Source: Chelonoidis abingdonii
Taxonomy: Eukaryota > Chordata > Testudines > Testudinidae
Assembly: GCF_003597395.2 (NCBI RefSeq)
Contig: NC_133770.1
Coordinates: 83,697,708 to 83,761,707, forward strand
Length of the DNA stretch: 64,000 bases
Direction: 5' to 3'
How positions within the stretch are numbered: the first letter of the stretch is position 1; each line of letters begins with the position of its first letter. The position numbers and the translations under genes are program-made. Below, in pieces: positions 1-64,000 of the stretch. The notes beneath the pieces are model-generated. The model was not told where the DNA came from, made no database searches, and worked only from the letters and a program-made list of their open reading frames with translations.

Positions 1-619
1 CTGACAAAATATGTCACTGAAAATAATCCTTTAATCTCATATCATAGGATGTAATGCATAATGTGGTTTTTGTTTGAGGTATCTGTGATCTTATTCATTT
101 GTTTTCTGTGAATATATGTGTAAGTGATTTGCTGTGTAAAAGAATGTTAATAGAAAAAGAGAATCTCAGGAATAGTTATGTGTCTGAGTTTGGGTTAAAG
201 TTCAACCCAGAAGTGTTCTCATTGAGGGCTTGAGATCTGACTTGGCTCTTCTTATTCATAACCCTTGCAGCCCTCTAATCAGGGAGCAAAAGTGAAACGA
301 CATAATTTTGGTGACCACACAAATGCCACCAATTGCAAGGAGTAGAAGATAGTGTAAGAGAATACTTCATAGATAATCCTGAAATGAAATGTATTCACAT
401 ACTGTACTCACCCAAGGACTGTTAACAAATACATTCAGAAAAATCAGATTCTGTTCACAGATAATTCCTGTTCAGAAACAAAGGGGCTAAAGTTGGTAAA
501 TAAATTATTCACTACAGTCAGTCCAGCTCTGATTAAGATATGAACCTTTACAGTGGGCTGTCTCTCTTAGAACTTCTATGTTCGATTTTTATATGGTTCC
601 CCATCACCATAGTATCTGA
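1..619. other. Unassigned AT-rich sequence
   Basis: I recognise no gene, RNA or named repeat here. No long open frame and no convincing splice-site pair is visible. Base composition is ordinary AT-rich intergenic or intronic vertebrate DNA. Confidence 0.5.
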
Positions 620-832
620 GTGCCTCACAATCTTAACATAGTTACCCTCACAACACCCCTGCAAGGTGGGGAATTCAGGTTATACCAGTTTTGTAGGTGG
701 GGAACTGAGACAGTGAGGAACTATGCGAATTTCCTAAACTTATACAAGAAGCCTGTGATAGAACAAAGACTCAGATCCAGGTCTCCCAAGTGTTAGAATA
801 GTATCCTAACAACTGGACCACCCCTCCTCTCA
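620..832 (-). repeat. MIR/CORE-type SINE, antisense
   Basis: Read on the minus strand this has the MIR order: a tRNA-like head (ending in the region complementary to 'caactggaccacccc'), a core, and the complement of 'ggggaactgagacag', which matches the conserved 'ctcagtttcc' block. The + strand also shows 'cctcacaacacccc', the antisense of the MIR tail. It is old and diverged, without a visible target duplication. Confidence 0.6.
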
Positions 833-1067
833 CTCAGTAACTTCCTCCTTGCCCCACAGTACCAGTTGCTGAGTCTTCCAGCATCACAGCACTTGACCTG
901 CATCTTATTTTTCTATCTAAAATAATATCTTAAGCACTTATCACCATAGCAACTAGCTGCATATTCCACACTACATATACTTAAATGTGGGGGATAAGAT
1001 TCTGATCCCACTGGAGTCAACAGGGGGTTTGCCATTCACTTCGTTGGGGTCAGGAGTCCATCTAGGG

Positions 1068-1402
1068 CAGGGATTCTCAATTTTTTTCTTTTTGAGAGCC
1101 CCCCCCCCCTTTTCCCCCTCCCCCCAGTCATCATAAAAATTCCATGCCCACCTGTGCCAAAATATGTTTTCTGCATATAAAAGCCAGGCTGTGGTCCCAT
1201 GTCACAGAGGGCCTGTGAAGCTAAGTTCTTAGGCTTGGCTTCAGCTCCAGTGGCGGAGCTTGGAGTTCTGGCTTCAGCCCCATGCGGTGGGGCTTCAGCT
1301 TTCTGCCCTGGGCCCAGCGAGTAAAATGCCAGCCTTACTTGGCAGATCCCCTGAAACCTGTTCATGGCCCCAGTGGGTCCGGACACCTGCTGAGAACCAC
1401 TG
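1068..1402. mobile_element. Non-autonomous hAT element
   Basis: The left end 'cagggattctcaa' and right end 'tgagaaccactg' are imperfect terminal inverted repeats of the type found in hAT/Charlie-like elements. The 8 bp on each side, 'atctaggg' (1060-1067) and 'atctatgg' (1403-1410), agree at 7 of 8 positions, as expected for a hAT target duplication. The interior contains a C-rich run near 1101-1125 and no transposase. The 116-codon minus-strand frame across it is a by-product of its composition. Confidence 0.7.
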
Positions 1403-1509
1403 ATCTATGGTATATCCCTCAATACTAGGAGACATGAATCATGGCACAGCTCTATGTGTGGCCTGTTGAGCCAACACTTGTATTTGCAGAGCTCTGCAAG
1501 TTAAACCTG

Positions 1510-1875
1510 TCAATTCTACTTGAAATGGATGGGAACTGAGTTACTGCAGAGAATCTTTCTGGTGCTAGCTGTGAGTCTTGCCCAATGCTCAGGTTTAGCT
1601 GATCGCCATATTTTGGGGTCGGGAAGATTTCCTCCAGGCGGATTGCAGGCCCTGGAGTTTTTTCGCCTTCCTCTGCAGCGGGCAGTCGCTTGCTGGTGGA
1701 TTCTCTGCAGCTTGAGGTCTTCAAATCACAATTTTGAGGATTTCAATAACTCAGTCATGGGTTAGGGGTTGTTATAAATGTGTATGGGTAGGGTTTTGTG
1801 GCCTGCCTTGTGCAGCAGGTCAGACTAGATGATCATATTGGTCCCTTCTGACCTATGAGTCTATGAGTCTATAAA
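1510..1875 (+). repeat. CR1 LINE, 3' UTR fragment
   Basis: This matches the CR1 3' untranslated region in order: 'gggaactgagttactgcag', then the 'gctgatcgccat' and 'ggggtcgggaag' blocks, 'cagcttgaggtcttcaaa', and the terminal 'tcagactagatgatcat' block. It ends in a tandem 'tctatgag' type repeat at about 1855-1872, characteristic of CR1 3' termini. It lacks ORF2, so it is a usual 5'-truncated copy. It appears to be the same subfamily as the copy at 25,270-25,504 plus 36,553-36,716. Confidence 0.85.
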
Positions 1876-4335
1876 TTAAGTTTATGATTAAAATTGGCAT
1901 TTGTGAGCCATCATCAGTGCAGGCTTCTGGGTTAAACTGTAATCTTTTGCAATAAACATATAACAGTGGAGCTCTTCTTATTATAAAAAATAGTATTGAA
2001 GTATAATGGAAATTGTTTAACAAACTCTGGCACTGGAATCCAAAACTTCCAGTTCAGGTAGCTATTGCCCATCTCAATTTTCACACGACAAGCCTGGTTT
2101 TCACAGGGCAGTCAGACATCCATCAAGGTAGGCTTGCAAAAATAGTACATGCATCCCTCAATATCTTCAAGGCCAGTGCAAAGTCAAAAAGCAAACATGA
2201 CAATATAACCCAATGAGTTTGTCCCAGAGGGCAAATTTTTAAAGGTGGCTCCATTGTTGCTAACGACAACCCACTTCAGCAATATAGTGTCTGCCAGCAG
2301 ATGGCCAGGAAATGCCAAATTGGATGTGCAAAATATTTACTTCAAGTACTGTACACTTAATGATTTGTACCTGGTGGAAAACATCTATTGCCCTTATAAT
2401 CTTTAGAAATGATGCACTGAATAAAAATATGTGCAGACATTTTACTAAGGTTCTTGTGCAAACTGTATTTAACCACATTTTGTACAACAAAAATGAAGCT
2501 ATTCCTTCCATCATATTTCATTTGCATGTAACCATTCAACAGTTGAAGGGCAATAAAGATAATAGAGATGTTGCTAAGTTAAACTGGAGTTGAAATGTGG
2601 ATGTTTGACCTTCTAGAATTTAAATTCATTCTGAAGGACACATTTAATGAAAAACCTCCTATAGGAAAAGCTAGGCACAATGCACTGCTCACACAATCCT
2701 GAACTACCCCAGAATCTTTTCATGGTTCTTTCTTTTATCTTGCATGAATTTCTGAGATCTATAACATTTTTCCTTTCCTTTTGTTTTTCATGAGCTTTTT
2801 TTTTTTTCCTGTTGAATGCCATTTGATCTTCTTTGCAGGCCCATGATAGACTAAACTGTCCTTGATCTGGTTAACCCTTAAATTGTCACTCTCCTACTAA
2901 GGCCAGTTTTGTGAAATGCGAGTGCCCAATCCTGTTCCAATTGAAATCAACAGCAGAACTCCTGTTGCCTTCTGTAGCCCTAATTTAAAACCCATTTACT
3001 TTTAACGAGTCAGGATTGTGCCTAATATTGCAACCCACACGGATTGGAATAGCAGATGGATTCTTTCTCCTTTTGGCTGGTAGTTTTTTTTGCTGACCTA
3101 TGTGAAATGAGGTTGTGGTCTCTGTTTGCTTCCAATAGACATATGCCCAAAGCACAAGATAGCTATTAATGGACTCCCTTGTTGGTAAAATCAGAAGGAA
3201 GTCAAAGATGGAATGAGCAGGAGAATGAAGTAGCATCAAAGAACTTGATTTAATCCTTCATATCAGCATTCTGGTAAATGGACAGGGTAACTTAGGGAAA
3301 GTTGTTCACTCACTACTTCTACTGTACCAATTCAGTCGACAGAGCGAAGGGAGTTCAATATTTGGGCACATCAGCCAAGTGCCTTTCACTTACATTTTAA
3401 AAAGGAAAATATATTATTGTTAGTGACTACAGTTTGTTCTGATCTCACAGCCAGGTATGGTCAAGGACATATGCCAGCATGAAAAAAGTGCCAAAGTTGA
3501 AAGCAGGAGAAGATGTATGGAGCACTAAAGATACAGAATTTAGCAAAGTATAACACACGAGAAGCAGTGGTTATACTAGGAGAAGAGAAGTAGGCCGGGG
3601 CACTGTTTAATGCCCCTGTCTGTTCTGGTCTGCAGAGAACACGAGTCTGTTACAGCTATAGGGTTTAGACCTTCAGCTCGAGTTGGAGACGCTCATGCTT
3701 TTCCCCCACTCAAGACCAGTGTGGTGACATTACATTAGCTCTGGAGATTTTGTATTTTCATTCATTGTTTTAGAAAACTGAATAGAGATCTGTTCCCCGG
3801 GGGCCAATGCCTGAAGTCCCTAATCCATACTCAGTACAACTGCCATTTACCTCCAAGACAATGTGCCTGAGTGAGGACTGACTAGGTGCCTGGCCTTTAC
3901 ATTAGTCTCCGCTGTGTGGGGAGGGCATAAGGAGACTTCGTTCTTGCATAGCCTACATAAGGGTCAGGCTGAACTGTAATCCCTGTGATCAGGAAATGGC
4001 AGGGCACACAGTTCCCTAAAGTCATGGGGTTGTTGGAGCCATGGCTCAGTCCCCATTTCCCTGGCTCCCAAAGTGAGATAAGTGTACCACAGGGAGCACA
4101 GCGTGCATCATGCCAGGTGCGAGAGGCGTTCTCTCTCATTGTGTGCGCCCCTGAAGTGAGCTGGTTCTGCATAATACCACATACAGGGCTGTGCCTTAAT
4201 GAGTCAGGAACTCATGATCTGACCTTAAATAGGAGCACTATACCTTTCACTCCAGCATATGGTAATTATGGGATAGACTGTTCAAACAGAAGATGAAATT
4301 GTCTTCATAGATGGGGTTTTAAACAAACTATGGTC
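1876..4335. other. Unassigned sequence
   Basis: No gene or named repeat is recognised in this 2.5-kb stretch. Open frames up to 103 codons occur on both strands (for example 3985-4296) but overlap each other in opposite directions and resemble no family I know. A T-rich run lies at about 2795-2808. Confidence 0.5.
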
Positions 4336-4427
4336 CCAATTAAGCAAAGCACTTGCTTCACTTTAAGCATGTAAGTAGTCCTGCTGGGTTAAAGTGAAGC
4401 AGGTGCTTTAGTGCTTTGCTGAATTGA
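4336..4427. repeat. Palindromic interspersed repeat
   Basis: Two arms are inverted copies of each other: 'agcaaagcacttgcttcact' on the left and its imperfect complement ending 'gtgctttgctgaatt' on the right, joined by about 30 bases. The end motif 'gattcagcaaagca' recurs at about 16,625 and in a variant at about 57,668, so it is a dispersed family, probably an old MITE-like or foldback repeat common in sauropsids. I cannot name it. Confidence 0.5.
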
Positions 4428-5627
4428 GTCCAATATTGAGTTACATTGCATCCTTTCCCTGCATCAGCACTGGGAAGAACAAGAACTACTCTTTCCTAGC
4501 ACCTCCATGGCACACTCCACCCTAAACAGGATAGGGAGGAGGCAGGGCCATGGCTCCATCCCTAAATCTGTACCAGCCAGTGGAGTCCTAATGTACAAAC
4601 CATCCCAGGACTCCATCTGGGGTGGAATCTCTATGCCCACTTCCCTCCCCAGTGAGAACCAGTTTGCTAATCACACAATCTGGCTTATCACATTTACTGC
4701 TCAGTAGTACAGAGACCTAATGCTTCATAATGCCAACCTAACACAATGGCTCTTAATCTTATATGTGCCACAACCACTTTCACACACAGTCAATTGTACC
4801 TATAATTAATTTACACAAATTGAACCCTCAGCCGCCGTCTCATACAGCCTGCAAACGCACGTGCTGCAGAAAATTGTACTGGTAATTAATTTGTCAAGCA
4901 AATGCTAGGGAAGAACAACACTGGTAATTTATACCATAGATATTCAAATTAAACATCTTGCCTTACTGTTTTAGTGTCAAAAAGTAGAACAGTTGCAGAA
5001 GAACAAAGAAACAGAGTCTTCCTCCTGCTACTTCTAGAGCAGAGGCAACTGCAACACACAATGGGCCACATTCAGACCTGGTGTAAGTGGGTGAAACGCT
5101 ACTGAGGACAGGTCAGAATTTGGCCCAACCAATGGATGTTAGGACACACACTCCACCTGTGCACCACGTATCAGGGAAGGGATTGTGCTGACCCCCAACC
5201 CTGCATGGGCCTATCTGGAAAACCCACCCTCTAAACCTGTGGGAAGATACACACTGATTATGGCAAACATTTGTTGCAGTCTAGCTCTTTACAAAATGGC
5301 CAGGTTGGGCATTTTGCACTCTTTTTGCATTCCATAAACCCTTCTAGCAAAGAACAAAAAACCAAAAAGACAGTTGGTTCCTGACACCACCAGTTTACTG
5401 GTGACAATGAAAAAAAATACACAGAGGGGAAAAATTAAATTAAAATTAAAAAAATACACAGAGGGGAAAAAACTAAAGCCAAAAACACCAGAAGAAAAAG
5501 ACAGATATTAATGACAAAAAACTAGAGGGGGTGGGGGGAAAGGAGCTACACACAAGTTACGCTTTAGTCAAACAAGTTACTGGGCTCAACACAAGGGAAA
5601 CCAGGTGCAAATTAATGTCCTGTGATG
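4428..5627. other. Unassigned sequence with short repeats
   Basis: No gene is recognised. A short imperfect inverted repeat spans about 5062-5127 ('gggccacattc' against 'gaatttggccc'), which looks like another old palindromic repeat. A 22-base direct repeat containing 'aatacacagagggg' occurs at about 5411-5432 and 5449-5471 inside an A-rich tract. Confidence 0.4.
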
Positions 5628-5690
5628 AACAGGTGGTCAGATTAGATGATCTAAAGGCCTTCTGGTCTTAAACTCTATGAATGTATATTA
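5628..5690 (+). repeat. Short CR1 3'-terminal fragment
   Basis: The block 'ggtggtcagattagatgatc' followed by 'cttctggtctta' and a terminal 'tctatgaatg' matches the last 60 or so bases of CR1. Only the extreme 3' end is present. Confidence 0.6.
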
Positions 5691-8094
5691 AAACGGTGAA
5701 AATTGTGTTGAAATTCCTCCCATCTCCTCCTCAAAATTTCAACATGTGAAAATGTCAGATCAGCTCTGTGGTTTACAGAGACCTGCTCTGCTCCAGACAG
5801 ATCTTCTCAAGATACTGCAGAAGGGCCCAGCTCGGATTCGGCAACACTCTCATTGGCAGCAGCACCGTCCTGTACAAATCAATCCTTAGACATGGCCAGG
5901 GCAGAGAATCTATACTGATGTAATACCCAATTAAATTGGGTGGGGCAGAGGAAACGTTTACATATCTAGAGCAATTCTCTGCATTTCCTAAGATTACGTT
6001 TAATGCCAAAACCAGTGTGATATTTATGGCTTCCCCACTGCTCCCCAAGAGGAGAGACATAGCTGGTGGTGGGAGGGGGCCTCCTCCTTCTTTGCCACTG
6101 CAGTGAAGAAGTCAGCACTGGGAGTTCTCCCTCCTCCTTTCTCTCTCGGAAGTGGGATAGGAGCTGTCAAGAAAGAAGATGTCCAAACTAAGATCCTTCT
6201 CCTCCTTCTGTCAGGTGCTGTTGCTCTACCTACTATCAGAACTATTGGTAGCCTCATGATTCCTCAGCTAGGCACCAGCTGCTCCACTCTCAGATTTCTC
6301 TACGTGGTGAGTCCTCACCAGAGCAGCCAAGGAGGAGCAGAAGATTTGACAAAAAAAATGAATTTCTCCAAATCAGGAAGAAGAGGAGGTAGAAGAGGGG
6401 GAGTTCTCCGCATTTAACAGAAAAGGTGTTAGTTGTGTTACCCTATACATCCCTGTATATTAATGCTTGCTGGCAATATAAGAACACTGGAATTATCTGT
6501 TCATATACAAGCTTCTTGAGAGACTACATCAATATATCACCATTGATGGACTTCCAGTGAAAGGATGGACTAATTGCACACTAGGCTGTATAGGTGGGTA
6601 AAAAGGCAGACTTAACTGACAGCATCCACACTATTACTGAGGTGAGGGACAGAACTGTGCCAAGTTTCGTTAGTGTTTTCCATAGCAGCGCTCAGGAGAT
6701 CAGTGACAAAGGAAGCAGCTCCAGCCAGCGTCCAGATGATCAGCTTGTACTGTCTCGTCTGTCCTGAGATGATGCAGTCTGACGAAGCAGTCTGAATGAG
6801 CGCTGATAAAGGCAAGCAAAGTTCTCCCTTAATTAAGAGAGCACAAAATGTCATCCATAAATACTTAATACCACCTCAGCCCTTAATAACACTAATCCTT
6901 TTATTTTTTTTCCTCCTCCTTCAGGCATCCTCTTCTTGATGTTTTCATAAAACTGGTGAGCAGCACTTGCCACTGCTGAATGTTATTGAAGGTAAGCAGG
7001 CAACGACCTCTGTGGCTCTTGCTATCACTGACTGGTATTAGAGTAGAGACAGCAAAAGCCAAAGCTGTAAGAAGAGAGAAGCTTTAAACTCTAAATATAA
7101 AGTTGCTTCACAAATTAAATGGCTGGTTTGAACTATAAAGATTGCAACATACAGACCTCAATATACCCCACCTTTCTATTAGAAAGAGAGGGACTGCCAC
7201 GGCAAAGCAGGCTAGTGGACCATAGAGTTCCATATCCTGTTTCCAACAATGGCAGGAAAGAAGTGCAAGAAACCAGTGGATAGTTATGGAGCAGGCAGCC
7301 TGCCCCCAGAGAAAGCCTCTTCCTAACCCCTGTCAGATAGAAGTTCGTTTATGATTCCCAGGGATTTTTAATCACTTATGTTTATTGTATTTCCTGTAAC
7401 TGGGGATGTTCTAGTAGTCACTGTTAATGTGTAGTCCTTTTTGCACCATGGCCACTGACGGCCTCCCAAGGATCGCCTTGTGCCCAGGTTTGTATCTGTG
7501 GCCATCTTACCTCTATTTCCATTTCATCCAGGCCCCCTTTAAGAAGTCACTCAAGTCTCCACTGACCTTCTAAGCTGAATCCTTTCATTCGCTCTTCACC
7601 AGTTCTTCTCAGGCTGGCAACAGAGTGAATTCAAAAGTTCAAAACAAAGTTTTTCAGCTCCTCTTCCCTTTCTAACTCCCACTCATAGGCTTTGTTTTAT
7701 CTGACGAGGGCTCTTCAGGAGCCATACTTGCTCCTTATGGCTTCTCCTTCCATCAGCCCAAGCTCTACACAATGTCCTGTTTCCTGAGCTTCCCCTACAT
7801 GGCAGATGGTGTTAGAGTGCATCTATCTAGATACTTTTATAGCTCTAGCACCCATAGTAACAGAGTGCCTCAAACAAATAAGAGGGAAGTATCAAATATA
7901 GCTACCACTTCAGCTGTACAGGGCTATAAAACCCACCGAGAGTATGTTAAACAGAAACACCATTCTTCCTCTTCACAGGCAACCAATGTAAAAAGTACAG
8001 GATGGTTAAATTCACATAAATTGCCAGCTGGGGTAACTTCAAAAGGAAAAAAAAATGTGTAGGTGTATGTTTTCATGGGATAAAGATGGACCTT
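5691..8094. other. Unassigned sequence
   Basis: No identified gene. It includes two intervals flanked by good splice-site matches on the + strand (6215-6306 and 6925-6955). Their phases do not agree, and they are discussed as rejected. The surrounding sequence at 6070-6420 is strongly purine/pyrimidine biased, which itself creates acceptor-like tracts. Confidence 0.4.
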
Positions 8095-8320
8095 GTGGTT
8101 ACGGTACAGAGCTAGGAATCAACAGACCTAGTTATGCTCCCCACTCTTCCACTGATGGCTTGCTATCTTGGGCAAGTCATTTATCTTCTCTCTGTCTTTG
8201 TTTCCCCATCATTAATTCAGGGCTAATGCCTGCATGGTAGTGGTGTTGTGAGGCTAAATTAATTATGGTTTGGAGAGCTATTGAAATTCTCAGGTTAGAG
8301 TGTTATGGAAGTGCAAATTA
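8095..8320 (+). repeat. MIR/CORE-type SINE
   Basis: The order is a tRNA-derived head ('agctaggaatcaacagacct'), 'cttgggcaagtcattta', 'tttgtttccccatcattaat', 'gttgtgaggctaaattaatt', and a tail with 'ttatggaagtgcaaatta'. This is the sense order of MIR-like amniote SINEs. It is old and diverged. Confidence 0.65.
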
Positions 8321-8410
8321 TTTTTTGTTATAACCTATTCCTGGATTTTCATTCATGTATTTGTGGAGAGAGGAAAGGTCTTCTATAACTGACTATTAAT
8401 TTATGTTTCC

Positions 8411-8592
8411 AGAATTGTTGTAGCTGTGTTGGTCCCAGGATATTAGAGAGACAAGGCAAACTTAGCAATATCTTTTATTGGACCAACTTCTATTGGCGAA
8501 AGAGGATCTGAAGAAAAAGAGGACGACCTCTAGGTAAGCTCAACAGACGTTGGTCTAATAAAAGATGTTATCTCATCCACCTTGTCTCTCCA
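8411..8592. repeat. Inverted-repeat element, 'gtagctgtgttggtcc' family
   Basis: The left arm contains 'gagacaaggc' then 'tcttttattggaccaac'. The right arm contains the complement, 'gttggtctaataaaaga' then 'caccttgtctctc'. The arms are separated by about 55 bases. I recognise this as a high-copy sauropsid repeat that begins 'gttgtagctgtgttggtccc'. Its arms resemble in style, but not in sequence, the Penelope-like arms at 52,677 and 55,758. Confidence 0.5.
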
Positions 8593-9435
8593 TTACTTTA
8601 ATGGAAATAACACTGATGTTTACTGGGGACCTGGTTTAGTATTCTCTGTTTTCAAATCACTCTCTTAACTGCATAAGACAGTATAGTTTTAATGGTAGCT
8701 GAGAAACCTGAAGCACCATATTACTGGAACACAAAAGCTGTGTACCGTACTCATTAGACTATCAGGATCAGAAGCACAGCATAAACTACAAATTGGCTAA
8801 TGTTTCAAAACCCAGGATGAAAAAGTTATTGAAATTCACTAAGTAAGGAATTTCTAAAGCATGGTAATTATACCCTGTACTACATAAAGTAATTGTTTGA
8901 TGATTTTCAGCTGTAAAAATATGCTAATAGGAGCAGTAAACAAAGAGAAAGAGACTTTGAAACAATGATGAATACAGATAAAATAGACCAGTGAAGCAAA
9001 GAAATGTCCAAGCACCAAAGAAATCAGAGTTAATAAATATTGCAATCATTTCACTGAATACTCAAAAATGCCCACAATGTACAATTTAAAGCTGGACACA
9101 GGGATAAAAGTTCAAATCTAGTTAAAGAATGTGAGGCAAATTCTGCTCTCATTCCATTCAGATTTTTTTTAAACAATGAGTATCTTTCACTAAAACAAGA
9201 TCAGATTGTCAATCAGTATTAGGTTTCTAAATAGCTAGCCATTTTACCATCTTCTAAACAGCTCAGGATGCTCTCCCTTCAGAAGACAAAAACCAGGGGT
9301 CCATTTCACGTGGTTCTTATCTAACTGCATATGTACATGTGAGATATTTAGCCTTCAACTTACCAGAGCAAAAAACATAGAACATGAGGGTAGGGAAGGA
9401 GCACAGAATATCTTAGATATGTTGTATGTTTTTTG
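8593..9435. other. Unassigned sequence
   Basis: AT-rich sequence with no recognisable gene or repeat. Confidence 0.5.
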
Positions 9436-9535
9436 CTCCTTTACAAAGGTGAGAAATATCATTTCACAGATGGGGAAACTGAGGCACAGAGCAACCAACA
9501 ATTAAGTGCTAGAGATGTCAGCTTCACTCTCCCTT
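9436..9535 (-). repeat. MIR-type SINE fragment, antisense
   Basis: The core 'acagatggggaaactgaggc' followed by 'acagagcaaccaacaattaa' is the antisense of the conserved MIR central block. Only this core is clear. Confidence 0.55.
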
Positions 9536-10255
9536 TCATAAATGAAGGATACCTCCTCTATATTCATTCTCTCTCATACCTATCCATCAAAATGGCCAGT
9601 AGGAAAAAGTATGTTACCACACCCTATCAATCTGTGTATATCCTCCCTTCAGTCCTTACCTTGCCCATATTCCCTACTTATAAATAATTGTATCACCATC
9701 TTTTCTTTTTCTTCAAGTTTCCATGAAAGGTGTTATTACCCGTACACTCTTGTTTAGTTTACAATTACTGACGGTTTAACATTTTGACACTTCAAACAGA
9801 AGATATGTTGGCTGCCCTGCTCTGCCTTTTGACCAGATTATGCATAGTGGTACGGCCCTGTCTTTTGGCTCAGATTGTTCATTAGTTGCCTGGATACCTT
9901 CATGATCCTTTTGCTAGGAGTCTGAAGAAAAACAGTGTCCACTATTTTATCCATGATTTCCTGAGCATTTCTTCACCTACTCAGTGACTAGCAATAAAAC
10001 AACTTCTTCAACGTCCTCGTTTTCAACAAATGTTCATTTAAAATGGCACAACATTCAGCTCCCTTTTGATTCCCAAAGGGCTGGCCGGTTTATGGAGAGT
10101 ATATTGCTGACGAACTATAAATTGGTTATCATGATACCATGCCTTTTACTCTCAAACAGAATGAGGCTGAAGAAACAGAGCTTGATCTCTAGTTTCCTTG
10201 CAAGAAATTACATTGCAATGTTTTATATTGGTCAGTGTCAGCTCATTATAAAGGT
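9536..10255. other. Unassigned sequence
   Basis: No gene or repeat recognised. It ends where the duplicated unit begins. Confidence 0.5.
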
Positions 10256-10914
10256 TGACTCAAAAGCTGGAGAAACCTGCTGAGAGCATCAGCTGTGTTG
10301 CTCAAGCCAAGAATCAGAATTGCCAGTGCAGCAAGTTTTCTACTGCAGAGCATGCCAGGAGTGGGGGAAGGCCTGTTCTTGTAACACATTCTCTACCAAC
10401 AAATCTGTGACCTACTTTCCCTCCCCAAAGAATTATACAAAACTTCCTGATCCTCACATGCTCCTAGGGTTGATTTGGCCCTATGGAGTATTCTGAGGGG
10501 CAGCTGGGAATGTCAGGGCTTGTTATGAGGATCTGGAGGCTTAATACCTGGGAAGTGAGCAGGGGGTTGTCATAGGGTGTTTGGTAGATTTGGAAAGCTG
10601 GGAGGTGCAGGAACAAAGGATATCTTAGATGTGTGATTTGCATAGTGTTACATTAGTTTAGTAACTAAAAAGTTAATTACCTCAAATAATATATCATGGA
10701 TCCAAATGGCATCCACTTGAAATTTATATACAATTTTGTCTGCACAAGAGGAAGCATTTTCAGAGATATCTAGAATATGGTAACATAGCTTAGAAAAGAC
10801 AAGGGGGTTGAGCTAGTATGTTTAATAACCCCTGTTTAACAGAAGATGGTTTCAAAAACCAAAATGAAACATGTTTTCTAGAATTTCTAAAATTTAACAT
10901 ATGTATGCAAGGGA

Positions 10915-12210
10915 ATGGTCCCGCTATTGTGGGGAACTTTCCTGGCTTCTGCACTACCCCAGTGAAGTAGGCTAGTGGAAGGATCTGAGTCCTCACTCCC
11001 ACTTCCTTTACCCAGAGGCCTCCCTTCCCTTGAGGACTCCCCTTGCACTCTCCTATCTGGCAGAGTCCTTGTAACCCCAACAAGGCTGGGCCCAGGATTC
11101 CTGGAGGGCTCGACCTGCAACCTTCTGTGGTCACCTAGGTCAGGAGCTAGGCTGTCCCCACCCCAGGGTACTCTCTCTGCATTGGATGCTTTCCTGATCC
11201 ACTGATCATTACATATGATTTAAAGCAATACAGTTTATTTAATTAACAATTAGTTTAATAAGGAAAAATGGGAAAGGTTAAAGGAAACACATCACCCTGC
11301 TCTGTGGCAGGAAACATCACAGACAGTGTCTCTGAAATGTCAGGGCAGTTCACAGTCTGTTTCTTGTAGGTCCCAGGCCTCCTTCTCAGGACCTGGCTGT
11401 GCTGCAGGAATGCTGTGGCTTGGACACTTGCTCTGGCTGTGGTCACACGCTCTCAGGCTCTAGGTGGCAGGACCCTTCTCCCCAGTGTCACTCCTGCCCT
11501 ATCAGGGTTATGATCCCCCTCCAAGTCTGGCCTGCAGAGCCTCTTGGCTGAGGCATCTCCCTGTGCTGGGCCCACTGCCCAGGGTCCTCCTCGCTCTCTC
11601 CAGCTCCTCCCCTTACCCGGCTCCAGACTGCTCCACTCTGCCTCAGCCGGGCTGCTGCTGCTGCTCTGCCTCCAGCTTCCCGGGCTGCTTCTCTGGACCC
11701 TCTGGCTCTGGTTGCAACAGCTCTGCTCCCAGCACAGGTCAGCTCTCCAGGCTGCTTCTGTGACTCTGCTCCCAGAATCTGACCTGCTTCCTGGGCTGCT
11801 TTTCTGGCCCCTCTGGCTCTGGCTGCTGCAGCTCTGCTCCCAGGGCAGGTCTGCTCTACCTGGGCTGTGCTCTGGCTTTGGGACTGCAGCTCTCCTCCCA
11901 GCAGTTTAGCTTGGGCCCCCGCTCTCTCCTTAACTCAGCCCCACTCTGTCTGACCCAGGCAATTCCAGCTCATACGGAGGATCAGACCTCCCCCCCATGG
12001 CCTCCTGACTCCTGGATTAGCCTGCCCACCCTGTCAATCAGGCTGACCTGGAGCATTGGCCTTTCCCCATTGCCCCTGGGGACTGTCAGTCTCAGGGTCC
12101 TGATTTCCCATCAACCCTTCCCCTTTTGGTACTGGGAGCTAGCCAACCAAAACACCCCCACTGAATGTTAGTAGGGGGATAACAGTCCCCTTACACATAT
12201 TACAATCCTA
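10915..12210 (-). mobile_element. Solo LTR of an endogenous retroelement, antisense (approximate ends)
   Basis: Read on the minus strand this is a purine-rich upstream block, then an AATAAA signal (complement of 'tttatt' at 11,234-11,239) and a shorter downstream part, which is an LTR-like layout. I recognise the sequence as a high-copy turtle LTR. A CTG-rich segment and an internal tandem repeat (11,682-11,900) lie inside. No coding region for gag, pol or env is present, so it is solo or a fragment. Long frames here (for example 11,544-11,909) are composition effects. The TG/CA ends and the target duplication are uncertain. Confidence 0.5.
11682..11900. repeat. Two-unit tandem repeat, period about 111 bp
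   Basis: The block beginning 'gggctgctt' at 11,682 and again at 11,793 carries the same following sequence ('ctctggctctgg' then 'cagctctgctcccag'). This makes about two units inside the antisense LTR. A (CTG)n-like stretch precedes it at 11,650-11,667. Confidence 0.6.
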
Positions 12211-13367
12211 GTCTGAGGCAACTTCTCACCTACAGTGAGTTCTCAGAGTACACAACCCACAAGGTTGTGGGGATCCACCTTTCACATATTTCAAAAGCGC
12301 TGGCCTCTTTTGTTCCCTAAGAGATGGATAACAAAGGAGCCCCCTTTCTTCCCTTTTATATCCAGAAAACCTTTTAAATATATTCTTTGAAAAGTAACGC
12401 CAAACAAAGGTCTTCTCTCCTGCTGTTTGTTCTTTGGGGTGCAGGCACCAATCACCATCTTCATCCCCTGCTAAATTTGCTTTTTCAATATGCTTGATCA
12501 TGTTGTTTACTTTAGATGCAAATATAATTTAATTGTCCTTTGTTTGTAATCAAGCTATGCTGTTTTTCATCTGACTATTAGCCTGGTCTATGCAGACAGA
12601 TAAATCCACATTCCTTTGTCTGGGGCCAGTTAATTTCTCAGTTGTCTCCAAAACCTTTTCAGAACACATTTCCAGCACACCTACATAACTCTGTATACAC
12701 AACCTGTACGTATATTATGCAATGATATTAATGACCAGCACGCTACTAGTTTTCATATGATATCCAAACAGTGTCTTGTAAGGTAAGTATTCTGGCTACC
12801 GTAGGTTGAGTGTAGTGAGTTTGTCAGTCCTGCTGGGATTTACTGTGACATAACAGTGTGCCTTTTGCCATCTGGTGTAAAGAGGATCTTAGGTCACAGT
12901 CACCCTCTCCACTTTTTCTCATGAGCTTGCAACTCTCAGGGGAAGAAATAATGTGTAGAGTCAACATGACTGCAGTCTTTCCAGCCACAGTAACAGTGAT
13001 ACCCTGTACACAAAGAATACCTGTCTCTTTCAGCCAGCAGTACTTCCTCAAGGTATTCATGGGGCTTGCCCATGAGTGGAGGGGTGCCACCATTTTGGTG
13101 AGCTCACCCAAGAAATGCTACAGTGATGATCATGTGTAGGACTGTTGTCGCTGTAAGCAGTCTACCCTAGCAAATCCTGCAATGAGAGGGCTCTCTCACT
13201 GGAGGGCCGCTATCATTACATAGTGACAATGGACATTTCCCTTTGAAAAAAATGAAACAAACCAACATGGAAGCACATGTTTTGGGTTTTTTTAACAAAC
13301 AAAGGCTGTAGATGTAAAGGAACATCAGTGCATGGCCTTTGAACAACAAAATAGGCCATCTTAATAA
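12211..13367. other. Unassigned sequence, possibly retroelement-derived
   Basis: No gene is recognised. The sequence continues the AT-rich character seen upstream of the antisense LTR and may belong to the same element. Overlapping frames on both strands at 12,824-13,139 match no family I know. Confidence 0.4.
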
Positions 13368-13743
13368 TACCCTGTAATCTAATGGCTAGAACACCAGAAT
13401 GGGGCTCAGGAGATCTACAGCTACTGATCTGTGGGATGACTGGGGCAAGTCAAGTCCCTGCTCTTTGTCTCAGTTTCCCCATCTGTAAAATTATATTTCT
13501 TTCCTTTGTAAAGCACATTGAAACCTAGAACATAAGGATGGCCCTACTAGGTCAGACCAAGGGTCAATCTAGCCCAGTATCCTGCCTTCTGACAGTGGCC
13601 AGTGCCAGATGCCCCAGAAGGAATGAACAGAACAGGTAATCATCAAATGATCCATTCCGTAGCTCATTCCCAGCTTCTGGCAAATGGAGGCTAGGGACAC
13701 CTACTGGTGAAAAGTGGTATATAAGAGCTAGGTCTTATTATTT
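13368..13743 (+). repeat. MIR-type SINE split by a CR1 insertion
   Basis: The head ('ctaatggctagaacacc'), 'ggggcaagtcaagtccctg', and 'gtctcagtttccccatctgt' run to about 13,527. The tail 'ggtatataagagctaggt' resumes at about 13,704. Between them lies an antisense CR1 3' fragment. The SINE is therefore older than the CR1 insertion. Confidence 0.7.
13528..13698 (-). repeat. CR1 3' fragment nested in the SINE
   Basis: Antisense of a CR1 3' end: on the + strand 'gaacataaggatggcc', 'gtcagaccaagggtcaatct', 'ccagtgccagatgcccc', 'cattcccagcttctggcaa'. It is flanked by 'accta' on both sides (13,523-13,527 and 13,699-13,703), a plausible short target duplication. The same 3' end occurs in sense orientation at 62,841-62,992. 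Confidence 0.75.
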
Positions 13744-13765
13744 TAAATGAATACGGCATTCTATA

Positions 13766-14215
13766 TTGAGAACTGTGTTTGTTCTCTATCTCCTCTCACC
13801 CTCCTTTCACTTGGTATTTAGGTGTGTAGTATATAAATCTATCTCATTTCTGTTTCCCTCTTCCTTCTTCTTCAGTCACAGTCACAGAGTCTTCAACCTT
13901 CCACAACTCCAGTCAAGAAATGAAGCTGTAAAATCAGGTCATTGCAGTTTCACAATACAAAATACTGCAAGAATTTGTGGTATCTTGTACATGCTTTTGC
14001 TGGAAATACTACTGGTCTGTGCTGGAAAGCCCATAGGAAGAATGGTACATATGGCATATCTTGCCATTTGTATTCAGCACGAATCTTTGGAACAAATAGG
14101 AATCAGGTCTAATATACATCTCTTTAAATATTCATTAAAGGACTTTTCCTTTGGACCAACTGTTAGCAAAAATGGCATGAATTTTAAAGGACACTATCTG
14201 GTAGAGGAGGTTTAA
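13766..14215 (+). other. 149-codon open frame, probably not a gene
   Basis: This is among the longest clean open frames in the window (start 13,766, stop 14,213-14,215). The predicted protein is hydrophobic at its start and resembles nothing I recognise. A strong acceptor-like tract ends at 13,875, inside it. One other frame after that acceptor gives a 15-codon run to a stop at 13,921-13,923. The frame is broken in noisy copy B, but that copy is unreliable. I regard it as chance, with low confidence either way. Confidence 0.15.
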
Positions 14216-14467
14216 ATGTAACCAAATTTTATAATCTGGTTCAGAATATTTGCTATAGTTTAAATACCAAAAGGATTACTGGTTTTGATTTTAATTTTTA
14301 ACTCCCCACTCTATTCAGAAACCATCTGAAAACAGGTGCAGTTTATGTGCTTGTACATTTTTGCTATCATGTTGCAGAGAGAGAAGAAGTTAGCTAACTA
14401 ATACTTGTCTTAACACTGAATTAATGAAAATAATAGAATGACAAATTGAAAAGCCCAAATAGACAGT

Positions 14468-15112
14468 CTAGCTTGTAAACGCCTCAGGGCAGGGACCAGA
14501 TATACCTCTGTTTGCACAGTACTTAACGCAACAAGTAGGGCTGCCCGGGGGAGTGGGGGGGCAAGTAGGGCAATTTGCCCCAGGCCCCAGGCCCTGCAGG
14601 GGCCCCCACAAGAGTTTTTTGGGGCCCCTGGAGTGGGATCCTTCACTCGCTCCAGGGGCCCCGGAAAACTCTTGCAGGGCCCAGGCCCCCGGAGCTTCTT
14701 CCGCTCCGGGTCTTCGGCATCTGGGGGTCCCCCCACCGCCAAATTACCGCCGAAGTAAGACCCGCCACCAAAGAGCAGCCGGGCCTTCAGCAGTAATTTG
14801 GCGGCAGGAGGTCCTTCCGCTCCAGGACCCCCTGCCACCAAAGTGCCTCAAAGACCCAGGGTAGGGGCCCCCTACCACAGACCCAGGGGCAATTCAGTGG
14901 AGGGGAGCCCCGCCGCGGGTTTTCGGGGCACTTCAGCGGCAGGTCCCAGAGCGGAAGGACCCCCCGCCACTGAATTACCACCGAAGCAGGGGCCTCCCAG
15001 CTGCCGAGGACCCCAGGCCCCCAAATCCTCTGGGTGGCCCTGACAACAAGGCCCTGATTCTGACTGGGACCTTTGGGTACAATGTTATATGAATAATAAT
15101 TAATAATGAAAG
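14468..15112 (+). repeat. L2-like 3'-end repeat, interrupted
   Basis: The motif 'gtaaacgcctcagggcaggg' then 'ctctgtttgcacagtactta' leads to an insertion at 14,536. After the insertion 'gccctgattctgactggg' and an 'aataataattaataatg' tail follow. The same family occurs uninterrupted at 61,943-62,062. It resembles the 3' end of L2/CR1-group LINEs. I cannot assign the exact family. Confidence 0.5.
14536..15042. mobile_element. GC-rich non-autonomous hAT element
   Basis: Ends 'tagggctgccc' and 'gggtggccctg' are imperfect inverted repeats. Flanks 'gcaacaag' (14,528-14,535) and 'acaacaag' (15,043-15,050) agree at 7 of 8, a hAT-type target duplication. The interior is very GC-rich, with repeated 'ttaccgccgaag'-like blocks on both strands, and codes for no transposase. 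It is the same broad family as 51,099-51,322, 60,123-60,359 and 60,983-61,243. The 143-codon minus-strand frame here is a composition effect. Confidence 0.8.
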
Positions 15113-17289
15113 GTGCAGAATGATATCGTCTCTACCAAGAGGATGTATCAGATATAAAATTGCTGAGCACTACACATGATATAACTAAAAGCTGCCATAG
15201 TTACCACAATGCACAAACAAATATAAAAGCCATGGTAGTTTGTAATTCATATGAATCAGGGTGCTAAATTGTTGACTGATATTAGCTGTGAAGAGAGTTC
15301 CCTGTGTGTAGAGCCTTTCTTCCCATGGGAGAGAGAAGTTAGCTTCCTCCATTGCAGAACCCTACCCTCCATTCCAATTGCTGGAGAAAAGAGCCTCTTC
15401 CCTAATGTGGCCTGTAAAAAGCCAGCAGCATTAATCCATTCTAAGGCTGTATTAAGTCTTCTTTGACCTTAACTGTGCTGTAGGGGAAAACACCTTAAAG
15501 TGTGTTCCCGGGAGCAGGGCATTCCCTTACAGTATGGCTTCAATATTCAGTGAAGTCAACAGAGTTACTCTGGATTTTCACTGCTGTAACTGAGATCAGA
15601 ATAGGAACAATGTTTGCCAAATGGGACAGCAAAGAAAAGCTGGGAAAAAAGAGGTTCTCTCTCAGCTATATTTCCAAAAAATTAGAAGAAGGTGCCTTTA
15701 TATGCACACGCAGTGTTCCTGCATTAGACTTTTGTTTGTCTGAAGCTAGATTCAACACTCTTTTCAGGGTAAATTACATCTGAGAACCAACAAGGGTACA
15801 ATTAGGCTCAGAGGGCAAGGAGTCAAGAATGCTTGCTTAATTATACATCTGGTAATTAATTTGTATTTCTCACAAAAGGCATAAGGAGAATGTTAATTTT
15901 TGGACTACACAAGGTACTATTATGACACAGAGAATTCATGTTTGATATTCAAAAGTCTCCCTTGCACTCAGGGTTCAAGGTTTGCACGGATCTGAGCAGC
16001 TGGCTTTGTTTATCCAGCAATGGAATGTTAAAGGAAGTCCCTTGTTGCCAGAATGACAAACCCAATGGGAGGCGATTGTTTTACATTTCATAAGGCAACA
16101 GAAGCAAGTGTTAGATGTGAGTCTGCTTTCTGTACATCACAACAAAACCACGTATAACTCCCTGAGATGCTGGGCCCTGGCACTTTCAGAAACTTTTCTT
16201 GACTGATACCTTGCATGTTGGAGGGAGAGGAGGATTATCATTGAATCACAGATGCTGCAAGAAACAATTGCTAAGCATAGGGGAACTCAGCTGTTTATTT
16301 ACAGTTAACATTTTTCTGCCAACATTCCTTATCTGCTAGCACTCCTTATCTCCCCAGGGTTGTTCATGCAAGGGGACTGGAACAATTTGTATAGTGGGGG
16401 TGCTGAAAGCCATTGAACCAAACTGTAAACCCTGTATAGGATAGGAACCACTTCAAGCCAGGGGGTATGGCAGCATCCCTAGCTCTAGCACCCGTGTCCT
16501 CATGAGTATCCAGAGTAGGGTTTTCTACACCCTAAGCTCCCTTCATTGGACCTGGACTCTCCTGGATGATGCTTCCATGACACATCCATACAATACTCAC
16601 CAATAACACAAACTGAGGCTCTGATTCAGCAAAGCATTTAAGCATGGATTTCACTCAGAGACCACCATCCTAAACGTAAGCCTAGCCGTGACGATATTCA
16701 TGCTGCTTAAACACCTGTTTTGCAGATAAAGAGGAAAATCCATTCCCAGTATCTCCAGTGTGACCTGTCCTCAGGAGTTCCCAAGGAAATTGGAACCCAT
16801 GTACGCCTGAGAAGATGACCAGTGGATGGCTAATGGCGAACAAATGATGTTCTGTTACCTTTGTTCTCAGCTCCTTTGTCCAGTCACATTGCTGAACTCC
16901 TTGTCTGGCCACTCTTATTTTCTTATTTACAAAGACATCTTCCTTTAATTAGACTCTGCCCAGACTATCATCATGTTGTCTTACTAATTACACCAATCTA
17001 TCAAGGCTTTTATTCCACTGTGGTGCCTGAGAGAGAACAAAGGAAATGAGAGGGAGTGAGGGAACTGCCTGCAGGAGACTTACTGTCAGGAGCAGACTTG
17101 CTAAATGAGTGAACCAGACACACCTGGTGTGAGGAGGGAACCTCAAGCGGCTGGTTCCTCATAAGAAAGCTGAAGGAGTGTATGAGAGGGCTCACTCTGG
17201 GAAGTCTACAGGGAAGTCAGCACCGAGTAGGACAGATGAAAGCCAAACCCAAGGGTGCATCACTATCTCAAAGCAGCACCTTGGAATGT
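15113..17289. other. Unassigned sequence
   Basis: No gene recognised. Short fragments of palindromic dispersed repeats are present ('gattcagcaaagca' at about 16,623; a 'gagttactctggattttcac' block at about 15,562). The rest is plain AT-rich DNA. Confidence 0.45.
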
Positions 17290-18385
17290 TCATATTCACT
17301 ACTGTTGTAGAATTATATGTTTTGTACAAAGTATGCCTTGTGAGGTATCATTTTAAAAGTCTTGATCTGTTGAACATTAATATCCCATTGGATTGTATGT
17401 GCTATCGTATGTGAAGTTGTGATATGTGTGTGTTACTGAAACATGCTGTGAGGTTGGGAAGTAGCCTTTCAGGTACAACCATGAAGTAGCCAGATGCACT
17501 GATGGCCCATTAAAGGGAATCCACACTCCCAACAACCATCCCAGAAGACTTCTTGGAGACAGCACATAGATAATGGAGGCTGCTTGACTACTGGGGATGG
17601 ACTTCTCATGTCACAAGCATAGATCTTTCCAGCAAGCTGCAAGAAACTATAAAAGGGGGAAGTGATGACATGACTTGGCCTCACTCCCTTTACAACTCAA
17701 CACGTGGAAACACGCCTGGAGCACAAAGACTCTGAACTAAAGGATGGTGGTGCCAGGTTGGAAGTCAGTTCCAGCCTATGTATTGAAGATCTGTGACTTC
17801 TTTGTACCATCTATCAGTATGAGACACTGCTTGATTCAAATCCTGTTTTGTTTATAGAACTCAAGACTGCAAATTTACTTTTATTTCTTAGGTAACTAAC
17901 TTTGAGCTCTATGCTTACTACTTATAAACACTTAAAATCTATCTTTCTGTAGTTAATAAATCTGTTTATATTTTACCTAAAATGGTGTGTGACTAAAGTT
18001 TTACCTAAAACAGAAGTGCTTGGGAAATCTCAGCTCAGTTTACACAGGCTAGTGTGTGTTTTCTCTACATCAAGGGAGGGGCAGACTGGGTAATGAACTT
18101 ATACTGGTTAGGCTTCTGACCAGGGCAGGACAGTAGAGCTCTGGGGTACAAGGCTCAGGAGCTTGGGGCAATTGGCTGGAGCCTCTCTATTATTGGTTCA
18201 TGACTGGGGAAAGCATTCATGGAACTCAGCTGGGTGTGTCGCTGCCTGTGGACATCTGTGCAAGTGCAGCACCTGCCAGAGGTTTATAGCTTGCCAACAG
18301 CATCAACGTGTGAGAGGCAGCCTGGGTTGGTGGGACAGAGGGTTGAGCGGTCGCATAATCCAGGTTGCACCCGGGAACCCTGTCA
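17290..18385 (+). mobile_element. LTR of an endogenous retroelement, sense (approximate ends)
   Basis: The stretch begins near 'tgttgtagaatt' and ends near 'ccctgtcaca', TG and CA boundaries. It has a TATA box (17,648-17,654, followed by a G run) and an AATAAA signal (17,955-17,960) about 300 bases later, a normal LTR promoter and polyadenylation layout. I recognise it as a dispersed turtle LTR. No internal genes are attached in this window, so it is probably a solo LTR. A clear target duplication was not found. Confidence 0.5.
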
Positions 18386-19214
18386 CAGTCACCCTTAAAA
18401 ATTCATACAGAAAGAACTCTATGAAGAAACCCTTTTGCTCATGCGAGCTCTGAGGTAAGAGCCAGGCCTTTGGACAAATCTTTGGGACTTTGAGTTTCAC
18501 TTATGAGTTATGTCTGAATAAACCCAGACCCCAGTAAGCATGGTGATTGGATGAGCAACTGTGTGGAGTCTCTGTAAAAAGGCCTGGAATAGGGAGAATA
18601 AAAGGTGGGCACTACAGAGACACCCCTGCCAAGAGAGGGCACATGGGGACAGCCAACTTGTTTCTAATACTTAAATTGGGAGGGCTTCCTTTCCTGTTTC
18701 TAGGCATGTATTAATCACTGCCTAACCCATTACTCCAACCCCTTGAGTACTTACATCATGTCACTACCTTCCTGATAGATTTAAGACATGCATCCTGTAA
18801 GTATCTCACTCAGCACTTAGATCAGGAGCATTAGTGACTGCCCCAGGCCAGATCTTTATGATTCTTTGAGAGACACATAGAGGACAAGTTTCAGGAACCT
18901 CACAAATTGCTGTTAAAATTAGCAATTTCTCAGGAGACACATTTTCCATGAGAATTTTGGACCAGCTTCTCCAAACTGGGGCTGTTTGGATGGATAGACA
19001 GATATCCTCCATGGTGTCTCCTTTTCTACCTTTTAGTGGGAGGCTCCTGCCAAGAAAGTGGGAAGGTCCACGTTCCTTACTAAAGTGCTATTACTACTTA
19101 CATTTTCCCAAGCTGATCCATACAATATGCCCTCCTAACCATTCATTTGCTGCCGGTCTACAAAACAATAGTGTTTTTTCATTGTAAAAGAGAAGAATAG
19201 ACAGGCCTTTAACT
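18386..19214. other. Unassigned sequence
   Basis: Apart from the candidate exon, nothing is recognised. An AATAAA-like 'gaataaacccag' lies at about 18,515. Confidence 0.4.
18411..18454 (+). CDS. Candidate small internal exon
   Basis: A 44-base interval lies between an acceptor-like 'aaaattcatacag' and a strong donor (GAG followed by 'gtaaga'). Only one of three frames is open; it reads KELYEETLLLMRAL and starts in phase 0, leaving two bases. I do not recognise the protein. The interval sits just downstream of an LTR, so it could instead be retroelement sequence. It is not phase-compatible with the candidate exon at 39,511, so if both are real another exon must lie between, possibly in the badly assembled part. 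Pseudo-exons like this are common by chance. Confidence 0.2.
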
Positions 19215-22200
19215 AGAGCCGATCGGGAGAAGAGAAGGGTGTGCTGTCTGCCCAGTGCTAAGATACAGGATGTGGACCTGAGGCTGAAAAGGATCCTAGC
19301 GGGAGCGGGAAAGAATCCATTGATTGTCCTTCATGTGGGAACAAGTGATAAAGCTAGATACTCGCTGGACTGTATCAAGGGAGACTATGCCAGATTGGGG
19401 AAGACGCTTAAGGAAATCGAGGCTCAGGTGATCTTCAGTGGGATTCTGCCAATTCCTAGAGAAGGGCGACAAAGGTGTGACAAGATTATGGCTTGGGTGG
19501 ATACAGCTGGTCCTGGTGTTTATTAACTGTTTAATTTATTAAATTTGAATCAGAAATTTCCTCTATTATATCTCAACTTGGCCATTCAGATTTGTCGCCT
19601 AAAAAAAAATGGCTCCGAGTATGGGAACCGCTTCACATCCTCCTTGGCAGAGATAAGAGAGAATTCATTTAGCTTCTCTGCAATGGCCTTGTCTTCCTGA
19701 GTGCTCATTTAAGCATCTTGATTGTCCGTGGCCCCACTAACTGTTTGCAGACTTCCGTTCCTGAGGTACTTAAAAAAAATTGCTCTTATTCTTGTGTACT
19801 TCACTAGTTGCTTTGCAAATTCTTTCTGGCCTGCCCTTATTTACTTTTACAGACTGACTTCTGAGTTTATTTTATTCTAATTACAGGAGAGTACAATTTT
19901 TAAAAGGACTTTAATTGCCACTAACAACGGTTTACTCTGCTTGTTTACCGAAGATAGGGTGTCATATTTTTGGTCCTCATTTCCTCTCTCTTCTATATAT
20001 TAATAATAAATAACTGTGTTGGTGTAACTTACATTTGAGCCTCTTTTATGTGTTTTTATACTGTTAGCTGCACAGCATTTAACCTTGTGAGTATTCCGCG
20101 AGTTCATTCCAATGAACGGGGCAGAGTATATCATATTCACTCTAGTTCCACCCTTTTTTAGTTAAATGTTATTGTGGTAGGTGTCTTGCCATTTTACCCC
20201 TTAAAGAATGTTAAATTTAATTTCATTAAGCCTACTATTAGTCAAGAAAACGGGGTTCAGCTAGTAGTCACATACTGTTACACGCCGGTGGACCCCAGAT
20301 CCTCGTGTGTGTTACTTAAGTCAAGGAAAATTTAGACACTCAAGGGAGATCAGATCCTCTTAGGTTGGGTATTACAGGAAACTGAAGATCCACTAACAGC
20401 ATAGGGTAATGAATGATCTAGAAATTTCTCCTCTGAATCCGCTCATTCACATGAGGAATAGTTGATTCTCCCATTATTATTGCAATTTCTTGGCGTGGAT
20501 CATCTCATAATCTCTTCTGAAGCATTCCACAATAACAGTCACTCCGTTGTTGAGTACAGTTGCAATAGAATATGTCAGTGGAAGCCAACCCAAATTTTCC
20601 ACAGAGCTATAATGTCTGTACATAACTTTCATTGTTCGAGGAGTCCTAGGTAACAAGAGTGGTGGAAATTTCTATTGCAAAGGAAAACATGAGCCTAGAG
20701 CTACACACTTGGGGCATATCGGAATAGATAGGATATTTATCCGACTTAAATATTTAAGTACTTAATGCGGGGTCTGATATCACATTTGGTGCCACACTGA
20801 CACCCATACCATGGGGACCTGGGATACTCGATCATGTGATAGTTCATTATTTTGCACACTGGTATTACTACCTCTTGTCCGGTTATTCCGATACCAAGTT
20901 TCTGTGCAGGGCCTGATGATAATTCAAATACCTTCTCTGATTAATGGCCTCAGATTACCTGCAGTGTACAAGCGCGCATGCTTAAGTATAGCTATATTTG
21001 TCATACTATCAGATGAGGGCAAGAGGCCATATTGTGGATGTAAGACGGGTGTAGTAGAGGTAGGATGAGGACACTGTATAGATCCACCAAGTAGAACACT
21101 GAGAGGAGATAGTCCAAGTATGAAGCGGTAGAGGAGACATGGTCAAGTATTGGAAGAGAGAAGTGGATGGAACATGGAGTGCACAAAGATCAGAGCAGGT
21201 GGGTAGTTTCTGTTCTTAGAAGAGGCGAGAGAAGAATAAAAAATATCAATGTCACTTTGATACTGGTGGGGGGAGAGAAAGAGCAGAAAAGAGTGAGGAG
21301 GTTAGAAGAGGGTAAAGAAGAGGGGATAGAGAATAGGAGCCATTAACATCAAAGGAGATGGAGTCCCTACTGCGGCGAATTCATATAAGAGAGATAAGCA
21401 GATGAGAAACGTCTGTAGTGCTCTTAAGGAAAGACGAAGGAGTGTGGGTGTGCAAGTCGAGATACCACGCAAGCGGAAGTCGAGAAGGAAGATTATATGA
21501 ATTTGGTCATTATGATTCACTTTGGGCACACTGTACCTTCTCTTTGAATAGATTGCAAGATCCGTCAGAAAAAGTGGAAGCGCGAGAGGTTGAAGGAATA
21601 ACTCAGAAGCTGCAAAATGGAATCATCGAGACTGAGAGAAGATAGACACTAAGTGAGGGATAGAGTGTAATAACCATTAAAAATGGGCTTTCTGGTTGCA
21701 CAGATCGGTGTCGGCCCGAGATATCACGCCACTGCTAAAAGGGATGCTCGCAGCACACCACCCGTGACTTGCTAAGAATGACATCCTACGGAGGAGAATC
21801 TACAGCGACCCTCAACACCCAAGCTGAGTTTCGGGTTCTGGATGGACAAACTAATAAATAGAACAGGAGGACGGAGGTCACGGGAGTCAGAAGGGTCATA
21901 AGAAGGGAGCCTGACTGGGGACACCGAGCAGTAGAACCCTGGACAGTTGTCCACTCCTCAAAGGCGTTAAAGTCAGCGAGTGTAGTGGGCTGGTTACTGC
22001 TACTGGCCACTCCACAGGGGTTAAGGTCCAGCCTGGAAGATGTGAAGAAACCATCAAGAGTATGGGGAAGGCCTGTAGAATGGGAAAAATCCACCAGATT
22101 ATGGAAAGCAGGCACATGAATGGAGCCATGACCTTCCTAATGAGCATGATGTCTATTCTAGGGAGTCCTATGAGAAAAGGGGCTACTAGCTTAGCACTAG

Positions 22201-25200
22201 ACAGTTCAGTGATCTGTATCCACGTGGAAGGGAGAAGCAGGGGGAGCTTGGGCTTAGTGCGACCAACCATTGTTCGAGGTGATCATGAGGCTATTACATG
22301 TGTGACTGAACTAGGGAGAAATGGGACAGAGGAGCAGAGGGAGAGTCACCAGACCGGAGCTAAGAAAACCCTGAAGATATACTGGGATTCTAGGGGTAGT
22401 GGTTGAGAAGGAGCGAAGCTTCCATGGCACCCTATGGCGGCTAACACCTCTTAAAGAAGTTACTTGCCTGGGAATGACATGAGGTTTATGTAGACGAGAA
22501 AGGTCTGCCCCTGAATTGGACTGAAGAACCTGTGGATCTAAATGTGGAGAAGGCCTGGATTACTTTAAGTTGCAGCTGCAGAAACTATCAGAAAGCCTGC
22601 ATCCCGAGAAAGGGGAAAAAACATAGGCAAGAGTTGTAGACCAAGCGGGATGAGCAAGCATCTCAGAGAAGTGATTAAGAAAAAGCAGAAAGCCTACAAG
22701 GAGTGGAAGAAAGGTGGGATTAGCAAGAGAAGCTACTCTTAGTGAGGTCAGAACATGTAGGGATAAAGTGAGGAAGGCTAAAAGCCATGTAGAGTTGGAC
22801 GCTTGCAAAGGGAATTAAAACCAATAGTCAAAAGGTTCTATAGCCAATAAATAAGAAGAAAACAAAGAAAAGAAGAAGTGGGACTGCTATACACTGAGGA
22901 TGGAATGGAGGTTAAGGAAACCGAGGCATGGCCCAATATCTAAATAAGTACTTTGCCTCAGTCTTTAATAAGGCTAATGAGGAGTTAGGGATGATGGAAG
23001 AGATAAACGGGAATGAGGATATGGAGGTGATATACCAACATCTGAGGTGGAAGCCAAACTTGAACAGCTTAATGGACAAATCGGGGGCCCAGACAATCTC
23101 CATCCAAGATATTAAGAACGGCGCAGTGAACATTTGGCAAGGTTACCCATCATGCACGTATACAAATTATTATATTGAATAGCACATCATACACATTGTC
23201 TAACCACGCCTAATCTGTACTCGGATAGAGCGGTTTGTGTCACCTTTCTTGCGGAGTAAGGCAAGCTATACGTTGGAGAATGTGCCTAACGTAAGTGCCC
23301 ATTTCTCAATACGTCAACCGGTAGGAGAAAGAAAGTGACCCGATTGAGCTATAAGCGCGAGTTAGTTCATTATGTAACTGGATAATGTTCATGTCATTGG
23401 CTAATGGACGCTGCGCGGAATATTCATGCGCCGTTCCTTTATAATATCTGAGAGATCGAGAGGAGAAGAGTAGGTTCTTGAGGAGCCACTTCGACGCTGT
23501 CTTAATGGTATCCACCTTGAGGTAATACTATTACAATCAGTGGGTTATACTAAAGGTCATTCGATCCTGCACCCTACAAAACGCTGAAGCCGTGCATACT
23601 CACTTTATCTTCTGACAAGGATCATTCACAACCAGATGTATCTATGAACCATCACTTACCGAATTCAATCGTCGCAGATCCTAAATACCTCCTTCGAAAT
23701 TTCATGTAAGGCATTTGGACTAAGCGGCTTCCACATTAGAGAGGACGGAAAGGTTGCATAAAGGTAATTCTATATTATTAGATGAGATAAAGGATGAGCA
23801 CATTGACACCTACGAAAGAATTGTAAAGTAGTGACTTATAAAGACACCCTGGTTAAATCATTCACGAGAGACCTCACCCGTATACGCAAGGTCTTCGACT
23901 TCATTCTCTGCAATATGGTGAATCTGTTCAGCGCTTGATAGCGATTGTTACTAGTGTGGGACTATTTAGCCCTCACAGATCACTTTTATTCTGAAGTGGC
24001 CATATGTCAATTTCCATTTTACAGGATCCAACTCCAACTTCTATTGGCATTAGTACGACTCTACTTCGGCATAACATAATTCTAGACGCGCATATGGTCC
24101 ATTCTTTAGTCTTCAAGTCTTGCCGGAGGACACAAAGCTGGCGGGGTTATTTCTCCTGCACGTGACGCATGAAGGCATCGCTTCTGGTTACATTATATCT
24201 ATCAGGAGTCAGGCAGTAGCGGGACGACCATTGTCACAACACTGGAGGGTGTAATCACGTAAACATACTGGGCCTAATGGTAGAATTGAATTATGTCTCA
24301 CACCCTTCTCGGAAGGCAAGGTCCATGCACTGGGTTAATAATAAGATGATTTTTAGATATACACTGAGGACACGATCAGTTGGAAAAACAAGCAGAGGGA
24401 AGGAAAGGACTTGAGTAAGTTGATTGCAGGATGACTGATGAGCCGCCATCGCGATAGGCCGCGTAAAAACAGGCAGAAGGAGCGTCAGTAGGATGCATGC
24501 GAATGACGGAGGTTCCTGGTCTCGCAGCAAAAGAATAAAGTAGAGCGCAAGGTATTAGTCACCTCTCCATTATGATTATATAGATGACACCCGAGGGTAG
24601 CTTTACCATCCATCCTCTCACCTGGAAACAACAATATGTTGTCACGTTCCTGGTCCGCAACATGCGTTTATTAAGTAAGTAGAGGACACTGACGATCACC
24701 AGAGCGCAATCATGGCCTTAGTCAAGACACGGGCTACTATGTGATGATCCAAGAATGGATAAACTGCTATTGAAGAGGAGACTCAAAGAGCTTTGGTCAT
24801 CGCTTTTAGCCTCTAGTTTGCCAATGAAATGAAGTGACGCTCGAGGGGTATAATGTCTGCTCATATAGGGCCTCCATCAAATTATTTCCTAGTGGCGGAC
24901 GATTGGTACCCAATTGCTCATACAGACCAAATCTGAAATGGCAACACCTTCTGAGATGGAGAGATAACTTTCAAACTTATAAGCTTGCGTAGTAGAATAA
25001 CAAGCCAGCCAGCATACACACAGCGAACTACAACAGGAAAAGACATCATAGCGGAGAGCCCAATTAGAGCAATTAGACAACTTCGAGTACACTCTACGAC
25101 GATACGTATTCTAACCATTAGGGAAGTGAAGTTTGGAACAGCCTCACAGGGGAATAGTGGGGGGAAAAAGACATATCTGGGTTAGACTAAGCTGATAAGT

Positions 25201-25504
25201 TTTATGGAAGGGATGGTATGAAGGAATAGTTTAATTTTGGCAATGGATCTGGATTATCACAGATAAGTCTGCTCAATGGTCTGTGATGGGGTTGTGATGG
25301 GAATGGGAACTGAGTTACTGCAGAGAATCTTTCTGACTGGGCTGGTGGTGAGTCTTACCCACATGCTCAGGGTTTAGCTGATTGCCATAATTTGGGGTCG
25401 GAAGGAATTTTCCTCCAGGGCAGATTAGGGAGGCCCTGGAAGTTTTTGCCTTCTCTGCCAGCGTTGGGGCATGGGTAACCACTTGCTGTGGACTATCTGC
25501 AGCG
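19215..25504 (+). mobile_element. Long CR1 LINE copy, mostly unpolished sequence
   Basis: CR1 is a non-LTR retrotransposon whose ORF2 encodes an apurinic-type endonuclease and a reverse transcriptase. The 5' part (19,215-19,495) matches CR1 cleanly. Sequence at 22,530-23,130 reads as the ORF2 stretch between endonuclease and reverse transcriptase. Degraded reverse transcriptase blocks follow, including one around 24,128-24,145 at the place of the FADD catalytic motif. The ORF2 C-terminus lies at 24,745-25,215 and the 3' UTR at 25,270-25,504. Between these anchors the sequence looks nearly random, CpG-rich and full of frameshifts. 19,495-22,500 is longer than the matching part of copy B (34,745-35,910), so it may contain wrongly stitched read sequence. 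No intact ORF should be inferred. Confidence 0.7.
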
Positions 25505-25529
25505 NNNNNNNNNNNNNNNNNNNNNNNNN
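25505..25529. other. Assembly gap, 25 N
   Basis: A run of exactly 25 N. The CR1 3' UTR breaks off just before it, at 'ctgcagcg', and noisy copy B begins straight after. The next CR1 bases expected after this break are found at 36,553. Confidence 0.95.
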
Positions 25530-28500
25530 TGACTCAAAAGCTGAGAAACACTGCTAGAGAGATAAGCTGTGTTGCTCAACGCCAGAATCAGAATTGCCAT
25601 GCAGCAAGTTTTTCTAACTGCAGAGGGAGCAAGGCGCAGATAAGAAAGGCCCATGGATGGGGGCAGGCCTGTTCTTGTAAACATTCTCGACGAAGCAATC
25701 TGTGATACTTTCCTCCCAAAAATTTATCAAACTTCCTGATCCGATTGCTCCTAGGGTTGATTTGGCCCATGAGTATGTCTGAAGGAGGCAGCTGGGAAGT
25801 GTAGGGCTGTGTTAATGAGGATCTGGGGAGGCTTAAATACCTGGGTGAGCAGGGGGTTGTCATAGGGTGTTTGGTAGACTGTTGGAAGCTGGGAGGTGCA
25901 GACACAAAGGATATGCTTAGATGTGTGATTTGCATAGTGTTCAATAGTTTAGTAAAATAAAAGTTAATTACCTTCAAATTATATCATGGGATCCAAATGG
26001 CTCCACTGAAATTATAATACAATTTGTCTGCACAAGAGGAAAGCATTTTCATAGATATCTAGAATATGGTAACATAGCTTAGAAAACGACAAGGGGTTGA
26101 GCTAGTATTTTAATACCCTGTAACAGAAGATGGTTTCAAAAAGCCAAATGAACATTTTTCTAGAATTCTTAAAATTAACATTGTATGCAAGGGAATGGTC
26201 CCGCTATTGGTGGGGAACTTCCTGCTTCTGCACTACCCCCGTGAAGTAGGCTAGTGGAAGGATCTGATCCTCACCCCACTTCTTTACCCAGAGGCCTCCC
26301 TTAACCTTGAGGACTCCCTGCAACTCTCCGATCTGGCAGAGTCCTTGTAACCAAACAAGGCTGGCCGGATTCTGAGGGCTCGACCTGCAACTCTGGGTCA
26401 ACCTAGGTCAGAGCTAGGCTGTCCCACCGCCAGGGTAACTCTTCTGCTTGGATGCTTTCCTGACCCTGATCATACATATGATTTTAAAGCAATACGGTTA
26501 TTTAATTAACAATTCAGTTTAATAAGGAAAAATGGAAAGGTTAAAGGAACACATCACCGCCGCTCTGTGGCAGGAAACATCACAGACAGTGTCTCTGAAA
26601 ATGTAGGGCAGTTCACAGTCTGTTTCTTGTAGGTCCCGGCCAGGCGCTCCCTTCTCAGGACTGGCTCTGTGCTGCAGAATGCTGTTGGCTTGGACACTTG
26701 CTCTGGTGTGGTCAACGCTCTCAGGCTCTAGGTGAGGACCTTCTCCCAGTGTCATCCTGCCCTACCAGGGTTATGATCCTCCAAGTCTGGCTGCAGAAGG
26801 CTCTTGGCTGAAGGCGTCCTCTGTGCTGGGCCACTGCCCAGTCTCCTGCTCTCTCCAGCTACCTCCCTTACCCGGCTCCAGACTGCTCACTCTGCTCAGC
26901 GGGCCTGCTGCTGCTGGCTCTGCTCAGCTTCCTGGGCTGTTCTCTGGACCTCTGGTCTGGTTTGCAACAGCTCTGCTACCAGCAAGGTAGCTCTCCAGCT
27001 GCTTCTTGTGACTCTGCTCCCAAATCTGACAGCTGCTTCCTGGGCTGCTTTTCTTGCCCCTCTGGCTCTGGCTGCGCAGCTCTGCTCCAGGGCAGGTCTG
27101 CTCTACCTGGGCTGTGCTCTGGCCTTTGGGAACTGCAGCTCTCCTCCCAGCCGTTTAGCTGGGCCCCGCTTCTCTTAACTCAGCCCACTCTGCTCTGACC
27201 CAGGCAACTTCCAGCTCATACGGAGGATCAGACCTCCCCGATGGCTCCTGACTCTGGATTAGCCTGCCGCCACCCTGTCAATCAGGCTGAACCTGGAGGC
27301 TTGGCCTTTCCCAGCCCTGGGGACTGTCAGCTCAGGGTCCTGATTTCCCATCAACCTTTCCCCTTTTGGTACTGGAGTAGCCAACCAAAACACCCACTGA
27401 ATGTTGTAGGCGGGATAACAGTCCCCTACACATATTTACAATCCTAGTCTGAGGAACTTCTCAACCTAAGTGAGTTCTCAGAGTAAACAACCCACAAGGT
27501 TGTGGGGATCCACCTTTCACATATTTAAAAGCGCTGGCCTTTGTTCTAAGAGATGGAGACAAAGGAGCCCTTTCTTCCCTTTTATATCCATGAAAACCTT
27601 TTAAATATATTCTTTGAAAAGTAACAGGCCAACAAGAGGTCTTTCTCTCTGCTGTTTGTTCTTTGGGGTGCAGGCACAATCAACATCTTCATCCTGCTAA
27701 ATTGCTTTTTCAATTGCTTGATCATGTTGTTTACTTAGAATGCCAAATATAATTTAATTGTCCTTTTGTTTGTAATCAAGCTATGCTGTTTTTTCATCTG
27801 ACTATTTAGCCTGTCTATGCAGCAGAAAATCCACATTCACCTTTGTCTGGGGCCAGTTTAATTTCCAGTGTCTCCAAAACTTTTCAGAACACATTTCCAG
27901 CACACCTACATAACTCTGTATACACAACCTGTACGTATTTATCAATGATATTAATGACAGCAACGCTACTCATTTTCATATGATATCAGAACAGTGTCTT
28001 GTAAGGTAGTATTCTGGCTACCGTAGGTTTGAGTTAGTGGTGTCAGTCTGCTGGGGATTACTAGTGCATACAGTGGTGCTTTTGCCATCTGTGTAAGAGG
28101 ATCTAGGTCAAGTCACCTTCTCACTTTTTCTCATGGCTTGCAACACAGGGGAAGAAATAATTGTGTAGAGCAACATGACTGCAGTCTTTTCCTTCCATGC
28201 CACAGTAACAGTGATACCTGTAACAAAGATACCTGTTCTTTAGCCAGCAGTATTCCTCAAAGGTATTCAGGGGCTTGCCCTGAGAGGCGGTGGCACATTT
28301 TGGTGAGCTCACCCAAGAAATCTACAGTGATGGGATCATGTGTTAGGACTGTTTGGTCGCTGTAAGCAGTCTAACCCTAGCAAAATCTCAATGAGAGGGC
28401 TCTTCACTGGAGGGCCGCTATCATTAATAGTGAAATGGACATTTCCTTTGAAAAAATGAACAAACAACTGGGAAGCACATGTTTTGGGTTTTTTTAACAA

Positions 28501-31500
28501 ACAAAAGCGTAGTGAAGAACATCAGTGCATCGGCCTTTGAACAACAAAATAGGCATCTTAATAATACCCTGTAATCTATGGCTAGAACACCCAAGAAGGG
28601 GCTCAGGAGATTACAGCTCTGATCGTGGGATGACTGGGGCAGTCAGTCCCTGCTCTTTGTCTCAGTTCCCCATCTGTTAAAATTATATTTCTTCCTTTGT
28701 AGCCTTGAAACTAGAACATAAGGATGGCCCTACTAGGCTCAACAAGGGTCAATCTAGCCAGTATCCGCTTCTGACAGTGGCCAGTGCCAGATCCCCAAAG
28801 GAAGAACAGCACAGGGTTTTAATCATCAAATGATCCATTCCGTAGCTCATTCCCAGCTCTGGCAATGGAGGCTAGGGACACCTACTGGTGAAAGTGGTAT
28901 ATAGAGCTAGGTCTTTATTATTTTTAAATGAATACGGCATTTGCAATATTGAGAACTGTGGTTGTTCTCATATCATCCTCTCCCCTCCTTTATTGGTATT
29001 TAGGTGTGTAGTATATAAATCTATCTCATTTCTGTTTCCCTCTTCTTCTTTCAGATCACAGTCACAGAGTCTTCAACCTTCCACATGAACTCCGTCAAGC
29101 AATGAAGCTGTAAAATCAGGTCATTGCAGTTTCCAACAATCAAAATACTGCAAGATTTGTGGTAAATCTTTCTGTTTGCTGGAAATACTACTGCGGTGCT
29201 GGAAAGCCCATAGGAAGAATGGTACACTACATATGGCATAATCTGGCCATTTGTATTCAGACACCGAATCTTTTGGATACAAAATAGGAATCAGGTCTAT
29301 ATACCATCTCTTTAAATATTCATTAAGGACTTTTCCTTTGACAACTGTTAGCAAGTAAATGGCATGAATTTTAAAGGACACTATCTGGTAGAGGAGGTTA
29401 AATGTAACCAAATTTTTATAATCTGGTTCAGAATATTTGCATGTTTTAAATACCAAAGGATTACTGTTTGTGTATTTTAAAATTTTAAAACTCCCCACTC
29501 TATTAGAACCATCTGAAACCGGTGCAGTTTATGTGCTGTAGCATTTTGCTATCCCATGGTGCAGGAGAGAGAGAAGTTAGCTTAACTAATATTGGCTTAC
29601 ACTGATTAATGAAAAATTCAATTAGAATGACAAATTGAAAAGCCAAAAGAACAGTCTGCATTGTAAACGCCTTCAGGGCAGGGACCAATACTACCTCTGT
29701 TTGGCCACAGTAACTTAACGCAACAAGTAGGGCTGCCCGGGGAGGGGGGGGCAAGTAGGGCAATTGCCCCAGGCCCAGGCCTGCAGGGGCCCCCACAAGA
29801 AGTTTTTTTTGGGGCCGCCTGGAGTGGATCCTTCACTCCTCCAGGGCCCGGAAAACTATCTGACAGGCCCAGGCCGCCCGGAGCTTCTTCCGCTCCGGGT
29901 CTCGCATCTGGGGTCCCCCACCGCCAATACCGCGAAGTTAAACCGCCACCAGAGCAGCCGGCTTCCGCATAATATTGGGCGCAAGGAGGTCCTTCCCTCC
30001 CGGACCCCTGCCACCAAAGTGCCTAAAGACACGGGTAAAGGGTCCCCCTACCAAGACCAGGGCAATTCAAGTGGAGGGAGCCCGCGGGTTTTCGGGGCCT
30101 TCAGCGCAGGTCAGAGCGGAAGGACGCCCCCCACTGAATTACACCGAAGCAGGGGCCTCCCAGCCTGCCGAGGACGCCCAGGCCCCAAATCCTCTGGGTG
30201 GCCCTGACACAAGGCCCTGATTCTGAATGGGGACTTGGGTCAATGTTATATTGAATAATAATTAAATAATGAAAGGTGCAGAATGATATCGTCTCTACAA
30301 GAGGATGTTATCAGTATAAAATTGGCTGAGGCACTAAGCACATGATTAACTAAAAGCTGCCCTAGTTACCGACAGATGCACAAACAACTTACAAAGCATG
30401 GTAGTTTGTATTCATATGAATCAGGGTGCGAAATTGGTTGACTGAATTGCTGTGAAGAAGAGTTTCTTGTGGTGAGAGCTTTCTTCCATGGAGAGAGAAG
30501 TTAGCTTCCATTGCGACATACCTCGAGTCATTGCTGAGAGAAACAGCCTCTCCTAATGTGGCCTGTAAGCACAGATAATCCATTCTACAGGCGGTATTAA
30601 GTCTTTTGACTTAACTGTGCTGTAGGGGAAAACACCTTAAAGTTGTGTTCCGGAGCAGGGCAATTCCATTACAGTATGGCTTCAATATCAGTGGTAACAG
30701 AGTTACTCTGATTTTTCACTGCTGTAACTGAGATCAGAATAGGACAAATGTTTTGCCAAATTGGGACAGCAAAGAAAAGCTGGGAAAAAGAGGTTCTGTT
30801 CACTATATTTCCAAAAATTAGAAGAAGCTGCCTTTATATGCACCGCAGTGTTCCTGCATTAGACTTTTGTTTGTCCTGAAGCTAGATCAACATCTTTTCA
30901 GGGTCCAATTACATCTGAGAACCAACAGGGTAAATTCAGGCTCCGAGGGCAGGAGTTCAAGATTATCTTGCTTAATTATACATCTGGTATTAATTTGTAT
31001 TTTCACAAAGGCATAAGGAGAATGTTATTTTGGACTAACAAGGTACTATATGAACAGACGAATTCATGTTTGATATTCAAAAGTCTCCTTCACTCAGGGG
31101 TTCAAGGTTTGCACCGATCTGAGCAGCTGCTTTGTTTTATCCCAGCAAATGGAATGTTTAAGGAAGTCCTTGTTCCAGAATGCAAACCCAATGGGAGGCG
31201 ATGTTTTACATTCATAAGGCAACAGAAGCAGTGTTAGATGTGAGTCTGCTTTCTGTACATCAACAACTACGTATACCTTAGATGCTGGGTCCTGGCTTTC
31301 AGAAACTTTTCTTGACTGATACCTTGCATGTTGAGGGAGGAGGATGTACATTGATCACATAGATGCTGCAGACATTGCTAAGCAGGGGGAACTCAGCTGT
31401 TTATTTACAGTTAACTTTTTCTGCCAACATTCCTATTCGCTAGCACTCTATCTCCCCAGGGTGTTCATCGGCAAGGGACTGGAACAATTTTGATAGTGGG

Positions 31501-34500
31501 GGGTGCTGAAAGCCATTGAACCAATGTAAACCCTTTATAGGATAGGAACATTAACCAGGGGGCTATGGCAGCATCCTGCTTAACAACAGCCACGCTGGGT
31601 TGTCGCTTATGAGAGTGCAGCACACAGCTACCAGAGTAGGGTTTTCTAAACACCCTACAAGCTCCCTCATTGGACCTGGACTCTCCTGGATGAATGCTTC
31701 AGACCATCCATAAAACTAACAAATAACACAAACTGAAGGCTCTGATCAGCAAAGCATTTAAGCATGGATTTTCACTCAGGACACCTCCTAAACGTAAGCC
31801 TAGCCGTGACGATATCATCGCGGCTAAACGCCTGTTTTGCAGATAAAGAGAAAAATCCATTCCCAGTATCTCCAGTGTGGACCTTGTCCTCAAGGAGTTC
31901 CAGGAATTGGAACCATGTACGCTGAGAAAAGATGAACGTGGAATGGCTTAATGGCGAAAATGATGTTCGTTACTTTGTTCTCAGAAAGTCGTTTGTCCAG
32001 TCACATGCTGAACTCCTTAAGGATTATATCTGTATCGTTATTGATACAAAGACTCTTCCTTAATTAGACTCTGGCCCACAGACTATCATCATGTTGTCTT
32101 ACTAATTACACAATCTATCAAGGCTTATCCACTGTGGTGCCTGAGAGAGAACAAAAAAATGAAGAGGGAGTGGGGAACTGCTGAGGAAACTTCCTGTCAG
32201 GAGCAGACTGGCTAAATGAGTGAACCAGTACACACCTGGTGTGAGGAGGAACCTCAAGCGTGTCTCATAGCAGCTGAAGGAGTGTATGAGAGGGCTCACT
32301 CTGGGAAGTCTAAGGAAGCTCAGCAACCGAGTAGCGACAGATGAGAAGCCAAACCAAGGTGCATCACTATCTAAACGCAGACACCTTGGATATGTTCATA
32401 TTCACGACTGGTTGTAGATTATCTGTTTTGTACAAAGTATGCCTTGTGAGGTATCATTTTAAAAGTCTTGAATCTGTATGAACATTAATATCCCATTGGA
32501 ATTGTATGTGCTATCGTATGTGGAAGTGTGATATCGTTGTGTGTTACTGAACATGCTGGTGAGTTGGGAAGTAGCTTTCAGGTACAACCATGAGTAGCCA
32601 GAATGCACTGATGGTCATTAAGGAGCACTCCCAACAACATCCAGAAGACTTCTGGAGACAGCACATAGATAAGGAGGCTGCTTGACTACTGGGATGGACT
32701 TCTCATGTCAAAGCAAGTCTTTCAGCAAGCTGCTAAGAAACTATAAAAGGGGGAAGTGGATGACATGACTTGGCCTCACTCCCTATCAACTCAACACGTG
32801 GAAACACGCCTGAGCACAAAGACTCTGAATAAGGATGTGGTGAAAGGTTGGAAGTCAGTTTTTCCAGCTATTATTTAGAATGACTACTGTGATCGCGTGA
32901 TGTAGAGAGACATAAGTAGATAGGACAGCCTGGATTACTATCTGTGATGTAGAAATTGTGATAACTGATCATGCACATGAATATTAACTTTAATTGTACT
33001 AGGAGCTTAACGTTTAGACGAGCTTATGCTATATTTACTGGTTTCTGGAGAGACGCACTATCACTGATGTATGTTTAGAGAAGCGTTGGATTGTTCTGGA
33101 GGTTGGACCTAGAATGTGCGACGATGAGATAGTGCTAAGATGAGCGTAATCAGTAGAGAAGGCTGTCGCATCGTCGGCCACTAGGAAATCTAGGAGATGT
33201 ATGTGAGAAGCTATACGGAGGCATATCTTATAGCAGAAGACGGGACGCAGAAACAAGGCGTATACACAGCTGTAACTGAGGTTAGTTCTGAGACCAGCGG
33301 CACTGGGGATCGAATCATGATGCTAAGATCGAGAAACTGAGGGGGTCAAACAGACGGCAGAGTGGCGCCAAGTGAACATTACTCTCTGGGGGACAATCTA
33401 GCCGTTGTGTAGGCTGCATCTATGTATGTAGCTCGACTTAGAGTCAGAGCACAGACAGACGTATTCTCGAGGAGACAGAAGAGAGCGCTGGGTGGGAGGT
33501 GATGCACTCTGTGGTACATCTGGCAAATGAGAGGCAACTTTCCCTGTGTGTGTCTGACGCTAGCTTATCAAAGAATAATCGTCACGGTGGTAGAGCGAGC
33601 CTGTTGAGTGGCGACCAAGCAGAGACGTCTGAGCGGAGTTTGTAATCCAGGTTGCACCGAAACCTGTCCACAGTCACTTTTCATCAAGAAAGAACTTATG
33701 AAGAAACCTTTTGCTCATGCGAGCTCTGAGGTAAGAGCCAGGCCTTGGACAATCTTTGGGACTTTGAGTTTCACTTATGAGTTATGTCTGAATAAACCCA
33801 GACAGTAAGCATGGGTGATTGACTGAGCAACTGTGTTGGATCTCTGTAAAAGGCCTGGAAATAGGAGAATAAAGGTGGGCCATAAGAGACACCCCTGCCA
33901 AGAGGGCCACATGGGGAAAGCAACTGTTTCTAATACTTAAATTGGGAAGGGCCTTCTTTTCCTGTTTCTAGCATGTATTAATCACTGCTAACCCATTACT
34001 CCAACAACCTTGATACTTACTCATGTCACTACCTTCCTGATAGATTTAAAGAACATGCATCTGGTAAGTATCTCACTCAGCCACTGATCAGGAGCATTAG
34101 TGACTGCCTAGGCCAGATCTTTATGATTCTTTGAGAGACACATGAGGAAAGTTTTCGGACCTCACAAATTGCTGTAAAATAGCATTTCTCAGGAGACACA
34201 TTTTCATGAGAATTTGGACAGCTTCTCCAAACTGGGGCTGTTTGGGATGGATAGACAGATATCCTCCATGGTGTCTCCTTTTCTACCTTTTGTGGGAGGC
34301 TCCTGCAAGAAAGTGGGAGGTCCAAGTCCTTACCTAAAGTGCTATTACTACTTACATTTTCAAGCTGATCATAGCAATATGCCTCCTAACAATTCATTTT
34401 GCTGCCGATCTACCAAAAGCAATAGTGTTTTTTTATTGTAAAGAGAAGAATAGACAGGCCTTCTACTAGAGCCGATGGAGAAACGAAAGGGTGTGCTGTC

Positions 34501-36552
34501 CCTGCCCAGTGTAAGATACAGCTGTGGACCTGAGAGCTGAAAAGGACCTAGCGGGAGCGGGAAAGAAAATCCATTGATTGTCCTTAGCATGTGGGAACAA
34601 GTGATAAGCTAGATACTCGCTGGACTGTATCAAGGGAGATATGCCAGATTGGGGAAGACGCTTAGGAAAATCGAGGCTCAGCCGTGATCTTCACTGGATG
34701 TACCTGCAATTCCTAGAGAAGGGCGACAAAGGTGTGAAAGATTAATCTGGCGATCCAACAGATGCTCAGGCAGTGTGCTATAATGGAGGGTTTGGATGTA
34801 CCGGTCACTTGGGAAGATTACGACAGAAGACTGTTTCTCTCGGATGGACTTCACCTGAGTAAGGAGGGGAATAGACTCTAGGATGTGAGGCGTCGCTCCA
34901 CAGCCGATTAACGAGAGCGTTTAACTGAGCAATCTGAGGGGAGTGGTTGGAGATGTCCCAGGAGACTCATCCCGCGTAATTTAACACTTGAGAGGGAAGA
35001 GTAATCAATAGTAAGGGTAGGATACCAGCCGTGGCGCGAAGAATTGACATAAGGAGAGAAGTAGTTACATTACCAGATACAGTGGTAGAATGTCTGTGCA
35101 TTAAGCAGGGAAAGAAGGTCAGTGAAGCCAAAACGCCAAGAATTAAAATGTCGCTGTACACTAATGCTGAGTATCTAGGTAACAAAATGGAGGAATGGCT
35201 ACTGTGCAGGAAGTTGAAACCGGATATTTAAGGATAACAGAAACATGTGGAATAGTAGTCTCACTGAGTAGCAGGTATTGAAGGCTCATGTGCTGTTTTA
35301 GGAAGACAAATAAAGGCAAAGTGTGGAGTAGCTGTACATCATGATGAGGTTAATGTAAATGAAATGATAGAGTGATGGAATGGACAAGGACAGAGGTCTG
35401 TCTGGGCAAAATCACAGTGGAAAGAAAGCTACTACGAGCTCCCCTGAGATTAGTGCTGGGGGTGTGCTTTCAGACCGCTGGTCTGATCTTGGATCTGTCC
35501 ACGACGACCTCTTCAATGTTTTTCATGAAGTAAACACTAAGGATGAAATGTTGATCATGGGAGGACTTCCAACTTCCAGATATAGACGTGGAGGACAAGT
35601 CTTGCAAGAATAGATAGGGGCTCAGATTGTTTCTGGATATGTGATACGAGTGGATGTTCTTCACCAGTTAGCCGTTGAAAACCTCAAAGAAGGGATGCTC
35701 ATTTAGATTTTTTGGTGAGCCAGTGAGGACTCTCGTAGAAGAAAGGTTGTAGGGACAACCTTGGTTCGAGTATGATCATGATCGTAATTTCGCATGTCCA
35801 GAAGCTAGATGGAAGGATATAACAAAAAAAGATTGGGAATTAGGGTTTTTTGACTTCTCAATGGCTACTTAAAGAGTACGGAATTAATTAGGGAAGTGAA
35901 TTGGCTGAAAACCTGTGGATCTAAATGTGGAGAAGGCCTGGATTACTTTAAGTTGCAGCTGCAGAAACTATCAGAAAGCCTGCATCCCGAGAAAGGGGAA
36001 AAAACATAGGCAAGAGTTGTAGACCAAGCGGGATGAGCAAGCATCTCAGAGAAGTGATTAAGAAAAAGCAGAAAGCCTACAAGGAGTGGAAGAAAGGTGG
36101 GATTCGCAAGAGAAGCTACCTTAGTGAGGTCAGAACATGTAGGGATAAAGTGAGGAAGGCTAAAAGCATGTAGATGTTGGACGCTTGCAAGGGAATTAAA
36201 ACCAATAGTAAAAGGTTCTATAGCCAATAAATAAGAAAGAAAACAAAGAAAAGAAGAAGTGGGACTGCTATAACACTGAGGATGGAATGGAGGTTAAGGA
36301 TAACCTAGGCATGGCCCAATATCTAAATAAGTACTTTGCCTCAGTCTTTAATAAGGCTAATGAGGAGCTTAGGGATGATGGAAGGATGATAACGGGATGA
36401 GGATATGGAGGTGGATTTACCACATCTGAGGTGGAAGCCAAACTTGAACAGCTTAATGGAAAAATCGGAGGGCCCAGACAATCTCCATCCAAGAATATTA
36501 AAGAACTGGCGCATGAAATTGCAAGTCCATTAGCAAGAATTTTTAATGAAAG
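25530..36552. repeat. Noisy copy B of the duplicated unit, probable false duplication
   Basis: 25,530-34,745 follows copy A (10,256-19,495) element by element: antisense LTR at about 26,185-27,440, SINE with nested CR1 at about 28,560-28,920, L2-like repeat with hAT element at about 29,660-30,260, sense LTR from about 32,400, and the CR1 5' end at about 34,470. Differences are mainly single-base losses and gains, many in homopolymers. 32,880-33,630 cannot be aligned by eye. After 34,745 it continues as CR1 endonuclease sequence to 36,540 and meets clean sequence at 36,553. Open frames here are fragments and should not be annotated as genes. Confidence 0.85.
34470..36552 (+). mobile_element. 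CR1 5' half and endonuclease region within copy B
   Basis: The sequence runs from the CR1 5' region (34,470) through the ORF2 endonuclease: an N-terminal block at about 35,150-35,235 (an 'LYTNA' start, then 'KPDI'), and a central block at about 35,470-35,600 with the 'DLFNVFHEVN' and 'LIMGG' strings. It then reaches the linker before the reverse transcriptase, near-identical to 22,530-23,130. The reverse transcriptase is absent: the sequence jumps straight to the 3' UTR at 36,553. I read this as the same physical CR1 as 19,215-25,504, seen in a second read. Confidence 0.7.
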
Positions 36553-36716
36553 TCTCTGCAGCTTGAGGTCTTCAAACCACAATTTGAAGACTTCAATAAC
36601 TCAGACATAGGTTAGGGGTTGTTATAGAAGTGGATGGGTAGGGTTCTGTGGCCTGCTTTGTGCAGGAGGTCAGAATAGATGATCATATTGGTCCCTTCTG
36701 ACCTATGAGTCTATAA
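36553..36716 (+). repeat. CR1 3' terminus, start of the right-hand clean contig
   Basis: This begins 'ctgcagcttgaggtcttcaa' and runs to the CR1 end, 'cttctgacctatgagtctat'. It is the direct continuation of the CR1 3' UTR that stops at 25,504. Confidence 0.85.
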
Positions 36717-36929
36717 TCCTTGACTATTATTACAGCCATTTATTTTAACTGCATTCCCTCCTCAACTGGAAACTTGGGCTCCGTGGCAGTTTCTTGAGTC
36801 TGGATTTATTTTCACTCTGCACTTCTCATGAGTATCATTCCTTAGTGCAGAAGGAACATATTCACTCAAAGGAAAATTGCTTGGCCAAAGGATTGTACCA
36901 ATCCCCCTTTCTCCTTCGAACTCAGCATA
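36717..36929. other. Unassigned spacer
   Basis: About 200 bases between two CR1 copies, with no recognised content. Confidence 0.5.
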
Positions 36930-38094
36930 CTATAAGGTAGGTGCAAAACTAGTTGAAAGACTATATACTCAGAGCAGTTATCAATGGCTCACTGTCAATC
37001 GGGGGGAGGGAGGGAGGAACATATCTAGTGGCATCCCACGGGGGCTGTTCTGGGCCTAGTACTAGTCAATATTTTCATTAATGACTTGGACAATGGAATG
37101 AAGAATATGCTTATAAAGATTGCAGATGGCATCGAGCTGTGAGGGGCTGCTATGCCTTTGGAGAACAGGATTCGAATTCACAAATTGGAGAACTGACTTG
37201 ACATCAACAAGATGAAGTTCAATAAGGACAAGTGCAAAGAACTATGCTTAAAGAGGATAAATCAAAATGCACTGCTACGAAATGGGGAGTAACTGGCTAG
37301 GAAGTGGTACTGCTGAATATCTCAGACTTATAGTAGATCACAAATTGAACAGGAATCAGTGTGATGCAGTTGTGAAATAGGCTAATCATTCTGGAGTATA
37401 TTATCCAGCTGTACACAGCACCGGTGAGGCCTTAGCTCATCTTTTGGAAAGAGACAGGCCTTAGCTCATCTTTTGTTCCCGAGGAGAGCAACAAAAATGA
37501 TAAAAGCTTTAGAAAACTTGACCTATGAGGAAAGGTTAAAAAAATTGACATGTTTAATCTTGAGAAAAGAAGACTAAGTGGTGGGGGGGACCGGACCCGA
37601 TAGCCTTCCAATATGTTAAGGGCTGTTATAAAGAGGACAGTGATCAATTGTTCTCCTTATCCACTGAAGGTAGGACAAGAAATATTGCAGCAAGGGACAT
37701 TTAGGTTACATGGTAGGAAAAGTAAAAAGCGACAGACAGTCCTGTGGCACCTTATAGACTAACAAACGTATTGGAGCATGAGCTTTCGTAGATGAATACC
37801 CACTTTGTCTGGTGGGTATTCACCCACAAAAGCTTGTACTCCAATACGACTGTTAGTCTGTAAGGTGCCACAGGACTCTGTCGCCTTTTACAGATCCAGA
37901 CTAACGTGGCTACCCATCTGATAGTAGGAAAAACTTTCTAACTATAAAGGGTTTCTAACTATAAAGATAGTTAAGCACTGATAGGCTTCCAAGAGAGGTT
38001 AGACAAACCCCTGTCAGGGATATTCTAGATTTACTCAGTACAGGGGCTGGACTAGATGACCTCTCAAGGTCCTTTCCAGCTCTACATTTCCATG
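36930..38094 (+). mobile_element. CR1 LINE, ORF2 3' part, broken
   Basis: Sense CR1 from the reverse transcriptase palm onwards. '[17 protein letters not shown]'-like coding is readable in pieces around 37,040-37,095. The C-terminal 'LTYEERLKKLT' block lies at about 37,515, and the end 'gactagatgacctctcaagg' at about 38,050. Stops and frameshifts are frequent. It belongs to a different subfamily from the copy at 19,215. A Penelope-arm element interrupts it (37,722-37,923). Two small tandem duplications are present at 37,427-37,475 and about 37,937-37,972. Confidence 0.8.
37722..37923. mobile_element. Inverted-arm element related to the Penelope-like termini
   Basis: Two near-complementary arms of about 95 bases ('cctgtggcaccttatagact' on the left, its complement 'ctgtaaggtgccacaggact' on the right) meet at 'cccactttgtctggtgggta'. 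The flanks 'gtaggaaaa' (37,713-37,721 and 37,924-37,932) are a 9-bp direct repeat. Removing one flank and the insert restores the CR1 reading 'gtaggaaaaactttct'. The arms match the ends of the element at 52,677-55,758, so this is a minimal member with the coding interior missing. Confidence 0.8.
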
Positions 38095-39844
38095 ATCATG
38101 TATTCACTAGCAAAAAGGAAAGCAGATGACCAAAGGTTACTAAATAAAAAGAAACAAACCAAACAAAAACCTCAATAATAAATATAGAAGTACAAGCATT
38201 TCTATGAGGTGTATTGCAAAGAAACCTCCTATATTGTGACTTGGTTCCCATCACCAAGTTCATGGACCTGAAATTCAAAGAGGCATCAACCAAGTGTCCA
38301 TTTTTGAGAATGCAAAGATGTGTTTGTGTACCGGTTAAGCATGACATTCCTGTGCATGGATGATCGATTCCAACATATATATTGGATAGGCCTGGTCCAT
38401 CACCTGTATCCCAGTACTATTGCTTGAAAAGTGTGTGAATGTGTGTGCACAAAAGGGGAGACAGAGTGCACTTTCTGTAAATCAGGTCCCATAAATCTAA
38501 TCTACACAAGACATCTTAGAACTGTTGAGGAAGTTAAGTTAGCCCTAATTGTGAGAGTTTTTTTAAACTTTGCCATTATAATGACTTACCTTTCCTAATG
38601 TGCTTTTACGGATATCACATCTTTATGGGTCTGACCTACTCCTTTTTAACACGACTTTTGTTTGCCTGAGAAATGTGTTGGAGACTTTAAACACAGCAGT
38701 TCACTGAGTTCAATTCAGTTGCTGTTACAATGTTGCTGCTTCCTGTAGCCTTGATCTGAATGTTGCCCACATGATTAGCAGTGATCATTCTCATGATAGA
38801 GAGGTCTTGGCAGTAAAAGCAGCACCAGACAGTACGACATAACTGGAAATTCAGTACCTTCTGGTAATAGATTGCACAGCAAAATTAAAATGGTCTCAAC
38901 TGAAACAAATTGGAAGACATAAAACAGCATCTAATCATGCAATATTATACCACTGACAACCGTTCCTTTCTGATCTCAGTTGGTGATCAGTTTAGGCTCT
39001 GAAGTCTGGATGACTAATTCACTGCTAAAAGAAAGAAAGTTTACTGATCAGTACTAAAACAGATCCTAGTCAGAAAAGTATCCCTTTAGATCTTTAGAGA
39101 GAGAAAGGGTGTCAATAGGTTTACTATGAAACCACTATATTTAGAATTGGTTTAAATTTTCATATATGATCATATGTATAGATGACTATGAGGAACAGAT
39201 ATGTTTTCCTGGACAAGAAAACTGAGGCACCACTTGTGACTTTGAGTCATTCCCTTCTCGGCTAGTGAAAAAGTTTAAAGTATTTACCACCTCTGCTAAC
39301 AGGTTGTCAGCACCACCCCTGAGGAAGGACATCTACCGTCTTTGCCATCCCAAAGCGCACCACTCACCAGCCAAGCATGCTTAACATGCAGGGGGACAGA
39401 CTTGTCCAGTGGCTACCTGAAGCAACCTCTTCACAGCTGCTAGCTCTAGAACAAAATGAGTTAAGAACACAAAGAGGTTACATACACTCTTCCATATGTT
39501 CATGATTCAGGGGGCTGGAAGTGTTGGAGAAACAGGAAAGTTCCCTGTCATATTCCTTCAATTAGAGGTAAGCCCCAAAATCCTTGCAGGAATCTAACAG
39601 GGTCTGAAGTTTCCCTTCCTCACTATGATGTGAGTGTAGGCATTTGTACAGGGTATTTACCCAGTGTTATAATTCTCTTGGGTTACATGGTCTGAGCGTG
39701 GTGGAACGCTTATTTACATGAGCCTCCCTTCCACTCTCTCATCTCCTTATACCTCCCTGTTGTGGAAGAGTTTATTTATTTACTATGTACAGCAAGAAGA
39801 TCTTCCTTATTTACGCAGTCTAGGTGCGAGGTCCCCTGGAGTCC
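38095..39844. other. Unassigned sequence
   Basis: No named repeat. It contains the candidate exon 39,511-39,567 and a short TTTA-rich tract at about 39,769-39,783. Confidence 0.45.
39511..39567 (+). CDS. Candidate internal exon
   Basis: A 57-base interval lies between 'catatgttcatgattcag' and a strong donor (GAG followed by 'gtaagc'). Read in phase 0 it is open for 19 codons (GAGSVGETGKFPVIFLQLE) and ends in phase 0, so it can join the candidates at 57,276 and 63,171 without a frameshift. A second frame is also open, so the phase is not proven. No family is recognised; the glycine-rich start is too short to call a nucleotide-binding loop. It is a hypothesis only. Confidence 0.2.
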
Positions 39845-42800
39845 TCAGACTGCAGCCACTACCCAGCAGCTAACAGGTACCAGTAGAGACTGTGGACTGG
39901 TGGACCTTTGCTCACTATAAACCCTTCCCATGAAGCTCCCAATTGGAGGAGAGATCCAGTGTAGCTATAGGTATTTGTTAGATGAGATTTAGATATAAGA
40001 TAAGAAATAGGTCGGAAGAAGTAGGGCAAGAGATCTACAGGCCGTAGCCTGTAAGACAAAAGCTTAGCAAAAGGACTTAAGGCCTCGAAAAGCTAAAGTA
40101 GCTAAACAAAAGTGACCTTAAGTCACAAGATCGCATATGATAGAATGCTATGATAAACAAGTATGATTCAACTGCTGACAGGTAAACACAGAGTCTCATT
40201 TGATGCCAGTTTGGGTATTTTAGGACAGGAACATCAGCAAGAGTTCAACCACAAAATTGCCATAGTAACCAATTGATGTGTATGTACTAAGTTTGAGGTA
40301 ATGATTATACTAACCTATAAGAAGAGAACACCCCAACATTATTACGGTGAGAAAGTTTAGTTATGCACAGACACGGCTGGATATCCTTATGAATATTCCT
40401 GGCAGCCATTGAACACCATGACGGACTAACCATGGCCTAAGCCATTGGGAACTTCTGCCACTCCAGAGAGAGGATAGAACCCTTCATACACTACCACTTG
40501 TCTGACCAAGTCTAGATCTACACAAGGATGGTGGGAGTATACGATTCTCTGATGCTGGACATAAGGACAATTCTGTATTATCTTTAGCTGTTTGTTTGGG
40601 TTGGAGTATTTTTGCTTTTGTTAATTGTGTTAAAACAATTGCAAATTAAAAAGGATTTCCTTATGTGTGAGTGTTGCTCCCGTGCACATTAGGGGGTTTC
40701 CAAATTAATAGTAACTAATAACTCTGGGTCAGGTTGTGGGACAAGTCCCTGCCAAACCACAGAGTGCTGACTGGGGATTCTTAATTAACCAATAAAATTA
40801 ATACATGACCAACATATCAGACAACATCAGCTTCTACGGTTGGCTTAGAGTCACTATTTAAGCCAGGAGGTGGCACAGGAAGTTGTCTGAGCAGATGAGT
40901 CCCTGGCTGGCTGCTACATTGGACCCTCTCTTCTTGCCTGACTCCAGAACCTTCTCTTCTTCCTGCTTCTTTGTCCCATCTGGGCTACTGGCTTTGGCTC
41001 CAAACCATGGCTTGATTCCTAATTCTGACACTGACCCATGACTTGACTCCTGTCTCTATCGCTGACCTCCAGTTCTTGCCTCCTGACTCCTGCTCTGACC
41101 ACTAAACCTGACCACTACTGTTCTGACTGCTAGGTCTGACCTGAGTCCTGGGCCTGACATTTGCTTGGACCATTAACTCCCAAGTGGAGTCCAGCCATAT
41201 ATAGACCCAGGGGAGCTGCCCTTACCCCCAGGAGCACTGGCACTCCATGAGCAGGCAACCAAGCCATGCAGGCACAGATCACACAGCTAGTCACCAAGAA
41301 TCCCACACAGCAAGGATAAGTCCACCAACTCTGTGCTCTGGGCTCAACCGCCCACATCACCCCCTGAGCCAACACCTGTCATCCTCTGTCTTGGAGTGCT
41401 TCATCAGGGATTGTTCCAAATTTCAAGGCTTAATGAACCAGTGCCATCTCTTGTTCTTATTTGCCTTCAAACATACCCATCCGAGGTAGGCCTGCTAGTC
41501 GGCCTGCTGTTGGACTGGGCCTGCTCCCTGCTGTCTATCTGCGACACCTTCCAGTAGGCAATATCAACAGTCTTTGGTGATGCCAGCCATGCTTGCTCTG
41601 CTGATGCCACAATGTGAAAACTCCAAGAAGGGTCAGGCACAGCTGCCTCCTATGCCACACATTTCCACCACATCACAAAGTGGAATGAGGAAGTCCAGCC
41701 TGTTACAGGTCTGGTGGGGCCCATGGGGTGAAATCATGGATGAGATGGCTAAAGCTGAGTCCCCAGTGGATCTGGGGACATTCAGCAGGATCAACAATTG
41801 GCTGGATGAATGGCAGGAAGAAAGTAGTAGTCTTCGCTAGTATCCCACCTGGAGTTTGCATACAATAGCATGGAACATTCCATTGTAAGACAAAGTCCCT
41901 TTGTAAACCAAAATATGGGTTCCACCCTTGATTTTTTTTTAACTCAGACCTCCCCACAACCTCCCCAACTCCTGCAGCCTTAGACCTAGTGCAACAAATC
42001 CATAAAACCCAAGATGATCTGAAAACCCACCTAGAGGAAGACAAGGGAAGTTACAACCAATATGTGGATCACCAATGACAAGAGCCCATTTTTTCCTTAG
42101 GCCAGATGGTATGGCTCTACTGAAACATCTGCACACACAAGCCATCTTGAAAACTGGATTACCAGTTTCTGGGCCCATACCAAATTCACCACCAAAGTTA
42201 CCTTTGAACTCCTCCTGTCCCAATCCTCCTGCCCCAATCCATCCAGTGTTTTGTATATCACTTCTAAAGCCCCATACATAGGATGCATTTCCTTTCCATT
42301 CCATGTTTATGGTCAAAATGTATACGTCATCCAGGGGATACTTGATACCAGAATGAGATTGAGCAAACTATGATATTTGACTGGGAAGGTTATAGTCTCA
42401 AAGGATGCTCCCGGGAGCCTGCAGAAAATGCCCATGCCCCCAAAGTGGTAAAGGCCTTCCACAAGAACCATCCTGGAAAACCCAGCCCACTGATAGCTGG
42501 AGGGCACCAACAAAAGGAATCATGGGTCTCAACCCTGGTCTACGGGTCCCCAGGCAGTCCCCAAACAGCAGCCACCACTCAGCAGGTACCATCGGAATTG
42601 TGGGTTGGTGAACCCTAGCTCACCATAGGCCCTGCTCACAACACTTGGATTGTCTCAGACTCACTATTTAAGTCAGCAGGAGGCACAGGAAGTTGACTGA
42701 GCAACTAAGTGAATCCCTGGTTGGCTTCTACATGGGATCCTGCCTTCTTGCCTGACTCCTGAGCCCTGCCTTATTCCTGCCTCATTCCAGTGATCATGCC

Positions 42801-42925
42801 CCATCCCTGGCTACTGACTGAGTTCTGACCACTGGTTTGATACCTGGCTCTGACCACTAGGCCTGACCAGCACTGTTCTGACCATGAGGCCTGATTGCCT
42901 TCATCCCAGTCAACAGCAGTAGGTA
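39845..42925 (+). mobile_element. Degenerate Ty3/gypsy (Sushi-type, chromodomain) retrotransposon
   Basis: Two related LTRs flank a short decayed interior. The 3' LTR is about 42,540-42,900. The 5' LTR matches it at 39,845-39,930 and again at about 40,840-41,159, interrupted by some 900 bases. Inside, 41,380-41,560 reads as a gag capsid remnant in two frames ('LMNQCHLLFLF' then 'EVGLLVGLLLDWACSLLS'), so at least one frameshift is present. 41,966-42,150 matches the integrase C-terminal region, and 42,370-42,480 a chromodomain ('DWEGY', 'EPAENAHAP', 'HPGKP'). Protease, reverse transcriptase and RNase H are missing. Gag capsids of this lineage gave rise to domesticated genes such as PEG10 and RTL1, but this copy is clearly dead. 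Confidence 0.7.
39930..40840. mobile_element. Insertion inside the gypsy 5' LTR, LTR-like
   Basis: Homology between the two gypsy LTRs breaks at about 39,930 and resumes at about 40,840, so these 900 bases were inserted later. The insert is AT-rich, non-coding and ends in sequence resembling an LTR tail (an 'aattaaaaaggatttcctt' block followed by a short downstream segment). I suspect a solo LTR of another element. Exact ends and target duplication are not resolved. Confidence 0.4.
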
Positions 42926-42939
42926 ACTTATATGGCTGC

Positions 42940-43150
42940 CATTGTCCACCTAACCCAGAGTGCCTTTCAAAATTTGATGGATCTCTCCTCCTCACAGCCC
43001 TCCCGTGAGGCAAGTAAACAACTTTTTACAGATGGGAAGTTGAGGCACAGAGATATAAGCAACTCTCTGAAGTTCACATAGGAAGTATGTGGCAGAACAC
43101 GAATTTGAACCTAGGTTTCCTAAAACCCAATTCAATGCTTAACTACAAGG
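42940..43150 (-). repeat. MIR-type SINE, antisense
   Basis: On the + strand: 'ctcctcctcacagccctccc', then 'ttttacagatgggaagttga', 'ggcacagagatataagcaac' and 'gaacacgaatttgaacctag', which is the antisense MIR order with the tRNA-like B-box region last. Confidence 0.65.
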
Positions 43151-43964
43151 CATATTTTCTCCTGGATATTATGGCCTACTCAGTAAGCACCATATTCAGC
43201 TTCTGTTGTTTATATGGCCCAGAAGCTTAAGCATCTTTTCATGTAGCAGCAGCCCAAATGTATCAAAGTCAACAACAAGTGGACATCAAAAGCAATCATG
43301 CTTCTGTGCATTTGAGAGATTTAATGCCCATCAATTTCATGTGTCAGCTGCTCTTCATTTATTTTGACTTCTTGCCATCATGCTGCTGTCTTTTACAATT
43401 TAACTGTAAAAGCCTTGGCTATGAAAAGCATTTAGAGTGCTTGGCAAAATCCCATTAAAGGGAAACTGGTAGAGGGTTTAACGATGAAGTACAATTCAAC
43501 AGTATTTCTTACAATGTGATTCATTAATAAAACTCAAAAGAAATCATCCATACAGAATATAATCTTACTTGTAGGCTCTAGGCACATTTAATAAACTTTT
43601 CTTTATTTTGAATTTAGTCACATTCACGTCTTCCTGGCTAAATATTATTAGAGACCAAAATATTCAATAGAGCTGCTGCAGAATGGATGTAAATATCTAA
43701 GTAGATGTAAATGAATTAGATCTTTTTACAATCAGCTTCATTAATTAAAAGCTAAATTATTCAGGAATTATTTTTAATAAATAGAAACCCAAACTAACCA
43801 ACAGGCCATGAGCAGCCTCTGTAAGAAGGGGAGATTGCAACCACTTTCTGCCGTGCACAGTGGACTTTCCACTGCTGAGGGCCTCTGTCAAAAGAAGTCA
43901 CTGCGGCTAGGTGCCTCGGGTGGGCCACACTGAAAATGCCCTACTCAGGGCACACTGCAAGAAA
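43151..43964. other. Unassigned sequence
   Basis: No gene or repeat recognised. Confidence 0.5.
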
Positions 43965-45245
43965 TTGAGCAGACAATCCCCAGAGCTTGTGGTTTATTCT
44001 ATAATTAGATTCACTAAACTAGTAATAAAAGAGCCTCTGCAATACCACACTGGTTAACCAGAAGCCAAACACAGACCGCTTTAGGCATTCCAGCCTTTGG
44101 CTCCCATCAAGGCAACCCAATCTAATATAGTGAGAGGTTATTGAAACCCTATTTCACCGTATATGAGGTTCTTTCTAATCTCAAAGGACCAGACACACGT
44201 CCCCAGGTGAATATGATTCTCAGCTCTTACCCCAAACATCGTGCTGTCAGCCAACCCTTAGTAAACTAACTAAAGATTTAATAATTGAAGAAAAGAGAGT
44301 TATAAATGGTTAATTGATCTTATACACGCAAATGATTGCAAAGTCCTATATCAGGTTTGCAGCAGTGATGGATTAGACTGCTGGCTTGTAAAGTCTCTCT
44401 GGTAACTGGAAGATTCTCAGTCCATAGTTCAAGATGCTCCTTTTAGTTGTAAATCCACAGTCCAGAGAATTAGAGCAGGAAAAGAGGCAACCAGGAGATG
44501 TCTCAGCTGTCTCTTTAAGTCCTCCACCATGTGCTTAGAGTTGCCAACCCTCCAGGATTGTCCTGGAGTCTTCAGGAATTAAAGATTAATATTCAATTAA
44601 ATATTATGTCATGTGATGAAACCTCCAGAATACATCCAATGAGAATTGGCAATCCTACACATGCATGGAAATTTACTGTCCCAAACAAAACCCACAGCCC
44701 CTGTCTGTGGAAAGTTAACTGGCCAAGATGGAGTCCAGGGTCACATGAGCATATTACATGCCCCTACATGTTTTGCTGAATCACAAGGGATGGCCACTGG
44801 CTCCTTGCTGTCTGAGGCATCCTCAGGAAGAGTTATCTGGGCAGGTTGAGTTTCTTCAATGGCCCATAGTGAGAGTGGAGTGTCCTTGACAGGTCAACAG
44901 CATAGCTGTCTAGCACTAATGTAAATTCTATCTACGGGTGTCATCCGGGAACACAACAAAGGTTTAAGATACAAGTACATAGCGAGTATTCATAACTTCA
45001 TATACAAAGACAATACATTCATATAAACAGGATAATTCTATGTAGCAAATCATAACTTTCCCATTAATGCCTTACTTACATTATATACTTTGTACAAGAT
45101 TTATTGCAATTGTATAACAGTGGTAACAGCAATGATACAAATGGTTATTGTATACACAGCATCACAGGCACCATACATTCTGCAAACTGAATGTGGCCCA
45201 AAATACATAACAGCAACTGATATGTCACAATAGGGTTGTGGTTCA
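43965..45245 (-). mobile_element. LTR-like retroelement remnant, antisense (approximate ends)
   Basis: On the minus strand this stretch has a non-coding AT-rich body and a polyadenylation signal (complement of 'tttatt' at 43,993-43,998) near its 3' end, and I recognise parts as dispersed turtle sequence. The boundaries are approximate. No protein is encoded. A small inverted-repeat element (44,536-44,656) is nested in it. Confidence 0.35.
44536..44656. mobile_element. Small MITE nested in the LTR-like remnant
   Basis: Ends 'tagagttgccaaccct' and 'gagaattggcaatccta' are imperfect inverted repeats around about 90 AT-rich bases. The target duplication is unclear, so the superfamily is not assigned; the ends resemble high-copy sauropsid hAT-like MITEs. 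Confidence 0.5.
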
Positions 45246-48200
45246 CCTAAACGACTAAGCAATGTCCTTTATCCCAGATTCCTAGAGCACTGCAAATGGT
45301 ACGTAGGTTTTGAACTTTCATTGTCTGTCAAATAGCGTTTCATTTATTTTTTCACATTGTTAGCACATTTGCTATAAAACTTTATATTAGATATGTACAG
45401 ATAAGAGGCAGAAACTCTGCTTGCTTAATACAGCCCTTAATTTTTAGTAACAAAATGGAAATACTAAAATAAATAATTGTCTGGGCATGGCTGCAAGCCA
45501 GACACCACACTATTTCAAGAGGATTCCCTGTTACAATCATTGTTATTTCGAGAGACTAAAAAATTAGGAAATATTTTCTTGTTCTTCTAATTAGACCCAG
45601 GGGGGGAAATGAATCAGCAAGAGTCCCTCATTCCTTTTTAATATGAGACTATAATGTCTGAAGCTCATTAAAGATGACCTGGTTAGGAATTACAATGTCT
45701 TACACATATACCCCCAAAACAGGATTTTATTTCTCTGGAACCTATTTAATTTCATGTTCATTAACAAGCTTTTCTTGCTTTCTGGTTTTTGGACCCATTA
45801 TTTTACAATATATTTCCCCATTTCCTTCATTTCTTTTGCTTCTCCCTCCTCCATTAGGTGTTTAAGTGCAAAAAAAATACACATTGTGATGCCTATGTAA
45901 CTCTTCTTCTACTACTTATATGTATTCATGGCCTGGGTCCTTCAGTCGGGATAGTATTGGCCTTGATTGTGTTAACATCTGTTGATAGGCAACAGGATCT
46001 GAAGTCATCAGTTCGTGGTGGTTTTGCATGAGGCCTCTTGCTTTAATAAAGATGAGCATGAAATGGATGTAACTCAGCCTATAAGAATAGTCTTACTGTA
46101 CACTGTATGGCTTAAACAATATTCTAGGGATTCAGACTTAAGATCATCAAGACAGTGGGGAACCCTCCGTACCTCCTAAAATAAGATCAGACAACATGAA
46201 TCTCTTGGTATTTAATGTTTCCACAAGATAGAAGTGAAGGTACCCACAATATAAATATATGTAACATGCTTCTTATACTGTATTCTGTTAAATACATTGA
46301 CTTAAAGAAAAGTATTTAAGGTTAAGGAATAATATAAATGCAACATGGAAGAGGAGCAAAGGAAACCTATAAAGATGGACCATGGAAGCTGGAGTTTCAT
46401 AAAAATAAACACAGGATGAATTCAGGTTGGGTTCCATTTCATCTGAGTCTCTGTTGGGATGGGGTAGTAGTAGCTGGATAATGGGTTTTGGTCCATTCCC
46501 AAAATTCTTTCTGAATAATTATCTGAACCTCAGCTGTGCTATGACTAGTGCCTCTCTTGACCACACAATCTCTTGCGTTGATATGCTTTGAATCACATCT
46601 TCCTGCTCTTTGGAAGGAGTGAGTGGATGATAGCCAATAGCTTGTATCTGACAGGGATGGTCAAAATATTTTTTTTGTTGATCTTTACAGACTGTGGAAA
46701 AAGACAAAGATTCTGTTCAGAAGAAGCAAAACCATCCAGTATGACAAAATAATCATGTCATGAGGCTGTGACACTACATTACAACACTGCCTATGTCACA
46801 GGGTGATGCTGTGTTGATGGTACTGCAACCTCAAAAATAAATCTGAAACTTCTGTGGGACACAGAGCAGGCATACAAAAGTTGGGTCTGCCTCAGGATTT
46901 TGGAGGTGGAGGGCAAGCCTCAGCTAACCATTTCAGAATAACATTTTGATATTTATATACATATCAGCCAGCAAGTTTTCTCCTTTTCCTTCTTCCCTGT
47001 CCCTCTATTCCTCCCCCACACCCACCCCCACCCCAACCACACTCACCCACACAAGCAATATTCCCAGAAACTCCCAGGCTAGATATGTCATTACAGCAAT
47101 ATGCTTCTTAATAGAATGAGTGCAGTTAGATATCAAATTCTAGCAGTGTATTAATAAAAGTTTCAAAAAAGAGCAAACAACATTTACCTGCCAGACCAAC
47201 ATGAAATATTGCTTGCAGGAAATTAAAATATCTGTGCCCTTTTATGTGTTCAGATACCCTTTTCCTCACCAGGGGATAATGAAAACAAACAAAAAAACCC
47301 CAATGTCTTGAAATTCATTATTTTAAGTAATGCTGGCAGAGGGTGAAGAAAATACAATGCAATCTGTCTGAAATGACAATTCAAGAGACCAGCAAAAACT
47401 GTTTTTTTGAAGCAGGAAGCTGAGATACATTTCTCAGTGACAGAAGTAGGCTGGGAAGAAATATGGGAGGAGTGTCAGAAATGTATCCATTTATTATAGC
47501 TACAATTTTCTGAAACAAAATTTTATACAGGTTCTGACACCAAAGCATCTTCCTAAAGCAAGTTTAGCTAACCATGGAAAATGACAGAGACGCACTAACC
47601 TTAACCCACAATCTTCTCTTTTCACAACAATGGGGGCTATGTAAACTTGGTACAGTGTAAACTCCCAGGGTATGGATGACCTACCCAGTGGGTGGAGCAG
47701 GACTTTGCATGGTGGGTATGGTGGCAGTTCAGAGTAATGGTGAGCTCAGACCCAGGAGTCAAGTACCAAGCCAAGAGTCAAGTAGGAGCCAGGGTTGAGG
47801 AGCCAAACCAAAGGTCAGAACAAAAGTTAGAATTAGGAGTAAGGCAAGTAGACAAGACTAGATTGGAACTCACAGGAGTCAAGGCTGGAATAAGACTGGA
47901 ATCAGGCTGGAGCAGGGGCTGGAGGCAGGACCATGGCAACTGCAAGTATAGGCATGGTACTTGTTGAGCAGCTTCTATGCTGCTGCCAAAACAAGGCTGA
48001 AGTAGAAGGCCATTTGCTCCCTTGCCCAATCAGGAGTCATCATCCTTTTCAGAGGGTTCATTGGGCCCAAGCTGAGCCAGCTGTGCTCCTGCCATACATA
48101 TGCAACATTTGATCAACCTTTTCTTATACATGTTTAGAAAGTTTGTGTAACTTTTGATGTAAGTAAAGACAATGATGCTGCCCTAAGTTTGAGCAAATGC

Positions 48201-49819
48201 TCTCTGGAAATTCTTTGGAGCTAAGAGGTAAAAAACTGTTGCCTCCCCTCTTTCATGAAAGCTTACTAGGAAAGTTGAGAGTGCTTAACACAGGCAAAAC
48301 AAAATATTATTCCCGAACCACATTCTTGTAAATGGTTGAACCATTTCACTGAATCTTTCCAATAATTCAGCCTGAGACAGATATGTGGCATGGGAAATAT
48401 AACCTGAACTGTCAAAATTTAACAAAGTTATAAGCAACTGAAACACAGTTTTATAATGAGTTGTGTCATGCAACCTTCATAATATGTGGTGCTACCAGCC
48501 CTGCCTCTAATATATAAAAATTGTACCATGTTCTATCATTTAAAAAGCATAAATTTGGATCAATCTGATTCATAATTAGGTGGTAATGCAGGAAGATGTT
48601 CTAACAGGAGGGAGGTATGAGACTCATGCTTTAATTGCATGATGCAACTGTTAATTGAGAGCTATTCATAAATTTTTTGATAATTATTAGTCTGTTGATT
48701 TTTTTTGTATGGAGGTAGAGATGAATTTTAGGTACATTTGTTCCTTGCTGGAAATATACAGGTCATTTGGCTTAAACCCTGAACTTTTCAAATAAGAGTT
48801 GTCACACATCTTCAAAATCTATAGGACCATATCAGTTTCTCATAGGTCTTTCTCACATCACAGCAGCTAAGATAAGTGTGGAGGACAATTAAAGAATCCT
48901 GAATTTATTTGGGGCATGCCTGTTCTCTGATGCTGCATCAATCTGTGATTATGTTGGATCATGGATGACATGGCTCAAACAGTCTCATTATACGTGGAAG
49001 CAACTTGTAATGTAAACAAATGTACATTGCAGTATCAGTGCACTGAAACAATTATTTTTTCCTTCAGAACAAATGAAAATAGATGGAAATGTTGATTTTC
49101 TTTAGTGAAAATATATATTTTACCAAAGATAATGTGAGATGACAGAGAAATTTTGTAAGAACAAGTGAGTGTGGAGGTCAGGCTTAAGACATGTAGAAAT
49201 AAGACAAAGAAAAACGTGTGAGAGGACGAAGAGAATAAGTTGTTAGTCCAGACTGATCTTAATGACTACACTGTGCACAATGAATCCAAAATATTAGTCT
49301 TCTCAGTGAGTATGCTGGATCCATATGCCAGCAACAATGAAAGAGTCCAAAGGAGAAAGCTAATTAAGGGGTTATGATACGAAAATGCACACAACTTTTC
49401 ACCAGTGCTATGGAAACAATTACTGGACACAAGATCATGTTCCATTCTAAGGATTCTCTGCCCCTCACCCCACCTCGCTCTCCACTGATTGTTCTCTACT
49501 ATCTGGTGTCCAATTCCCAGAAGTTTGACAAAGAAACTACTGGAATAAGAGTTTCAGGGCTCAGAAACATCTGATATATGCCCATATGCCATACTGACAC
49601 TTCTATGAAGCTATTACCCGGCTTTCCAGAATCTCAGCTTTCATCATCATCATCATCATAAAATAAGTCTCAAGGAATTTTCCATCAAAATGTGGTGGAA
49701 AGAGGGTTTATAGAAAATGAGTTTTTTGCAAAAACAAAATTCTCTACAGGTAAATGTCAATTTTGCTGAAAAGTTTAGTTTTTTCATTTCAGTTTCAACA
49801 TTAAGCTACATTCATCTGA
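45246..49819. other. Unassigned sequence
   Basis: 4.6 kb without an identified gene. It holds a C/A-rich tract at about 47,010-47,056, a short (CAT)n microsatellite at about 49,641-49,660, and a segment at 47,690-47,960 with repeated 'gagtcaag'/'ggctgga' wording. That segment resembles the antisense of gypsy-type LTR sequence, a weak impression. Two protein-like minus-strand frames (46,521-46,691 and 48,285-48,473) are discussed as findings. Confidence 0.4.
46521..46691 (-). CDS. Weak candidate exon, minus strand
   Basis: On the minus strand a pyrimidine-rich acceptor ('ctttgtctttttccacag') precedes a 171-base interval with one frame open to a stop. It reads like a soluble protein (for example HPCQIQAIGYHPLTPSKEQE). 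There is no good donor, so it would have to be a terminal exon. No family is recognised. It is on the opposite strand from the other exon candidates and may well be chance. Confidence 0.12.
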
Positions 49820-50062
49820 CCTATTGTGGTGCCTCATGGAAGTTGTAGTTTAGGTGCTTCATATACACATTCTACTCTATAGGCTGGGCTATATCTTCCA
49901 ATGTTGCACCATGATCTTTCCTTTAGCTGAGGCAGCATGATGCATTATGGGAGTCCCAGGACCATGGTGCATCATCAGAGATGTAATATGGCTTAGCCCA
50001 TAGGGAAGAATGGAGGCATCAAGCAGCTGAACTACAACTCCCAGGATACACCACAGTAGCCC
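49820..50062. repeat. Foldback (inverted-repeat) element
   Basis: A left arm ('tggtgcctcatggaagttgt', then 'tataggctgggctat') pairs with a right arm ('ttagcccatagggaagaatg', then 'gaactacaactcccagga'). The arms are about 75 and 80 bases with a loop near 49,900-49,985. It looks like a MITE with long arms. The 'actacaactcccag' motif is typical of old vertebrate MITEs. No target duplication was seen. Confidence 0.6.
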
Positions 50063-50204
50063 AGAAAGATGTAATTTAAGTTTGGACCAGTCCAAAATGG
50101 AATGTTTCAATATTTCTGCACTGAAATTTTTCAGAACATTTCATTCCATGAAAAGTTTTGATATTTCAACCTTTCATCTCAATTAACGGACAAAAATAAA
50201 TGTT

Positions 50205-51045
50205 ATAGACTCATAGACTTTAAGGTGAGAAGGGATCAATATGATCATCTAGTCTGACCTCCTGCACAAAGCAGGCCACAGAACCCTACCCATCCACTTC
50301 TATAACAAACTCCTAACCTATGTCTGAGTTATTGAAGTCTTCAAATTGTGGTTTNNNNNNNNNNNNNNNNNNNNNNNNNNNNNNNNNNNNNNNNNNNNNN
50401 NNNNNNNNNNNNNNNNNNNNNNNNNNNNNNNNNNNNNNNNNNNNNNNNNNNNNNNNNNNNNNNNNNNNNNNNNNNNNNNNNNNNNNNNNNNNNNNNNNNN
50501 NNNNNNNNNNNNNNNNNNNNNNNNNNNNNNNNNNNNNNNNNNNNNNNNNNNNNNNNNNNCAAAATTAAGCTATCCCATCATACCATCCCTTCCATAAACT
50601 TATCAAGCTTAGTCTTAAAGCCAGATATGTCTTTTGCCCCCACTACTCCCCTTGGAAGGCTGTTCCAGAACTTCAATCCTCTAATGGTTAGAAACTTGCC
50701 TCTAATTTCGAGTCTAAACTTCCTAGTGTCCAGTTTACACCCATTTGTTCTTGTGTCTACATTGGTACTAAGCTTAAATAATTCCTCTCCCTGCCTAATA
50801 TTAATCCCTCTGATATATTTATAAAGAGCAAGCGTATCCCCCCTCAACCTTCTTTTGGTTAGGCTAAACAAGCCAAGCTCTTTGAGTCTCCTTTCATAAG
50901 AGAGGCTTTCCATTCCTCAGATCATCCTAGTAGCCTGTCTCTGAACCTGTTCCAGTTTGAATTCATCCTTCTTAAACATAGACCAGAACTGCACACAGTA
51001 TTCCAAATGAGGTCTCACCAGTGCCTTATATAACGGTAGTTGAGA
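50205..51045 (-). mobile_element. CR1 LINE 3' part, antisense, with a gap
   Basis: Minus-strand CR1 ORF2 C-terminus: 50,917-51,045 ends the reverse transcriptase ('[17 protein letters not shown]') and 50,578-50,913 continues with 'LSYERRLKELGLFSL' and 'FWNSLPRGVVGAKD', separated by a frame break near 50,914. The 3' UTR follows at 50,205-50,354, beyond a 205-N gap. The 3' terminus is at 50,205. It is 5'-truncated, lacking the endonuclease and most of the reverse transcriptase. Confidence 0.85.
50355..50559. other. Assembly gap, 205 N
   Basis: A run of 205 N. Both sides are the same antisense CR1, so the missing part should be CR1 3' UTR. Comparison with 25,237-25,504 suggests the true length is somewhat over 205. 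Confidence 0.95.
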
Positions 51046-51098
51046 AGAAAGCCCAACCATGTGAACAAAGTGTAACCAGTGCAGAGATGAGTCTCTAG

Positions 51099-51322
51099 CA
51101 GGGCCAGCTAAGGACGCAGGTGCTTGGGGTGGCCAATGGGAAGGGGCAGCACGTCTGGGTCTTCGATGGCAATTCGGTGGCAGGTCCCTCTTGGAGTGAA
51201 GGACCTGCCGCCGAATTGCCGCCGAAGAGTGGAGGAGCATGATCACACTGCTGTGGCTGGTTTTTTGTTTTGTTTTGTTTTTTTGCTTCTTGGGACTGTA
51301 GAAAACCTGGAGCCGGCCCCTG
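51099..51322. mobile_element. Non-autonomous hAT element
   Basis: Ends 'cagggccagctaagg' and 'ctggagccggcccctg' are inverted repeats. The flanks 'gtctctag' (51,091-51,098) and 'gtctccag' (51,323-51,330) match at 7 of 8. The interior has 'ggcaattcggtggcaggtcc' and its near-complement, the GC-rich core of this family, plus a T-rich 'ttttgttttgttttg' tract. It is non-coding. Confidence 0.8.
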
Positions 51323-51330
51323 GTCTCCAG

Positions 51331-52662
51331 AGTGCATAGAACAAAAACTTTGGGAGGTTTGAACTCAGGTGCCCCAGTGATGATGATTTAAATGTCAACA
51401 TTGTTAATTATTTCATTCTTCAACTGAGAAAATAGGGGAATGCATAAATATACAGATTTTATTCTCAATAACATCTCATTTTGGTGCAACACATGGGTAG
51501 TGCATGGCAGATACTACCACTTTTTTTTTTTAACCAATCTAGAAGCCAAGCCCAAAGATTCCAACAGAGTCCATTGGCACATTCAAGCCCTTCCATGGGA
51601 AAGCCAAGATCAAGAAGCCTAGTAGAGCCAGGCAATACACATGATCATATTTTGGTTATCTGCACAATCTACTGTGAGCTGTATCTCATTTTGGTGAAGC
51701 TTATTTTGTGGGCAGAACCTGAAAATATGCCACTACTTTTTTTCCCCAGTTTAAATCCTGAACAGTTTCTTCCCTGGCCTGTTCCCCTTGCAAAGGAGAC
51801 TCAAAAAGCTCCTATAATTGCACAAATCCTCCTCCATGAGCTCCATTTCCCATGAAGCCCAAATTCTTCCCACACAAATCCTTCCAATTAATTGCAAATT
51901 GGAGTATGTTGTCTCAGCATGGGGCCAATCTCCAACTAAATCAAAATACCTCCTCTCCTTCTGGACCCATCTTCCCCCCTAGAGTAACACCCGTAAGTCT
52001 GCTTCTGGAAGAATTTTCCATAGTTATCATCTTCCTAACTTCCACCACAGCCTCAGTACAACACTGCTATAAAAATGAACTGGTAATTTTTCTCCAACCC
52101 TTACAGGAAACCTCTCAAGAGAGGCAATGAAACAGGTAAAACTCAAGTGCTACATCTAACACCCTTCCTTCCACCTGTATTCCCCAGAAAGAAGCCAGAG
52201 AGGGGAAAAAAACTACTTAAGACCTTGTCCCGGTTCCCCTGAACCTGAAGTTTCACTAACAGAACCTGAAGTACACAAAGTTCATTGTTGCATTGATTAA
52301 AGACTAGAAGGGTATCACAGCCAACTGCATCTATTCAAAACAGACTTCTGTTTTGACCTCTGCAAAGGTCCTCTCTTGAGAGTAATTAAAATTTATTTTA
52401 TGTTATGAACAACTCCTATCTTTGTAAAAGTTATTGAACTAATCTCCATCAGTTATATAAGTTTGTAAAATGGCTTTGGACCATGCATTCTTGATTTCTG
52501 GCTGAAAAGTTACTAGTCAAAACTTCCTAGCATATAACTAGAACTCCAAACACAATTATGAAGGAGAAATAATTGTCAATCAAGAATATGTTACAGTTAG
52601 CCCAGAGAATGACTTAGGACAGAAGCTAGCACTAGATGGCAATGTACCTTTGTAAAAGAATT
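51331..52662. other. Unassigned sequence
   Basis: No gene recognised. Overlapping frames of 124 and 92 codons (51,481-51,855 and 51,852-52,130) have pyrimidine-rich, low-complexity translations and match nothing I know. Confidence 0.45.
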
Positions 52663-52676
52663 CTTCTAGGACACAG

Positions 52677-55600
52677 CAGAGAATCCTGTGGCACCTTATA
52701 GACTAACAGAGGTTTTGGAGCGTGAGCTTTCGTGGGTGAATACCCACTTCGTCAGATGCAGGTAGTGGAAATTTCCAGGGGCAGGTATATATATGCTAGC
52801 AAGCAAGCTAGNNNNNNNNNNNNNNNNNNNNNNNNNGAGTGTGAGGCCTTGTTCTAGCCTAAGTAGAGGTCGTTGAAAACCAGAGGAGCAGAGAAGACTG
52901 GTTCATGTATTGGCAGCATTACGAAGTCTTTGTTTTAGTCCACCGAGTGATGAAATGGTCATTGGATTTCCAATTTGAACATACGGAAATATGAACTGAA
53001 GACTCAAAGGCAGTTATCTTCTTTGAAGTCTGTTGTTCGCTGAGGTTTTATTGCTTGGCAGGATAGGCCACACTTAAGGTCTGAAGTTAGTGTGGCCAGG
53101 GAGGCTGAACGTTGCTCCTCCTCTCTACAGGTATTTTGTTTTGCCATCTTACTGAATATCTGAATTTGGTCCATTTATCTTTTCCGTAAGGAGTGACTGC
53201 ATGTCGGTTTGGGACGATTAGGTGCTGTGGTATCATAGCAGTAGGAGGCCATTGTCATTGGGGCACTATGATGGCGTATTATATTGACATTGATTTGGAC
53301 ATTGCAGAGTGATGAACCAAGTTGATGAACATAAGTTGATTGTGTGGATGGGGATCGGTATACGGTCCATTGTGGTGTCGCTGGTTGTACAGCTGTAGAT
53401 AATGTGGGCAGAGTGGATTCGAGGTTGGTGGCTGATTGAGTCTGAGCTGGAGTTACTATTGGATGCAGGTGTGCAGGTTGCTAGTGAGTATAAATTTCAG
53501 GCGTTTGGCTGGTTGTCTGTGAGCAAGGACTGGCTGCACCCAAGACCTGTGAAAGGTGGATCATTGTAAGGATGGGTGTAGCATCCCTGATGAATGCGTG
53601 AGGGGTTTAGCTGGGGCTGTATGTGTTATGGCAGTGGAGTCCATGTTGGTTTCTATTCTTGGGTTTGTTCTTGCATAGCTGAGGGAGAGGCTATCTCGGG
53701 TACACGTTCTGGCTCTGTTGATACTGTTGTCGACTACTGTTCCTCAGTGCGCGTTATGTAGTTACGAGAAATGCTGTGTGGAGAAAGATTTTGTAGGTGG
53801 TTGGTCCTGTATGAGGGGTTTAGGGCAGAATGCGTTGTAACTCAGTGCTTGCTGTAGACAATGAGATCGTGTGAGTGTGCCCAGGCGGGATGGAAGTGGC
53901 ATGCGCCTCAGATGAGGTAGGCAATAGCCGGTCGGTGGTTTATCGTATATGCCCGAGTGTGTTAATGTGCACCATCGCTTATTTGCACTTGGTGTCTAGG
54001 AAGTGAGACCTCACGTGTAGATTAGGTTCAGGCTGAGAGTTCGTGGTGGAGGGTGAGTCGTTGAAATTCGTCGGCTGGAATTTTTCTAGATTCTTTCCCT
54101 TCCCATGGGTCCGGTGAATGAGATGTATCAATGCTAGCGCTACGGCTTTTGCATGAGAAAGGAGCTCGGCATGATGTGGACGAGAGCTTAGGAGTGTTGT
54201 TCCAGAGTCAGCTCTCTTAAATCTATAACTGGCATGATGTCAGGGGCCTGCGGGTGCCCATAGCGTTGCCACTGATTGGATGGTAATCTTATTGTTCATC
54301 AACTTGAAATAGGTTGTGTCATGTGAGTTGATAAGGCACCGAGCTCAGCAGCCAGTTGATGCTGCTGGCAGTCATCAGCGGTTGGTGTTTCCTACAGATT
54401 GTATTCCTCTGATAGTGTGGGATGTTTGTGTTGAGAGCCTCTAATCCTTAGTGGTAGGCTAAGGATGAGTGTTTTCTGGAGAGGAGTGACCAATGCGTTG
54501 TAGTATTCCTCAGGAAATCAGTGGTGTTCACGGAAGATAGTGGGAAAGTGCTAGGTGCGGTCCTGAAGTAGAGAGTCCAATATCCGAACAGTCCTTCTCG
54601 TGAGAGTTGGCCATGCGAGATGATGGGGCGTCCAGGTTTCCGGAGTTGTTGGATCTTGAGTGATTAGATAGAATCACCCTGTCGGGGCTCTAAGGGTATA
54701 TTTGTTATTTTTTCGAGGTGTTAGTGTAGAAGTGTCTGAGTCAAGATGGTAGCAGTTGCTTCGTGTATTCTCAGGGGATCTGAGGAGTGGCTGATAGAAT
54801 TTGTATTGGAGAGTGGCTGGCGGCTCCTTTTGGTAGGTCAGACGCCGTTCATGATGACAACAGCACTCTTTATCAGCCCTCTTCTGATAGATAATGTCAG
54901 GGTCGCCTGGTGTTTCTGAGGCTGTGCGATGGCATTAGCGTTCTGGCCACGCTTAGGATTATGACGGCAAGCAGGTGATGTTTTTCAACAACGCATTTCT
55001 GGCCTGTGCACGATCCGGCGAGCATTCAATGTAATAGGTCCAGACTGTCATTTCGACCCTCAGGAGGAGTCCATGTGGCAGTTCTTCTTCTTGTGTGTGG
55101 TGGGTGAGGATACCATGTGTATCAGTGCCTGTTCAGTGTTGTTCTGGAATATTCTGTTGGAGTCGCAGATGGCGAACGTTAGCTTCAGATCGCACACAGA
55201 CACTGTCCTCATGTTGGTGGGGGGTGGCAGGCACAAGAGAGTCCCGAGGCTGGGACAGATCTTTTCTGGGCTGATGTGTGTAGTTGGGGAATTGACTATA
55301 TTGCTGGGTTGGCGATTAGGGGTACACGGTTGTGGCCCATGTGTCAGGGTAGGAGTTTAGGCCTTCACTGTCTTTTTCCTTTGTAGAGATGTGAATGACG
55401 TGGCTGTGTAAGATCTCACTGTCTTTTTTAGTGAGTCCGTTTTTATGGAAGTTTGGTTATTAATTGAAGGTCTACAGTTGGAGAGCTCTTTTTTGATGTT
55501 TTCCTGTTTCTGTTGTATAGGATTGTATCAAGTGGTTCCTCATAGTTTCTTTGAGTTGTTGGCATTATCTTCCTGTGGTCTGTGTAGTATTTAGATAGCA

Positions 55601-55758
55601 GTGGATTTTTATACTGGAATTTCCAATACCTGACGATCTGACGAGTGGGTATTCACCCACGAAAGCTCACGCTCCAAAACCTCTGTTAGTCTATAAGGTG
55701 CCACAGGATTCTCTGCTGCTTTCACAGATCCAGACTAACACGGCTACCCCTCTGATAC
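52677..55758 (-). mobile_element. Penelope-like retroelement with inverted terminal arms
   Basis: The outer 110-130 bases at each end are inverted copies of each other ('gtgggtgaatacccactt' against 'gtgggtattcacccacgaa'). The element is bracketed by a 14-bp direct repeat, 'cttctaggacacag' (52,663-52,676 and 55,759-55,772). On the minus strand the interior follows the order of the Penelope-like family I recognise from turtles: reverse transcriptase toward the right (core about 54,050-54,900) and a GIY-YIG endonuclease toward the left (about 53,150-53,330). From 52,837 to about 55,635 the sequence is riddled with small indels, so no frame is intact. I attribute most of that to unpolished reads, not necessarily to decay. 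Confidence 0.7.
52812..52836. other. Assembly gap, 25 N
   Basis: A second run of exactly 25 N, between clean element sequence on the left and noisy sequence on the right. Little element sequence seems to be missing across it. Confidence 0.95.
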
Positions 55759-55772
55759 CTTCTAGGACACAG

Positions 55773-58025
55773 ATATTTACACATTTAATTTTGCTAAATA
55801 TTATACTACCTACTTACTGCTGTAGATACAGATATATGTTGACCTGGGTCTTTTAAAAATAAACTTAGGTTTTTTTTCATTTCTTTCTTTTTAATTTAGA
55901 ATTACACCTTATCATGCTCTAGTCTAGAGATGGTCAAAATAGAAAAAGTGATTTATAATTTTAATCCAATGTATGTTAGCCACTATTCATCACTTGTCAG
56001 TTTCCTGTTTTAGAAGTTGAAGTCATTCAGTTAGGAACAACAGAATGTGACTTAGGTGACCACTCATACAAACAATGAATAGCAGCTAATCAAAGCGAAC
56101 TGTACACTGAGATTCAATAGAGTGGGCTGAAATTTGTACACATACTACTTTATTTGACAAATACTTTTGTATATATCAGGGCTGGCTTGCAAAGGGGTTG
56201 TGAAGAAAACATGAGTGCTATATTTGTTAGATAATCCATACAGAATGAGCAAGTCAACTTGCTCCACTCTAGGCATACTACATTCACCCTCCTTTCCGTC
56301 CTCATCGTGGTTCCTTCTCAGCTGCCCCTGTCCCCTTGCCAAATAAGGCCTGGGAAACCAAGTCTTTCTTCCCAGGTGTCATCAAATCTAGGATGTGATG
56401 AATCACGGCAGGAAGTGCATTCCAGAACCAAGGATCCACCCATTATCAAAAATATCCTGCCACCATCCCATTCTTTTTATACCAGGAGTGGTCTTTGAGT
56501 TGATGAGCATTAGAGGGATGCAATTGCTCCAGTATTAGTGTAGTCAGGGCCAAATTATTAAAGCTTTAGATTTTAAAGATGTTTACATTATTTTTGCCTG
56601 GGTAAGGGCAAATAATGCCTCTTGTAGATTTGTATCTTACCTTTTAAGGTCATTCTAGGAAGAACAGACTTGTGGTAGTGCATGGAAAACCGTAAAGGCC
56701 AAATTCTACTGTCACTCCATAAACAACTCATTTGAAGTCAGTGGAATGTACATCAAGACAGAGCTGGTTCTAGAGGCCCAACCTTGCACTTACTGATGTC
56801 ATTTGGAGTTTCGCCATTGACTTCAATTAGAGTACCACTGGAGTCTGGAGGGTAGCATTCCCGTCTCTGATCTGTACTGGATCTCTCTTAGTTGCAATAC
56901 TGATCTTAGTTCTCTATTTTGCTCTCATGCTCTGCACACAGCACCAACAGAAGTCTGCGTGTAAAGTACAGAATAGACAACAAAGATCATAGCAGAATCT
57001 GGAGAAAGAAATTTTGCCCTGTTTTCTTTTTATGTAGTGTTTTATAAAGTCTTGGGAATAAGTACGATATTACCCAAAACCACAATGTAGCATGTGAGAA
57101 CCACTACATATTAGAACAGTACAAGGTCTTGTCCACATTGTAACTTTAAACTGAGTTTGTAACTCATTAGTGGCATGATGCATACTAAGTAACTGTGGCA
57201 GCTCACAGCAGTTTGCCTTTGCCAGTGGTCTGTTCTGCTTCATGGCTGGTTGTTGCTGGCACACTTTTTTTGCAGCAAAGAAAGAACTTCTTGATTATGA
57301 CTGAGGATCCTGCCAATCCTCTTTGCTCCCAACTCCATGAGGTAAGATATCCCTGAGTGAAACAGCAGATGAGCTTCTGGTGCCACTCAGCTCATCGCTT
57401 TAGCCATTGCTGAAGCACTATGGGATGCCAGCCCAGAATTTCAGAGAAGGCACAGACACAAACATGGTTAGTGAGCGTAGGAGGTGTGGATGCACAGGAT
57501 TGGGTTAAGAGTAAAGCTGCTGCCTTGGCACCCATTAACTGTGCCTGTTGTAGTCAGATCAGATGAAAGACACAAATTAGTTTAAAAAGCAGAGTGTATC
57601 TAAAGTGTAGACAAGGCTTTCAAGTCAAACTCAACTAGTTCAGTCCTGCAAGGTGCTGAACACTCTGGCACTGATTCAGCAAAACATGTAAGCGGTTGCA
57701 GGATCAAACCCAAAGTTATTTCCAAAATCCAAACTAGATAATTGTTACAGCCTCCAAAACACCTATTTCCACGGCCTTGATGTACCAAGATTACTCTAGA
57801 CTGACTTTGGCTTTAGGTGAAGGATTCTAGATATATAACCCACAATTTAGTCCTAGCAACAACAGGGACGTTTTAATGAGAATCCCTCAGCTAAAAGGAA
57901 CATTAGAAAACTCCAATGTGTACTTCTTAGTGAAATCACTAGATAAGCCAATCAGCATTGTTAGACACAGCGCATTGACTCCCAGAAAATTACAGTTTCT
58001 GGGGTAGCAATTCCTACAGTGACAT
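55773..58025. other. Unassigned sequence
   Basis: No named repeat except short palindromic-repeat fragments (about 56,693-56,840 and 57,668-57,700). It contains candidate exon 57,276-57,341. Confidence 0.45.
57276..57341 (+). CDS. Candidate internal exon
   Basis: A 66-base interval is bounded by a strong acceptor ('cacactttttttgcag') and a strong donor (GAG followed by 'gtaaga'). Of the three frames only phase 0 is open. It gives 22 codons (QRKNFLIMTEDPANPLC and on to SQLHE) and ends in phase 0, so it can splice directly to the candidate terminal exon at 63,171 and to the candidate at 39,511. I do not recognise the protein. Among the exon candidates this has the best splice signals. Confidence 0.35.
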
Positions 58026-58446
58026 TGTGATGGAGTGCTGGGAGCTACCAGGTGAGCCAGCATTCTGATCACTGTGGCATTGATTAGTTTCACCAGACAG
58101 ATCTGACTTGGCTATGGAATAGAATTAGCTAATCAGGCTGGATGAGCTAAAGGGCTAATTAGCTCATCAACTGAGGCACAGGAAGGCAATCGTGAGATAG
58201 AAAAACTAGGGTTAACTGAGCTCAGTCTCACAGAGAAGGGAAACCTCTTCTCCTTTCAGGCCCTGGGGAAGGGCTGAAACCACAGGAGACACTGTGAACA
58301 GCATTGCTGCACAGGACTGTGCAAGGAACATAAGTAAGCATTATGGTGTTGATACACAACCAGGGGAGCCGGAGTGGTTTCTGTGTTACTAAAATGCAGA
58401 AATGGCATGTGGGCTGTAATGGACATAAATGAAAATGGCGTCACAG
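58026..58446 (+). repeat. Possible solo LTR
   Basis: The stretch starts 'tgtgatggagtgctgggagc' and ends 'aatggcgtcaca', i.e. TG to CA with partly complementary termini (tgtga and gtcaca). Its wording is of a type I associate with turtle LTRs. No target duplication was found. Low confidence. Confidence 0.25.
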
Positions 58447-59364
58447 GGGAATATACAAAATATAGAAAAAATATGGAAACTGCCTACACAAGCATTGAAA
58501 TCATCCCACTCCAAAATGAATCAAAAATACTTTGCTAAATACAACTGTGTAACTATAGTAGAAGTGTGCCCCAGAATGAAATGATAGTGTGATTTAAAAA
58601 AAAAAAGTCAGAAGAGAGTAAGAAAATATAAAAAAAATGGAAGAAAATAGTAATAGAGAACAAATAGCATTTCAGAAACATAGTATGCATCTGCTAATCC
58701 TTCACATCCAGTTCAGAATATAAACACTGGAGATGGAGAGCTATCTATCCATATTGGTGTTCTTACTGTACTCATCATCATCATCCATGCCCATTATTAA
58801 AGAAAAGTTGCTGGCTCAAATTTCATCCAGATTTTATGTTTGTAAAAATTGTTGCTTTTTTTAATCCCAATGGAAACAATTTTATTTAAAGCAAATATTC
58901 GTCCTCCTATAGCGTTTGCATTTTAAAAATTGCTTCATTGTGCTAGCACAGTACCAGAAAGCATTCCAGCTGAATAGAACAATTGCTTTAATCACAGTTA
59001 TTGTAGTTCACAAAGTTAAATACAATTATTAAAATGCAAAAGAAATTATTCTAAGGTGCACAAGAACAATAGTTGGATGCCCGATTACACACACAAATTG
59101 TTTTGTGGCTCCTGTATGCCAGCACCTGGAGGAAAAACTGCTGGCTTAAAGCTAAGGCAGACTGCTATGATGATGGTTGGATGGAAGAAATGTTGTTCTC
59201 CTCTTACATCAAAGATATCTGACCCACTTTGTCAAAATCATGTGAAGTCTCAGAGACCTGCACAACTCATCATTAAGTCTAAATGACCAGGTAGAGTAAG
59301 GAGTGAAAATACTCTTCTTCCACAGCAGGTTTGCTAGGGAAATAGCACCTATATAAAGCATATA
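58447..59364. other. Unassigned sequence
   Basis: AT-rich, with no recognised gene or named repeat. A short (CAT)n-like tract lies at about 58,775-58,787. Confidence 0.5.
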
Positions 59365-59440
59365 ATCATTTTGGTTGGCATGGAGGACAATGTGTCACTA
59401 TGACATGGGCATTTTGACATACTATGCCATTGTTTTCCTT
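59365..59440 (+). repeat. Dispersed repeat, uninterrupted copy
   Basis: This 75-base stretch ('gaggacaatgtgtcac', 'atgacatgggcattttgaca', 'ctatgccattgttttc') is repeated at 60,957-61,301, where a hAT element splits it. The family is not recognised. Confidence 0.6.
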
Positions 59441-59464
59441 TTAAAGGAGGTGGGCCATGGAATG

Positions 59465-59915
59465 GGGTGGGCCAGGGCTCTGAGGTGATACTAAGCATTC
59501 ACTCCCTCATGTGTTTAGCCGGCTGATTCTTGCTCACATGTCAGGATCTAACTGATCACCATAGGTCGGGTGGGGAAGGAATTTTCCCTCAAGTCTGATT
59601 GGCAGTGATCTTGGAGGGATGTCTCCTTCCTCTGCATCCTGCAGTGATGGTCATTTGCCAGGATCATCTGGTTATTTCTCACTTAATTAGTTCCCTACCA
59701 TTGCAGGGGCCTCAGGCATTGGTGCACCTTGGTCCCTCCAATTCTCTGCCTGTGGCATGTAATAGGGTCATCCCCCATGGGCTGTAATACTTCTGTCTAA
59801 TTTTAATTGTTGGGTTTAGGGTGGGGTGCTACATAGTGCGGGTGGCTGATGAAATACAGGAGTTCAGACTAGATGATCTGGGGGTCCTCTCTGCCCTTAA
59901 ACTCTGTGACTCTAA
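59465..59915 (+). repeat. CR1 LINE 3' UTR, older subfamily
   Basis: In order: 'tctaactgatcaccatagg', 'gggaaggaattttccctcaa', 'tcagactagatgatctgg' and the terminal 'cttaaactctgtgactct'. This is a typical 5'-truncated CR1. Confidence 0.8.
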
Positions 59916-60122
59916 ATCCTTCCTCCCAGATGATAACCTGGCTCAGTAAGACACACTCCAGATAAGGTTACTGGAACTTGCTGTATTTGAGGCTGAAGGT
60001 GCAAGCAGAGGAAGGGCGCCATATTGTGCAGAATTCATCAGTCTGCCTCCTCTATGAACCAAAGCCAGAGTGACTACCCCCTTTGAGTGTGATAACTCTG
60101 TTAGCTACCATTCTCCTTCCAT
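59916..60122. other. Unassigned spacer
   Basis: About 200 bases between a CR1 and a hAT element, with nothing recognised. Confidence 0.5.
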
Positions 60123-60359
60123 CAGGGCCGGCTCCAGGCACCAGCTCAGCAAGCAGGTGCTTGGGGCAGCCAAGGCAAAAGGGCAGCACGTCAGGCTCTT
60201 CGGTGGCAATTTGACGGCAGGTCCCTCACTCCCTCTTGGAGGGAAGGACTGGCTGCCGAATTGCTGCTGAAGAAGAAAGTGATGCGGTGGAGCCGCCGCC
60301 GATTGCGACTCCCCCCCCCCCGGCCACTTGGGGTGGCAAAAACCCTGGAGCTAGCCCTG
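60123..60359. mobile_element. Non-autonomous hAT element
   Basis: Ends 'cagggccggctccaggca' and 'ctggagctagccctg' are inverted repeats. The flanks 'ccttccat' (60,115-60,122) and 'gcttccat' (60,360-60,367) agree at 7 of 8. The interior shares 'caggtgcttgggg' and 'ggcagcacgtc' blocks with the element at 51,099. A C run lies at 60,311-60,321. It encodes no protein. Confidence 0.8.
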
Positions 60360-60367
60360 GCTTCCAT

Positions 60368-60956
60368 TACCAATTCAAGACCTTTGTCCTGATTTCACAG
60401 TCATAAATCAGTAACGGACTAGCTACATCAGCAACTACATCTGTCCATGCCCCCTGCCCCTCACCCAAGTCAGCTGTGCTCATGAGTAAGAGGTGATCCT
60501 CATCTGCTGTAAATAGACATAGCTCCATTAAAGTTAATGGAGCTCTGCCATCCTACATCAAAATGAGGACCTGGCACTATATTTACACACATCCCACACT
60601 CAGTTCCCTATATCCAGGAAAGGGATATGAGCAGAAAGTTCTAGGAATTGCACAATGGCCTTCAGATCAGGGATCTAATTCACCTGTGCAACAATTAGAT
60701 GCAGTGATGGATTCTATGAAAACCTTATGACAGATAAATCTGAAGTAAGTACATTCACTTCTGTGTCTAACTTTAAACCAGTTAAACAGAGTACAGTCTA
60801 ACCCACTGAATACAAAAGCACTTTTAATAGTTTCAGATTTATGTTACAAGGAAAAGTTTAAATCTATTTAAACATACTTTTCTGTGCTGAAAAGGGTTGA
60901 AAAATATTATATGCCAGTGTAAAAATCTTTAATAGAAACAGTACATTGGCTCGGGT
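60368..60956. other. Unassigned sequence
   Basis: No gene or repeat recognised. Confidence 0.5.
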
Positions 60957-61301
60957 AGAATCCATTTTTGTGGAGATGGGGGCAGGGGCGGCTCTAGGCA
61001 TTTTGCTGCCCCAAGCACAGCAGGCAGGCTGTCTTCAGTGGCTTGTCTGTGGAAGATCCCCAGTCCTGCGAATTCGGCAGCAGCCTGCGGAAGGTCCATC
61101 GAAGCAGCAGGACCAGCGGACCCTCCGCAGGCATGCCGCTGAAGGCAGCGTGCCTGCCGCCCTCACGGCCACCGGCAGAGTGCCTCCTGTGGCTTGCCGC
61201 TCCAAGCACGCGCTTGGCGTGCTGGTGCCTGGAGCCGCCCCTGAGTGGGGGACAATGTGTCACTGTGACATGGGCATTATGACAAGCTATGCTATTGTTT
61301 T
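60957..61301 (+). repeat. Dispersed repeat split by a hAT element
   Basis: The left part ends in 'ttgtggagatggggg' at 60,982. The right part resumes 'gacaatgtgtcactgtgaca' at about 61,251. Together they match the uninterrupted copy at 59,365-59,440. Confidence 0.6.
60983..61243. mobile_element. Non-autonomous hAT element inserted in a repeat
   Basis: Near-perfect ends, 'caggggcggctctaggca' and 'tgcctggagccgcccctg'. The flanks 'gatggggg' (60,975-60,982) and 'agtggggg' (61,244-61,251) agree at 6 of 8. The GC-rich interior has several 'gccgctgaaggcag'-like blocks. The insertion is independently confirmed by the uninterrupted host repeat at 59,365. Confidence 0.8.
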
Positions 61302-61942
61302 TCTCCTGACAAAAATAGATGAAGAAACCTAGTGTAAGCACCAGCCTTTATCAGATTCAGTGATGTCCAACTATTTAAATATTGCAGAAGTGTTTTTACT
61401 GCAATTAGTTGATTACTTCAGCTGGAAATGTTCGTTGAGCTGACAATCTCTTTTCTTCTCTCCACTCCCAATGATACATAAGCAAAAGGGAGGCAGGTAT
61501 GCAGCTTGGAAAAGAAGGATATAGTCTCATGAAGAAATCTATTCTTTCATAGGTGTGTGTGAGAATTAGCAGTGTAACTTTGACTAGATCAAATTCATCT
61601 GTTGCATAACTTCACAGAGAAAGAAGTTATACCTCCAGGCGTGAAGCTGGTCTTTTAGTGTGTATTAGAAAGCGTTAGTGAAGACTGTGTGAAGGTTGGC
61701 TGCCTTTGAATACTGTAACTGGTGTCATTCACAGCACAACTTGATCCAGTTTGGCCTGGTGAATTTTAAAAATGTGCAGTGACACAATTGTGTTACTTTT
61801 AGGCATGTGCACTCTGAATACTAAACAAACCCTAAATTTCCTAGATGCTACTGCAAAGATCCAGCTGACCACTATTGTCTCATGGTTTCCATCTCCTACC
61901 TTGTCAAGCTGTCTGTACCCATCTGTTGTCTGATACTTATAC
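61302..61942. other. Unassigned sequence
   Basis: No gene or repeat recognised. Confidence 0.5.
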
Positions 61943-62062
61943 TGTAAGCTCTTTGGGGGAGGGACTGTCTTTTTATTCAGTGTCTGTACAGTGCCCAGGA
62001 GCATGCAATCCTGGTCCACAACAAGGGCTTCTAGGCACTATAGAGATACAAATGATAAATAT
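61943..62062 (+). repeat. L2-like 3'-end repeat
   Basis: 'ctgtaagctctttgggggag', then 'tgtctgtacagtgcccagga', 'cctggtccacaacaagggct' and an 'atacaaatgataaata' tail. It is the same family as the interrupted copy at 14,468-15,112. Confidence 0.55.
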
Positions 62063-62840
62063 ATCCTGTGAGGTTTTTTTAAGATACCACCATATGGCAT
62101 ATGCTGTAGAGGTAAACCTACATCCGAGTATTTATACCATGCTCACAAGAATCCTACCATGTTTAGCACAATCTGATATCACATGATCTAATTTTCTTCC
62201 TACTTTCCCAAGGGAGTCATGTCATTTATTTGTTTGGGTTTTTTTGGTTGTCTTCTTCTCTTGTCAGTTGCTTTGGCTGAGGCTGTGTGCAAACTGAATT
62301 AAAGAAGCAAATTTGACATTTTTCTATGCATGGGGTTAAATGTTGATGATTCTCATTAAAGTCAAAAGGGAGTTTCCAAGATTTGGACTGGCTGCCAAGA
62401 AAGCACTGCTCTCAGGAGAGTCACCCTCCGTGTTGATGGCTTCATAGCTTCTGTGGAATGTAACTGATGAGGGAGAATGCTCCCACAAGGGAAAGAAGGC
62501 ACCTACATGGGTAGGGTGGGATTTTCAAAAGCACTTCATGTTCTCCTAACTCAGCTACCTTCAACCAGAGCAGCATTCAGTGAACACATTTTGAAAATTC
62601 CTCCCTTAAAGCCTCTCTCCTGTTAGAGCTAGCAACATAAGTATATAAGACAAAACAGAAAATAATGTTAGCTTTTACAATGCCATTTGATGGCCTACAA
62701 AGCCAGAATATTTTCAGCCCTATTGCTAGATTCCTAAAATAAAGTGGGAGCCGAGAGTGCTTGGAATTAAATGACATTTGAGGGCTGGCACTCTTGGTAC
62801 GAGTATGTTTTTGCAGCTAGATCTACACAGGGCAGGTGTA
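62063..62840. other. Unassigned sequence
   Basis: No gene or repeat recognised. Confidence 0.5.
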
Positions 62841-62992
62841 GGTTTGCCAGAGGCTGGGAATGAGCAATTGGATCACTTGATGATTGCCTGTTCTATTCAT
62901 TCCCTCAGGGGCACCTGGCATTGGCCACTGTCCGAGGACAGGATGCTGGGCTGGATGGACCTTTGATCTGAACCAATATAGCCGTTCTTATG
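62841..62992 (+). repeat. CR1 3'-terminal fragment
   Basis: 'gtttgccagaggctgggaat', 'ggatcacttgatgattgcct', 'ggcattggccactgtccg', ending 'atatagccgttcttatg'. This is the sense version of the CR1 3' end nested at 13,528-13,698. Confidence 0.85.
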
Positions 62993-63170
62993 CGTATATG
63001 ATGTATTTATTGTGTCCCTTGGAAATGGAAGATAGCACATTTTCCTCAAAGCAATGTATAAGCATGCCTGCCACTAGAGAGGGCAAGTTATACAGAGCAT
63101 CGATGCCTTGCATCAGTTGACCATGTTGTGCCAGTGTCTACCATTTAAAAAGAAATCTTCCTCCCAACAG

Positions 63171-63350
63171 ACTGAGGCAGCTCCTGATGTTCCATTACTG
63201 GGCTCAAGTGCTCACAAAAGCAGAAACAGTAGGAAAACCATCTTACAACAGGACTTTTTGCCTTTGAATTTGAATGCTTCTGAGAGGCATCTCTTCAGTT
63301 CTGATGAACGTGAACAATATGAATTCTATTTTTCCAGGAATCAGAAGTGA
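63171..63350 (+). CDS. Candidate terminal coding exon (C-terminus of an unidentified protein)
   Basis: A pyrimidine-rich acceptor ('aatcttcctcccaacag') ends at 63,170. From 63,171 phase 0 is open for 59 codons to a TGA at 63,348-63,350. The translation is hydrophilic and protein-like, with a basic patch (HKSRNSRK), a hydrophobic stretch (ILQQDFLPLNL) and an acidic-aromatic end (DEREQYEFYFSRNQK). I do not recognise it. No transposon motif is visible, and a CR1 fragment ends 180 bases upstream. Phase 0 fits the candidate at 57,276. Polyadenylation signals follow at 63,683 and 63,988. Confidence 0.35.
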   Translation, partial: TEAAPDVPLLGSSAHKSRNSRKTILQQDFLPLNLNASERHLFSSDEREQYEFYFSRNQK

Positions 63351-64000
63351 GCAAACTCCAGATCTAGCAATTATTAAGGCAGTTTTTATTAATTCTTGCT
63401 TTAAACTATATCCTGTGAATTTTATACACTTGTTTTAGGCTGCAGCATGACATCTATGACATTTTGTCAGCTATTTCCCTTAATGTTGCTGGCAATTTTC
63501 CATCACCAACAAATTGCTCCCGATTTTAACATATTAAATGGGTCTTAACTTACTTATGAAGACAAGTATTACATAACATAATGAGGACAAACTTTCAACT
63601 GATTAAATCTCAAGACTTGTGTGTTAAAATTTACTAAGATCAAAAGTCACTGACAAAGATGTGATTGCACCAGAGGAAGACCAATAAATTGATCAGATCT
63701 GTGGTGTCGCAGCTGACCTTGGTTGTAAACCAGATCCTTTTTCTTTAAATTTAACGAATAGCAGGATGTAAAGAAACATCTTCTGACTTACATATGTTGA
63801 GGCACTAATTACATCTGCTCCAAGAAAAGTTAACAAGCAAAGAAAGATTTACCAAGATTTATGGCACTTGAGGGAAAAGTTCTTTAGAGGAAATTAGTAA
63901 CCATTGCCATTGGAGATATTATCAATCCATTGCATGAGGTGGGAAGTTGTTGGACACATTTTTATTCTTGCCAGTTAATTTCGAGCTAATAAATAAAAAT
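63351..64000 (+). other. Possible 3' UTR
   Basis: If the candidate exon before it is real, this is its 3' UTR. AATAAA occurs at 63,683-63,688, and overlapping copies lie at 63,988-63,993 and 63,992-63,997, at the window edge. Otherwise it is unassigned AT-rich DNA. Confidence 0.25.

Follow-up and report, generated by a model that had tools for sequence, protein, structure and literature searches.

Organization of the locus and of the duplicated 9-kb unit

The window analyzed here is a stretch of 64,000 nucleotides (C2:83,697,708-83,761,707), which was compared with itself and searched against the assembly (2.256 Gb, 3,849 contigs). Features are given on the forward strand unless indicated otherwise. 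The window contains a unit of about 9 kb twice. In agreement with the original prediction, self-comparison places copy A at 10,256-19,488 and copy B at 25,530-34,744, collinear and in the same orientation, 15.3 kb apart. Copy A, which extends to 19,490 as the clean end of the left contig, is the sole clean copy found, and copy B is a repeat of raw-read quality. As also predicted, copy B starts right after a run of 25 Ns (25,505-25,529), so that its first base is the base directly following the Ns. Between copy A and this N run lies a first fill (19,492-25,504), and copy B is followed by further noisy sequence up to the clean start of the right contig near 36,550. Tandem Repeats Finder gave just two short rows for 10,256-36,552, and a tandem array was rejected as an explanation of this region.

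The divergence between the copies is dominated by small indels. Over the first 7.5 kb (10,256-17,796 vs 25,530-32,892) the alignment contains 6,940 matches, 90 mismatches and 672 indel events, of which 564 involve a single base; B lacks bases in 433 events (511 bases) and has extra bases in 239 (333 bases). Only 22 of the 90 mismatches are transitions, and isolated substitutions number 37 vs 2,625 isolated matching positions, 30 of the 37 being transversions. The adjoining segment (17,797-18,228 vs 32,893-33,486) is nearly unreadable in B, with an alignment score of 38 vs -61 (s.d. 15) for 50 shuffles. Natural divergence would be expected to consist mainly of substitutions, many of them transitions, and an indel-rich pattern is typical of long-read error.

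The copy carrying the errors can be identified from a repeat within the unit (10,911-12,195) that has many copies in the genome (46 matches listed). Eight loci of this repeat were extracted, among them the window itself, and the other seven served as references. Relative to these paralogues, 33-46 indel events are counted in A, compared with 125-139 in B and with 103 between the two copies. The excess in B is found for all seven paralogues, indicating that most of the indels that separate the copies are those of B. Two 2.2-kb probes from the unit (12,200-14,400 and 15,500-17,700) had full-length matches solely at A (100% identity) and B (89 and 87%, respectively); the other listed matches, among 40 candidates scored per probe, were repeat pieces only, and no other clean locus as a source of B was found with these two probes.

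A real, recent tandem duplication of which the second copy was sequenced by raw long reads only would, if very recent and left unpolished, look much alike in a single assembly. Such a duplicate should, however, differ by substitutions divided between the copies, and what is found are indels outnumbering mismatches (672 vs 90) and borne by B. The few isolated substitutions, with their high share of transversions, fit read error rather than a real duplicate, and B moreover begins at an N run and continues beyond the point where the left contig ends, into repeat sequence that belongs there. Given the error spectrum, the polarity against the paralogues and the single locus detected by the probes, we reject a real duplication as extremely improbable. 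The duplication is almost certainly an assembly artefact, absent from the animal, and not a biological feature. The indel-dominated noise borne by B and the single clean locus thus support the original prediction of an artefact at an overfilled gap. Its description of copy A as clean holds up to ~19,490, and does not extend to 19,492-22,242 and 22,512-25,503, both of which are noisy.

A probable single CR1 element across the gap

The gap lies in a high-copy element that we take, as in the original prediction, to be CR1. The element is collinear with a high-copy family with a shared 3' end and 5' truncation, as expected for CR1. Positions in it are numbered along one genomic copy, L022. The last 301 clean bases of copy A (19,190-19,490; positions 1,200-1,502) are the start of a 5'-truncated CR1: in each of the 11 copies compared, the match begins at 19,190 or 19,191 and ends at 19,490, and in five of five pairs the CR1 copies are still alike further 5' of the truncation point.

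On the other side of the gap, the right contig starts with a clean CR1 3' end (36,547-36,714), the exact start lying between ~36,547 and 36,553. Nine copies match here at 90-98%: in eight of them the match begins no later than 36,553 and extends at least to 36,712, and in the ninth it reaches 36,651 only. This is the same kind of element, in the same orientation, as the CR1 of the left contig. With the left contig ending at CR1 position 1,502 and the right one beginning at ~4,950, about 3.45 kb of CR1 would be expected in the gap, a size that is inferred from other CR1 copies, vs ~17 kb in the assembly. Alignment to CR1 copies also agrees with the original prediction in that the 3' sequence of CR1 breaks off at 25,504 and is taken up again at ~36,553.

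Two further features are absent from that prediction. Firstly, copy B passes into an uninterrupted CR1 body (34,745-36,550) that is matched near full length by many genomic copies. Its noisy part (34,745-36,546) runs from position 1,502 to ~3,306, the final 650 bp overlapping with the other fill. It differs by 139-174 indel events from each of 19 CR1 copies (one covering 1,645 bp only), compared with 22-47 between CR1 copies in nine neighbouring pairs. Secondly, there is another shared segment in the window, 22,512-23,141 vs 35,897-36,525, where the two fills overlap over ~640 bp at 95.5% identity. The first fill is noisy CR1 from position 2,642 (22,512) up to the edge of the right contig (25,504).

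In this overlap, the two fills share 11 substitutions relative to the majority of 19 CR1 copies (effectively perhaps 18, as L037 and L038 may be one sequence), counted without gapped and weak-majority sites. Ten of these occur in none of the 19 copies and one in two of them; private substitutions number one in the first fill and three in the B-side fill. At the level of sequence, the shared substitutions show that both fills derive from one and the same CR1 copy.

The noise is unevenly distributed along the element. Per 200 CR1 bases, the B-side fill has 18-27 indel events relative to L022 at positions 1,200-2,600 and 4-11 at 2,600-3,300; the first fill has 5-7 at 2,642-3,200, then 37-61 as far as 4,600, with 15 in the bin that starts there. 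For six other CR1 copies the values are 0-9. Both fills are thus least noisy where they overlap, which would fit mutual correction of the two. In a genome search the noisy middle of the first fill (23,142-24,312) had no match but itself. Aligned to the CR1 stretch expected at this point it nevertheless scores 166, whereas 50 shuffles give -163 (s.d. 17). Nine control alignments, made with four other CR1 stretches, each taken in either orientation, and with the reverse complement of the query itself, score between -152 and -212.

Among the CR1 copies, L037 (C53:166,001-170,792) and L038 (C8:31,180,314-31,185,105) have identical indel counts, and C5:65,506,312-65,507,873 and C2:222,535,866-222,537,427 are likewise CR1 places with identical counts or scores. 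Such pairs could possibly represent further duplicated sequence in the assembly.

A piece matching chromosome C6 in the first fill

The first 2.75 kb of the first fill (19,492-22,242) has a single long match outside the window, at C6:100,012,255-100,014,504 on the minus strand of C6; the remaining matches of this query are confined to a repeat near its start. The alignment contains 2,062 matches and 62 mismatches, with 283 insertion events (627 bases) and 90 deletion events (126 bases), so that the piece is, judging from this spectrum, an insertion-rich, raw-read-like copy of the C6 sequence. In view of this match we reject that 19,492-25,504 is genuine sequence of the left contig with insertions nested in CR1; the match implies that the left side is wrong from ~19,491.

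The C6-like piece is connected to the noisy CR1 by a junction stretch of ~269 bp (22,243-22,511). A query covering it (22,200-22,511) matched only itself in the genome. In global alignments the stretch is weakly similar both to CR1 (z 11) and to the C6 sequence that comes next (z 5.5), and its end may be very noisy CR1, at about positions 2,500-2,641.

The original prediction took 1-25,504 to be correct and followed directly by 36,553 onward, with copy B as a right-hand extension that doubles back over the left contig, and with some 11 kb of sequence being spurious. In favour of this order, the 3' part of CR1 that breaks off at 25,504 is continued at 36,553. Against it, the clean left contig ends at ~19,490, the sequence beyond is a noisy match to C6 and then, at 22,512-25,503, noisy CR1. 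Nor is the CR1 of the B-side fill connected with the right contig, as the former stops at ~3,306 and the latter starts at ~4,950. We therefore regard the predicted order as very improbable, and find copy B easier to understand as an extension of the left contig put down on the wrong side of the Ns than as one that runs back from the right.

We considered that the C6 sequence was recruited through a CR1 adjoining the C6 site, which is not supported by the 10 kb around that site. In this region only diverged CR1 pieces were seen; the three longest kinds of match stand at 64-65%, and there are short ones besides. The long pieces are oriented the opposite way, and 18,000-25,504 matches the 10-kb C6 piece solely at 19,492-22,242. 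No feature accounting for the recruitment was seen in the 10 kb examined. With recruitment through CR1 unsupported, a chimeric read or a mis-join remains as the origin of the C6 sequence. The rate of isolated substitutions in the C6 piece (10 vs 409 matches) is not clearly different from that between A and B (41 vs 3,094; Fisher p 0.12). The misplaced piece could accordingly stem from the C6 site or from a close relative.

At the clean C6 site itself (C6:100,007,001-100,017,000), the sequence adjoins diverged CR1 remains, and the matching end coincides with the common edge of many short repeat matches.

Proposed exchange of the fills and comparison with known gap-filling errors

As assembled, CR1 is broken at 19,490, where the left contig meets the first fill, and ~1.64 kb of CR1 is skipped where the B-side fill meets the right contig. 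If the two fills trade places, the left contig is continued by B, and an overlap of ~8 bases joins the first fill to the right contig. As the exchange restores the continuity of CR1 at both joins, we infer from this one locus that the fills stand on the wrong sides of the Ns. The order and orientation of the two contigs themselves within one CR1 look right, with the fills at fault.

Our data are consistent with the following model, to which we assign a probability of roughly two in three: an overfilled gap inside one CR1, with the fills on exchanged sides. The left contig (ending at ~19,490) and the right contig (starting at ~36,547-36,553) would flank one gap in a single 5'-truncated CR1, to which a gap filler added two long-read sequences of raw quality, left unmerged with 25 Ns between them. 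One of them (25,530-36,546) would have its start inside the left contig, 9.2 kb before that contig ends, and enter CR1 up to ~3,306; the other (19,492-25,504) would span CR1 from ~2,642 until it meets the right contig, and would carry the C6-matching tail. The two extensions would then have been set on the wrong sides of the Ns, the 9.2-kb anchor of B being left untrimmed, and the C6 tail may have made the true overlap of ~640 bp look inconsistent, so that the 25 Ns stayed. PBJelly marks overfilled gaps by 25 Ns, and the program was presumably PBJelly or a similar one. The animal would accordingly have one copy of 10,256-19,490 and ~3.45 kb of CR1 in place of the ~17 kb.

Some observations count against this model. 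It does not explain the untrimmed 9.2-kb anchor in B, and the error spectra of the fills are opposite: B has more bases lost than gained (511 vs 333), the C6 piece more gained than lost (627 vs 126). In addition, a real internal deletion in CR1 on one haplotype could explain the join between B and the right contig. In that case, no sides would have been exchanged: B would be an extension of the right contig from a haplotype with ~1.64 kb missing from CR1, and 19,492-25,504 a chimeric extension of the left contig. An allelic deletion within CR1 would be unremarkable, and wrong placement of the fills would become unnecessary. It requires, however, two exact coincidences, of the end of the deletion with the clean start of the right contig and of the C6 junction with the point where the clean left contig stops. 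The part absent from B is, in addition, held by the first fill, which comes from the same CR1 copy. We consider this explanation unlikely, though it deserves to be kept in mind.

The window contains a second run of 25 Ns (52,812-52,836), which allows a comparison. To its left, the sequence matches another genomic copy of the repeat present there (L057) without gaps over 138 bp at 96.4%. Past the Ns, a noisy fill (52,837-55,614) continues the repeat cut at 52,811, resuming ~30 repeat bases on, with an identity to L057 that is 75% near the Ns and increases to 86% with distance from them. This second gap was filled on the correct side, and exchange is therefore not general: both 25-N runs in the window adjoin raw-quality fill, and the sides appear exchanged at one of the two. 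The presence of such fill at both runs also argues against an error from another assembly step, such as the merging of two assemblies; duplicated regions have been reported from merging too (PMC9635638), and here we deem this origin highly improbable. As the fill at 52,837-55,614 is of raw-read quality, reading frames or ages derived from it would mislead.

The repeat cut by the second N run (52,674-55,758) has inverted ends. In three neighbouring pieces (30 kb) no further 25-N run was present, and one run of 277 Ns was. A gap of 205 Ns at 50,355-50,559 has its left edge in a CR1 3' end that is inverted relative to 36,574-36,714; raw-quality fill was not seen after this gap, the first 479 query bases matching other copies at 94-97%.

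Whatever the exact route, analyses of segmental duplication, copy number or transposon nesting would meet a false 9-kb tandem duplicate at this locus, and the assembly also offers a false mosaic of transposons and a false link between C2 and C6. Comparison of a fill with clean copies of the repeat shows which flank it continues; for this the assembly alone suffices, and in a gap-filled genome each short N run could be examined in this way. We can only speculate that pasting on swapped sides is a distinct error mode of gap fillers besides ordinary overfilling, recurring through the assembly at gaps interrupted by repeats, which at present seems doubtful. If true, it would yield false tandem duplications of kilobases and interchromosomal chimeras, detectable from repeat continuity alone, without reads. 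In a narrow literature search no title on exchanged fill sides was found, which is not a claim of absence.

Overfilled gaps, an error of a known kind, were defined in the PBJelly paper as gaps in which the extensions of both flanks enter the gap and exceed its size without an identified overlap (English et al., 2012; PMC3504050). The present locus is similar in that a short N run of fixed length is flanked on either side by fill with the quality of raw long reads, and in that the insert (~17 kb) exceeds the ~3.45 kb that a collinear CR1 would need, the latter being the probable true size. In contrast to that definition, the two fills have an identifiable overlap of ~640 bp, one of them contains 9.2 kb of flank, and the other has a tail that matches another chromosome. 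Also, the sides look exchanged here, and no exchange of sides is described in the part of the PBJelly paper that concerns overfilled gaps (PMC3504050). For PBJelly fills, the DENTIST paper gives mean identities of 88.6-95.2% in three species in simulated tests, and ~89% for human (PMC8848313), similar to the noise observed here.

In the bald notothen, 28,377 overfilled gaps were reported, with a raised genome size and duplicated BUSCO genes, and the same overfilling was suspected in the assembly of a snapping turtle (PMC9635638). One snapping turtle draft was gap filled with PBJelly using PacBio reads that had been corrected beforehand (PMC7718744), which agrees poorly with the ~9 indel events per 100 bases at our locus. 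Overfilled gaps are also mentioned for a bird-of-paradise (PMC7757076) and in a cichlid paper (PMC4580222). Where the notothen case points to misjoined scaffolds (PMC9635638), the contigs at our locus look right and the fills wrong. As in a real segmental duplication there are two collinear copies in one orientation; unlike in such a duplication, the noise is dominated by indels and one-sided, and the second copy starts exactly at the N run.
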